This document shows positions 1 to 64,000 of a stretch of DNA of 64,000 nt, one piece after another. This DNA is from Poecilobothrus nobilitatus (taxonomy: Eukaryota > Arthropoda > Insecta > Diptera > Dolichopodidae): NCBI GenBank assembly GCA_947095535.1, contig OX352772.1, positions 37,095,445 through 37,159,444 on the forward strand, read 5' to 3'. Numbering within the stretch: position 1 is the first letter of the stretch; each line of letters opens with the position of its first letter. Made by a program: the position numbers and the translations under genes. Under the pieces are notes generated by a model. That model was not told where the DNA came from and did no database searches. It worked only from the letters and a program-made list of their open reading frames with translations.

Positions 1-759
1 TAAAAGACAATAAATAATAACAGTATTTAGTATTGGACTACTTTTGTCATAGTTTTTTTTTTAGAATTTTATACACAGGGTGATTTTCTTTCAGAAGAAA
101 GATATTGTTTTGAAAATTGAAATGAAAAGCTATCTAATAGTGTATTAATAACTTATTGATTAGTTGCTTAGTTTTTAAGATATAAGCAAATCAAATTAAA
201 AACTTTAGATTCTATTTTGTCAAGAATCGAGGCAAATAGAATCTATTTTACACAAAAATGTTTTGTTCCTTTTTCTGCCACAAAATACAACATATAAATA
301 TTCAAGATCGAAAGAGAATTGTACTTGTATTAATAGAAGAGACATTTTCTTCAATTTTAAGAAAAGCCGGTATAATTCTAACATACAAAAACATAATATT
401 AGAGCCCTATTTTTTGTGTTTTACGTTAAATAAATTTTTCACTAGTGTCCAAATTACAAATATCTAAAAATAGTAAATTTTTTTTTTTAACCCCTAAGAG
501 TTCTTAATCGGAGAAAAAAATAACAGATATTTTTTTTTAGGGGAAGCTTATGTTTATTCTCTCAAAGATATTTTTTCTCTCAAATATTCGAGGTTTATAA
601 CAAATAGTGTCTTAAAAATAAGTAGGAAAAGAACCAACATTTTGTAAAATTTAAGTAACTAATAACTTCTCTGTTGTTTTTAAATAAACGCTTTAAAATT
701 AAAAAAAAATGTTAAGCGAAACTTGAAGTTAAATACATTAAATAGAATTTTTTCAAACT
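1..759. other. AT-rich spacer
   Basis: No gene or recognisable element is seen. The short open frames here have no family resemblance and reflect AT-rich composition. Confidence 0.6.
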
Positions 760-885
760 TTGAAACACCGTAGCTGCGCAATTGGTAGGAACTATATTAA
801 AAAGCTGTTCCATAACATTAATATAATAATCAGATCTTATATGGTTAAAATATCATTGCTCAATTTTTAACGGGTTAAAAGAGCT
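760..885 (-). repeat. Diverged partial copy of dispersed repeat R
   Basis: This stretch follows the 55140-55280 copy of repeat R in the same orientation. Shared landmarks in order are a GTAGCT.CG..ATGG block, AAGCTGTTC, ACATTAAT and a TTTAACGG block. It is shorter and more diverged than the other copies. Confidence 0.4.
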
Positions 886-1160
886 ATTAATATAATAAAC
901 AAATTTTTCAAACATTTTTTTTCAAAAATATAATAAAAATGTTAGATAACGTATGTTAAAAGGTACATAAAATTAAAGTTATGGTAGAGACGAATTTAAT
1001 CTAAAGTTATAAGTCATTTGAAGAATGTTTCCATTAATTATTGTTTTATTTTTTTTTTTCGAAAGTGCAAGAATAAAATTGACAACTAAATTTGAACACG
1101 GACATAAATTATGCATTTTTTTTTGTTTAGTGTATTCCCCTCTCACAAAAATGTGACAAA

Positions 1161-1281
1161 GAAATTACACAGCCGTTACTTTTCAGGCATCGCTATAAAT
1201 GTCGTAAGGGGAAATTGTTCTTTGTCGTAAGGGAAAAATGTTCATGGACGTGATCTCTTACCCACTAGGCCACCGAAGCTC
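1161..1281 (-). mobile_element. tRNA-derived SINE copy with A box
   Basis: Read on the minus strand from 1281, the sequence opens like a tRNA 5' half, with an A box (TGGCCTAGTGGGTAAGAG) about 11 nt in. The body that follows (a TTTCCCCTTACGACATTTA block, then a CTGTGTAATTT block) matches the body of the plus-strand copy at 24001-24130. The expected B box is not visible in this copy. A degraded solitary tRNA pseudogene would not explain the shared body. Confidence 0.45.
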
Positions 1282-3659
1282 CATAAATTACACAGTTTTG
1301 TATACTTTTTTTTTATAAAACTTTTTAGTATTGGATTAGTATGAATTTTGTATTTAGTTGTACGGTTTTTGGTAAAGTTTTACTCATTAGTTTATTAAAA
1401 TTTTTATAATTAGTGAAATTAAAATTTATTTTAAAAATATTTACTCCTGTCAGGATTACAGGTTAAGATTTTCTCATTTTCAACAATGTGAAAATGAAGA
1501 AAAATAATAAGTTTCTATCTTTAATCGTAAACCTATAGTTTTAAATTGTAAGAATTTTTTGCCATTTGACGTTTCAAGATCGAAAAAACTATTCAGTATA
1601 AAACAATGTAAAGTTATATGTAACTTGTTTCAATATAGGGTTATTTTTTTCCAATTTATATGGATAATTAACATCTATAACAGATGTTAATTATATGTCC
1701 ATAAAAGATGTTAATGAAAAGTTCTTCTACAAAATTAATTTGCGAGTTATGATTAAATTTTAATCTTTATGTTAACTTTTGTAAAAAAAAAAAAAAAACC
1801 AACGAAACGAATTCAAACAAATAAAACACGAAAAGAATAATTTAAATTAGATAATCCTATAAATATGCAATCATTTTTATATTAAGGAAATTGTTTTTTT
1901 TTTTTTTTTTTTTGAAATTTTGTTAAATTGATGAGAAATAAAATCTAATATAATAAAAGAAAAATTTTATCGTATTTTATCAGTTTTAGAAGAAGCTATA
2001 TATAGAAGCTATAAGTTATATAGAAGATTTAACCGACTAAAAGATAACTATTTGATGTTATGTGATGAAAAATGCAACTTTATTCAATTTTCGAAGAAAA
2101 GAAATATTCAAAAAATTCAGTTAGGTATTCAGATTACTTTTAAGGTGTCAACGTATAATAAAACTATTAAAAATTAAAAGTCTTGAAGTCTTGAATTTTC
2201 TCACATGGTTCGTACAAATTTCAAAACATATATGCCCTACTCTACATGCATTTGGCAATCATAGCAATAGAAAAGGTTGTCTTCAGATATGAAAGCTTTT
2301 CATTTTTGTTCTTTAACTTTCAGCAGATTTTTTGGCAATCATCTTTTTATATTTTGCAACTATGTTAATTTTATTTGATGTTTTACTTTTTTTCTTACTT
2401 CAATTGTAAATTCTATGGTTTCCCACATTTTTTTTGGAAAATATTTTTCTTAGTTTATTATTGAAATTCATATTACTGAATTGTATGAAATGATAATGAA
2501 ATTTTTTTTAGATATCACTTTTCATATTTTATTAAAGTCATCACCCGGTATTTTAGGTTTTGCAGGTCTTACAGGTCTTGTATGTATATAATATAAACCT
2601 TGAAGTCAAGAAAAATCCTTGGGGTTATCAACTCGTTTGTGTTATTTAAGTTATTTTGAAGAATATTCTTGCATTTTATTCGGTAATTTTAATATTTAAA
2701 GATATGCATACATATATAAATAACTTTTAGTATGCCTATGTATTTTTTATAAAGGTATAGTAAAAGTATTTTTCCGTTTAAAATTGTTTTAACAAAATAT
2801 TATTTCTAGAAATTAATAAAGAAAAGTTTCTTTAAAAATTAATAGATAAAAAATGTTATTTTTTTAAAATATCAAATTTTTTTTTATTAATCTTTTGTTA
2901 CTTTTTTTTTTTTTAGAAACGATGCTAATAAATTATAGTGATAATCAAATTTATGTTAAGTTATGTTTAAAAAGTTCATGGAATACTTTATGTTTATATT
3001 CTTTTCATTAAAATACCTATATAGTTTTGATTTTATATAGATATAAATACATATATATAGTATATATATATATAAATTGTCATCATCACAAAAAAAAAAA
3101 AAACTTCTCTTTCTCGCATAAAATACCATTTTACACATTATGGAAAGTAAAATTGAAAAATGTAAAATTCGACTTTATTCAAGTGGGACAAAAAGAAATA
3201 CGAAAACAAAAAAAAAATTTAGTTGATCCGTTTTCTGTTAGGGTGTCTTTAATAAAACTATCATTAAAAATTAAATTTAAAATCTTCAAGCTTTTTTCAA
3301 TTCATTTTCTCATATTGTTCAAACGAATTGAAAAACTTATGTAAACTTATGTAAACATTAGGCATTCATAGGAACAGAAGAGTTTATCTTTAGATAGAAC
3401 AGCTTCTTATTTTGGTGTTTTTTTTTTTTTTGTTGCATCTCTACCAATTATCTTTAGCTATATTTAGCAATTATCTTAATTTTATTCTTATTGTTTTGTT
3501 ATTACGATATTTGTTGCCAACTTTAATTGACATTTTTATCTTTTTTGATATTTTTTATTAAGTTTTAATGTTTCCTTATATTTTTGTGTTACTTTATAAT
3601 TAATGTTGTATTAATGTTGGTAAATTACTATATACAATTACTATAACATATGTTATAAC
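1282..3659. other. AT-rich spacer
   Basis: Long A and T runs and TATATA stretches, including 3040-3075. I see no coding frame with family resemblance and no clear element ends. Confidence 0.55.
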
Positions 3660-4400
3660 AAACAACCACAAAACATAGGTCACTTGAGTACAATGGTATT
3701 AAAATGGCGAACGTAGTGCTAATTGAGACCTTCCGTGAAGGTCACCGTCTTACCTATTTACCTAACATATGCCACTGAAATGATCAGACAATGATTATAA
3801 AATTTACCAATATAGACTGTCAGTACAGGCTAGTATAGGTTTCTATTTATATAGAATGTCAAAATAAATCTTTATATGTGATATATAAAATAATTATGTG
3901 ATTATATAATGTGTTATCATAATTATTTAATTCTTGGGTTTCTTATCCTATCCCATTCCTATCCTTTTTTTAGTTGGAATTAGCCATTAAATTTTTTGAC
4001 CAGAAGTCAGTTGATTTGTTCATGTTATAATTTTATGTTCATTAGTGAATTTTAGTTTTTAGTTTTGCAATTTTGACATCCTGTCTTCATTTATGCTTTT
4101 TTTTTTTTTTTTTTTGTTTATATAAAATAAATTATACAGTTATTATTTTTGGAGGGTGTTAAGATCTTATAAACATAACAGAAAATTAAATGAATATTTT
4201 ATAATTCGTTGGAACTGTTGTAACTGTTGATCAACAATAACAACTTATAATGTAATTTTAAATTATGTATATGTGTATATATAGGTAGATAGGTAGGGTG
4301 GCGACCTTCAGGATGCTGCGTGAAGGCCTTAATTTGCACTAGATTGCGCCATTTTGATACCACTGCATTCACGTAATCTTTGTTTTAAGATTGTTTACGG
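3660..4400. mobile_element. Foldback/MITE-like element with about 100-bp inverted arms
   Basis: The left arm (about 3678-3770) and the reverse complement of the right arm (about 4374-4285) align over roughly 90-100 bp. Shared blocks are GGTAT.AAAATGGCG, TAGTGC.AATT, CCTTC and TGAAGGTC.CC. The arms enclose about 500 bp of AT-rich sequence without coding potential. Two separate insertions of one repeat in opposite orientation would look the same. I could not fix a target-site duplication. Confidence 0.45.
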
Positions 4401-5129
4401 TTTTATATCCAACCCGAGGAGTTTAGATGCGAAATCAATTATTTGATTTTGTGTTCAGAGAGCTCGCAAAAGTTGTGGTAAAACGGTTTGCTGAGTGAGA
4501 GGAGTCGGACATCTGTAAATCAAGTGCCCAAGGATCTGACTTTCGCTTGCTTCTTTGCAACTCCTGCAGGATTATATAACATGTATATAACATATATACT
4601 ATAGTTACTTTTCAATTATTCAAAATAATTTTTATTCCATTAAATCAACAAAATAGTCCGGGTAAGGCTATAGTGATTCCTGCTAATTCAATATAAATAT
4701 AGAAAATCATTATAGAAATGTTATATACTGACTTCTATATATAGAGTCTTCATCAATATCATTGTTTTCTAAGTGATATGGACAATACATATTGCATTTT
4801 TATACTAATATTTGATTATATATATACACATATTTGGTTATATATGTATGTATACTATGACTTTTCTAAAAGTATTTACTATAATACTATATAATAATAT
4901 AATATAATATTTCTGTTACAAACTATATATAAAATTTATGATATCCTTGCATGCAAATTATATACAAAAATAGGACAATTTAAATAACATGAAATACGTT
5001 TTTATACATAAAGTTCAGTACACTTCAATTTTTCGTTTTTTTTATTTCTATATTATATAGGTATACTTAGTTATCGTTATTTGTTACTATTGTATTCAAT
5101 ACAAGGTGTTTCTAAGCAAAGAATATGGT
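4401..5129. other. AT-rich spacer
   Basis: Nothing beyond TATATA-rich sequence is recognised. Confidence 0.5.
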
Positions 5130-5850
5130 TATTATAAAAGTGATGAAGAATACAGTTGCCCTTGTTAACTCTTACATACCCGTAAGAACCTTTTAACCCT
5201 CTGTATATAGTACTAATATAATTATTTTACTTTTCATTATTTTTAACCTCAAGCCTTGACACAATAATTGCAAGCTAACTCTAGCCTTGGCTCAATAATT
5301 GCAAGGTCTGTTTTATTTAATCCTATGAATTATGTTTTTTATATAAATAAAATCACAATTAATGCATTGTAGCTTTAATTTAAAAATTATAAAATATATT
5401 TTTGTTTTTATAAATAAGTTTATTAAATATTACTACTTAATATTTATCAAAAATAAAAAAAAACTATGCATACAAACCAAACAAAACGCTAATCTCTCCC
5501 AACATAAATTCGAACATATCAGCTATCTAAAACTCTACCAACGTTACTACAAATTAATACTTAACTTGTATCTTATAGTTAATACTACAGTGCTACAATG
5601 CAGCAAATTTTTAAAAAACATTAATATGTATAATGTTGCATACTATATATTATTATGTACATATCATCGTGTACATCGCAGTATATTATGCCATAAAAAT
5701 TACATACACATGACACAATAATATAATATGTATACCTATTTATACATAATATAATACGTAGGTATTATTAATATACATATTATATACCAATATCATTTAA
5801 ATAAGTTTTTTATGCAACCGTTATATTTTTATTTACTTCAAATTTTTGTC
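5130..5850 (+). repeat. Dispersed repeat, copy 1 (second copy near 44.57 kb)
   Basis: 5138-5206 matches 44567-44640 (a GAAGAATACAGTTGCC block, TTGTTAAC, ATACCCGTA and GAAC), and a GCAACCGTTAT block near 5815 recurs near 44953, same orientation. Inside lie two tandem copies of a unit of about 40 bp (5254-5308) built on AGCCTTG...CAATAATTGCAAG. The open frame at 5362-5721 translates to low-complexity sequence with no family match and is not called a gene. Confidence 0.45.
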
Positions 5851-6228
5851 TATTACACATGACATCAACCTCAACAATCACAAAGAAATCAAAAAAATTA
5901 CGTATCTCGTTACTCAGAAATTTTGGATGAAAAAGTTTGTTTTTCGAGAGCTACCGGCAATTTTCACCGGATCTCAACCAATAAAAAATAGGGGACCTAC
6001 AAATTGATCCAAGAATATTTTTAGTTAATTGCAAGAGTTTCTGGATTCCTTAGTTTTTGAGTTATGGTGTTGACAGATGGGCGGACGGACGAACAAAGCT
6101 TGGTTAGTTGGTTAGTAGAAGTGGCTGGTTGTGTCAGCCGTGACAAGACCACAATTATGGCGTTAGCACCGTTTTGCTAACACTACCGTGACCACAAGAC
6201 TTATATTTATGCTATATCGGATTTAATT

Positions 6229-6726
6229 TTAGATCCACTTCGCAGCATTCAGAAACCTTACCATTTCTGCAGGTTGCTTAGCCGGTAGATCGCTAAGATC
6301 GTTAAATTCATGGCTACTCAGAGCTACTCTTCTGGCCTTGGCCAGCGCTGGGCATTTACACGTGAAGTGTATAATGGTTTCTTTCTCATTCTGTTCACCA
6401 CAACTTCGGCATGATGTGTTGAATGAGATACCTAATCTGGTCGCACGTTCGACAATTGGCCAGTGTCCCGTGAACGTACCTATTGTTCTGGATATGTCCC
6501 GCCAATATAGCTTCAATAGGTTGCCCGTTCTTTTGTTCTCGTACGACCGCCATATTTTCTTGGTCGTACGGCATTCGTTACACCTCCTATTCGCTAAGAA
6601 TAAAAAGTGCAGAAAGATATCTCTTTTAACGTTGTTTACTGGTGGATCTACCTGTTCTTCCAGTGAAGCATTCGGATTGAAACGCCTCCTTGTTAATTCA
6701 TCGGCATGTTCATTTCCTGTCGGCAT
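6229..6726 (-). pseudogene. Non-LTR retrotransposon ORF2 fragment: RNase H end and C-terminal tail
   Basis: The 165-residue minus-strand frame begins with the last RNase H motif (GNEHADEL). It continues into the tail typical of Jockey-like ORF2 proteins: LTGHWPIVERATRLGI, then a zinc-knuckle-like Cys/His cluster (CRSCGEQNEKETIIHFTCKC). It ends with KWI. Reverse transcriptase, endonuclease and the rest of RNase H are absent upstream (above 6730), so this is a 5'-truncated dead copy. The 350 bp 3' of it on the minus strand (5880-6228) may be its untranslated tail. The family is clear; the exact clade is not. Confidence 0.75.
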
Positions 6727-7680
6727 GTAACGTTGTGTTGATAGCTTATATTCTTAAGTGTTGATAGGTTATTCATTTTTGGACAAGCTCGGATGTTATC
6801 ATCATTATCATCGGACAAAGCTTAATTGACTCAGAATTTGATTCTGATCTGATCCATACCTTTGAAGGTATACTAAGGTTGCTTATTTCGAGGTGTTACA
6901 AACAGTAGATCAATTTTATTATACCCGATACTATCGTACTGGTATAAAAAAAAAAATTTAGATAGTTTTCTTTTATTTTATTATAAAAAAAAAAAAATAT
7001 CTACTTTTAAGTACATAGTAGCGAAACTAAGAATAACAAATAAACAAAATAAAAAATAAGAAAACACAAAAAAAATGAAAGATTGATCAATAAAAAATCG
7101 ATTTCTATGCTAAATTCTAGTTTCCCTTTATGTTGTTTTTCTGTTTTTTTGCTTTTTTTTTCTATATATAAATTTAGTTGCTCATTAAATAACCACCCCG
7201 GCATATTTTTATATAATATTATTATGTATATTGTATATTTAACATTTACTATTTATTCGTTCATTCATTTCATTCATTTCATTCAAAAATTTTTATTGTG
7301 TTTAGTAAGTGTTGTAAGCGGTTTTATTTTTTGTTTTTTTTTTTTAATGATTCACTTCGAATGAAAGTTGATTTTAATTTTTTGTTTTTTTTTTTTTTTG
7401 ATAAAGTTAAAAAAAATAGTTGTTATCCTTTCATTTGATGAAAATAACTGGAATAACTACAAAAAAAAAAAAAACAAAAATTAATATTTGTAAAGGAAAA
7501 CACAAGAATATATTATCCATAAAGAAAAAGAATTTTTAAAAATATTATTTGGTGATAATTTGACAGACTAAAAAAAAAAAACAAAAAGCAAAAATCAAAA
7601 CCAAAACTATTTTTATTAAAATTTTCCTTTTTTCTTTTTTCTTTTATTTTTAATTTTTTTTTTTTTTATTTATTTTTTTT
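6727..7680. other. AT-rich spacer upstream of Nadsyn
   Basis: Contains long homopolymer runs. A 5' non-coding exon and promoter of the downstream gene must lie in or beyond this stretch, but I cannot place either. Confidence 0.5.
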
Positions 7681-7694
7681 TTTTTTCTTTACAG
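7622..7694 (+). promoter_or_regulatory. Probable 5' UTR splice acceptor of Nadsyn
   Basis: A pyrimidine tract of some 65 nt ends in CTTTACAG at 7694, 223 bp before the start codon. The five coding introns use acceptors of the same form, so the first coding exon probably begins at 7695 and follows a non-coding exon. Confidence 0.55.
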
Positions 7695-7917
7695 GAATAA
7701 CTTAAATTTAAATCATATTATTTAAATTACGATATTATTGTTATTGGATTCCTTCATCATTTTAAATTATATATAGTGGACCAAAAATAAAACAAAAAAG
7801 AAAAAAATCTTAGAACACAAATAACATTAACATATTATAATTCTAAATATTCAACTTAAAACATTGTACAAAAAAATAACATTGTGGTGAAAAACTCAAA
7901 AAAGAAAAAAAAAAAAA

Positions 7918-10883
7918 ATGGGACGTAAAATAACTGTTGCAGTTTCAACACTCAATCAATGGGCTTTAGATTTTGAAGGAAATTTGGCTCGAATAATGCA
8001 ATCAATATTACAAGCAAAAGAAATGGGTGCTAGTTATAGAACTGGTCCTGAATTAGAAGTATGGTGAGTATAAATACTATTTAATAAAAAACATGGTGAA
8101 TAAAACTTAAATGATGAAATAAAATGATACTACACATTAAAAATGTTGAAAAAATTATCTATGATATTTTAAATAATATTTAAAAGCACATTCCTTATAA
8201 AAATTAGTTTAAGTCTGATTAAGAGTTTTGTAACTTTAAAAATCTACACCTAAAATAAATATTATTTATTATAATATTAATTATTTTTTATATTTTTGTT
8301 TTTTTTTTTTTGATTTTAAATTTTAGTGGATACAGTTGTGAAGATCATTTTCATGAACCGGATACATATTTACATTGTTGGGAACTTTTACTTGAAATTC
8401 TTTTATCACCAGTCAGGTTAGATAATAATATATAATATAGATATAATATATTTGGTTCCTTATATATAATTAATATTAAATTTTTATTTTTATTTGTTTT
8501 TTTTTTTTTTTTAAATATTTTTATAGTGAAAATATTTTAATTGATGTTGGTATGCCTGTTATGCATCGTAATGTTTCCTATAATTGTCGTATAGCTTTTT
8601 TTAATAAACAAATTTTATTAATACGTCCAAAAATGGCAATGTGTGATGATGGTAATTATAGAGAAACAAGATGGTTTACATCATGGACAAAAAAACGTAT
8701 AACTGAAGAATTTGTTTTACCAAGAATGATATCAGAACATACAGGACAAAATACAGTACCAATTGGTGATGCTGTAATTGCAACAAAAGATACATGTATC
8801 GGTTTTGAAATTTGTGAAGAATTATGGAATGTTAATAGTACTCATATTGATATGTCATTATCCGGTGTTGAAATAATTGTAAATGGTTCTGGTAGTTATA
8901 TGGAATTAAGAAAAGCTTATATTACAACAGATCTTGTAAGAAATGCAAGTTTTAAAGCTGGTGGTGCATATTTATTTAGTAATTTGAGAGGTTGTGATGG
9001 ACAAAGAATATATTTTAATGGTTGTTCAGCAATAGCTTTAAATGGTGATATTATTTCAAGGGGAAAACAATTTTCATTACAAGATGTGGTAAAATTTACT
9101 TTTAATTTATATTAATAATTTTATTAATAAAGTTTTTTTTTTTTTTTTGGTATATTTTTATAATATTAGGAAGTCACCGTTGCTACACTTGATTTAGAAG
9201 ATATTCGTTCATATCGTGTAGGTATTCGATCAAGATGTACATCAGCTGCTTCAGTTCCAACTTATCCACGTATATTTTGTGATTTTGAAATGTCAACACA
9301 TAGTGATATATTTAAAATTTCAAATTGTCCAATGCAATGGATTTATCATACACCAGAAGAAGAAATTGCTTTAGGTCCAGCATGTTGGTTATGGGATTAT
9401 TTAAGACGTTCTGGTCAAGGTGGATTTTTTTTACCTTTAAGTGGTGGTGTTGATTCAAGCAGTTCTGCAGCAATTGTTCATTCTATGTGTAGACTTATTG
9501 TTGCAGCTGTTGATAATGGTGATGATCAAGTTTTACATGATGTTCGAAAAATATTAGGTGATCATGAATATACACCAGATAATCCAGCAGCACTTTGTAA
9601 TCGTTTACTAGTAACATGTTATATGGGTAGTGTTAACTCAAGTAAAGAAACAAGACATCGAGCTTCAATATTAGCTAATCAATTGGGCAGTTATCATATA
9701 GAAATAAATATTGATACAGCTGTTAATGCGCTATTAGGAATTTTTAATGTTGTTACGGGTTTAAGTCCAAAATTTAGAAGTCAAGGTGGTTGCCCAAGAC
9801 AAAATTTAGCTTTACAAAATATACAATCAAGAATTCGTATGGTTCTTGCCTATTTATTCGCTCAATTAATGCTTTGGGTACGTAATAGACCTGGTGGTCT
9901 TTTAGTTTTGGGATCGGCTAATGTTGATGAAAGTTTAAGAGGATATTTAACAAAATATGATTGTTCAAGTGCAGATGTAAATCCAATTGGTGGAATTTCA
10001 AAAGCTGATTTAAGAAAATTTTTAAATTTTGCCAAAGAGAAATTTAATATACCAGTATTAGAAGAAATTATTGATTCACCTCCAACTGCTGAGTTAGAAC
10101 CTTTATCAGAAGGAAATTTAGTACAAACTGATGAACAAGATATGGGTATGTCGTATGCTGAATTAACTGAATTTGGTCGATTAAGAAAACAAGAACATTG
10201 TGGACCATATAGTATGTTTTGTAAATTGGTTGCAACTTGGAAAGGTGATTTAACCCCGAAAGAGGTAATGATATTGGTTTCCAATATATTTTAAACATAA
10301 ATTCCTATGTATATATATATATAATTTTTTTTGTAAATACAGGTTGCCGATAAAGTAAAGCATTTCTTTAGATGTTATGCTATAAATCGTCATAAAATGA
10401 CAGTAATTACACCTGCTGTACACGCCGAATCCTATAGTCCAGATGATAATCGTTTTGATCATCGTCCATTTTTATATAGAGCAAATTGGAGTTGGCAATT
10501 CAAAGCAATTGATGATGGGGTAAATTATTATTTTGTTTTTTTTTTTTTATTTAAACTATATAAATATACATAATATGTATGTTCATATATAATTATTTTA
10601 GGTTGAAAAATTGACACCAACCCGTTCAACAACAATACAAAGACAAGCTACACAACGTGAAACATCAGTTGATGACATGGAATCAGGTAGTCATCATAGT
10701 CGAGGATTTTCACATCGTGGTTCAAAAAATTCATCTCCACTTTCATGTTCATCAGCAGAAGCAGGTGGCAGTGGTACAACAAAAAAAGTTCCAAATACAC
10801 CAGCATCAACTAGTGGTGGTTACAGTAAAGTTCATGTTAATGTTTTGGGCAAAATAAAAGATAGAACTGGGATACCCGTTTAA
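7918..10883 (+). CDS. Nadsyn: Glutamine-dependent NAD(+) synthetase, six coding exons
   Basis: Makes NAD+ from deamido-NAD, ATP and glutamine, the last step of de novo and Preiss-Handler NAD synthesis, in the cytosol. Coding exons: 7918-8063, 8327-8416, 8527-9088, 9170-10264, 10343-10519, 10602-10883. All introns are GT-AG, 78-263 bp, and the joined frame is open for 783 codons. Residues 1 to about 300 form the nitrilase-type glutaminase. Its triad E45, K114 and C175 is intact and sits at the same numbers as in human NADSYN1 (C175 in EICEELW). The synthetase domain carries the pyrophosphate loop SGGVDSS at 357-363 and [19 protein letters not shown]. The last exon adds about 93 residues rich in Ser and Thr, ending [13 protein letters not shown]. 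The protein is therefore longer than the roughly 700-residue vertebrate form, as fly homologues are. An AATAAA overlaps the region just after the stop; further ones follow downstream. Looks fully functional. Confidence 0.96.
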
Positions 10884-12167
10884 AATAAACAAATAATAAA
10901 ACAAAAATCAGCAATATTTATTTATAAAAATATTTTTAAAACTTTAGAATTTTTGATAGATTCTTAGAATAAAGTGCGTAAACCATTTTGAACAAAAAAA
11001 AAAAATAAAAAAACCATTAATTAGAACTTCCATAAAAGTCATATTGTAGAAATAAAATCATTATATTTAGAGTAATTAATGTTAAGATAAAAAAAAAAAA
11101 AATTTAGTATCTAATTATAAAAAAGATTAAGAAAATATATATATATAAAAACAATTATAACACAATAAAATTTAGTTAACAAACAAGCAGTGGAATTATA
11201 AAATATAATTTTGTCAATTTTGGATATTTTGTACTTTATCAGGTTACATAATTGACTTAAGATTTAAATTTATATAATATTCTAAAATATTCTAAAGATT
11301 TTAAGCAATTTTTTTATATTTACACTTAAATAAGTGGAAAAAAATTATTATAGTATAATTGAAATTGACTTTAAAATATTTCTGAGATCTTCAAGTTATA
11401 TAATATTATTATAATACAAATTGAGCTTAAGAGTGCTCTAAAAGAAAATAATTCTAAAATCTTATAACTTTATCCGTAAATAAATCTATTCTTTATTTAT
11501 AAATATGGATTACAGATTTACTTATTAAAAAATAAAAAAAAAATTATAAATTATTTAATCTCTTAAATAGTAATCCACTGCTAAGAAGTAATAAGAGCCA
11601 GTGTTACAGAAATCCAAATCATTTCAAGTATATAACTTGCATATATATGAATACGTATATATTATGTAGAACAGTTTACAATGCAACATCTACATTTATT
11701 ATAGGAATTTATTAGAATATTGATATTATAGAATTTAGAAAAACAAAAAAAAAAAAACAAAGATAAAAAATAAAAAGTTTTATTAGCCTTTAACAAAAAT
11801 TAGAAGTGGAATTTTAAATACTATGTATAATTTAGTTTTATAAAAAAAAAAAAAAAAAAAATTCATCTTATATAGTAGGAAAATACACACATATACATAC
11901 TTATATAGTAATACCGAACAAAAATTATAGAAAACATTTTAAATTTTTCCAAATTTGGCCTTTTATAAGAAATGAAAAACAAAAAAAAAAATTAAATTAG
12001 AAATTGTAAATCGTATATTATTAATATTGTAAAATTGAAAACATACAAACAAAAAAAAAAAGTAAATGAAAAGTAGTATTTAACTATTTATTTTGCATTC
12101 CTTTTTAAATTTCTGCTTTTTTTTTTTTTTTAATTTTTAATTTTTACAATTTTTCAATTAAAACAAT
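10884..12167. other. Nadsyn 3' flank, AT-rich
   Basis: Several AATAAA motifs (first at 10884) could end the Nadsyn transcript. Otherwise A-runs and TATATA sequence with no gene. Confidence 0.5.
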
Positions 12168-12375
12168 TATCTGAATTTATTTAATAAAAATCGGAATTCC
12201 AAAAAAAAAAAAATCTGAAATTATTTAGTAAAAATCTGAATTGATTTAGTAAAACTCTGAATTCCAAAAACAAAAATCTGAACTTATTTTTAGTAAATAA
12301 CTGAATATATTTAGCAAAAATCTGAATATATTTAGTAAATATCTGAATATATTTAGTAAATATCTGAATTTGACT
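12168..12375. repeat. Short-period tandem repeat, about 20-bp unit
   Basis: About nine imperfect copies of a unit close to ATCTGAATATATTTAGTAAA. The right-hand copies (12300-12370) are nearly exact, the left-hand ones are degraded or interrupted by A runs. Confidence 0.7.
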
Positions 12376-12721
12376 AGAAAATACTATATCTAAATTTTAT
12401 AAACTATGTATTAATTTGTTAAAAAAAAAAAACTGATAAACTAAAATTGTAGAGAAAGGATTACTAAAAATTTTTTATTTTATTAAGTACACATGAATTA
12501 TTATATATTTCAATTCTTAAAATAGATTCTAAAGTAAAATCTAAATAAAAGTAATATTTCAAAAGATAGATTTTTATCTATTCAACCTTCAAGAATTTTA
12601 ATTAGAATTTCTTTTTTTTTTTTAAGCCATTATTTAGTGTTTATTTAAATGCTCTTAAAATAAAAATAATTTTTTTTGTTAATTGATTTTTATTCTTCTT
12701 CGTTTAATTTTTGTATTTATA

Positions 12722-12960
12722 TGGTTATGCTGAACTCCTATGAAAAAATCGTTCGAACGAAAAAGTCCGTTCCGCATTTGAAATAATTGGTATGCTGAAA
12801 TACATTCGGCTGCTAATACTTTTTACAAATGTCAAAGTCATATATTTCGTAAAATATTTTTTTTATCTAGTAATTTTTAATAGTTAGATAATTTTTTTTT
12901 TATGTTTGTTCAGTATAAAGAAATAATTCAAAAGTAAAATACGTTTAAAATAATTTTTAG
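12722..12960 (+). repeat. Dispersed repeat S, copy 1
   Basis: Matches 19115-19340 in the same orientation: GAACGAAAAAGTCCGTTCC-type block, TGGTATGCTGAAAT, then CGTAAAATATTTTTT and TATCTA. It is non-coding. AAGTCCGTTC with the preceding TTCGAACGAA gives a partly palindromic end. Confidence 0.55.
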
Positions 12961-14729
12961 AAATCAGGGATGAATTTAGTACCGGTCAATATTTTGTTTT
13001 CAAAATATTATTTTTTACACTGAACAATGATTGGTTTGTTATTGAAATATGTATAAAAAAAAACATTTCTTGGAAGAAAATTTCATAGTCAATTTAACAA
13101 AGGCTTAGGAACAGTAGCCCCAACAATTTTAAATGTTTTGTTGTTGAAATGTGTATGTAAAATAATAATTAGGAGCAATTTTAAAGAAATAGTTACAAAT
13201 TCAGAGTTTTAAAAATTACTTTAGTGGTAGTTTTAAGGGCTGGCAGCCATTTGCAGCAATCATTTACAGATCGATAGCTGGGTTGTGCAACAATAAAGAT
13301 TTTTTATTCATAGTTGCATGTTGTTAAAAAATCTTGTAACATAAAATTCAAGCACTTGTGCTCATAGTTGTTGGTGTTGTGCAGCATCAGGTATTTTATT
13401 GCGCTTACAAATGTTTAAATGAAAACAAACTTAGAAAATTTAATAACCTATTTAAACGCAGCACTTAAGATCAAAGAGTAAGATCAATAAGTAAGATCAA
13501 AACTATCGGCCGTATTGCGAAAAAGACCTTTATTTTCCAATTTCCAAATAGTAATAAATAGCGCTTTCTCCAATGTGATTGCTGAAATATTTTTTTTTTT
13601 CACAAAAGGGTTGAATTTAATTTTCTAGGTTAAACGTAAGTTGTACTTAACAGTTTTGTTCAAAATTATTAACAAATCTAGTAATATTATTTGTATATCA
13701 GTGTTAAATCTGAACAATTACTTCAAAAGTAAAAGAAAACTCTTCATTCGGGAACGTGTTTTTAAAATATCTTTAAGATATGCCGCTATAATTTTCATGG
13801 ATCTACTTTTCATTTTTAAGTATTCTTCTTTCTTTTTATACGTCCAATACATTTAATATTTGTAAATCAATTTCCATTTTCGCTGCTAACCACTTTAAAC
13901 TATCAAAAACTAATAGCTATAAGATGTTAAAATCAATGACAATTACCAAATAAATTGTGTATAAGCCGCCTCAATGAACAGGAATTACTTACTACATAGA
14001 AAATTTCTGTCTGCCTGCGCATATCTTTTGTTCAAAGTTAAAAAAAAATACCCGCCGTCAACGCATATTTTTCTATAACTATAAACATAAAGCAAAATTG
14101 CCATCTGAAAATTACATACCTTACTGAATAAATAAATAAAATATATAAGGTAGTATTAACAAAATTAAGAGAATTTGTTGAGATGTTACTTCATTTTATT
14201 TTAGAACATTTATTTCTCTATATTGTGGAAATATATAATTTTGAATTTGTGGTTTTCGCCAATATTCTGTGGTGTTATTTTTTTTTTTTTTTTAGGAAGG
14301 GACATACCAGTGAATTTAGATAATAAATTTTATTTTTTTGACATTGATTTCTAAATATGTAACCCTGGGCCCCTACCATGTACAAAAAAAACCCATCGCA
14401 GAAATGTGCGTATTTGATTTGCGATGCGTAAATGATTAATTAATTGGTACCATGTAACAAAAACCCATCGCAATAATTGTGCTGCCATTGAAAATATTTA
14501 AAATTGACACTGACATTTGTTTTTCCTTCTAAAATTTTTAAAATTGACATTTAGACATTTGATCTAAACAATTGTAAAATCGTAAACAATAAAATAAAAT
14601 TTTTTTTTTTAAATAAAATAAAGCATAATTTTATTTATTTTCTACCATGTAGAATGTTTTACATTCGTTTTAATTATATTTATGTTTAATTATATTAATG
14701 TTCAAATATTTTCAATCGTTTTTTAGTAC
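12961..14729. other. Spacer with small direct repeats
   Basis: No gene recognised. A short direct repeat (TACCATGTAACAAAAACCC-like, about 25 bp) occurs at about 14376 and 14448. Confidence 0.5.
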
Positions 14730-15520
14730 ATGTCCAAAAAAAAATTCAAAAAATTTGCTTATTAGTTTCACTCTGTCTGTCCGTCCGTCTGTTTACAAAA
14801 CTTCTACACCGTTAAAGATAGAGAAAAAAAATTTTAACCATGGGTAGGGCTCATAAAAAAATTAATTTTGTGGACCAACTTTTTCAAGTAGTCCCATCCA
14901 TTACGAAGCAACAAACTTTGAAAAACTTCTTCAAACTTTGAAAAAGCCCTATTTTTAAATGTATATATCTCATGTTCTGCATAAGATTTTTTCAATCTGA
15001 AAACGTCATTCGATAGGTATTTTTTTAATTTTTTAAATTAATTTAGATTTACCGTTATGTGAAAACCAAATTTTGCATGATTTTTCTACCTTCGTAACTC
15101 CGGCACGCCTTTAGATAGTAACCTGAAATTTTGAGACAAGAAAGAACTTTTAGAATTAGTATAAGTTTCCTTAAAAAATTTTTTTTAAGTTAAGAGCTAT
15201 TAGGGCTGAAAAATTAAAAATTTGCTATTTTCATGTACCTGTAACTTAAGCACCTGTACAAATTTTTCTTCGGCAAGACATAAAAATTAAAGCTTCAGTA
15301 TTATACGTGTGTTATCGGTTTTTCTTAGTTATGTAGGGTTCCAGACTTACAGCCCTTCAAAATTACAGAAAAGTCCTATTTTCACATATTTTCTTATTAC
15401 AAAAAATTTCGTAAATTTTATTTCTTAAATTTTTGTACAAATCGCAATTCTACACAGTTTATATTGTATTTTGTAAATGTACGCTTTTAAAAACCGTTTG
15501 TTTACACTCTACCTTTTTTT
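14730..15520 (+). repeat. Dispersed repeat R, full-length copy
   Basis: A non-coding interspersed repeat of about 0.8 kb. It begins near CACTCTGTCTGTCCGTCCG, followed by CTTCTACACCGTTAAAGATA and CCATGGGTAGG, and ends near AAAAACCGTTTGTTTACA at about 15510. Reverse-complement copies lie at 37750-38610 and 54556-55300, a same-strand partial copy at 63296-63760 and a worn piece at 760-885. The parent family is not identified; it could be a non-autonomous DNA element or a retroelement tail. Confidence 0.65.
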
Positions 15521-16738
15521 TCAGTTCCTCACATACATATTTTAATTTATCACAAAAAAAAATTTAATTAATAAGTATAAAATAATCTAAATTTAAGTAG
15601 GATTCATTCATCAAAGTTTCAAATTCAAAAAAACAATTAATCTTAACTTTACTAAAAGTTAACAATTAATCAATACAGTACTTTACAATTAATCTTACAG
15701 TATGGTGCCAATGTTGCTAATTACGAATGCGCCAATTTGCTATATGCGCTCTACATGCTGTAATTTTTTCTTATGCTACTTACGTTTAGCGTAAGTAACA
15801 ATACATGGTAGCCTACTTGCTTTCGCTAATGTCGTTTGCGCTGCAACCATCAAAAATTCAGCTGTCATCTAACTTTCGATTATGCAGTTGACAAGTGTCA
15901 TTCTTTTGGTTATGCAAAAAAAGTCAAAATGTCCGTCAAATTTGTACATACAAAGCAGCGTAAAATTTTATGATTAGTTGTGAATTTTTAGTGTGAAAAG
16001 GAAAAATATAAATATATTTTTGTTGAAATGGATTTTAATATATAATAAATAGTATTTTTTCTTGTGAAATTTTAATTATATTTTAAAATTTGAAACATAA
16101 AAAAGTTATGAAATAAAATATAAGTAATTGTTATGTTTTTAAATTTAGATGGTATTCCTTATCCTTATTAGATATACATATATATAATTTCCAACAAATA
16201 ATATTCGATTGCTTTTAAAACATGTACATATATCAATATTCCATCTAAATTTTTAATTTTTCCTTACTCATAATTTTCGAACAACCAAAAATTATACTAA
16301 AGTTTGATGTCGAGTCAAAAATTTGCAAAAGTCTATTTGACAGTTGCTTAGTTGAATCAAAATCGAATTAAAAATCATTTGACTGATTATAACATATTTC
16401 TTCATTATGTTGGCATAGTCATTTGTCAAAACATATGTTGAAGTTGAAATATGCATCTTAACATAGAAACTATATAACTATATAGAATAACAATTTTATT
16501 TCTATCTTTTAATTTTTTTTTTTTTAATATAAACTTAAAACAAAAACTTTCAACAAATTCAAAAATTTTAACAAAAAAAATTATCAACCAAAAAAATATC
16601 AATTTTACTATGTTAATTTCATTCTGATGGAATTAATTAATATAAGGAGAAATTAAAGAATCTAACTTAAGTTCATTATGGGCAATACTGTTAAGATTCC
16701 ATAACCGAAACTAAAGATATGTCCCTGAGTGACATTAC
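15521..16738. other. AT-rich spacer
   Basis: No coding frame or element ends recognised. Confidence 0.5.
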
Positions 16739-16867
16739 CTCGTTTCACACTTAGGCATCTCGCAGCTGCAGCTACTTTGAATTTATATAGAAAATTTCTT
16801 TTGTTTCATACCCCTTTCCTATAAATTCAAAGTGCTGCAACTGCAAAATGCTTTAGGGTCAAACAGG
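16739..16867. mobile_element. Short palindromic MITE-like element
   Basis: Inverted arms of about 45 bp. The left arm contains GCAGCTGCAGCTACTTTGAA; the reverse complement of the right arm contains GCAGTTGCAGCACTTTGAA. The outer parts (GTTTCACACTTAGGCAT against GTTTGACCCTAAAGCAT) also align. Only about 35 bp separate the arms. Confidence 0.5.
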
Positions 16868-18020
16868 GTATTCATACTTGTCGAACTATGACATTTACCG
16901 GTTACCGGTTTTAGAATTTTAGAACATTAATTCTTTTAAAAATCTATCCATGGTTAAAATTGCACGGTTTTGAAGTTTTACAAGAACGACGAACGATCAC
17001 AGTGAAACTAATATTGAAATTTTTCAAATTTTTTTTTTGACTAATGAGTTAAAAAGACTTGAAATTCAATTAAATAGATTAAAGTAATAGAAATAAAGTT
17101 TTTGTCACTTAAGTTGTATAAGCTTAAGTTCTATAAGTTAAATATTTTTTTTACATAAATTTTAAACCATAAAATATAATATTTATATACTAAATACTCA
17201 GTACTTTATGGTATTTACTCATATTTCTGCAATAAATTGAGTATAAACTAGATAATACTCTCTATCTTATGAATTATTTATATTGAAGTAATGGATAGAA
17301 ATTAATTATTAATTAAATTTACTAATTAATTAATAAATATTTATATTTAAAATAAATCATGTGTAGTATTAATAAAATATATGATTATAAATCTAGTTTA
17401 TTAAATTTGAATTGCCTTATAACTGATACAGTATTTTCAAAAAGAATAAGTTCTACTTTGCTTTTTTTTTTTGACAGCTAATTTTGAAACTGACAGCCAT
17501 TTTTGAAATAAGTCGAAAATTTTATTATTTAATTATTACCTTAAATTAATTAATTTTTTAGTAATTATAAATAATATTAATTAATAAATTACTTTTATAC
17601 CTCGCAATAAAATAAAAAATAAAATCAAAAAAAAAATTTTTTTTTTTTACTAAACAAATTATTATTATATGAATTTTGTTAACAAAATGAATTAAAAATT
17701 AAGCAAAGTAAACTTTTTTTTTTTGTTAAACCATTTAATAAAACCAAAAAAAAAAATAAAAAAGAAATAAATTAAAATTGTTTTTCTGATTCTTTTCTTT
17801 AATGGTTGTATATTTTCTAAATAATTATCTCAAATGATAAAATTCAATTAAAGCAAAAAAAAAATAAATAAATAAATAAAATTTATATTAATTAAAATTT
17901 TTCTTTAATATTAAAACAAAATATAGAAATTATTAATGAAAAAATAAAGTAAATATTTAAATAAAGATTTATTTTTGTTTTATTTAAATGTTAGTCTTAT
18001 TATACTTACTTTAAATATAT
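16868..18020. other. AT-rich spacer
   Basis: Nothing recognised apart from A/T runs. Confidence 0.5.
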
Positions 18021-18028
18021 ATAATAAT

Positions 18029-19016
18029 GGTGCAGTGACAGAACGCCCGAGAACGCCCACAAGTTTTAATTCCACTAGATCGTGGGCTTTAAGTCCATTT
18101 CGGAAAAGAATTAAAACCCACTAAATAACGCAAAGGTTACTATGATGAATCTGTAGTATTTCATTTGACTGGAGTTTATTTGGTGACATGTCAGAAGTCC
18201 CATTGGGTCTTTTGACTCACTTTTAATCAGCCAGAAGTCCCATGGGACTTTTGTTAAATTGTTAAGGCCTCAGGGATTTTGGGAGGGATTTTAGAATTAA
18301 ATTCAAAATCAAGATTATACGCCTTTTCCAGAGTATTTATATATATGTATATGTGAAGCTCTGAATTAGGAGGGATTTTAGAGTTGGATTCAAAAGCAGG
18401 GTAATACGCTTTTTCCAGAATATTTATATATATATATGTGAGGTTCTGAATTAGGAGTGATTGTAGGGTTGGATTGAAAAGCAGGGATATACGCTTTTTC
18501 CAGAGTATTTATATATATGTATATGTGAAGCTCTGAATTAGGAGAGATTTTAGAGTTGGATTCAAAAGTTATACGCTTTTTCCAGAACATTTATTTATAT
18601 GTAAGTGCGAGGTTCTGAATTAGGAGGGGTTTTAGAGTTGGATTCAAAATCAGGGTTATACGCCTCTTCCAGAGTATTTATATATATGTATATGTGAGGT
18701 TCTGAATTAGGAGGGATTTTAGAGTTGGATTCAAAAGCAGGGTTATACGCTTTTTCCAGAATATTTATATAAATATATGTGAGGTTCGGAATTAGGAGGA
18801 TTTTAGAGTTGGATTCAAAAGTAGATATACGTTTGCTCCAACTTAGATATACGTTTGCTTTACATATTCTATTACTCTCTTATTTTAATAAAAAAAAAAT
18901 AGTGTGGGTCTAAATTCCAATTCAAGAAAAGCTCGCGGGCTTTAATTCCTTTTAATTATGCGCTTTAATTCCAATTCAAAAAGGCTTTATGTCCATGGGC
19001 GTTCTGTCACTGCACC
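18029..19016. mobile_element. Complete 988-bp MITE, 20-bp perfect TIR, 8-bp target duplication
   Basis: The first 20 bases, GGTGCAGTGACAGAACGCCC, are the exact reverse complement of the last 20. ATAATAAT stands on both sides (18021-18028 and 19017-19024) as an 8-bp target-site duplication. The element has no coding frame. Subterminal parts are rich in GGGCTTTAATTCC-like pieces in both orientations, and the centre is filled by a minisatellite (18283-18840). An 8-bp duplication fits hAT, P or Merlin transposases; the GGTGCAG end does not settle which one mobilised it. Confidence 0.85.
18283..18840. repeat. Minisatellite inside the MITE, 80-90 bp unit
   Basis: Six full units and one partial one. 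Each reads GGGATTTTAGAGTTGGATTC, then TATACGC, TTTTCCAGA, a short TATATA run, GTGAGGTTCTGAATTAG. Unit length varies between 80 and 90 bp through the TA run and small deletions. The unit resembles one arm of the palindrome at 25191-25301. Confidence 0.85.
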
Positions 19017-19114
19017 ATAATAATTTATGATGTTAATCCTATACTTTAAATATGTATATATATATTTGTATACCGAAAGTTTTTTTAATTAAATCAGTTT
19101 TATAATTTGAAAGA

Positions 19115-19340
19115 TTAATATGGTTATTCTGAAGTACGTCGAAAGTTTTTTCGAATGAAAAAGTCCGTTCCACATTCGAAGAAAATGGTATGCTGAAATC
19201 CGTTCAGCTTCAAACACTATTTGCAGATGTAAAAGTTATATGTCTCGTAAAATATTTTTTGTATCTACTATACTAGGTATATTTTTTTTTTATGTTCGTT
19301 TAGTTAAGTATATATGTGTAAGTAATTCAAAGGGAAAACA
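19115..19340 (+). repeat. Dispersed repeat S, copy 2
   Basis: Direct copy of 12722-12960, shared blocks as described there. No coding content. Confidence 0.55.
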
Positions 19341-20159
19341 GGCTGACGGAAAGAAATTAGTTTTTAAATATAGAATTTTTTTTATTTCAAATTTTTTTAA
19401 ATCCTTTTAAATTTTTAAATAAATTTTCTTTTTTTCTGAGAAATTATCCACTTCCTAGGGATGTTGTTTGCGAGGTCTGGTCACTCTTCCAATAATTCAA
19501 TTAACCTTTTAAATTAAATTTTATTTGTTTGTGCGGCTTTTTTACTCCTATTATTATTTTTAATAAAATGTTATAAAAAAATATAGTAAAATAAAAAGTA
19601 TAGGTATCTATCTACCTATCTACTTATATTTTGTTTTCTTAAAAAATTACTACGCTTAACAGCACCACTTAAAAAAAACCAATTTTTAATTTCTTAAAAA
19701 TTAATAAAAAAAAAAACTTATGTAAACAAAAATTATCTTTACCTTTCGTTTTCTAAAAAAAGCACACTTGGGGCTTGAGTAAACATAATGACAGCAATAT
19801 TTTTAAAATTTGAAACTACATGAATCTACCTATCATAGCAGGAGTGCCTTTCGTTTCTTACTCCGAGTAGAGTTTATACTTTTATAGGATAGGATGTGAT
19901 TTTAAAAAATCACAAATAACTACCACATTCACATGCAGAGTTAACTTTCTGCCATTTCGAAACGATTAGAGTTAAATATGAATTTAAACTGTCAAAATTA
20001 AATTGTAACATTTATTTATTTAAAACATATAATGGAGTTTTACAGAAAAACATTAATTTTAGGAACTGTTATAAGTTTAATTGAACCATTTCAGTTAGAA
20101 TTTTTTTAATATGTAAGTTTATAATGCTTAAACTTTAAATAAAACAAGTAAATGTAACA
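19341..20159. other. AT-rich spacer
   Basis: Nothing recognised. Confidence 0.5.
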
Positions 20160-20720
20160 CTAAGTCGATGCAACCGACTTATTAATACCCTACACCTGAA
20201 TAATTCGAATTAAGTTAAAAATCCATAAGTTTTTTGGCAGCTGCTTGAACTTCTTCTCTTTTCTATCTTATTCAACTCGAATTTCAGAAACGTAAAAGAG
20301 GCATCCTCTTGGGATATGCTTGACACCCTTGTAGAAAATTTCAAGTTTCTATCTTTATTAATTTCGAAGATATGCTTGTTAGTCCTTGGAAAGTGTATGT
20401 CAGGTACCCGAATTGCCACTCCAATTCATCAAATCCATTCCAGGGACATAAAAAAAATATGCCAGAACACTATTGTACTAAATTTAAAGGTTCTACTTTT
20501 GTTGGTTTTGGAGATATGCTCGTTCGCTCTTGTGCTCGTCCGGAAATTTCCAAAATACGAATCCATGGTTCAAATTCTCTCAAATGTCAGTTTTCAATTT
20601 TACAAAAAAGGAAAAATAACATAACACACTTGTACTAGCTAAAAATAAAGGTTCTATCTTTGTTGGTTATAGAGATATACTCGTTTGCTCTGGGGCTCGT
20701 TCGGAAGCATCCAAGATTTT
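20160..20720. repeat. Three degenerate repeats of about 150 bp, transposon-derived
   Basis: The sentence TTCTA.CTTT.TT then GAGATATGCTCGTT and GCTCGT.CGGAA occurs at about 20342, 20489 and 20648, spacing 147 and 159 bp. A CGACTTATTAATACCCTACA block stands at the left edge. This looks like the non-coding end of a transposable element. The open frames across it are by-products. Confidence 0.5.
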
Positions 20721-23102
20721 TTAAAAAAAAAAATAAAAAAACAAATAAAAACAAATAAATCTCAGTTATAATTTACATCACACTTAAGCAATATTATAAT
20801 AAAATTTTGTTGGCCTTCAAATATTATGTATGTGTATGTAGAGTTATTCTTTATGAGATCTATAAAATTAGATTTTAAAATTATAAAACCATTTTGCTTC
20901 TGATGCACTACAAGATAGATATGTATGGTATGTATTTGAACAAAATAAAATCAATTTTTAGAGAAAAACAAATCAGTTCGAAGAAAATGAATTATATGAA
21001 GAGAATGAATGTAAAAATAATACTTTTTTGTTTTGTTTTTCTTATGTTATTTGATGGTATATCAAAAATACGGTCATCTTTTTACGAAATAATCCCAAAT
21101 ACGATCTTGGGGTGATTTCAAATCAATGAAATTGACTACTATTTTTTTTTCTTTTAGGTGAATTCTCTATGTATGTATATGATTTCTTTATGATAAAATT
21201 TGAAAAAGATCGAGCCCAAAATATTTACGCAACTAAAGCTCTTAAATTTACTATTTAAGATTAGATTAATTAATAGTCATAACAGAATAAGAACATAATA
21301 AACTTAAACTTTTTATTTCTAATTTATAAATTTTTTAGATACAAAAAAAAAAAACGCTTAATCATTCAAAACACAAACATTTTTTCATATTCATGTATGT
21401 ATCTATATGTAATTTAATTTTAATAACTGTAATTAATTGTTATTTTACTTTTTTCAGTCAACAAAAAAAGTTTAATTTGCTGAAAACCTGTCTTCAAAAT
21501 ATTTAAAAATTTTAATAACAACATTGAGTTTATTTTAAAACAAACTGATTGAGTCATTTTTTCTGAGTCATTAAAAATGTAAGCTGTTATTTTTTTGATA
21601 ATGACAGATTCTAATTAAACTGGTTTGTTTTGTTTTTGTTATCTTTTATTCCAACTCATACATATATTGTTTTGTAATTTTGTATAAAGACATAGTATTT
21701 AGTATAAAAATAGAACCTTTATTCAGCCATACTTACATATTATATACAACTTGTTGATTTGGTTGGAAATAAATTAACTTTATATATGTACATACATACA
21801 TAGCATAATTAAAAGCTGTTATTGTTATTACTAAACTCAATATATAACATCAAAACAAATTCTAAATTCTGTAGAAATCAAAAGAATCTCTAAACAGAAA
21901 TTTTACCTGTCAAAGTAGGCAATGTAAATATTAAAAATATTTTAGACAAAATTGATTTTGAAAAAAGAAAAATATAATGTTAAAAAGCACAAATTTGTAG
22001 TGAAAAGTATATAATATATGTACATAGTTTTATAAAATAAGATTTGTTACATTTATTACTACAACAGTCATAATTAAAATCATTTTTTAAACATTTATAT
22101 AATTTATATTCTAAATCTTTTTCTGTGCTAATTTTACAAAAATATTTAGTAAATTTATTTTCTAAACTATCTAAATAATATCTACATAAAATTTTCAATT
22201 AAAATATATTTTTCATATTCAAGTGTCTATAAAAAATTTAAAACACTTTCAATTATTATTTTTTTATTTAATTTCAAAAAATTTCAATTAATAATTTAAA
22301 ATACTTTCGATTATTACTTTTTGCCACTATGTACTTAAATGAATATAATTAAACAGAGTTGCGCTTTTAAAAATACATTGCGATTCAATTTCAAATATTC
22401 CTATACTTTGTATTATAACAATACATAGACATAGTAACAAAGTTGCGCCTCTAAAAAAGCATTGTAAAAATACTACCTAAACAATATTTCGTTAATTTTT
22501 TCTTTTACTCTCGTAATTTCAATAATAGAATGGTTTTGAAACGAAATAAAATATATTTTACCTAATTTGACTAATGGTTTTTTAACAGCTTTTTTTTTTT
22601 TTGGCAGTTGTAAAAAATGCATTAATATGTGTAGAAAAAGAGTGGGCCATCTTATTGTAATAGATAATCTTTGCATATAACTTTAAAAATCGGCGTTATA
22701 GAACATGCATTACTAAAAGTTTTTTTTAATCTATACATTATACCTGTTAAAAAATAAGTTTACAAAACCATTTATCAATTATAAATTAAATCATTCATTG
22801 CTTCTGCTGCCTAAGAGTCACTAAAATCACTCCAATTCATATTGTTCCTATCTGAGAGCGTAGATTTTATCTGTTATGTATTGTTTACATTTAAATTTAG
22901 TTTTATTTTTGTTATTTTATGTTGTTATATTCATTATAATTTATCTTATATAATATGTATCTTATTTGACATATATATTATCTTATACAAGAATTATATT
23001 TATATATTTCGATATGACATTAATTATATTATTTGTATACATATATGTATTTATTTACTAGAAGAAGAATCTATATTATTTTTTATTAATTATATTTATG
23101 AC
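20721..23102. other. AT-rich spacer
   Basis: No supported gene. The open frames of 70-90 codons here are low-complexity sequence with no motif. Confidence 0.5.
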
Positions 23103-23172
23103 ACAATCGACGTTTAAACCCGAGACGTTTCGAAAGAAAAGTCGATGTCTTAATCACTTGGCTGGATGTTCC
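23103..23172 (-). mobile_element. tRNA-like sequence, SINE head or tRNA pseudogene
   Basis: On the minus strand the sequence reads like a tRNA with a long variable arm (Ser/Leu type). An A box region CAGCCAAGTGATTAAGAC is followed at proper distance by a B box GGGTTTAAACG. Acceptor-stem pairing fails, so it is not a working tRNA gene. Confidence 0.4.
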
Positions 23173-23411
23173 TATATATTGCACCAAAATATTTAACATA
23201 TTCCGTATATCTTTTAAAACAACACCAAATTTTAAAAAAAACATACGAAACCATTAAAATATGAATAAAAAATTCGGCGCGGTAACTATTCAGATGTAAC
23301 AGGTACACCTATGCACATGGTCAGATATAGAGAACAGAAGATTTGAGAGGATCTTTAGATTCTATTCACGTTGAGTCCCATTCCCACCAGTGTAAATGAA
23401 AAAATACTTGC

Positions 23412-23614
23412 GTTAAGTCCTCCGTGTATCACCGGCGAACATCACTCAAATGTTTCAAAATTCTGCGCCTACCGGTGAACATAAAAACAAACTTGCGTTA
23501 AGTCCCAATGTATTACCGGTAAATATTTTTAATGGTAAAAAATATTACATTAAATTGATTCGGGCTTTTGAGAACATTCGCCAATGTTCACCGGTGACAC
23601 AAGTGGGACTTAAC
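23412..23614. mobile_element. MITE-like element with three copies of its end
   Basis: GTTAAGTCC..., then a CACCGG.GAACAT block, occurs directly at 23412 and 23497 and inverted ending at 23614 (GGGACTTAAC). The inner copy and the inverted copy bracket about 60 bp, so a small palindromic element carries an extra end in tandem, or two copies are nested. Confidence 0.55.
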
Positions 23615-24000
23615 ATGTTAAAAAAAAATTTCTTCTATTATATGGAATCTATTCTATTAAAAAAATTTCTTTCATAATAAATTAACTATAATATTGTAAA
23701 ACATTTAACAATCTAAATGAATATGGTTTTCATTTATAAACAGTTCAAGTGTTTTAACATTAATTAGCATATTTTTTTTTCGTTAATTCAATCACTGCCT
23801 CTAGTCAGCAATACACATAAAATGTTGCTTTAGATTTTTTTAAAGTTCCGTCTAATTTCTAACTGGTATGCCATCACTATAGATACAACTAAAAACTGTA
23901 ATGTTTTTACAGTAATAGTCTAGACGGTTGATTTTGAAACTAGGCTATTTACTAGTATGAACATGGTATAATAGGGTATAAAATACGCTATAAACACTGA

Positions 24001-24130
24001 GGAAGTGTCAGTGTGGTGTGGTTTTGAATCTCACACAGTTCGTAAGAATATTTTCCCCGTATGACATTTACAGTCACACATGTAAAGGAAAGTTTGTGTA
24101 ATTTAAGAGAATAAACTAAAAAAAAAAAAA
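24001..24130 (+). mobile_element. SINE copy with B box and poly(A)
   Basis: A B-box-like GGTTTTGAATCT at 24020-24031 is followed by a body (TTTTCCCCGTATGACATTTA, then GTGTAATTTAAG) shared with the minus-strand copy at 1161-1281. It ends in a run of A at 24118-24130. The A-box half is lost in this copy, as expected of a 5'-truncated insertion. Confidence 0.5.
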
Positions 24131-25190
24131 GTTGTAGACATTAAAAAGTCAAAAAAAATGTTTGTACCATTTTCTTCTAATACTAATTTCCCTAAAAAAA
24201 CAAAATTAGGTGGCCCAACAAAAATAAAATCTTGCATATGGTATTTTCAAAAACTAATTCCGGCACTGGCAAAATATAAAAACAATAAAAATATGAAAAT
24301 TTATATAATGAAGATCATATTATTAACATGTACTTAAGCTTTTATAAAGATATTCAAGTAGAAAAGAGAATTTACAATCGAAACAACATTAGTTTATTAC
24401 CTTTATTCCATCAGTTCTGCGGTCAGAACTGCGCTTGTTCAAAATGATAAATTCTTTAATTAATTGATAAATTATTTTTTTTTTTTTTGTTTTAGTCAAT
24501 ATTCAAAAAAACAATTTATTTATTTATTAGATATTTTTGTAAACATTTTTTATAAAAAGTTTATTTAAATTAAATGTATGTAAGTGTATCATATTTGTAT
24601 TTTAAAAGTTGTTCAGAAAATTTAATTTTGATATTTGGTCAAATATTTAATTTAAAAAAAAAAAAATATTCCTGTATTATTGTTTTGGAAGCATATATGG
24701 ATAATAAAAAAAATATAAGATACTGCAGGTGTTATAACATATTATATAAGAACAATATAAAAGATAAAATAGCTTAGGCCGCGGCGATCATTAAATATAA
24801 TATTTAATATATTATTTCATATTCATTTAATAATTTTTTAAACATTTTATATTTTTTTTTATTTTGAATAACTTAAAAGTACGAGTATGTATTATAAAAT
24901 AAAAAGTTGAATCAAAATTACTAATACTGTTTTGTTTACAAATTTGTAGGTGGAGTGTCATAAAGCCATAAGTCATAAAGTGATATTTCTCAACATGACT
25001 TTATGACTCATTTGAATGGGTCATAAAGTTTTATTTTTATAAAACATTTTGTGTCATAAAGCCATAATTAAATTATTCTCTGATTCAAATATAATTTTTT
25101 TATTTTATAATTGTAGTTGATTGATTGATTTTGAAAAATCTTTGCAAATGCTTTGGTGCTGAAATATGTCGGAAAGAAAATACTTAGAAA
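24131..25190. other. Spacer with a TCATAAAG-rich patch
   Basis: 24955-25070 repeats TCATAAAG and its complement several times, a local palindromic cluster. No gene seen elsewhere in the stretch. Confidence 0.45.
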
Positions 25191-25301
25191 AGATTTTAGA
25201 GTTGGTTACAAAATCAGGATATCCGCTTTTTCCAGAATATATATATATGTAGAGATTCTGGAAAAAGGGGCAATCCTGGTTTCGTAACCGACTATAAAAT
25301 T
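25191..25301. mobile_element. Palindromic repeat related to the 18-kb minisatellite unit
   Basis: Two arms of about 46 bp (25191-25236 and 25256-25301) are imperfect inverted copies around a TATATA centre. They hold TTTTAGAGTTGG.TAC, a CAGGAT block and TTTTTCCAGAAT. The same words in the same order build the minisatellite unit at 18283-18840. Confidence 0.65.
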
Positions 25302-25704
25302 TACCCAAATAGATACATATATTGGCAGAACGCGGAAAAGGGCGAAAAATCTTTATTTTCAAATAATTTTTTTATCTCATTTTTACAGAACGAAGAATTT
25401 GAAATCATGGGGGTAAAAAAAAAGTTTCACGAAAAATATTAATTTCTGACTGTGAAAAATAATAATAAATTTTGTGAAGACATTTAGACATTTAGACATT
25501 TTTATTTATTTATTTATTTGAAGGTACCGTGGCACATAAATGTACCAGGTAGCTATAACCCCTCTTTCTAATTTGAAATGTTCAAACATCTTTCTATATT
25601 GTTTTAAATTTTTGCTGTCATTTTCTAGAGATGCTGAAGTGGTCATACAATCTAAATTTTTGGTTTGAGGCAATTTTTATGGTATATATACATCATTAAG
25701 GATT
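25302..25704. other. Spacer 3' of the hAT relic
   Basis: Includes a TTTATTTATTTATTTATTTG run near 25500. Probably untranslated sequence of the adjacent transposon, but no terminal repeat is visible. Confidence 0.4.
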
Positions 25705-26941
25705 TTAGACAAAAGCACGCATAAAAAAAACAAATTCGAAACTACTCATATTTTTTTGTATTCGTACTGCTTCTTCGCGTTCTTCACGTTTGTTACTTGT
25801 TATTGATATCTCGGAAAGAGCTTTCATTATATCAAGAAAACGAATTTTAACGACGAAAAAGGAAGTATATCGTCCAACCCATCGCGTTGGATTTAACCTT
25901 TTTAATGTTATTTGTAATTCTCCTGTAAATTTGGATAGTAGATCAGCAGTAAGAGTGGCTTTTAAATGTGTTGCAAGACAATGTATGATTACATTTTGAA
26001 TTTGATGGCTCAAATATTTTATAGTTCCATTTGGCATACTCAAAACTTGCTTCATAACATTATCATATTTAGCTAAAACTTGAACTTGGGTTAAAAAATT
26101 ACCATTATATTCATTGTCAAATGATTCACGATGACCACGAAAAGCCAAAGAATTTTTACAAAGTGATAATGTTATATTTACTATCCGCTCTAAGACTTGC
26201 ACCCAAAATTTTGATTCGTATCGTATTTGTTCTTCTATTTTTTTATCAATTGTTTCATTGTGTCGCCATTTTTCATAAATGCAACAAGCAAATATATGTT
26301 GGCTATATGACCACGCCAATCTCTGACACCATGCTCACACCAGTTATCCTTTACTTTTCGTTCTTCTGAGAAAAGCCAACAAGGCTCGCAATAAAAGGCA
26401 TCAAGTTTTGGGAAATAGCAAAGCCACATTCTTTCTATAGATCCATATTTTGTGGTAGTTTTATAATATTCCTTGGAAAATCTACGGTTTTCTTGCAAGG
26501 GGTCCCGTATAAAAGGACTTTTTGGCCGACATGATTCAGAAAATACAATTGTTTTCTTAATATCTGTTGTTAGTATTTTACCATGAAAATTTGCAATGTC
26601 ACTAGAAAACAATTCACTTGATTTTTCTAAATTAATTTGTTCGTATCAGAGTTTGAATCTTCCTTTTCTTCATTTCGGTGGTTTCTCGGAGACCTATTCA
26701 TATCTTCATAGTTCACATTTTTATTACGAGTAGCAATGTTTTCTTCGATATCACCATGTTCTACTGACTGATTTATACATACCACTTCTTCAGAGTTTTG
26801 ACTTTCCACTTCCGTTTCCGTTCGCTTTTCGATTGGTTTCAAAAACGTTGTTAGCCTTGGTAATTTAGCTAAAGTGGCTTTGCTTTCTTTTAACTTTCTT
26901 CCTTTTGCTGCACCGCTTATGCTACTTAATTTCTTTTCCAT
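25705..26941 (-). pseudogene. hAT transposase, ZMYM1-like, frameshifted and internally deleted
   Basis: Three overlapping minus-strand frames make one decayed protein. Residues from the ATG at 26941 give a basic Ser/Lys-rich N-terminus. After a frameshift near 26620 comes a TTF-type zinc finger (RMWLCYFPKLDAFYCEPCWL with FSEER and a later CEHG and DW). After another frameshift near 26270 comes the ZMYM1/DUF4371 start (KIEEQIRYESKFWVQVLERI, then LAFRGHRESF). The text then jumps from LSHQIQNVI to LKRLNPTRWVGRYTSF, skipping most of the RNase H-like core, so catalytic residues are missing. It cannot make transposase. Domesticated ZMYM genes exist, but three lesions argue for a dead transposon. 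Confidence 0.8.
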
Positions 26942-27663
26942 TATTATTAGTCAAAATCTAAATTATTACATATTTATAAATTCAGTACCTGTTGTAAAAT
27001 TTTTAATTATTACAAATTTATTAATTACCTTTTATTAAATATAGCAGTCAAATAATAAACTCTCGTGCAACAATACTTTAATATTCGTATCACGATTAAA
27101 TAAATGGGACACTAGTAATTCAGATAAAATAAGAAATTAAAAGTTAACTTAATAGAACGGAAGCTTTAACATGAAATTGAAAATGAGAACTTACATTTAA
27201 AAGGTGATTTGTATACGCAACAAATAATATTGTTTACATTTAAAAGAAATTGAATACGCATCTAAGAACTTGTAAATTGAAGAACTTACAGTTTAAAAAA
27301 AATTTAATACGCAACAAATTATTACTTTTAGCTAATTCAGTCTAATTGTCTAATTCCGTGGTCCCCAACCGTATGCCCGCGGGCGCCATGGCGCGCTCCG
27401 GCCATATTCTGTGTGCTACTATGAAAAAAATATTAAAGAATTAAAAATGGAAAAAAATTTATTTAAAAAAAAAATCCAATAGATTTTGAGATTTTAAATA
27501 TCAAAAAACCAAAATTTCCATTTGGTTCATAGTAAACATTTTTTTAATAGTGAAAAAAATAAAAAAAAAAAACCCAAAATTAACATGCCAAAATTAGTTT
27601 TAACTTTAGACATTAATTTTTTTCTTTCTAATTTCAGATTTAATGGGGTAGTTTTTTTGTCTT
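26942..27663. other. Spacer with a hAT-like end
   Basis: A GC-rich island at 27357-27405 starts GTGGTCCCCAACCG and continues into CCCGCGGGCGCC. This wording resembles terminal inverted repeats of some hAT elements and would open an element running to the right. No matching right end is seen. Confidence 0.35.
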
Positions 27664-27800
27664 CTATAATTATAATTTAGTAGTTTTCAGACACACACTA
27701 CGAATTATGACATTCGCCAAACATTCGCTAAGTTTTGAATACAAGTACATATATTTTTTATACAGTTTTTGTATTACAAAATCTATAATTATAATTAATA
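27664..27800 (+). repeat. Dispersed repeat T, copy 1
   Basis: Direct match to 50198-50320: CTATAATTATAATTTAGTAG, then TTTTCAG.CACACACTACG.ATTATGA. Confidence 0.6.
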
Positions 27801-28266
27801 CACATTATTATTATGCTTCATACTATTGACCCATAAGTAACCTATAAAAGTAATTACTAATCCTATCTCCAATAAAAATATATAATAAAATTCCACTTAA
27901 TAAAAAAAAATATATAGAACTAAATGTATGTATATACCTATTAATATACTTAGCGTGCTGTTCAAATAGAAATAAAAAAAAAAAAACAATTTTAAAAATC
28001 GAAATTTTTGTTTTCTTAATTTTACTTACATAGATTGCTTTGGTTTGATTGTTTTTATTTTGAATATTTTTTAAAACCGTTAAATTTAGATGTTTATAAT
28101 GTGTATATTATCATCATCATCATCATCATCATTATATAAATACACCAGCATTGGTTTTTGGGTTCCGAATTACATGGTTTATGCATCATTAGAAAGAATG
28201 AGAAGAGGAAAAAAATAACATGTTTTTACCTTTTTGATCGGGGTGGTAGTTTAGGATATACAGCTT
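27801..28266. other. AT-rich spacer
   Basis: Contains a short (ATC)n run around 28110-28132. No gene. Confidence 0.5.
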
Positions 28267-28500
28267 ATCAAAGTTTCGCGCCACATATTCATTTTTTACA
28301 CGACTTTCTATGTATTTGCATATTAATTTTTTCTTTCTTTTTAGTACTTGCTTTTTATTAGTTCGTAAATCGTAATAGTTCGTAGTAGTATTTTTTGAGG
28401 TAGGTACTTATTTATACTTCAGAATGTAAATATGCATTTGTGTTTGCCTCTCGCATATATACGATTTAGTATTATATATTTACACTGAGTCAGTATAGAA
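28267..28500 (+). repeat. Dispersed repeat U, intact copy
   Basis: 28261-28410 matches the reverse complement of 53020-53155 (CAGCTTATCAAA, TTTTTTACACGACTTTCTAT, GTATTTGCATATTAATTTTT, TAGTACTTGCTTTTTATTAG). 28470-28500 matches the reverse complement of about 51510-51545 (ATTATATATTTA.ACTGAGT and AGTATAGAAT). In the second copy a Tc1 element sits between these two parts. Confidence 0.6.
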
Positions 28501-28554
28501 TTTTACACCCTCATATCATATGATATTCATATAATATGATATGAGGGTGTAAAA
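28501..28554. repeat. Perfect 21-bp inverted repeat with 12-nt loop
   Basis: 28501-28521 (TTTTACACCCTCATATCATA and one T) is the exact reverse complement of 28534-28554. It would form a strong hairpin in RNA or single-stranded DNA and may be an element end within repeat U. Confidence 0.85.
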
Positions 28555-30059
28555 ATTTTTAAAATTATTAAATTAAATTGGATTGGTAAATTTTATAATA
28601 TATTTTAATTTTTTAAAAATTTTGTTTGGAAGTTTTGTATGAAATGGGTAGCGGTTTTTTTTTAGTGCACTGAAAATAAAATTATAATAGATAATTACTA
28701 GAAAATCCCCTGTGCAATTGCACAATTTCTATAGATTCAAAAACATTTACGTTATCATACTGACTCCCTCAATAAACTACCTAAAAATTTCATTTTTACA
28801 TCAGCACCATTAAAAAAATGTTTAAATCACTTACTTACTTGTAATAGAAAAAAAACATAAAACAAATCTAAACACATAAAATTAAAAATGTTAGGTACAG
28901 TTTATTAATTTTTTCTCTCCGTTTTTTCGTGGCGGTAATTTTTGACAGTTTTTTAATTATTAAGAAAAAATGGTCCAAGCTAAAAACACATTCAGGGTAA
29001 AAGTTCGTGCCGATATCTCAAAAATTGTTTGAAACACATGTATAAAGTGCACAATAAAAACCAGCGAAAAACCAACCAACACCAACCGCTACGACATTTT
29101 TTTTTTTTGTTACATTTAAAACAATCTCAATAATCGAAATAATTTTAATATTTGTTAAAATTTTACTCTCTATTTTTCTTTAGTTTAAAAAAAAAATTTT
29201 TATGTCGATGAAAAACAGTTGTTTTCGCCGCGAAATTACTTTAATTACCAAAACTACTTTCAAGTCTGCTTTTATTTTTTTTTTCTTGAAAAAAATTTGC
29301 TGAATATATTTTATTTAAATGTACTTTGGAAGAGGTCTTTGGTATATTTAATAAAAGATTCATGTCTCTGATAATAAAATTTCATAAATTTTCGGGAGCT
29401 TTTTTTTGTGAATGTTGTTTTCAACAGCTTTTTAATTTAATGGTCTAATAATAAATTAGTACAAAATTCTGAATCTATTGTGAGAGAAGGCTTCTAAAAT
29501 GATATTTTCTATGTTAGTTTTTTTTTTTTTTAGAAAAATATCCATTTCTATAATATTTTGTAAGTTCCAGACTTCTGTTATGAAATATAATTATTTAAGT
29601 CTGCCGAATTTTATATTAATAAAAAAATTTCGAATATTTTATGTAATATACCAGTTATACCGAGAATTTAGCTTAAAAGTCTAAATTTCAACCTAAATAA
29701 ACAAAACTACTTTAAAGTTTGTTACGAAGCTTTTACCAGCTTTTATACTAATGAAAACAAAATCAAGAACACAATCGGCCTATTATTTTTTTCTTATAAA
29801 TATGAGGCTTACTATTAACTTTGCTCTTTTCACTTTCAGGAGTTTTAATTTTATTAAGAGTACCTATTTTTATTTTTTTTTTACAAAACAAAGATTGAAA
29901 ACGCCAACAGAAAATTAATAATTTATTTTTAACTTACCGCTGCGACCAGTTCATAATGCATGTGGCGGTCAAATTTAAAAATTAAAAATTTGCTGAATTT
30001 ATTTTTATTGAAAATGTGTTTTTTAAGTATGTACTTTTCCTTTTTTGACTGTACTCACT
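28555..30059. other. Spacer, possibly a non-autonomous element body
   Basis: A palindrome TGTGCAATTGCACA lies at about 28711, and a hairpin at 30309-30332 closes the far side. No coding frame. Whether these mark the ends of one element cannot be told from one copy. Confidence 0.35.
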
Positions 30060-30215
30060 TTTAATGAACGGTCTGTGTCTCTGATAATACTTCTAGTGAA
30101 AATTTGGTCTCTGGTAATAATATTTACTAAATTCATTTATATTTTTAATGAACGGTTTGTGTCTCTTGATAATACTTTGAGTCAAAGATTTGTGTCTCTG
30201 GTAATAAAATTTTAA
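30060..30215. repeat. Degenerate tandem repeat built on TGTGTCTCTGATAATA
   Basis: About four copies of (AATGAACGG)TCTGTGTCTCTGATAAT-like sequence, with a related single copy near 29355. Unit spacing varies between 40 and 85 bp. Confidence 0.5.
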
Positions 30216-30308
30216 ATTATTAAATAAATATACAGAAATGTCATCATTGCCAGTTTAGTTTACATTCCGTGTGAGTGTTTTATTATAGATATAAAATATT
30301 TTTTTTAC

Positions 30309-30332
30309 ATGTTGGCAAGGTCTCGCCAACAT
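30309..30332. repeat. Short hairpin ATGTTGGC/GCCAACAT
   Basis: Eight-base perfect stem with loop AAGGTCTC, GC-richer than the surroundings. Could be the 3' hairpin of a rolling-circle type element. Confidence 0.5.
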
Positions 30333-30359
30333 CTTGTGTATTATATTATAGATATACAT

Positions 30360-30480
30360 AGTTAATTATATAACAAATAAATAAAATTATAATAGTTAAA
30401 TTTAGTTTAATTGTCAGACACAATATATGTATATAAGTAGTAGATATATAAAATATCAGGTATCTAGATTCAATTTGCAA
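30360..30480. repeat. Dispersed repeat V, uninterrupted copy
   Basis: The reverse complement matches 46700-46748 (AATTGAATCTAGATACCT.AT, CTACTTATATACA) and then 49889-49950 (GTCTGACAATTAAACTAAAT, TTAACTATTATAATTTTATT). This copy is an empty-site model for the piggyBac insertion in the other copy. Confidence 0.7.
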
Positions 30481-30888
30481 TATAACAATATCTATTTACC
30501 CACTATTTACATTGGCTCTTATGGGAAAAGTAAAAGCTAAATAGTGGGCTAACTTTAAATCTTTAAAAACTTCTAAAATAGACATTTTTTTGAAAAAATT
30601 TCTAAGCAAACCTTAAAATTCATAAATTTTTACATTATCTGAATACAAAAAAAAATTTAATTTATAATTTTTTTATTTATAAAAACGTTGATAAAAAAAA
30701 GTCTACCCGAATTTTGTAAAATGTTTTCTTTTTTTTCCTAAAGCTTAAAGCTCTTTATAGAGAGCAATAATTTGGTACAGTAACAGCACAAAAAAAGTGA
30801 GCGAATTAAATTAATTTAAAAAATTAATATGCTATTTATTTCGTGTGCATATAGTAGATCTATATATATGAATAATATGTATTTAAGT
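30481..30888. other. AT-rich spacer
   Basis: Nothing recognised. Confidence 0.5.
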
Positions 30889-31377
30889 TTATATCCTTAT
30901 TTCCACACCAATTTCTAAATTTTCATTAATTTTAATTCTATATTTGAAATCACAACCGAAATAATTCTCATTTTCTAAACAATATAACACACTATAAGAT
31001 TTATTTTTAAACAAAAGCCAGCCATTTAAATCAATTATTTCTTCAATTTTATTTACTAAATTATTAAAATTAAAAATACAATTTTCATCAACTAATTTTA
31101 AATCAGAAATTATCGGAATATTAGGGAAAATGCTTGGAATCGCATGGTAATGAAGTTGGTCTGTCAGAATTCTGACTACGAAAACTTTTCGTACAAAAAT
31201 GGATTGGACAGCACTACTTTCTGTTGGATTCCAATTTATTCGTGGAATTGCTTCTATCCATTGTTTTTTTAAAATTTTTTCTTTGCGAAATCGAAAAGTT
31301 GAAATTGTATAAATTTTATTTTTCGTTTTACATTTATAATTCGATTTACACCCAGGGACACAACAAGTACGAACCAT
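30889..31377 (-). pseudogene. THAP-domain protein relic (162 codons)
   Basis: The frame from the ATG at 31377 starts with the THAP signature: CCVPGCKSNYKCK, a basic FRFRKEK segment, W at the expected place (KKQWIEAIPR) and TESSAV. Where the C-x2-H zinc pair should follow (AVCS.HF in the family), the sequence reads AVQSIFV, so zinc binding is lost, probably by local base changes or a small indel. The rest has no recognised domain. THAP domains are DNA-binding parts of P-type transposases and of domesticated genes. No transposase catalytic part is seen here. Most likely the 5' remnant of a THAP transposon. Confidence 0.6.
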
Positions 31378-33815
31378 AATTAAAAAGCAATAAAAATATT
31401 AAATTCTAAAATATAAATATTGCATTATTCTTAATGAACCTTATTTTTTTTATAGTGTGTATTGAAAAAAATAAAATTGCTTACCAAAAATTTCAGGTTC
31501 TTTTTTTTTTAAATTCTTGTAATGATACTAAAAAAAATTGATAGTATGTTAATTTTTTCACCAGTATTTAGGAAAAACTCAAAAAATTTTTTTAATATTA
31601 AAATTAAATATATTAAAACTCGATATAAAATTAAATTTTGTTACCTGCTTTATCCTACTTTTGTTTAGAAAATAGAAAGCTTTTAAAAAATTGACAGATA
31701 GCAAAGAAAAAAAAAATTTTTTTTTTATTTAAACATTTCAAAATGGCTGGAGCCAAGAAATGCTAGAAAAAGTTGGGAAATATATTTTGAGAAAAATATA
31801 GTTAAAAATTCGAGTTGAACTTTGAAGTTTTGATATGTGTTAGAAAAATTTTGAAATTTTATTTTAATATAAATTTCGATACATTTAGGGCAGTATTCCA
31901 TATTTAAAGTTGTAAATGAAAATTGCTAAAATTTCATAATTTTCTACTTTTTTCTAAGCAAAAAAATGAAAAAAAGAAACTGTCAAAACTCTCTCAATTT
32001 TCACAATACATGTTTAAATTTTGCACTAATCATTCTTAGGAGTCTTGTTCCGGTCTTGATATTTATGTATTTTATGGACTCTATGTATGCATATATAATA
32101 AGAATAAAAAAACTTTTTTTCTACTTCTTCACTACTTCGAATGTAACTATATACATAATATGTAACATGATTATATAACATCAACTCATACAAACATACA
32201 TACATATGATGTAACAATGCGCTTTCGGCTTTAAACTTAAATTTCATGCTTAAACTAACAACAATAAATTTGAAACTTTTTATTAAATGTGAATGTGTAT
32301 ATGTTTATTTTTATATGCATGCATATTATATTTACGTTTAAATTATATATAATAAATAGAAATTTTTAAGTTAAAAAAAAATAATTGTGTTAGCTGTACT
32401 GTAGTCTGTTCTGTATTAGTACTGTTCTTTTAGTACTAATTAATATTTTATTTTAATAAAATTTAAGAGAATGAAATGATATGTACATATATTTAAAAAA
32501 ATTAAAATATGTAATTTTCTCTTTTAAAAAATTCAAATTTCAATGTATACTATGACGTTATATAGTATGCAGTTATGCACTTATGGCCAAGGCCCATGAG
32601 TATGATTTATAGTACGTATTATTTATTGTTCGTATTATCTATATTATTTTGTCATTGAAAGAGTAGCACAGTACAGTACTAAACTAACCAAGTACTGACT
32701 TAGAGAGTACAACCAGATAACAGACATGACGTGTGACATAGCAATATTAACAATAACAATATGAAAATTTAAAAGACAGTAAAAAATGTTTGTTTCTTAA
32801 ATTAAAAGTAAATGATAATTTTATTTTTGGTTTATAGGATTTTGCTTATGTATGTTGTATATGGTATTGTGGTCAGTGTCAGGCCAGTGGTGAACTTTTT
32901 TTAAATTATTCAATAGCTTTTCTCATTTGAAAAATTTGGAATTTAATATATCAAAAATGATGAAAAAGGTTACTATTACATTTTAGTAAGTATCGTAAAA
33001 TCTATTTCTTTTTGACTGGATCGAGTGTGAATTTAAAAATGTTAAAGAATAAGTTCATTAAATATATTACTGTATTTACTGAATAATAGAAAAATTTTTG
33101 CTATGTATGGGGTTCACATTTGAGAGCTTTAGAATTAAAACATTTTTAAAATAATAGGTGTTATATTAAATGCAAACTTTTAGAGTTTCAGTTAAAAACT
33201 AATATGTAAATGCCTACATAGGTATTATAATAATAAATTTTTGAGTTTATTTTATAATAAATTTATATATGAGAATTAATAATACATATAAATATGAATT
33301 TATGAATTCAAAAAATTTTAATACGCTTTTTTAAATGCAATAAAAAATATTTATAACTATTATTGGAACTTTCTGGTTTTTTACTGCGCCATCTTACTGT
33401 GCATATAAAAGTGTGGGTCGTAAATTGTCTACATGAAAATTTTAAAATAATATGTAATTAAAAAAAGTAATTGTTATTGTAAAATTTTTTATATGTGACT
33501 CTCTTATTATTTTTCATATGTATATCTGGCATAATATGTAGTTAAATTTTAAGGATTTTTAAGGATTTTTTAATAATTTAAAAGTTCTTTACATTAAGTA
33601 CTTTACTTTTTTTATATAATTTTCTTTAAAGTACTTATTTAGTTTAACGTTTTGGTAATAATAATTTGCTGTTTGCTAAATTGATAGTCCGACTGTAACA
33701 CCCAATCTATATCCATGATACAGAATGAATCCTCGCTTACACATCACGAACTCAGACAACACCTTTTGGCTTTCGAAAACGGACAAGATGTACACTATGT
33801 AGCTGTATTTTAATC
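31378..33815. other. AT-rich spacer
   Basis: No gene supported. The short open frames at 31966-32247 overlap on both strands and have no motif. Confidence 0.5.
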
Positions 33816-33850
33816 TAGGTTTGCTCGATTTTCGAGCAGCGGGCAAATAC
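33816..33850 (+). repeat. GCTCGA palindrome, Helitron-like hairpin
   Basis: GCTCGATTTTCGAGC followed by AGCGGGC. The same layout (palindrome then ACTGGGC) recurs at 35829-35851, just after the Helitron coding fragment. Confidence 0.45.
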
Positions 33851-35159
33851 AAGTAATATTTAATTGGCTTATTTTTTCCCATACAAACATAAGTATCCCT
33901 CTATCGACCAAAATACTGGACGAATTTTAATGAAAGATCATTTTCGGTTGTGATTCGTGGCTCAATTAATTTATTATTATGCGCCGACCTATTTTTTTCC
34001 TTTTTATGAATTTTTAACTAGGTTGTTGAAATGAACAAGGAGATTAAAATCTTTTTAAATTTTTTTTTCTTATTTTATTTTTTCTTTACCCAAACAGACA
34101 GTGTTGATTCTATTCTATGATGCAAGTTTGTGTGTCAAATCAATAATTAGATATAGAACAAAATAAATACATAAAATTTAAATAAAAATATTATGCATGT
34201 TTTTAAATGATTTTTTTTTGGAATGATGTTTGTAAATATGTATGTATGTATATTGGATGTGTATATTTTTATATACCCATATAATTTTTTTTAAACGTTT
34301 ATTTAAAAAAAAAAGCGCCCTTTTATTTTTTTTTTTCTCTTTGTTGTTGTTTTTGTTTGGTTTAAAATTATTAAGCGAGCATATTTATTACAAGTCTTAA
34401 AAGACTTGAAAATAAAAGAAATAATTTGAAAATTATAAATCAGCAACAAGATCTGTATTAAATTGATTTACCTAAATTAATAAAATTGAAAGACGTATGA
34501 ATTTACAATTTTAGACTGAACTGAAACCTTATTAAAAAATGAATGTAAATAATATTTGTTTAGTAATTATTTTATCGTAAATATGTAAAAAATTTTGCAT
34601 ATACAACTAAAAATTTAATTGTTTTGTTTTAATTTTTATAAATTAATACAATAGGTACATACATATATTATATGTTTTGAAAATTTAAACTCAAAATGCC
34701 TAGAATAATTTTTTCTTTAAACCCACTGTCTTTTAAAGCAAGTGCAATTTTTTTAGTACATTTTTAACATTGTAATTCATTACATTAAAAAAAAAAACTC
34801 AATTGGTACCATCCCTGCTTTTTTTTGAATTAGAACAAATATTTTTGGTTTGCAATTTTATAAAGTTGCATAGGTACATTATTATCTATGAGAAAAATAT
34901 TTGCAAATTATTCAAATTTAAATAATTAAATATTGATATTATTAAATTATTAATAAATAAAATATTTTGTTAAAAATAAAATATATATTTTTATTTTGTT
35001 TTGCATTAAATAATTGTTGTAAAGTGAATTTCATTTGTGTGATTTTTTTTTTGTTTAGTAAGATAATTTGTTTTGTTTTCAAAACAATTTAAATTTGTTT
35101 TGTATTGAAATAAGTGATGCCTTACGCACGTAGATTATCGAGTCAAAGTTGTCATCAAA
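33851..35159. other. AT-rich spacer
   Basis: No gene. May be part of the Helitron-like unit suggested by the two flanking palindromes. Confidence 0.4.
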
Positions 35160-35670
35160 CAAATCTCAGATGAACAACGAATTCTGGCAATTATAATGTG
35201 GAAAGGAATCATGTAAGTCAAAATATTGTTCTTAATGATTTTTTTAAATGCGCGTTAATTGGGGTTCCCAGTAATTTTGACAGTTTTAATCTCGGTGATA
35301 TGATATTACGTTATTATTTATGTAATGCTCTTCATTTTTTAAATGAAATTACTTCGAATGACAGAACAAAATTTAGCTTATGTTGCCATAAAGGTAAGGT
35401 GATTTTATCACCTTTAATTTATTCTCAGTTTTTTCAAACTTTAATAGAAGGTATCTATCTCATCGCAAAATAGTGCAATTAAAATTATATCCAAAATTTT
35501 TTTAAATTAATATTCGATCTTATAATTCTGCGTTTGCTATGGCAAGTTCAGAAGCACAATTTGATCAATCAGTTTTCAATGATATTTTCCACTTTAAAAT
35601 TTATAATGTGTTCTATCATTGTGTCGGTGGATTAGTACCAGCTTATGGTTTAAAAACTTTTTATAATTGA
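35160..35670 (+). pseudogene. Helitron Rep/helicase protein, N-terminal fragment
   Basis: Two plus-strand frames carry the conserved N-terminal part of Helitron replication proteins. The first (35198-35473) includes ERNHVSQNIVLNDFFKCAL, then LGDMILRYYLCNALHFLNE and SLCCHKGKV, the family's Cys/His block. After the stop at 35471 a shifted frame continues at 35511 with IRSYNSAFAMASSEAQFD and VFYHCVGGLVPAYG, the next conserved block. Upstream (35165-35195) a DEQRILAI piece recalls the repeated EQR coil of these proteins. Rep catalytic motifs and the helicase are missing, so this is a dead fragment. Confidence 0.75.
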
Positions 35671-35828
35671 GAAAACTTTTTTATAATTGAGAAATTTAAT
35701 TTTTTTTATATCCTGATTAAAAAAAATAATTAATAATTTCAAGTTTCAAAATATAAATTACACCAAACAAATTCGTTATGTAAAACATAAAAACAAATTT
35801 ATGTAAAATTATACGAGCGCAATAATAG

Positions 35829-35860
35829 CTCGAATTTCGAGCACTGGGCGATCGAGTAGG
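35829..35860 (+). repeat. GCTCGA palindrome 3' of the Helitron fragment
   Basis: GCTCGAATTTCGAGC then ACTGGGCGATCGAG. Helitrons end in a short hairpin near the 3' terminus, and this sits about 160 bp beyond the last recognisable codon. Confidence 0.4.
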
Positions 35861-36904
35861 ACGTAAATTTATAAAGTGTTTTTTTGAAATTACGTACACA
35901 GAGTAAAGGACACAGGGTTACAGGGCCCCTAGTAACAATAAGTTTTTTTGTCATAGCATTATATAGGAGACAAACACACTTATATGTTTAACATTAACGA
36001 ATTAATAGGAAAAAATATATAAAAAACATCATAGTTGGCGATGTAGGTTTGGTATTGTTGATGTTAATTTATAAAAAATCTTGTTAATTGTTCAGTTTGA
36101 TTTTCGTGCCGTACTGTTAATGTTTTGTAACTCCGTCGATTTTAATAGTATACAATTTAAATTTTTAATCCTAAAATGGGCCAGTAAAGAGTATTAATTT
36201 TTTTTATATGAATGCTCACTATAGCTAGTGGACCCCCCCCCCCCCCGCAACGCAACGTCCTGCGTCCACTAGTTCCGCCGCTGCGCTGCACGTTTTATGA
36301 TCTACATTTAAGCCAAGTTTTAAAGTTTCATTTACCTTCAAACAATTAATGCATTTAATAACTTCATAAAGATGTCGCAATCTCTACTTTTGTGATTTTG
36401 ATACAATAATATTCATACAATAGGTAATATTAGTTTTTACTACCTCATTTATTTTAAAAATGAGACTTCGGCTTGAGTCACTTTGATTTTAAACATTTTA
36501 GTAATATAATATATATGATGTACATATATAAGTTTGCTTTTTTTTTATTTCTCAATGGCTATACCTTATATAACAAAAGCTATAAACAGGTAGGTAAAGA
36601 AGAAACTGTTGAGCTACAATAAGCCTGCCATTAAAAAATTAAATGTTACTTTTGATCCTATAATTCTTATTTGTTAGTATTTTACCTTTAATATAAATTG
36701 AAAATAAATCACATTAATTTCTATAAATAAATTCTAAAATTCTAATAAATCACAATTATGGATTTCGAAGCACTATCGGATTCCTTAAATAGCATTCTTC
36801 CTGAATATTCACAATCAAAATTGCTATAATACTGTCCTAATACAAGGTCTAAAGGTAAAATGTCGAGCTTTTTAGTGCCTTTCACCACTTTACACAATTG
36901 GTAA
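35861..36904. other. Spacer with a GC-rich island and a C homopolymer
   Basis: 36229-36290 holds a run of about 14-15 C between CTAGTGGAC and GTCCACTAG, an inverted pair, then CCGCCGCTGCGCTGC. Nothing else is recognised. Confidence 0.5.
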
Positions 36905-37370
36905 AGGAACTCATTCGCATTCCTGACTGCGTTCAAGCGATAATGTTTACACTCTCGAATTTTTTCTAACATCTAATTCGGAAAAATACAACATTTCTAT
37001 CAACAATCCAATAGGTACCTCTGACCACAACCTTATTAGTTCTCAATTTTTAAATTCTGAGACATGTATTAAAAAAATACCCTTCTAAACGGAAAATTTA
37101 ATTTTTCGAAAAGGCCAATTGGAATGGTTTAAGCAATTTTATCACAAATTTTATTTTGTCCTACTTCTTTTACAATAGAAATGTCCATTTTGCTCCTAAT
37201 CCAATAACTAGGACTGTACTCATTGGCCTTGAACTTTTTATACCTAGCAATTTAAAAGGTGGTATACTTAGTAATCATAATTTGATAAACAATAAATGCA
37301 ATAGTGACCTTCAATCAATAGAAAAATGGAGAAGCGTATGCGTATCTATGGTACAATAGTGACAAATGGG
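36905..37370 (+). pseudogene. Non-LTR retrotransposon fragment: endonuclease C-terminus and linker
   Basis: Plus-strand frames read FFLTSNSEKYNISINNPIGT then SDHNLISSQF, the last motif (SDH) of the apurinic-like endonuclease of Jockey-type elements. Next comes FEKANWNGLSNFITNF, the linker before reverse transcriptase. Frameshifts lie near 36960 and 37080. A later piece, NSDLQSIEKW (about 37300-37332), resembles a motif late in reverse transcriptase (LQ.DL..I..W), so the middle is deleted. The minus-strand frame at 36742-36972 overlaps it and is a shadow. Confidence 0.65.
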
Positions 37371-37749
37371 TTGATTTCTAAATGAATAAATAAAATATAT
37401 AATACAATATTATAACTGTAACAAAATTTCTTCATTTTTAAGTGTCATTATATTGATATATTTAATTTAGAATATAATTTAGAATTTAGAATTCAATAAA
37501 AAGCTTTACTTCTCACATTTAAAAAAGAAATTAGGTTTTGTTTGACATTTGAATAAGAAATATGAGCTTTAGAGGATAAGGATTTATTTGGTATCTAAAT
37601 ATGAAATAACTAAGCCTTAAAGGCTTTATTGTAAAAAGCTTCATAACACCCCACCTAAAATATACTACAAATATAATTTAAACCTAAATTAAAAATTATA
37701 TTTAAAAAATACAATAAATTAAAAAAAGCCAAGAACAAATAGAATAAGG
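37371..37749. other. AT-rich spacer
   Basis: Nothing recognised. The duplicated unit with the first NACHT gene begins at its right edge. Confidence 0.5.
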
Positions 37750-38610
37750 CAGAATGTAAACCAACGGTTTTTAAAGGCGCACATTTTCAAAAAAAAATAC
37801 AAACTGTTTAGAAATGTGCAAAATAATGAGATACTTTCGTCAATTTTAAGGGAACTATTCATAATTAAGAAAACTCATTAATACATGTAAAATTATAAAG
37901 TTGAAACTTTAATTTTTACCTTTTATTATCTTTATTATTAATATTATCCTTTTATTATTTTATTATACAACAAGAGAAACCGTTAACACGCGTAAAAATA
38001 TATTATGGGAGCTTTAATTTGTATGTGTTGTCGAAGAAAAATTAAGCTTATTAAATCTTAGCTTGTGCCTAAGTCACAAGCGTCTAGAAATTTTCAATTT
38101 TTGAGCCCTAATACCTCTTAAACAGGGGCTGGTACAAAAAATTTTCTGAAGAAACTTATACTAATTCTAAAAGTTCTTTCTTATACTAATCACAAAATTT
38201 CAAGACCCTATCTAAAAGCGCGCCGGAGTTATGACGGAAGAAAAATCATGCAAAATTTGGTATTCATATAAGGGTAAATTTAAGTACTAAATTTGAAAAA
38301 AATGTATAATTTTACAATTGATTTATAAAGGTAAAGAAAAATCCTGTCGAATTTAAATTGAAAATATGTAAAGCAGCATTTGTGATATTTAAAAATAGGA
38401 CTTTTTCAAAGTTTGAATGGCTATAGCTCCGTAAAGGATGATGCTACATGAAAAATTTCTTCTACAACATCAATTTTTTATGAGACCTACCCATGGTTAA
38501 AATTTTATTGCTCTATTTTGAACGGTGTAGAAGTTTTATAAACAGAAGGACGGACGGCCAGACGGAGTGAAACTTGTAGGCATATATTTTCAAAATTGTT
38601 TTGGGTATGC
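37750..38610 (-). repeat. Dispersed repeat R copy upstream of the first NACHT gene
   Basis: Reverse-complement copy of the 14730-15520 repeat. It ends about 160 bp before the start codon. It shares AACCAACGGTTTTTAAAGGC with the copy at 54556 but not with the 14.7-kb copy, so the two gene-proximal copies are the closest pair and were probably duplicated together with the genes. Confidence 0.7.
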
Positions 38611-38734
38611 GCTGAAAACTGTATACTTAAGTTCTAACTGAATATGAGACAAATAAATAAATAAGAAAACTTAAAATATGAAATAAAACATTTTAAATAG
38701 AGTTAATTACCTTTATTATATAAGTAGATATTTA

Positions 38735-38768
38735 TTTATTTATTACATATTTCTTATAGGTGGAGGTC
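38735..38768 (+). promoter_or_regulatory. Probable splice acceptor before the first NACHT gene
   Basis: A T-rich tract ends in TTTCTTATAG at 38759, nine bases before the first ATG. That TAG is also an in-frame stop, so the frame opens exactly at the presumed exon edge. The paralogue has an acceptor at the matching place. Confidence 0.6.
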
Positions 38769-41700
38769 ATGTCGTCAAGAAAAAGAACTTTTGAAGGTGT
38801 AAGAATAAAGGATAATGACGTTACATATGAAAATACTTCTGATGAATCTAATTTAGAACAACTGCAGAAAAAACGATCAAATATTTTACTAAGCTTACAT
38901 GGTGGATTGTACCAAATTAAGTTATTATTGTTGCATCTTGTATGTGGTGTACGAAAAGAATACTCTTTTCGTTTGAGCACTGAACTGAAAGAAGCCAAAA
39001 AATTTGATGACATCATTTTTGAAATAGTGAAAAATGGAAATACACAATATTGTCTTATGCAAACAAAACACAAGGAAGATCAGTCCAAGATGATAAAATT
39101 AAATAACGATTTACTTCACGGAAATCTTTCGAAAGGTGATTACACCTTACTTAAATATTTCTTTTCATATCAAGAATGTAAAGATGAAGAAATTTTCAAA
39201 GATGGTAAAATCAGAGATATTATTCTTTGCACAAATATTGATTTTGATTTGGAGACAAAAGTTGCTGAAAAATATAGCGGTGATTCCATTACAATTGAAG
39301 AAATAGTAACAGAGATAAATTATAAAGATGACATTTTAAACTTTAAACATGAAAACTTGGTAAGAAAACCTCGTTATTATAAATTCAATGAAAAATTATT
39401 TCCATACTTCAAAACAATATTGGAGCGATATCTTGTAGCAAGATTGACTAAATGTTTATTAGAGAACAACCTTGTAGATCACATATCCAAAAATGATGTT
39501 TTTCATATTTATCACAAACTTTTGGTCGAAGAAGTCATTGATGTTGAAAATAAAAAATTTTATGGCAAGTTCATAAGAAATGAAGGAATATCTGAAGAAG
39601 CCCAAAGATTAAAAAAACTTTTGGAGAGTGAAGTTAAACTTACATCAAAACATTCGCTAACATTAGAAAAAATAAATGACGAAATTTGTGGAGAAATGGT
39701 AAATAAAAACAAAAAAGTTAAAATAAATTCTTTACATGCTTATAAACAAGGTTTTAATTTATCTGAAGGATTTGGATTCGAAAAAAATACAAATTCTCCG
39801 AAAAATGTTAATTCTGAGTCTTTTATAAAGGAATTTTTTGATCGTTTAGTGTTTGCAGTAAATCAACCTAATGAGGAAGAATTAGATCAAATAATAAAGA
39901 ATCACATTAGTAAGGATTTTGATTATATTTTAAAGGATATAGAATTTGATGTCATACTTGTTAAAATGCAAAACTGGGCAAAAGGACAAGGAGGTGAATT
40001 CCTTTCATACGAAGATGGTAAAAATTGGCTAAAAAATTTTAAGCCAAGCCTAATTGGAATTGTAAAATTAATTATTGAATCATCAGAGCTTAAATCTAAA
40101 ATTGAAAACTACAGGGTCTTTTTTAAATATCATGTCATTGCGAAATTAGATTTAAACAATTTTCTTTGCTTGCAAAATACAACAATACAAATTTTTAACA
40201 TTTTATCAGAGGAATGCGTATTAACTTGGGTTAAAGTGTATCAAGTTTTAAAAGAAATGAAGGGAGCTCAAAACAATTATTGTTTTATGCGATTGAAAAC
40301 TGTTTTAGAAAATAAAAGTGACCTTATCACAGCTTTTAAAGATCACGATTTTGTTTTAGTAATTGACTGCACAACTGAAGAAAGCAACAAAGAATTTCAT
40401 ACCATGTTTGATGATTTATTCAGTATGATTCAACAAAATAAGAAAAAGAAAATTATTCTAATAAATAAACCAGACAATATTTTTATTAAAATAAATAAAA
40501 GCAAAATAATTGACAAATATCACGAAGTGGTAGATGATGAGAACAATTTTATTGATCTTGAAAATGATTCACAAGAACAGTTGCTGCAGAATAGTAAAGT
40601 TATATTTCAAGGAAAAGAACTAAATTTGGGTGCATTAATAGAAAGTATAGATTTAGAAAATTTAATTGATAAGTTTACATTATCAAAATTAATAAATAGA
40701 GAAGAAATAGAAATTGGCAAATCCTTAATGGATTTAGAGGATGTTAAAAATTATTTTATTAGTAGAACATTCAATCGGCAAATTCATATTGAAGAAACAT
40801 TTAAAGTAGATGGACGTTTTGTGGTTATTGAATTTTTTGAAGACATCTGTAATATAAATATTCTATCAGAACAAGATATAATAATAATTTCTAATGAAAT
40901 AAAAATTTTTGAAAAACTATGTAAAGAGTACAAACAATATAACATACATTGGCTTAAATCGAAATCTGAAGGTTTTGTATGGGAACGAACTTACAATAAT
41001 TTGTCTAAATTACGTAAATACTGTCATGATTCTGCCTCTCACTTTCAAATGAATATCAAAGATTTGAATGATAAAATAGTGATTATAGCTGGAGAACCTG
41101 GTATGGGTAAAACAACGATATTAACCGAAATAGCGAAAACAATAAAAAATATGAATCATATTAATTGGATTTGCAGAATAAATTTGTTAGATTGCTCTAA
41201 TCAATTTTCTATATGGAATCAAAATGGTGTTACTGTTAAACAAACCCTAGAATTCTTATTTAAAAATATTTTATTTCAAAAATTGAATGATAATATAACG
41301 GAGTTTGTGAATATAGAGGACAATTATCAAATAAGAATAACGAAAGACAATGTTGACATAAAAGGAACTGATTTACTAGAATTGGGATTGTTTATTCAAT
41401 ATTACAATCAAGGCAAATTAATCCTACTTTTTGATGGATTTGATGAAATTGCTCCCGATTACAAAGAAATTGTTATTGCTTTATTAAAATATTTTAAAGC
41501 AACCCAATTATTTGATTTGTGGATAACTACCCGAAACTATAACATATTAAATGAATTAGAAGATGAATTAGGAACATTTTCATATACATTGGAACCATTT
41601 TCCAAGAAAGATCAAGTAAACTTTTTACAAAAATTTTGGAAATATAAATTAGGATTGAACGAGCTATATACTAATAAATTTATTCCTTTTTCTAATCAAT

Positions 41701-43949
41701 TATTGAAACAGATTTCTGAAAGTATTTATTATCAGGGCATCCCTTTTTTATCTATACCACTGCACATTTGTATGGTTGCTGAATGTTTCGAAGACGTATT
41801 TAGATTATTTTACGCATCCAACAGCATTGAACTATCTGATGATCATAAAAGACAACTTAACAAAAAAATGAATTTAGCCACTTTATACAAAACGTTTATT
41901 AAAAAAAAGTTTTATGATATTTTACATGGTGATATAAATGAATCAAAACCAGCTAATCGAAGATTACTTCTAAATAAATATACTAAACTTCTCGAAGATC
42001 ATACGAAGTTAGCATTATATAGCATGTATTCCATAAAAGATTTTAAAAATATGTTTCCAGGGCAAAAAATGGGAGATATATCCAGTTTATTAGAAAAAAT
42101 AAAAATTGGTAGTGAAAAGACAGGAATAATCATAAAAATTGTTGATGGAAGACCTTTTTTTGTACATTTAACTTTTGCTGAATATTTCATTGCTAATTTT
42201 ATTTGGGAGAAGTTTAAGTCAATTCCACAACGGAGGGTGAAACATTTTGTTAAAATCGTTATAATTAAAAATCTTATTGCTGATAAAAAAGTTCAAATTT
42301 GTAATTTTTTACAATCAATTGCAAGAGAAGATTTAGAAACTAATATTTCTCTTAAAGACAAAAGTTTTAAGCTCAATTATCTATTTGAATCCCTTTGCCA
42401 AAACTTTTGTTTAAATGAAGAACTTCCTTCTAAAAAAACAAAAAATTCCACTGATTTACTTTTTAATATAATTGAATCATCTCTTAAAATGGATCAAAAT
42501 TACAATTTAAACACTCTGGGAAATTTTCATAAATTAGAAAGTAAACAAAAAATGACATTATTAAAAAATTTTGCAGAAAGGGGATATACCAAGATTATTC
42601 CTTTCTTAACTAATACATTGGAAAAATTTGATTTGTATTCAGAAGTATTTGTTGGAGGTTGGATTAATAGTTCTCTTTTTTTGGCTTTATTTTTTAAAAA
42701 TTTTGAAACAGCACAAGTTCTTGTTACGGAATGTAATTATGAAACTACTTGGGTTGACTCTTATGGAAGTGATTTAATAAAATTTTTGTTATGTAATCGT
42801 AATTTTGACATTCTTAAACGTTCTTTTGAATTAAATCTATTGGAATATGAGACTAGTAATTCAAGAGAAATAAAGAAGTCAGTATTGATTGAATGTATAG
42901 AAATTGGTGCACCAAAAGATTTAATAAAGCTTATAATTAAAAAAGCAAAATGTAATATTATTAAAGATGGATTTACAAATGCATTCTCTTTCAATTTATT
43001 CTATAAATATGATGAAGAAATAATTCAACTTTTAATCGAATATGGCTTTAACTTCACAAAAGTTTTTAAAAACTTAGAACATGATTTTTTTAATATTGAG
43101 AACATTTTAAACAATTTTGAGTATAATAATAATGTTTTCGAAAAAATTGTACTATTATTAAAAGGCGGGACAGTATTTTCTGCAGATCTGTCAGAGTTTT
43201 TATTACAAGCATATTCCATAATTGAATTTTTAGCAGTAGCGTTTGAATTACATGACTATGAAAATGATGAAAACTGTAGGATAGAAGATGAAATCTTTAA
43301 ATTAATTATTGACTGTATAAACAGATATTCTGAAAATAAAAATGTTCAAATTAGTTCATTATTGAATTCTGATTATTTGCACTATCAAATGGATAAGAAG
43401 ATGAAAATTTTGCCAGATTATATGGTAGAAATATATAAGCTATTTAATTCTCTTGAAGAAAAAGATTTGAACAAATTTATAATAGAAATTAATAAAATCT
43501 TAAACGATATTAACAAAGAAGCTCTTAATTATTGGTCAGAAGACAGTAATCTTAGAAGATTAGCTATGGAAATGGTATATTATTTTAAACTAAATATTGG
43601 TGATAGTGATATTGAAATAGCAAAGGAAGGGCTGAAAAATGAATTATTAAAATTTAAGGATTTTAGAAAAAGATTACAAGAATATGAAATTTTAAAGGAA
43701 GGTCATAATAAAACAGAATTTGATACGGTTAATAAAATTTTTCGTTTATTTAACATTGAAAAAATTGATTTGAATCAAGAATTAAAAAATTTAGTAAAAA
43801 GGGTCTTTGATTATGGTGGTATTAAAATATTATTTGACATATGGGAGAAATTAAGAATTTTAAATAATAAGGAAAATTGGTTAGAACAATTTACTCAATT
43901 AAGAGATAAATCTTCAAAAGCAATTGATCTTATACAAGATTATCTTTAA
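38769..43949 (+). CDS. PD-(D/E)xK nuclease-NACHT-ankyrin-like STAND protein, copy A
   Basis: Single exon, 1726 residues from the ATG at 38769; the frame also runs back to a GTG at 38760, which insects would not use. Residues about 44-130 fit the Cap4/DUF4297 type of PD-(D/E)xK nuclease: HGGLYQIKLL, E72, FDD (80-81), then Q98-T-K100. A middle region (about 200-770) is unassigned; FVLVIDC and KKIILINK look like Rossmann-type strands. NACHT: Walker A GEPGMGKT 775-782, Walker B LLFDGFDE 886-893, sensor ITTR ending at R922, and P997 in IPLHICMV. Residues about 1285-1430 look like degenerate ankyrin repeats, followed by a helical end. No signal peptide or membrane segment. STAND ATPases oligomerise on sensing a ligand and activate the N-terminal effector, so a cytosolic DNA-cutting immune sensor is inferred. 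All key motifs are intact. Codon use is strongly AT-rich like the neighbourhood. Confidence 0.85.
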   Translation: MSSRKRTFEGVRIKDNDVTYENTSDESNLEQLQKKRSNILLSLHGGLYQIKLLLLHLVCGVRKEYSFRLSTELKEAKKFDDIIFEIVKNGNTQYCLMQTKHKEDQSKMIKLNNDLLHGNLSKGDYTLLKYFFSYQECKDEEIFKDGKIRDIILCTNIDFDLETKVAEKYSGDSITIEEIVTEINYKDDILNFKHENLVRKPRYYKFNEKLFPYFKTILERYLVARLTKCLLENNLVDHISKNDVFHIYHKLLVEEVIDVENKKFYGKFIRNEGISEEAQRLKKLLESEVKLTSKHSLTLEKINDEICGEMVNKNKKVKINSLHAYKQGFNLSEGFGFEKNTNSPKNVNSESFIKEFFDRLVFAVNQPNEEELDQIIKNHISKDFDYILKDIEFDVILVKMQNWAKGQGGEFLSYEDGKNWLKNFKPSLIGIVKLIIESSELKSKIENYRVFFKYHVIAKLDLNNFLCLQNTTIQIFNILSEECVLTWVKVYQVLKEMKGAQNNYCFMRLKTVLENKSDLITAFKDHDFVLVIDCTTEESNKEFHTMFDDLFSMIQQNKKKKIILINKPDNIFIKINKSKIIDKYHEVVDDENNFIDLENDSQEQLLQNSKVIFQGKELNLGALIESIDLENLIDKFTLSKLINREEIEIGKSLMDLEDVKNYFISRTFNRQIHIEETFKVDGRFVVIEFFEDICNINILSEQDIIIISNEIKIFEKLCKEYKQYNIHWLKSKSEGFVWERTYNNLSKLRKYCHDSASHFQMNIKDLNDKIVIIAGEPGMGKTTILTEIAKTIKNMNHINWICRINLLDCSNQFSIWNQNGVTVKQTLEFLFKNILFQKLNDNITEFVNIEDNYQIRITKDNVDIKGTDLLELGLFIQYYNQGKLILLFDGFDEIAPDYKEIVIALLKYFKATQLFDLWITTRNYNILNELEDELGTFSYTLEPFSKKDQVNFLQKFWKYKLGLNELYTNKFIPFSNQLLKQISESIYYQGIPFLSIPLHICMVAECFEDVFRLFYASNSIELSDDHKRQLNKKMNLATLYKTFIKKKFYDILHGDINESKPANRRLLLNKYTKLLEDHTKLALYSMYSIKDFKNMFPGQKMGDISSLLEKIKIGSEKTGIIIKIVDGRPFFVHLTFAEYFIANFIWEKFKSIPQRRVKHFVKIVIIKNLIADKKVQICNFLQSIAREDLETNISLKDKSFKLNYLFESLCQNFCLNEELPSKKTKNSTDLLFNIIESSLKMDQNYNLNTLGNFHKLESKQKMTLLKNFAERGYTKIIPFLTNTLEKFDLYSEVFVGGWINSSLFLALFFKNFETAQVLVTECNYETTWVDSYGSDLIKFLLCNRNFDILKRSFELNLLEYETSNSREIKKSVLIECIEIGAPKDLIKLIIKKAKCNIIKDGFTNAFSFNLFYKYDEEIIQLLIEYGFNFTKVFKNLEHDFFNIENILNNFEYNNNVFEKIVLLLKGGTVFSADLSEFLLQAYSIIEFLAVAFELHDYENDENCRIEDEIFKLIIDCINRYSENKNVQISSLLNSDYLHYQMDKKMKILPDYMVEIYKLFNSLEEKDLNKFIIEINKILNDINKEALNYWSEDSNLRRLAMEMVYYFKLNIGDSDIEIAKEGLKNELLKFKDFRKRLQEYEILKEGHNKTEFDTVNKIFRLFNIEKIDLNQELKNLVKRVFDYGGIKILFDIWEKLRILNNKENWLEQFTQLRDKSSKAIDLIQDYL

Positions 43950-43979
43950 ATATACAATGATCTTATTTTAACAATAATT

Positions 43980-44340
43980 GAAATAATAACCGGTTACTTT
44001 CAAGAATTCACAAAAGTCCATTCACAAATTATTAGAGCCTAATATTTTAAATTCAATTACATATTAATAAGAGTATTAATAAAGATCGAAATCTATATTG
44101 CATTATGCTGTACATAAAGGTAAGGTGGAAGATCGTAAGATTCTTTTATTATTTCAATCAACTTTTACTAAGAAAATTACCAAATATACATACATAATTT
44201 CTCTTTTACTAAACAATTTAACAGAAATATAATATTATTAAATTATATTTAATTATAATTAATAAAGATAATTGTTAAAAGTACTTTTAAAAATTACTTT
44301 CAAATCGCACTTATTTGCAGCTTCAAAAAAAAAAATTGTA
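43980..44340 (+). pseudogene. Decayed ankyrin-repeat tail 3' of copy A
   Basis: After the stop codon, shifted frames still read ankyrin text: ILHYAVHKGKVE at 44085-44120. A stretch at 44281-44330 aligns with the paralogue's LHIASF repeat at 61150-61200. It aligns in nucleotide sequence with the 3' flank of copy B. Stops and frameshifts prevent translation with the gene. Confidence 0.6.
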
Positions 44341-44399
44341 TATTTAATGCTGGGATCGATTAATTAAAAGAAAAATTTTCTTTCGGAAAGTTTTTTTTC

Positions 44400-44540
44400 A
44401 GAAAGATCAAAATAACACAAAAAATTTTGTAATCATAATTTTATTTGTATTTAATTTCAAATAAATATTTGTTAAAGTTCTTCTGTTTTTATTTTAAATG
44501 AAATAAATAAATTTAAACCTATAAATTCTTTAAATGATGT
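44400..44540. terminator. Possible polyadenylation region and end of duplicated unit A
   Basis: AATAAATAAATTTA at about 44500 is shared with copy B (61665-61680). An AAATTCTTTAAAT block just after it matches AATAATTCTTTAAAT near 61700. Similarity is lost soon after on both sides. Confidence 0.4.
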
Positions 44541-44559
44541 AGCCTTGTAGTAAGTTTAA

Positions 44560-45000
44560 GAAAAAACGAGGAAGAATACAGTTGCCTTTGTTAACACTTA
44601 GATACCCGTAGGAACTCTTTAGTATGTTCATAGCCTGTCACTCTGTTTATAATATTATTTTTTTAAATTTTTTAGTATTTTAAAATAATTTGGATGAATT
44701 TTATAATTTCTAGAACCATGGGTTGTACATATATTCAAACTATATGTTTATACATTCTAACCATAACGATTATCAATCCGAAACCTTTCCAAATATGCTA
44801 TAGTACCATTTAATACTAAGCGGCAAATGTATAATAATTTATACTATCTATGTATGTATTATATATCATTAATTCATCAGTGACATATTATACGATATGT
44901 AAATAAACATGAGTTGTATACTAATATCATATAAATATAAATTCTTCAAGCAACCGTTATTTTATTTATTGAATTTTTTAACAGCTTTTATTGAACTTAC
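44560..45000 (+). repeat. Dispersed repeat, copy 2 (copy 1 near 5.13 kb)
   Basis: Same orientation as 5130-5850: GAAGAATACAGTTGCC, TTGTTAAC, ATACCCGTA, and later GCAACCGTTAT. Shorter than copy 1 by internal deletion. Confidence 0.45.
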
Positions 45001-45688
45001 TCGTGGTTAATGGAATCGTGGAATCTTGCAAGCTATTTTAGACACTCTTCCCCTTAAACTAGAGACTTGAAGTTTTGGACACAGTTTAAATTCCGTTGAT
45101 AATACATGATTCTAAAATAATAATACCAAAAACCAGTAGAGAAGTTAACTAAATTAACAAAATAATAAAATTTTCTTACAATGATATTACAGATTTTTTA
45201 ACAGAATTATTAGAGAGTAAAATAAAAATATGAAATGTGTGTTTCTTGTTGCCTTTAAATATAGAGAAAACTAAATCTTATATACATACATAATATAATC
45301 TTATACATTTAGTTTATACATTTTTCTCTTTCATGAAACACACAAACAAAGAAACGGCAATTATTTTTAAATTTTTCTTTGTTGCATTATATATATGTAT
45401 ATTATTATGTAGATATCTAATTTTTATGTTAACAAGAGTAATAGGTTTTTTCTTTACAATACATGCGATTTAAGCACCTATAATAGAATTCGATGATAGG
45501 TATCTAAAAACGTAAATATACGTATACATACATACATACATACATATACATATGAAGTTAGCATTAAGCTTAATACATATTTAATCTGTAAATCATAAAA
45601 ATTCGAAAGATTAAAAGAAAATATTCACACATACATACATTCATATTCACTTTTATCCAAATTCACTTTTTTGAAATATGCATAGTGT
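45001..45688. other. AT-rich spacer with (CATA)n microsatellite
   Basis: A CATACATA run lies at about 45524-45546. No gene. Confidence 0.5.
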
Positions 45689-45696
45689 ATCCACAC

Positions 45697-46395
45697 CAGT
45701 GATGGAATTTCGAATTTTTTAACTGTATTGAATCAAATATTGTACTTTTTTGAGGCCAATTGTACTGAAAAACTTTTGGTTTTAGTTATTTGACCAAGTT
45801 ATGAAGTTCTAGGTTAGTGCTTTTAATAGATTACACTTTTTGGCTATTTTGGTCTTTTTATTACCCAGAGTAGAACAATTATTCAAAAGTAAAATAATCT
45901 TTAATTTTTTCAATTATATAACAAAAACACCAAAATAGCCAAAACTTGTAATCCGTAAAAAGCTCTAAAGTTTAACTAAAAAAACCTGAATGGTAAAAAT
46001 TTTTCTTTTTCATAAACGAAATATGTACATATTTTTTAATCCAGGAGATCATTTTCAATCATATTTTCAATATTGTCAGTATTTATTGTTTGGAAAAGAA
46101 TATTTCTTGCAGCTAAATAACTGTAGTAGTAAGTTAAATTGAATTTACTTCAATAAATCTCTCGTTTGAAGCGGAATCTGTACTTACAGTTAAGCTATTT
46201 TGTAACTTTGTTTTAATTAAATTTTGGACTAATATTTTGTTTATTTTTATACCAAAAAATGAATAAAAGTAGATTTTTATTGAAATGATTGGACTTAAAT
46301 AGAATTGTACTAAAATTTAGTAGAATGTATTGAATGTATTTTACTTTTTTCATTGTATTGAATTTGATACAATTGTATTGAAAATTCCATCACTG
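45697..46395. mobile_element. Complete 699-bp hAT-type MITE
   Basis: Ends with CAGTGATGGAATTT and its inverted match AAATTCCATCACTG. Flanking octamers are ATCCACAC (45689-45696) and ATTCACAC (46396-46403), an 8-bp target duplication with one mismatch. CAGTG ends plus 8-bp duplications are the hAT signature. A second inverted pair lies inside: TTTTTGGCTATTTTGG near 45840 and CCAAAATAGCCAAAA near 45930. No coding frame. Confidence 0.8.
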
Positions 46396-46403
46396 ATTCA
46401 CAC

Positions 46404-46699
46404 GTCCCTGAGTAAACATTTTATGTTTAAATAAAATCATATGCATACTTATATGCATTTGGTGGTTAAAAAAATAGACACTGTTTATTTCTATAGGTAT
46501 AAAAAATTAAATTCGTAAATTGTAATTTTAATTTAAAACACTACCCAAAAATTTTATGCGACCAAATTTACAAAATATAAACATACCAACATATACATAC
46601 ATATGTATGTATTATATAAAGAGCTTCTGAAACTTTTAATTTACGTAAATATCAAAAATAAAACATAAAATTCTAATAAAAAATACAAAAATTCGAATT
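46404..46699. other. AT-rich spacer
   Basis: TACATATGTATGTA-type sequence near 46600. No gene. Confidence 0.5.
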
Positions 46700-46749
46700 T
46701 AATACAAATTGAATCTAGATACCTAATACTTTATATACTACTTATATAC

Positions 46750-49700
46750 AACGTTGCCGTAAATGACAACTATGGTTGTCAAAAAAATTTTTATTATTAG
46801 CAAATGACAACTATTGTTGTCATAAAATAAATTGCCTGTAAATATTTAATAATTTGCTATCCCTACTATTTTGATATTTTTTTATTTAGAGATACATATT
46901 ATTATTTTAAATAACTGGCAACATTGCCCAAATTTAAATTAAACAACTGGTATTTTGATATAATTTGGGGAGTTCCCTAAATCAAATAAACAAAATACAA
47001 CAAAATCAAATGACAACAACAGTTGTCATAATTTCATACAAATTTCTTCAGTAAGTAAAAGTATTTGTTTTTGAGTGGACGTTAGTTTTTTTTTAAAATT
47101 TTTTTTGTGATACGTTTATTTATTTTCGTTGTGTTCTTCTAGTTTTTTTTTATTTGAGTAATTAATTTATTTGTTATATCTTTTTTATATACGGTAAGGA
47201 GCTAGATTTATTTCTTTTATGTATTTGCAAACCAATTTGGTGTGTTTTTTTTTAAGAAAATGAGCTTCGAGGAGAATTGTGTGATGAAGAGGAAAATTTG
47301 TGCAATTTAGGCTCTGATTCAGAATTTGAATCTGATGCTGATATTTTTGCTGATGATGGAGAATATGGTGATGATCCCAATTATCAACCGTACAGTTATA
47401 GCCATAGCGAGGATTCTGATATTGGTGTCCCTGATAATAAACGTGATTTTGAGGACAGCACCAGTAAAGTATGTGCCAGTATGTGTCAATAGAAAATGAG
47501 AATTTTGGAAACAACAATGAAGTCGTCAGCAACTGGACACAAGGTACTAAAGAAATATTAAAATTTCCGTTCAACGATAATGAAGCTGGAATAAAAATTC
47601 ATGTTTTTGCAAATTCCAGTCCTAGCGATATTTTTGATTTCCTATTTACATATGATATAATTGAAAGGCTAGTTAAGTGTACAAACAACTATAGAAATAA
47701 TTTATGTAAAACCCAAAACGCCAAATTAACTTCACGCTCAACAAAAAAAAAATCATTTAAGGAAACAAATAAAGCTGAGTTGTTAAAATTTATTGGATTG
47801 TGCCTAGTATTCGCCATTTATTCACATTACACCCGTTATATTTCAATCCAATTTTCAAATTTACTATGTCAGGCTTACGCTTTGAAAATTTACTAAGATA
47901 CTTTAATTCCCACAGTACGGATGAAAATAATCAAGATAATGAAATAAATATTAATAAAATTTCACCAATAGTAAACTGCTTTATAAACAATTTTCAAATA
48001 GCTTATAAACCAAATAAAGCCCTTTCATTAGACGAGTCTCTTCTTCTATTCAAGGGACGCTTACGCTTTCGGGTATATAACAAAGGAAAGAAAGCGAAAT
48101 ATGGTATTAAATTTTATTAGCTTACAACTCATGATGGGTATGTACTAAATATGGAAATATATCAGGGTCAGCATGCAGGAGAAACTGACAGAACTACTTC
48201 AAAAAGACGGAATTTGGTGTTTCGTCTTATGCAACCGTATTTAAATAAGGGGCACTACTTATATATGGATAATTATTATAATAGTGTCGCCTTATCTGAA
48301 GAGCTTCTAGAATACCAAACACACACGGTCGGAACTCTTCGTGCAAATCGTAAAGAAAATCCAAAAGACGTTGTCAGTAAAAAACTTAAGACCGGTGAGC
48401 TAACATGGCTAAGAAAAGGAAATGTGTATATGTCTCAAAATGGAAAGACAAACGTGATGTACTTTCAATTAGTACAGCCCATCATCCGGAATTAATGGAA
48501 ACTGAAAACAGATACAAACAAAAAAAAATTAAACCTGTGGATATTATCGATTACAATTCCAATATATCGGGTATTGATCGGTGCGATCAAATGATCGCAT
48601 ACTATTCGACCCCGCGAAAAACATGTAGGTGGTATAAAAAGGTGATTTTTCATCTGATAGACATGTGTGTTTGGAACGCTTTTTATATTTATAAGCAATT
48701 CCACGAAAAAACAATTTTTTTGGAATTCAGAGATATGCTTATACTAACCTTAATAGATCTTCCAACAAATATAACACATGGTACAAAATTAGCTGCAGAA
48801 ATGAATTTAGTTGGCCGGCCACGCAAAAGAAGTCAAGGTCAATGTTCTCCTGTTTCGTCGTCAGCTTGCCCATCTCCTTCTACACCATCAGTTTACGCTT
48901 TTTCACCGTTAGTTTTTCCGTCTACTTCAGCATCACCTGAAACTTCTTCAACAGTCTTAAATCCATCATTTGTTCAACATTTTATAGAGAAAATAACACC
49001 ACCAAAATGTTCCAAACGAAAAACACATTTCTTGCGCTGCAGACACTGTTACAAACAAAAGAAGCGATCCTGTACATCTAATAGATGTAAAACGTGCCCA
49101 GATAAACTCCCTGTGTGTATTAAATGTTTCGAAGATTTTCATAATAATTTAAACAATTAATTCAAAAATATTCAAAGACTAATAAATTTTTAATTTTTTT
49201 TATTATTTTGAATTACGAATTTTAATGTTATATATATAATATAAGACTGAATTGGTTTTTTTTTTGTTCTATTATTTTGTTTTGTTTTTATAATTTTAAA
49301 ATTTAATTTATTCTGTTGTTCCTACTAAAAATCGAATATCAAACAAATTACTAAACTTTTAATTTAAAAAATTTTTAATTTTTTGATTTTTTGTAATATG
49401 ATAATATGATTTGTATTAAAATTTTAGAGTTTATTTTTTAATAATTACTACCTATTTATTATAAGTCTGAATTGATGTTGAATTAAAATGAAATTAAATA
49501 AAAAATGGATATTTAAAAATAATATCAAAATATGTTTTACTATAAAAAAATTTGTATGAGCCTAATATCAAATTGAAAAATTTGACTACTATAGTTGCCA
49601 TTTGCTCAGAACTATATTATTTGCCCCTTATTATAAAAATGACAACAATAGTTGTCATGACCACTATAGTTGTCATTTGAAATATAACTCATATTACATT

Positions 49701-49888
49701 ATCACAAAACAAATGACAACCATAGTTGTTACAAAAAAAATATCTTAAATACAACTTATTTCAAATTTATTTTGTATCTAAACATACTTGATATTTACCG
49801 CGTCAATATATCTCAACAACTAATAAAGTTACAGATTACTCGTTTCTGAGCGACCTCACGTATTTTTTTTCCAACGTCAACATGTTAA
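46750..49888 (+). mobile_element. piggyBac-family element nested in repeat V
   Basis: Left part has ATGACAACTATGGTTGTCA at about 46763 and again near 46804. The right part has the same motif family at about 49590-49730 (ACTATAGTTGTCAT, GACAACCATAGTTGT), giving subterminal inverted repeats. Repeat V is interrupted between 46748 and 49889 when compared with its copy at 30360-30480. A TTAA at 49885-49888 fits the piggyBac target; the left TTAA is not preserved. The coding part is broken. Confidence 0.7.
47260..49160 (+). pseudogene. piggyBac transposase, DDE_Tnp_1_7, with several frameshifts
   Basis: Pieces in successive frames give the whole family protein: acidic N-terminus (SDSEFESDADIFADDGEYGD), then KETNKAELLKFIGLCL. 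The first catalytic Asp is in LSLDESLLLFKGR (about 48030) and the second in YLYMDNYYNS (about 48262). The third and fourth are in SGIDRCDQM (about 48570). A C-terminal zinc cross-brace follows (CRHCYKQKKRSC, CKTCPDKLPVCIKC). Frameshifts or stops fall near 47270, 47480, 47830, 48120 and 48430. All catalytic Asp residues survive, so inactivation looks fairly recent. It is not a domesticated gene because no single frame spans the core. Confidence 0.9.
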
Positions 49889-49960
49889 GTCTGACAATTA
49901 AACTAAATTTAACTATTATAATTTTATTTATTTATTATATTATATAATTATCTAATGTAC
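49889..49960. repeat. Repeat V, right part beyond the piggyBac insertion
   Basis: Reverse complement of 30360-30430. Together with 46700-46748 it rebuilds the uninterrupted copy. Confidence 0.65.
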
Positions 49961-50197
49961 ATAATTATCTATTATAATTTTATTTTAATTATTATTAATT
50001 TAGATTATTATAATAACAGTATAATTTCTAACTTAAATTTTATTTTATCAGTGTAGGTACCTATACTAAAAAAAAACTGCCACCCAAACTTCCAAACAAA
50101 ATTTTTAATAAATTAAATACATATGTATGTATAAATAATTTAATAAAATCCACCAATCTAATTCAATTTAAAAATTTTTGCACCCTCATTTATCACC

Positions 50198-50320
50198 TAT
50201 AATTATAATTTAGTAGTTTTCAGCCACACACTACGTATTATGAATTCCGTTTCAAGCTTTGAACGTCAGTAACTACATATTTTTTACGATTTTTCTACTA
50301 TAAAACCTATACGTAATGTT
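50198..50320 (+). repeat. Dispersed repeat T, copy 2
   Basis: Direct copy of 27664-27800. Confidence 0.6.
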
Positions 50321-51500
50321 AATAATAAATAAAACATAAACAACACATTTCATATTTACATTACACTATTACAGTAGTATGGTACCTACGATAGTGGGTA
50401 GTAGTAACAAAATGTACACAACAGAATAACAAAAAAAAACACAAAATTATAAGAGACATTCTCACTTACTCTCTTTAAAATTGTGTATTTTTTTTTCCTC
50501 TCGAGTCGACTCGACCTCAACGGCTCAACTATTCTTTGGCTATATGTAAGAAATGTAGTATGTACTTTAACTTATGCATGTACATATAAAGAAAAAATTT
50601 AAAAATTGATAGAAATCATCATTTATCACAATATGTATTGCAATTTTAAATAATGATGAATGATGAATGTTATTGATCTGATATTAATAATCAATATGTA
50701 TCTAAGTATTTACTTATGTATGACCAGTGGACAGAGTTTCTTTAAAAATCAAATATATAATTGTTTTGGTTTTGTACTTTTCTATTAAATTGTTGCATTT
50801 ATGTGTGAATGTTTGTATATTATTTGAAGCGATTATAGAAAACTTTTCTAATTGTATTCTTTTTTGAATTCAATTTCTTCTCATATAAGTACTTAAATTT
50901 TAGTATACAGCAGTTCTTACAACCAAAATTATATTTGAATAATTTTTTATTTTTAAATATTTTGTATGCCAATTTTATGCAGGGTTACCGTTTGTACAAT
51001 TGTGGTAATACTTCTCGCCCTCTGTACCATGTACAATCTTAATCAAGGATTGTATGCCAAATATACGGTCTTTTCAGATTTTAAATTTTTTATATTAGGG
51101 CAAGGTAAAACGAACAACGGTATTATTGTTACCGACAACGTGGTCTATAAAAAAAATTAACTGAATTTTGCTCCAAACTTTGTTAATGCATTTTACGAAT
51201 GTTTTACGGATATCTATTCTGTTTTCCCCACGTATCTTTAAAACATTTATTTCGAACTCGATAAATAAATAGACATAATAGTCCTCACAGCGTCTTTATA
51301 CAATTTAATTCTGTTTTGGCGTTATTTTAAAAATAATTTCAGTTAGTGTTTTGACGAATTTGATTTTGCTTGCTGATTTTTTACGGATTGTACTTTTTCC
51401 ATAAATTCTATTTTTCTAAACTGCAACTGTCTATTATATGAATTGGGATTCAACATAGAATTTGACTACATATTAACAGGGGCCCCTAGTATTCATATAA
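50321..51500. other. AT-rich spacer
   Basis: No gene supported. The 64-codon frame at 50966 has a hydrophobic start but no context or homologue that I recognise. Confidence 0.45.
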
Positions 51501-51556
51501 TCATATTCATATTCTATACTAACTCAGTATAAATATATAATATGATTTATCATATA

Positions 51557-53019
51557 CAGTCTGTCAATTAATTCTTTGCAAAATGAAAAAAATATGATAA
51601 AATTACTTTATATTTTAATTTTAATGGTAGTAAATGAGCTATTATTCAAGTTTTTTTTACATTAATCTTCTTAACTACAAATATTTCTTAAAAATTAAGA
51701 AATTAAAAGTTTAAAAATTATTTCAATATAAAAATAAAAACAACAATATTAAAAAAAAAACAAAAAACTTCAATAAAATAGTTTGTCAATTAATTCTTTG
51801 CAAATCTTAATATCTACTAATTAAATATTTTAAAATAATTTATTTTTTTAATAGAAAATTGTTTTTAATATTTAGTGTGGCCACCTTTAGCGTCGGTCAC
51901 ATTTTCTAGTCTTCTTTCATCGATTCTATTAGTTTCGGTAAGTCATAATCGTTGGGAATTTTTGACCATTCTTCAATAATGTAGTTTTTTAGGTCATTTT
52001 TGTTTTTTGGCTGTCTTTTGGCAACTTTTTTTTTTAAGTAACACCCGTACCTTTTCGATAGCGTTCAAGTCAGAGCTTTGCGCTGGAGTATCGATAACGT
52101 GCGGACAATTATATAGCAACCAGCTCTTTACTATATATGATTTATGTTTAGGATCATTGTCTTGATAAAATTTGTAATGTCCTGTAAGTCTAAATTTATC
52201 AACGCTGGTAAGCAAATGATTCTTAAAAATATTTAAATACTGATATTTATCCATTTTATCATCGATAAAAACAATATCCCCTACACCCCGACTTGAAATA
52301 CATGCCCAAACCATTTCAGAAAGTTTTCCAAGTTGGAATGGTATTTTTATTATCAAAGCTTTTAGCGGCTTTCTCCATACTCTAACCGGACCTTCATTAT
52401 AATAAAGCATAATTTTTGTTTCGTCGCAAAACACGACATCTTCGCAATAGCTATCAGTTTTATTTATATAGTTTTTGGCAGATAAAAATCGTTTTTCTAT
52501 ATTTAAACGTGGTAACAGAAGTTTCTTTCTTGCACTTCTAGATTTATATTTATTTTTTAATAGTACTTTTCGAACAGTTTCAAAACAAATTTTTACTCCG
52601 CTTTCATTAATCACCTCTGCTGCTTGTTTGATTTTCCATCCACACGAGGATTTTCATAAATTTTTTTTATTATTTTCCTTTCATCTTTTGCCGTTAATTT
52701 CTTAGGTCTACCTTCTGAATTTTTTAATTCTATTCTCTACTCTTTTTCTGCTCGCTCGATGATATTATAAACTTTTCTGAGCTTTAAATTGTACATCTGC
52801 AATATTTCTTTGCCGTTTTGCCTTTGTAGTATTGAAAATAAATCACCTGTATCACATTACCCTCAGTTCTTGTGCCGGGCACTTTAAAATTTTATTCTGT
52901 TTTATTGTTATTAGTACTAAATTTCTACCTAAACTGATCGAAACATCAAAAAAACTAAGCAAATTTATAGTCTAATTTTATTAAAAAATAATTTAACGGA
53001 ATCCAAAATTCAAAACATC
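51557..53019 (-). mobile_element. Tc1-family element with IR/DR-type left end, nested in repeat U
   Basis: The left end starts CAGTCTGTCAATTAATTC after TA. A second copy of the TGTCAATTAATTCTTTGCAA word stands 219 bp further in (about 51783), the direct-repeat-in-inverted-repeat layout known from Sleeping Beauty-like Tc1 elements. The matching right end is not seen. The right boundary is placed where repeat U resumes (about 53020). Confidence 0.65.
51865..52830 (-). pseudogene. Tc1-like DD34E transposase, frameshifted
   Basis: Minus-strand frames spell a full Tc1 protein. An N-terminal piece has GRPKKLTAKDERKIIKKIYE, the linker before the second helix-turn-helix. The main frame (51994-52614) has the first Asp in VVFCDETKI and the second in YQDNDPKHKS. 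The Glu is in SSDLNAIEKV, with 34 residues between the second Asp and the Glu. After another frameshift near 52010 the C-terminus reads DLKNYIIEEWSKIPNDYD and ends GGHTKY at 51865. Stops and frameshifts near 52720, 52620, 52010 and 51920 inactivate it. Confidence 0.88.
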
Positions 53020-53155
53020 GCTATCTCAAAAAATACTACTATGATTTACGAACTAATAAAAAGCAAGTACTAAAAAGAAAGAAAAAATTAATATGCAAAT
53101 ACATAGAAAGTCGTGTAAAAAATGCATATGTGGAAGAAATTTTGATAAGCTGTAT
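53020..53155 (-). repeat. Dispersed repeat U, copy split by Tc1
   Basis: Reverse complement of 28261-28410. The remainder of this copy lies left of the Tc1 element near 51510-51545. Confidence 0.6.
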
Positions 53156-53999
53156 TTCCTAAACTGACATAAAATTAAAACGGTAAAATTTTTGTTAGCA
53201 GATTCAATATTAATCTTATGTACATATGTTTGTTTACAGTTTTTATTATTTTTTACTTCTAATATTTTTGCTTTGATATAAATTATTATGTAAAAAATCT
53301 AGAAATTTTGGCATTGCACTTTTCGTGTAGTGGCGGTCGGTCCTGTGGTGGACGCACCTGATTTTTTTTTAAATATTTTCAATAAGAAAACATAAAAGTC
53401 ATACGTAATACCAGTACGTATTTAATCAGTATTGTATAGCTTAAGTTTGCTTATTGATTTAGCGATAATAAATATGTATATGTTTTTTTTATAATATATT
53501 TTCTTGATAAAATTATCTGCATATATGTACATATGTATGTAGGTACCTAATCAAAAAAAACAGACATTTTTTTATCAGTAAACTTCGAAAATCGAAACTT
53601 AAAAGCAATAAGTTCTCTTAATACAAAGTAAAAAGTTTTTTTTTTGTAAATATTTTCAAAATTATTTATTTTTTAACAAAATAGTTATTAAAAATTAATT
53701 TTTGTTTTAAATTAAAATTTCTTATAATTAATTTACGTCATAAATTAAATGTAAGTTGAATTGTTGATTTCGTTATAAAAATTTCGTTTCATAATGTTTA
53801 AAATTAAATCTAAATTTTTAAATAATACCAAACCGGATAAATTTTTTCAATATACGAGTATGTATGTATAAACATATTTCAATGGTATAATAAAATAAAA
53901 GTGTATAATATATAACAAAGTACGCCCGTCTGTCTGCACGTGAACTGAAAAAATATTGGATCTAGTATTTTGAATTATTTGTTAAATTATTATTTATAG
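53156..53999. other. AT-rich spacer
   Basis: Nothing recognised. A GTGGCGGTCGGTCCTGTGG patch at about 53330 is the only GC-rich part. Confidence 0.5.
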
Positions 54000-54430
54000 C
54001 AGTGCCGGGTTCGTGTAGCTGCTATACATTTGAGCATAAGTCAGTGCCTAATTAACCTGTATATTTACCATTTTATCACAAAAAGTTAAGATTTATACCC
54101 AAGACTTTTGTAACATTTTTTTGGTTTAAAGAGTCAGATTCGAGTATCTGTTATATATTTCTTTTATATGAGCATAGCTTCGTGTTTATATAGATGCAGC
54201 ATATTTATTATTTTGTAAAAAGAAGTGAATTGTTATGTCAATAACTTTTGTAAAATTAGGTTAATTTAATACAACAGGTTCGGGTAAATGTGAAATTTAA
54301 ATGCTTATATTTTGGTAATGTAAAAAGCAAAATACCATCTGGAAGATGATCAAATTATAGCAAGAATTTCTGTAAAATTTGATTGGTCTGACGTAACGGA
54401 GTCAAGTAGCTATCATACAACTCCAAATTT
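54000..54430. repeat. Degenerate tandem repeats, about 130-bp unit
   Basis: Three and a part units. Each begins near a GG.TCG.GTA.CTG block, passes an ATTT.AGCATA region and ends ACTTTTGTAA.ATT..GTT. Probably transposon-derived. Confidence 0.45.
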
Positions 54431-54555
54431 ACATAAATCTTTCTCAGTTATACTATATTTTATTGGTACGGTTATCCTACATTTCCAAATTATTAGAAGT
54501 TATTGCTTAATATTTGAAAACGTTAATTTTAATATTTTGTTAATCTATAAATAAC

Positions 54556-55300
54556 AAGGCAGAATATGAACCAACGGTTTTTAAAGGCGCACATTTCCAA
54601 AAGACAACACAAACTGTTTAGAATTGTAACTTGCACCAAAATTTGAAAATTTTCTTAGAATTTGATATAATAAAAAAAAATGTTAAAAATAAAGAGACCC
54701 TCTTTCTAAATTTTAAGCGAAATCTATACATAATTATGAAAATCCATTAATACCTGTAAAATTATAAAGTTGAAGCCTTAATTTTTGCCTTTTATTTTAA
54801 AAAAAATTGTGTAGGTACCATTACAGAATTTTAAATATAGGAACATTTCACTTTCTAAGCCCTAACAGTCCTTAAACAGGACATGGTACAAAAAAATTTG
54901 CTGAGGAAACTTATAGTAGCTCTAAAAGTTCTTTCTTATCTCAAAATTTCAAGTCTCTATCTGAAAGCTGATACATTTTGTTTTCCCTTAACGGGATTTT
55001 AAATACTATAGATTTAAAAAAACTTGTATAATTTTGATATTGGTTGAAGGTAAAAAATTCCGAAAATGACGTTTTTAAATTGAAAAAATCTTAAGCAGAA
55101 CCTGAGATATAAACATTTAAAAATAGGCCTTTTTCATAGTTTGAGGCAATGTAGCTTCGTAATGGATAAAGCTGTTCCCTACATGATAAAGCTGTTCTAC
55201 AACATTAATTTTTTTGTGAGACCTACCCGTGATTGAAATTTCATTCTTCAATCTTTAACGGTGTAGAAGTTTTGTAAGCAGAGGGGACGGACAGAGTGAA
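54556..55300 (-). repeat. Dispersed repeat R copy upstream of the second NACHT gene
   Basis: Same orientation and position relative to the gene as the copy at 37750-38610, and closer to it in sequence than to the 14.7-kb copy. It ends about 380 bp before the start codon. Confidence 0.7.
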
Positions 55301-55640
55301 ATTAATAAGATTTATAATTGACTGTTCCAACGAACATAAGTTATGCTGTTACGCTAAAATTGAATCATCAAAGCCGTTGACCCAAACCAGCAAATTTCAC
55401 AGATGTTATTTCAATAAAACTCGATCATCTTTTAGAAAATTTCAGATTTTTATAGCTTAACTAAGTAACACGATATGACAGCTACTTGAACTTGTTGCTC
55501 TAATTAAACCAAATTTCTCCAAAGTAATTGAATACAACGCGAAAATTTTATCTTCTTTTGTTCTTATACGAATGAGTTTTATTCGAGTAGGGTTAGTAAA
55601 TAAAAAACAAAAAAATTTATTTTGATTTATATATATTTAA
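55301..55640. other. 5' flank of the second NACHT gene
   Basis: Longer than the matching interval of copy A by about 220 bp. The extra sequence (GACAGCTACTTGAACTT at about 55480) resembles GGCAGCTGCTTGAACTT at 20237, so another repeat is inserted here. Confidence 0.4.
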
Positions 55641-55677
55641 TTAATTATTTTTTATCTTTGTACAGTTGGCAAAAATC
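55640..55677 (+). promoter_or_regulatory. Probable splice acceptor before the second NACHT gene
   Basis: TTTTTTATCTTTGTACAG ends at 55665, twelve bases before the first ATG. This is a better acceptor than that of copy A (CAG rather than TAG). Confidence 0.6.
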
Positions 55678-58600
55678 ATGTCGTCAATAAAACGAACATT
55701 TGAAGGTGCAAAAAAATCTTTAAACACAGTTGATGATGTTGCATATAGAAATAATTCTGGTGAATCTAATTTAGAACAAAAGAAGCGATCAAATATTTTT
55801 CAATGCTTACATGGTGGATTGTACCAAACTAAATTACTAATGTTGTATTTTGTATGTGGTGTCCAAAAAGAATTCCCTTTTCGTTTAAGCTCAGAACTGA
55901 AAGCAGCCAAGAAATTTGATGACGTCATTTTTGAAACAATAGAAAATGGAGCAAAGCAATACTTTCTTTTACAAGCAAAACACAGAATAAAGCAATCTAT
56001 AAAAATAAAATTAAATAACGATTTACTTCACGGAAATCTTTCGAAAGGTGATTACACCTTACTTAAATATTTCTTTTCGTATCAAGAATGTAAAGAAGAA
56101 GAGCTTTTTAAAAAAGGAAAAATTAAAGATATTATTCTCTGCACAAATATTGATTTTGACTTGGACAGAAAAGTTGCTGAAAAATATAGTGGTGATTATA
56201 TTTCAATTAAAGATATAGTAACAGAGATAGATTATGAAAATGATATTTTAAATTTTAAAAATGAAAATTTAGAAAGAAAACCTCGCTTTTATAAATTTAA
56301 TAAAAATCTTTTTCCATACTTCAAAACAATATTGGAGCGATATCATGCAACAAGATTGACTAAATGTTTGTTAGAGAACCGCTTTATAGATCACACTTCA
56401 AAAAAAGATATTTTTCATATTTATCATAAGTTTTTAGCTGAAGAAATCATTGATGTTGAAAACAAAAAATTTTATGATAAATTTATAAAAAACGAGGGAA
56501 TATCTGAAGGAGCCCAAAGATTAAAAAAATGTTTGGAAAATGAAGTGAAACATGAATCAAAACATTTGCTAACATTAGAAAAAATAAATGACGATATTTG
56601 TGGAGAAATGGTAAATAAAAACAAAAAAGTTAAAATAGATCCTATACATGCTTATAAACAAGGTTTAAATTTGGCTGAAGGATTCGGATTCGAAAATACA
56701 AATACAAATTCTCCGAAAAATGATAATTCTGATTTTTTTATAAAGGAATTTTTCGAACGTTTAGTGTTTGCAGTAAATCAACCTAATGAGGAAGAATTAG
56801 ATCAAATAATAAAGAATCACATTAGTAAAGATTTTGATTATTCTTTAAAGGATATAAAATTTAATGCCATACTTGTTCTAATGCAAAACTGGGCTAAAGG
56901 ACAAGGAGATGAATTTCTTTCAAATGATGATGGTAAAAATTTGTTAAGTTTTAAGCAAAACTTCATTATAAGTGTAAAATTAATTATTGAAACATCAGAA
57001 TTTAAATCTAAAATTGAAAACGACGCCATATTTTTTAAATCTCATGCCGTTGCGAAATTAAATCTAAACAATTTTCTTTGCTTAGAAAAAACAACAATAC
57101 AAATTTTTAACATTTTATCAGAAGAAAGCGCATTAACTCGGGTTAAAGTGTATCAGGTTTTAAATGATATGAAGGGATCTCGAAACAATTATTGTTTTAT
57201 GCGATTGAAACGGGTTTTAGAAAATAAAAGTGATCTTATCACAGCTTTTAAAGATTATGATTTTGTTTTAGTAATTGACTGCACAACTGAAGAAAGCAAC
57301 AAAGAATTTCATACCATGTTTGATGATTTATTCAGTATGATTCAACAAAATAAGAAAAAGAAAATTATTCTAATAAATAAACCAGACAATATTTTTATTA
57401 AAATAAATAAAAGCAAAATAATTGACAAATATCACGAAGTGGTAGATGATGAGAACAATTTTATTGATCTTGAAAATGATTCACAAGAACAGTTGCTGCA
57501 GAATAGTAAAGTTATATTTCAAGGAAAAGAACTAAATTTGGGTGCATTAATAGAAAGTATAGATTTAGAAAATTTAATTGATAAGTTTACATTATCAAAA
57601 TTAATAAATAGAGAAGAAATAGAAATTGGCAAATCCTTATTGGATTTAGAGGATGTTAAGCGATATTTTATTAGTAGAACATTCAATCGCCAAATTCATA
57701 TTGAAGAAACATTTAAAGTAGATGGACGTTTTGTGATTATTGAATTTTTTGAAGACGTCTGCAATATAAATATTCTACCAGAACAAGATATAATAATAAT
57801 TTCTAATGAAATAAAAATTTTTGAAAAACTATGTAAAGAATACAAACAATATAACATACATTGGTTTAAATCTAAATCCGAAGATTTTGTGTGGCAACAA
57901 ACGCACAATAATTTGTTTAAATTACGTAAATACTGTCATGATACTGCCTCTAATTTACAAATGGATATGAAAGATTTGAATGATAAAATAGTGATTATTG
58001 CTGGAGAACCGGGGATAGGTAAAACAACGGTATTAACCGACATAGCGAAAACATTAAAAAATATGAATCATACTAATTGGGTTTGCAGAATAAATTTGTT
58101 AGATTGTTCTAATCAATTTTCTATATGGAATCAAGATAGTACTACTGTTAAACAAACCCTACAATTTTTATTTAAAAATATTTTACTTCAAAAATCGAAT
58201 GATAATATTATAATGGATTTTGTGAATATAGACGACAATTACAAGATAAGCTTAACGAAAGACAAAGTTGACTTAAAAGGAACTGATTTACTAGAATTGG
58301 GATTGTTTATTCAATATTACAATCAAGGCAAATTAATCCTACTTTTTGATGGATTTGATGAAATTGCTCCCGATTACAAAGAAATTGTTATTGCTTTATT
58401 AAAATATTTTAAAGCAACTGAATTATTTGATTTGTGGATAACTAGCCGAAACTACAACATACTAAATGAATTAGAAGATGAATTAGGAACATTTTCATAT
58501 TCGTTGGAACCATTTTCTGAGAACGATCAAGTAAACTTTTTACAAAAATTTTGGAAATATAAATTAGAATTGAACGAGCTAGATACTAATAAATTTATTC

Positions 58601-60906
58601 CTTTTTCTAATCAATTATTGAAACAGATATCTGAAAGTATTTTTTATCAGGATACAACATTTTTGTCTATACCACTGCACATTTGTATGGTTGCTGAAAG
58701 TTTCGAAGACGTATTTAGATTATTTTACGCATCCAACTGCATTGAACTCTCTGAGGAACATAAAAGCCAACTTAATAAAAAAATGAATTTAGCCACATTA
58801 TACAAAACATTTCTTGATAAAAAGTTTTATGAAATTTTACATCAGGATATAAATTTAACAATACCGGGTAACCGATGTTTACTAGAAAATGAATATAGAA
58901 AACTTGTTGGAAATCACACGCAATTAGCTTTACAAAGCGTGTTTTCAATTGAAAATTTGAAAAAGATGTTTCCGACTCGAGAGGTGAGCGATGTATCAAG
59001 TTTATTAGAAAAAATAAAAATAGGTAGTGAAAAGACAGGAATTATTATTAAAATTGTTGATGAAAGGCCTGTTTTTATACATTTAACTTTTGCTGAATAT
59101 TTCATTGCTAATTTTTTTTGGGAAGAGTTTAAATCAATTTCAGAACGAAGCGTGAAAGATTTTATTACAATCGTTATAATCCAATATCTAATAGCTGACA
59201 AGAAAGTGCAAATTTGTAATTTTTTACAATCAATTGCAAGAGAAGATTTAGAATTTAGAATTTTAGAAGAATACGAAAATTATAAATTTTATATGTTGTT
59301 TGAATTACTATGCCAGAAGTTTTTTTTAGATATTCCTAATATAACCATTTATGAAAATACAACTATGCCCATAGATTTAGTCTTTAATATATTAGAATCA
59401 TGGATCAAAATGGGTCAAAATTGTAATCTAAAAATTGTAGAAAATTTTCTTGGGTGGTTAGTGAACAAAGAACAAAGAAAAGAGCTGTTAAATTATTTTG
59501 CAAAACAAGGATATACAAAGATAATTTATTTCTTACGTAAAACTTTAAAACAATCACTTCCTTTTCATAATGCAATACGTTTTTATGATTGGACTGATAA
59601 TCCGCTTTACTTGGCTTTATATAATGAACACTTTGAAACAGCAAAACTACTTATTATGGAATACAATTATGAAACTACTTGGATTGATCCAAAAGGGTAT
59701 GATTTATTAACATTTTTATTACAACAACATCAATTTAATTTGATTAAACGTTGTTTTGAATTAAATCTCTTGAATTATAATACCAATTGTTTATTGAAGG
59801 AAAATAAAACAGTTTTTGTATACTGTATAGAAAATAGAGCACCAAAAGATTTAATAAAACTGATAATTGAAAAAGAAAAAGGTAATATTATTAAGAATGC
59901 AGATACCAATGATGCGTTCACTTTTAATTTATTCTATAAATATGATGAAGAAATAACACAACTTTTAATAAATAATGGATTTGATTTTACCAAAAGTTTA
60001 GAAATTATCACACGTGAAATTTTTAATTTGGACTTTTATATTTCAAAACGTTTTTATCTTAATAAACAAAATTATAACTGTTTTGATAAAATTACAATGT
60101 TACTTAGAAGCGACAGTATACAATTTTCTGTTGATATGCCAAAATTTTTATTACAAGCACAGTCCATTATTCAATTTTTAACTGTAGCGCATGAATCACA
60201 CGACTACGAAAATCTTGAAAACTGTTCATTAGATAATAAAATATTTAAACTAATTATTGAGTGTATAGATCGATATTCTGAAAATAAAATCTTTCAAATT
60301 GGTTTCAATTCGGTGTCAAATTCTAATTATTTGCAATATGAAATTGATAAGAAAGTGGAAATTTGGTCATATTATATGTTCAAAATAGATAATCTATTTA
60401 ATTATTCTAAAGAAAATGATTTTGATAAATTTATAGTAGAAACTTATAACGCTTTAAACGATATTACAGAAAAGAAACTTGATTTTGATTTAGAAGACAC
60501 TAATTTTACAAAACTAGCTAAATGGCTGGTAAAGGATACTAGAGAAAAAGGAAAAAACATTCATTTAGCAAAAGAAAAGGCCAAACAGGAAATCTTAAAA
60601 TTTAAGGATTTAAAAAACAGAATAGCAGAATTTCAAGTTTTAAATAAAATTAATGTTTCAGAAGCATATGTGACTGCTAATGAAATTTATTATTTATTAA
60701 ACATAGAAAAAATTAATTTAAATGAAGAATTACAAAATTTAGTCAAAAATGTTTTTGACTGTGGTGGTATTACAAAATTATTTGAGATATGGGAGAAATT
60801 AAGACTTATAAAAAATGATAAAAATGTGTTAGAACACTTCGTTCGATTAGGTGTTAAATCAAAAACAATTGATGTTATACAGGATTGTCTTAAAATTGTA
60901 GAATAA
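55678..60906 (+). CDS. PD-(D/E)xK nuclease-NACHT-ankyrin-like STAND protein, copy B
   Basis: Single exon, 1742 residues from the ATG at 55678; the open frame reaches back to a TTG at 55666 that only follows the presumed splice site. Nuclease residues: E73, FDD (81-82), Q99-A-K101 in LLQAKH. NACHT: Walker A GEPGIGKT 776-783, Walker B LLFDGFDE 888-895, sensor ITSR ending at R924. Ankyrin-like repeats follow, with LYLALYNEHFETAKLLIMEY around residue 1315. Colinear with copy A, with only small indels. The N-terminal half is very close to copy A, whereas the C-terminal third is only about half identical by eye. The Q-A-K form of the active site is nearer the usual Q-x-K consensus than Q-T-K of copy A. 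Both copies look functional. A role as an innate immune sensor-nuclease is inferred from architecture only; a role in control of transposons or endosymbionts is equally open. Confidence 0.85.
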   Translation: MSSIKRTFEGAKKSLNTVDDVAYRNNSGESNLEQKKRSNIFQCLHGGLYQTKLLMLYFVCGVQKEFPFRLSSELKAAKKFDDVIFETIENGAKQYFLLQAKHRIKQSIKIKLNNDLLHGNLSKGDYTLLKYFFSYQECKEEELFKKGKIKDIILCTNIDFDLDRKVAEKYSGDYISIKDIVTEIDYENDILNFKNENLERKPRFYKFNKNLFPYFKTILERYHATRLTKCLLENRFIDHTSKKDIFHIYHKFLAEEIIDVENKKFYDKFIKNEGISEGAQRLKKCLENEVKHESKHLLTLEKINDDICGEMVNKNKKVKIDPIHAYKQGLNLAEGFGFENTNTNSPKNDNSDFFIKEFFERLVFAVNQPNEEELDQIIKNHISKDFDYSLKDIKFNAILVLMQNWAKGQGDEFLSNDDGKNLLSFKQNFIISVKLIIETSEFKSKIENDAIFFKSHAVAKLNLNNFLCLEKTTIQIFNILSEESALTRVKVYQVLNDMKGSRNNYCFMRLKRVLENKSDLITAFKDYDFVLVIDCTTEESNKEFHTMFDDLFSMIQQNKKKKIILINKPDNIFIKINKSKIIDKYHEVVDDENNFIDLENDSQEQLLQNSKVIFQGKELNLGALIESIDLENLIDKFTLSKLINREEIEIGKSLLDLEDVKRYFISRTFNRQIHIEETFKVDGRFVIIEFFEDVCNINILPEQDIIIISNEIKIFEKLCKEYKQYNIHWFKSKSEDFVWQQTHNNLFKLRKYCHDTASNLQMDMKDLNDKIVIIAGEPGIGKTTVLTDIAKTLKNMNHTNWVCRINLLDCSNQFSIWNQDSTTVKQTLQFLFKNILLQKSNDNIIMDFVNIDDNYKISLTKDKVDLKGTDLLELGLFIQYYNQGKLILLFDGFDEIAPDYKEIVIALLKYFKATELFDLWITSRNYNILNELEDELGTFSYSLEPFSENDQVNFLQKFWKYKLELNELDTNKFIPFSNQLLKQISESIFYQDTTFLSIPLHICMVAESFEDVFRLFYASNCIELSEEHKSQLNKKMNLATLYKTFLDKKFYEILHQDINLTIPGNRCLLENEYRKLVGNHTQLALQSVFSIENLKKMFPTREVSDVSSLLEKIKIGSEKTGIIIKIVDERPVFIHLTFAEYFIANFFWEEFKSISERSVKDFITIVIIQYLIADKKVQICNFLQSIAREDLEFRILEEYENYKFYMLFELLCQKFFLDIPNITIYENTTMPIDLVFNILESWIKMGQNCNLKIVENFLGWLVNKEQRKELLNYFAKQGYTKIIYFLRKTLKQSLPFHNAIRFYDWTDNPLYLALYNEHFETAKLLIMEYNYETTWIDPKGYDLLTFLLQQHQFNLIKRCFELNLLNYNTNCLLKENKTVFVYCIENRAPKDLIKLIIEKEKGNIIKNADTNDAFTFNLFYKYDEEITQLLINNGFDFTKSLEIITREIFNLDFYISKRFYLNKQNYNCFDKITMLLRSDSIQFSVDMPKFLLQAQSIIQFLTVAHESHDYENLENCSLDNKIFKLIIECIDRYSENKIFQIGFNSVSNSNYLQYEIDKKVEIWSYYMFKIDNLFNYSKENDFDKFIVETYNALNDITEKKLDFDLEDTNFTKLAKWLVKDTREKGKNIHLAKEKAKQEILKFKDLKNRIAEFQVLNKINVSEAYVTANEIYYLLNIEKINLNEELQNLVKNVFDCGGITKLFEIWEKLRLIKNDKNVLEHFVRLGVKSKTIDVIQDCLKIVE

Positions 60907-60969
60907 TCATTTTGCAATTCAAAGAAAAAACGATTACTTTCAAGAAATTCCAAATGTGGCCAAATTAAC

Positions 60970-61500
60970 CCAATATTTTAAATTCAATTATTAATAAAAA
61001 TGTTGATGAAAATGGAACTGTACTACATTTTGCTGTACATATGTCTAGGTAATATGGAAGCTGTTAAAATGCGAATCTTAATGAAGAAGTTGTCGAATAC
61101 AGATCTCTTTTACTGAGCAATTTAGAACGAATAAAAACCGAATGTCTTGAAGTACATTTTAAAAATTATTTTCCACTACATATCGCCAGTTTCAACAACT
61201 GATACATAAATGTTTAAATTTTTACAAGTGTATTACAAGTGAATTTGATGTTAAAGATTGTGATGGGAAAACTCTGGTCATTTGAAAATGGTTGGCTATA
61301 TATTTAGTATCACAAATGAAATTGACGTTAAGAACATGATAGGTGCAACACTTTTACATTATGCTGACATGACCTTAAAAAAGAAATCAAAGTTAAAGAA
61401 TATTAGAATAGAAGAACTTTGCATTACGCATCCATTGTTGATAAAGTTGAAGTAGAACAAAGACATTTTAAAGGTAGATTCGGTAGAGATTTACTCGAAT
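60970..61500 (+). pseudogene. Decayed ankyrin-repeat tail 3' of copy B
   Basis: Three ankyrin units can be read in shifting frames after the stop. They are LNSIINKNVDENGTVLHFAV (about 60980-61038) continuing GNMEAVKM; FPLHIASFNN (about 61170-61200); and NEIDVKNMIGATLLHYADM (about 61315-61370). Stops and frameshifts separate them. The ancestral protein therefore probably ended in a longer ankyrin domain, or an ankyrin gene lay next to it. Confidence 0.7.
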
Positions 61501-63295
61501 TCTTAAATAAGTAAGAAAATTTCATTTAAATATCATGTATGACAACTTCATAAAAAATTTAAAAAAATGGTAAAAGAAAGTTAACATCAAGAAGAAATTT
61601 TTTTAATCCATAATTTAATTTCTACTAAGTTTTAAAAAAAGTTATATTAACTTAATTGTAATTGAAATAAATAAATTTAGAACTACAAACAGTTGTTACA
61701 ATAATTCTTTAAATAATTTGGAAAGGTTTGCATGCACACCAGAAATAAAGCAAATTTTTAATTTTTTAATTTTTTGCAACCATGTTTTTTACATTTTCTA
61801 ACAAAGTATGTACATATTTTCAAAAAGGAAATCTCGAGACCGTTCAGATTAGCATAAAAGGTTGTCAATAGTACTATTAGTTAAAGAGATATAATAAAAT
61901 TTTTAACATAATATGAAAAAGAGGAATCTTTACCTTTAAGGAATTTCCATTTCAAATTATCTGCAGTAAGTTGAAGGAGGCGCTTTATACATCACAGGTA
62001 AGTAATAAATTGACGTAAGTAATAAAAGCATATTTTTTTTAATGGAATTATTTTTAATTGTGGACAAATTAGCAATTAGTATTTATCAACGTTTTGGACC
62101 GTATATTTAGTTTAATATTTCAAATAGTCTACTCATATCAGAAGCCAAAATTCAGTTGAAGCTTCGTCGGCTTCAAATAGTAGTTGAAAAAGCTCAAAAG
62201 CTTAATGACCTTTATCATCTTATACAACTTCACCCTCTTTTCAAGAAAAAGTTTTTTGGAATTACCTTTATTTTCATTAAAAAAGTAATTTATTTTTCTT
62301 TTAGTGAACTTTTCATCGATTACAATCCATACAACATTTGACAAAAATTTACATACTGACCTGAATTGATAAAGAATTGCAATATAATTAACAACGTGTC
62401 ACTTATATTGATATTTGATTGAGCAAACTGAGTGAGCTAAGTATGTATGTATGTATATTGGGTGTATGCTCCTAGCCTTTATAAAAAATATAAATTTAAT
62501 TAACTACAATTTTTATAAAATTAAAATTCTAAAGATATATAATTTACGATAATAATAAAAATATGTCTTATTTTTTACATGCTAATGGAAAAATCAAAAT
62601 TAACGTAAAAAAAACATATTTTTTCTTCGTTGGAAAAGGAGATTAAAAATTTAGGATTTAGGAACATTTTTGTCAACATTTCTCGTTTTCAAAATAGATA
62701 TTAAATTTGGTTTTTTTATTTTATTTCCAGATTTTATTTCCGTCCAGATATAGATATCTCTTGATTTTGTTGGGATCACTTGGCCTTAAAGTGATAAATT
62801 TTTAAAAAACATGAATAACAAACTATCAGATCTGAGTATCTTCAAGTAAAAATAAATAAACACAAATTTTGTTTTTTGAAGAAAAACTAGAAAAAAACCT
62901 TTCTATGTTATGTTTTAGTCAGCTTTTAAATTTAATTTATACTCAAAATACTGTTAACTGATTGATAACTATACGAGCAGTGTTGCCGTTTTAGCGACTT
63001 TGTCGCTATATTTAGGTGAATTTTCTAAGCTTTAGTGACATAAAATACAATTTAACGACAGAAAAAAGTTAATGATTTTTTAAAGATTTTTCTGTATATG
63101 TCTTTAACGACAAAAGTATACAGATAAAAAAAAATTGCAATATAATATTTTACAATAGAACTATCTGATGACGAAGTAGAATCTGATGAAGAAGTAGAAG
63201 GTAAAAAAATGTAATTTGTTGGTTATTAATGTGTTTCTTTTTAAATTATATAAACTATTCAATTTAAGTAATTTTATTTTAATTTGTTTTTAGCA
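61501..63295. other. AT-rich spacer
   Basis: The duplicated unit ends near 61725. At 62981 CAGTGTTGCCGTTTTAGCGA resembles a hAT-type end but no partner is visible. No gene. Confidence 0.45.
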
Positions 63296-63760
63296 CATTT
63301 CCAAAAAAAATTTGAAAAAATGTGCTTATTAGTTTCACTCTGTCCGTCCGTTCGTCTGTTTACAAAACTTCTACACCGTTAAAGATAGAGAAAAAATTTC
63401 TTAACCATGGGTAGGTCTCATAAAAAAAAGTAATTTTGTGGAACAACTTTTTCATGTAGCCTCGTCCATTACGGAGCTACAGCCCTTCAAACTTTGAAAA
63501 AGCCCTATTTTTGCGTATGCGTATGTCTCATGTTTTGCTAAACATTTTTTCAATCTGAAAACGTCTTTCGACAGGTACTTTTTTTAATTTTGTGAATTAA
63601 TATCAAAATTATAAAATTCTTTTAAATTTAGTATTTAAATTTACCGTTATGTGAAAACCAAATTATGCCTAATTTTTCTCTCCTTATAACTCCGGAACGC
63701 TTTCAGATACTCGAAAAAATATCTTAACAATAATCATGTACAAAATATACAGAGAATATA
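63296..63760 (+). repeat. Dispersed repeat R, partial copy
   Basis: Same strand as the 14.7-kb copy, from CACTCTGTCCGTCCGTTCG through CTTCTACACCGTTAAAGATA to TAACTCCGGAACGC. It breaks off where the non-LTR fragment starts. Confidence 0.65.
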
Positions 63761-63799
63761 AAAATAAAATTAGAAATTGACAAGGAAAAAAAAAACATT

Positions 63800-64000
63800 A
63801 TTCAGGTTTAATAGATAAAAATCCTACAAGCGGGAAAAACTTGTGGGATGTATACAAACAAATTATGTTAAACAGAGATACTGCGAATTTAAAAACCTGA
63901 AAGCTAATTGAACATAATAATACACTAATTTCAGATCAATGGGGTCTCAGAAGCAATGAATGAGTTTTTCACTAATCCTTCTGCGGCTAACGGGCATGAT
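63800..64000 (+). pseudogene. Non-LTR retrotransposon fragment, linker before reverse transcriptase, cut by window edge
   Basis: Plus-strand text LIDKNPTSGKNLWDVYKQIM, then LIEHNNTLISD and, after a +1 shift, VSEAMNEFFTNPSAANGHD, follows the pattern of Jockey-type ORF2 between endonuclease and reverse transcriptase (K.LW, then NG..I.D...A..FN.FF). It has an in-frame stop near 63899 and a frameshift near 63945. The element may continue outside the window. Confidence 0.65.

Follow-up and report, generated by a model that had tools for sequence, protein, structure and literature searches.

In bacterial antiviral STAND (Avs) proteins the C-terminus is a TPR, and for nucleases of the Cap4 and LmuA type the switch is a cyclic nucleotide or a partner protein. 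NLR immunity is generally regarded as absent from insects. According to passages of the study of the DUF4297-HerA system, DUF4297 is switched by its partner protein HerA, and both in DUF4297-HerA and in Avs3 the pairing of nuclease domains accompanies DNA cutting (PMC11291478). Passages of another paper, from 2016, report that the N-terminus of the phage WO ankyrin/TPR protein gwv_1093 is common to mosquitoes, ants, beetles, a mealybug, a bee and a gammaproteobacterium (PMC5062602). The authors assign the related N-terminus to the phage WO eukaryotic association module and treat a NACHT protein of WO, which has arthropod relatives, apart from gwv_1093; by parsimony they favour transfer from arthropods to phage WO, calling the reverse plausible. 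The word "nuclease" has a count of 0 in PMC5062602.

Here we describe two genes found in a 64-kb stretch of DNA (the window) of the fly Poecilobothrus nobilitatus. We lean towards reading both as genes for insect switch proteins of the Avs kind, composed of a Cap4/DUF4297-type DNase, a NACHT like that of animal NLRs and a diverging C-terminal half which is presumed to be the sensor. The computed basis for this is the architecture, the predicted folds, the near-invariant candidate catalytic residues, the purifying selection on the conserved part and the repeated exchange of the family.

The gene pair and its surroundings

Both genes are single-exon open reading frames and all their features given below are on the + strand. 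Copy 1 runs from 38769 to 43949 (ATG to stop, 1,726 aa, with a Pfam NACHT match) and copy 2 from 55678 to 60906 (ATG to stop, 1,742 aa, with Pfam NACHT and Ank_2 matches). The proteins are 71% identical (1238/1746 columns) and the duplicated DNA, 38725-44131 and 55630-61060, shows 82.7% identity over 5,486 columns. Since the GC content around the genes is 23-28%, frames of such length are not chance products, and the duplicated gene with two intact long frames of the preliminary description was confirmed. Reading by eye, a possible splice acceptor AG was seen 9 bases 5' of the ATG of copy 1 (38758..38759) and another 12 bases 5' of that of copy 2 (55664..55665). No further family members were found elsewhere in the window by tblastn with eight family proteins (E up to 0.01), and nothing was found by Rfam and tRNA scans.

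The window is eukaryotic DNA. Besides the gene pair it contains a partial glutamine-dependent NAD synthetase at 8552-10294, with CN_hydrolase and NAD_synthase matches, as well as a THAP protein and transposase fragments, and bacterial contamination was ruled out by these NAD synthase/CN-hydrolase exons, the THAP protein and the transposase remains. Dead transposons had been claimed to surround the genes and they do: domain matches revealed a DDE_Tnp_1_7 fragment, which we take to be of piggyBac type, at 48405-49160, a Tc3-type transposase fragment at 51994-52614 (minus strand) and, below its cut-off, a presumably hAT-like DUF4371 match at 25705-26319 (minus strand). A repeat family of about 0.5-0.8 kb, whose members are 69-77% alike, is present at 14664-15521, 37972-38619, 54550-55309 and 63235-63709. 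It adjoins both gene copies on the upstream side, in addition to other sites of the window, and is possibly a short transposon involved in the duplication. At 18279-18840 there is also a short tandem array whose period is about 86 bases.

Between copy 1 and copy 2 the dN/dS ratio is 0.54 overall, at an overall dS of 0.29; like the regional values this is a pairwise ratio, from which it cannot be told which copy is constrained. The ratio is 0.41 for codons 1-1040, 0.35 for the nuclease core, 0.46 for the NACHT and 0.54 for codons 1191-1540, with dN-dS below zero at 95% in each case, and purifying selection on the conserved part (codons 1-1040) is significant. For codons 1541-1726 it is 1.31, the interval spans zero and there is no difference from 1. 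The selection proposed from the two open frames thus holds for codons 1-1040, where the ratio is well below 1, and not for codons 1541-1726. Positive selection of the C-terminus was rejected, as the ratios of 1.25 and 1.31 both have intervals that span zero. A constrained enzyme and switch with a loose C-terminus would be expected of a receptor whose ligand changes, but the C-terminus is just as well accounted for by relaxed constraint.

The ratio in the C-terminal codons, together with the broken ankyrin-like reading seen by eye 3' of both stops, might indicate that the genes are functionless, either recently acquired or decaying, and still open by chance of timing. However, codons 1-1040 are significantly constrained between the copies and two frames of more than 1,700 codons have stayed intact at the overall dS given above, and we regard this explanation as very improbable.

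An identical tract of 381 nt, near codons 527-653, is located at 40347..40727 in copy 1 (bounds to within a codon) and at 57259..57639 in copy 2. The longest run in 2,000 shuffles was 75, in a test which ignores clustered constraint. Since the identity is far beyond the shuffled runs, the tract can probably be explained by recent gene conversion. The tandem copies, this identical tract and the diverging C-terminus, along with the fusion of a nuclease to a switch, would also suit a selfish or killer locus, that is, a toxin restrained by its own NACHT and C-terminal part and kept since its loss is harmful. Yet the family is widespread and repeatedly exchanged (see below), and we give little credence to this idea. 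The Avs-like switch protein is the reading that we follow in describing the domains.

Predicted nuclease, NACHT switch and C-terminal half

The pattern GG-x2-Q / E / DD / Q-x-K noticed in the preliminary description is present in both copies and, in the numbering of copy 1, its residues are G45, Q49, E72, D80-D81, Q98 and K100. The PD-(D/E)xK core, part A of the putative Cap4-type nuclease, comprises residues 35-230 of copy 1 (38871..39458; E72, D80-D81, Q98-x-K100), as judged from the motif and from homology to the copy 2 model, and residues 33-231 of copy 2 (55774..56370; E73, D81-D82, Q99-x-K101), as judged from the AlphaFold2 model, the motif and structure matches. A helical part B of the nuclease is formed by residues 344-447 of copy 1 (39798..40109, with FAVNQPNEEEL) and residues 346-449 of copy 2 (56713..57024; AlphaFold2 model).

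The comparison of the N-terminal fold with Cap4/DUF4297 was a test set beforehand. The fold predicted by AlphaFold2 for copy 2 is of the Cap4/DUF4297 type, in which a PD-(D/E)xK fold carries the helical extension typical of Cap4, and the Avs3 nuclease is among its matches; an N-terminal fold unrelated to PD-(D/E)xK nucleases was ruled out by this prediction. Just one of the 119 Foldseek matches has E < 0.001, with a TM-score of 0.37, and Avs3 turned up in the second structure comparison only, while the best E in the viral structure library was 0.034. Pfam nuclease families matched none of the 10 sequences scanned and PADLOC families did not match the window's own N-terminal fragment, so that fold, relatives and motif are the basis of the assignment. 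For the nuclease part Pfam, NCBIfam and PDB sequence searches were unproductive; some relatives match, weakly, profiles of Cap4/DUF4297-type families.

In the 137 family proteins, window copies included, the catalytic D, Q and K of D ... Q-x-K are kept in 136, 137 and 137, respectively. These are, according to passages of PMC11291478, the residues mutated in the DUF4297 study. Three proteins have lost E or D: P0014 (Dinoponera quadriceps) lacks the E and one D, P0136 the E and P0137 (Apis cerana) one D, and they are perhaps dead-enzyme members or faulty gene models. Such losses might also be expected if the module were a scaffold, a nuclease fold that does not cut and is used for DNA binding or dimerisation, but all five conserved residues are kept in both window copies and in 132 others of the 137, which makes a scaffold improbable. 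The N-terminus is, on the strength of the model, better read as a Cap4/DUF4297-type DNase that would cut DNA.

The nuclease is followed by a middle alpha/beta region (copy 1 residues 448-760, 40110..41048, placed by the copy 2 model and with no Walker A seen; copy 2 residues 450-761, 57025..57960, from the model), which in copy 2 has only a loose, high-rmsd likeness to tandem AAA proteins. A middle alpha/beta region without Walker A is common to insect and symbiont NACHT members.

The NACHT NTPase with its helical and winged-helix core corresponds to residues 761-1205 of copy 1 (41049..42383; Pfam, Walker motifs and copy 2 model) and 762-1210 of copy 2 (57961..59307; Pfam and model). The NACHT-type Walker A and B motifs, said earlier to be intact, are so in both copies, Walker A being GEPGMGKT at 775 in copy 1 and GEPGIGKT at 776 in copy 2, and Walker B, of the form hhhhDGxDE of NACHT STAND proteins, LLFDGFDE at 886 and 888, respectively. 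The HMM search proposed for this part gave Pfam NACHT scores of 32.0 and 33.1 bits, above the cut-off of 26.7 bits. Helical and winged-helix domains come after the NTPase, and NLRP3, NLRC4 and NOD2 align through model residue 771. Tandem AAA proteins score 10.6-12.1 against the model, yet with rmsd > 10 A. Among the PDB matches the nearest are animal NLRs, and the model of the central part corresponds to an NLR-type NACHT of animals.

From about residue 1210 onward the proteins are poorly defined and weakly ankyrin-like, and this is the presumed sensor half (in copy 1 residues 1206-1726, 42384..43946, as delimited by Pfam and dN/dS). Degenerate ankyrin repeats had been claimed for both proteins. 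They were recovered in copy 2, where Ank_2 passes its cut-off (30 bits vs 27.3, best stretch residues 1248-1330, 59419..59667), and not in copy 1, where no ankyrin family appears among the Pfam matches up to E 10. By eye, broken ankyrin-like words are found just 3' of both stops, at about 44080-44150 and 60990-61060, and the relative from Brassicogethes carries strong ankyrin repeats at its end. Given these two observations, the window genes may either have been shortened at their end or continue in a 3' exon; the ancestor may thus have been longer, or a further exon may be present.

Relatives in insects and endosymbionts

Protein searches yielded 19 relatives at E up to 1e-3 (about 8,000 candidates scored), 184 at E up to 1 (120 of these listed) and 26 at E up to 0.1 (again about 8,000 candidates scored). 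The best-matching protein among the roughly 8,000 candidates scored comes from the beetle Brassicogethes aeneus, with 34% over 97% of copy 2. The named insects among the relatives listed are a wasp, ants, bees, beetles (Brassicogethes, Onthophagus, Hypothenemus and Anoplophora), a stink bug, a mealybug, a fly and a lacewing, and the named bacteria are many Wolbachia, Cand. Mesenet longicola, which we assume to be a beetle symbiont, Rickettsiella viridis, Cand. Symbiodolus and MAGs that include a Midichloriaceae bacterium. The preliminary description would have been contradicted by nearest relatives that are transposon proteins; this origin was rejected, as no transposon name is shown among the relatives listed (19; 120 of 184), most of which are nameless. 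The precomputed domains of the lacewing protein P0023 include PF10683, presumably a transposase DNA-binding domain, which was absent from its best 25 families when rescanned.

Throughout the family the nuclease module is combined with NACHT, with NB-ARC and TPR, with ankyrins and sometimes with a leading OTU domain. The latter is annotated, in precomputed form, in P0007, P0015, P0026, P0069 and P0109, and was confirmed above cut-off in P0007. Wolbachia P0008 looks OTU-like by eye, with OTU absent from its best 25 families, and in ant P0064 the nuclease is preceded by a Ulp1-type protease domain (26.4 vs 20.7 bits). By alignment, the relatives that are full-length from nuclease to NACHT region are those of Mesenet, Symbiodolus and Rickettsiella. 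In Cand. Mesenet longicola (L003:2824-6054, on a 6,565-base contig) one ORF of 1,076 aa has its parts ordered as in the window proteins. Pfam NACHT passes in Symbiodolus P0119, stays below cut-off in Mesenet (23.0 vs 26.7 bits) and is not listed up to E 0.001 for the Rickettsiella member. Some members are found on Wolbachia contigs > 1 Mb, and the Rickettsiella viridis member is on a 1.58 Mb contig. At one Wolbachia locus (L002) a TPR/NB-ARC-type member adjoins secA, a gene named by eye. Two Wolbachia members gave no tblastn match in the phage collection, and three viral-contig scans and the first genome-contig scan gave no lead.

Quick trees were made with 81 and 37 rows; in the larger one, 6 label changes are required for the 35 labelled rows. 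The careful tree, unrooted, was built from these 35 labelled rows (18 insect, 17 symbiont), leaving out 46 rows without a named source; it needs four changes and a single insect clade was rejected (AU p 2.3e-55). When the symbiont rows on contigs < 12 kb (P0004, P0075, P0079 and P0113) were dropped, the reduced tree of 31 rows needed 3 label changes and the single insect clade was again rejected (AU p 2.9e-7). Insect and symbiont members interleave in the unrooted tree, and the family has been repeatedly exchanged between insects and endosymbionts.

The sole symbiont neighbour of the window's lineage is the Wolbachia-labelled P0004, which may be host DNA because its contig has 5,963 bases. Once it is removed the window genes are in an insect-only group of four, and therefore the crossing of the window's own lineage hangs on P0004. 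This Wolbachia-of-Pentalonia protein is 65% identical over 1,406 columns to P0003 of Brassicogethes aeneus, and the likeness reflects either a transfer in recent times or the mislabelling of a host contig as Wolbachia. The suggested acquisition from bacteria is accordingly narrowed to exchange within the family, which may have run in either direction, and for the window's lineage it hinges on P0004, its only symbiont neighbour in the unrooted tree.

The symbiont members raise another explanation, namely that the genes are captured effectors of a Wolbachia-like or other endosymbiont, which act there on host cells and have in the insect a use other than that of an immune receptor. The large Wolbachia and Rickettsiella contigs, the Mesenet ORF, the protease domains in front (OTU as in P0007, Ulp1-type in the ant) and the place that passages of PMC5062602 give to the related N-terminus in the phage WO module are consistent with it. 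On the other hand, the NACHT is nearest to animal NLRs among the PDB matches, symbiont members need not be older, the same passages lean towards the arthropod-to-phage direction, and the window genes group with insects alone when P0004 is left out. Altogether we consider a captured effector unlikely. For the receptor that we favour, the original role may nevertheless have been attack and not defence, because symbiont members could be host-directed effectors and the ant has a Ulp1-type relative.

Proposed function and comparison with known systems

By analogy with Avs3 and animal NLRs, the NACHT would hold the nuclease domains apart in the resting state. A ligand on the C-terminal half, presumably derived from an intracellular microbe, a virus or a mobile element, would lead to nucleotide exchange and oligomerisation. 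This might pair the nuclease domains, as in DUF4297-HerA and Avs3, resulting in the cutting of double-stranded DNA, and the infected cell would be killed or arrested, or the foreign DNA destroyed. From the computed features we infer that the proteins act as DNases, oligomerise and sense a ligand, and that they serve in immunity against intracellular microbes, viruses or mobile DNA. Of the nuclease-STAND defence locus first suggested, the nuclease-STAND design is borne out by the predicted Cap4/DUF4297-type nuclease, the NACHT and the Avs-like order; its role in defence is putative, and the sensor half is only weakly ankyrin-like.

We tentatively suggest, as a possibility only, that the innate immunity of insects includes an Avs-like arm, in which NLRs with a bacterial-type DNase destroy DNA on sensing an intracellular invader, and that the genes belong to a pool traded with the very endosymbionts that they would police. 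As this pool would be traded between insect chromosomes and endosymbionts, host and symbiont would be armed with the same module. If true, the bacterial Avs design would have a direct counterpart in animals, a conserved and selected insect nuclease-NACHT protein whose effector destroys DNA and stands in place of a death-fold adaptor. A family common to Wolbachia, other endosymbionts and insects would gain a chemical meaning, and the exchange of immune receptors or weapons between host and symbiont would become testable.

The gwv_1093 family, as described in passages of PMC5062602, has a taxon range much like that of the window family, mosquitoes excepted, and likened by this description its N-terminal family is very probably the same. 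In the titles, abstract beginnings and passages of the open-access literature searched, the N-terminus is nowhere called a nuclease and insect nuclease-NACHT proteins are not described, and the same is true of passages of PMC11291478, PMC12948488, PMC11249213, PMC8195603, PMC12881547 and PMC12758981. These portions of the literature thus yielded no statement identifying the shared N-terminus as a Cap4/DUF4297-type nuclease, from which it would follow that insects have nuclease-NACHT proteins of Avs design.

Cap4 (CBASS), DUF4297-HerA, Lamassu LmuA and, more loosely, Hachiman HamA share with the window proteins the predicted fold and the D..Q-x-K pattern. However, these nucleases are switched by other molecules, whereas the window protein is one chain with its NACHT. 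With animal NLRs (NLRP3, NLRC4, NOD2) the NACHT, helical and winged-helix domains are shared, but a nuclease occupies the effector place. No death-fold families are among the Pfam matches of the window proteins, and Pfam gave no LRR family up to E 10, so they are not animal NLRs in the narrow sense of carrying leucine-rich repeats. PADLOC matched only mad8, in the NTPase, with no Avs model among the matches. Nevertheless the Avs order of effector, STAND NTPase and C-terminal repeat sensor is found in the window proteins, with repeats significant in copy 2 only, and the nuclease of Avs3 (structure 8dgc) matches their predicted N-terminal fold. They differ from Avs3 in being insect proteins, in having a NACHT of the animal NLR type and in a C-terminus that is weakly ankyrin-like instead of TPR.
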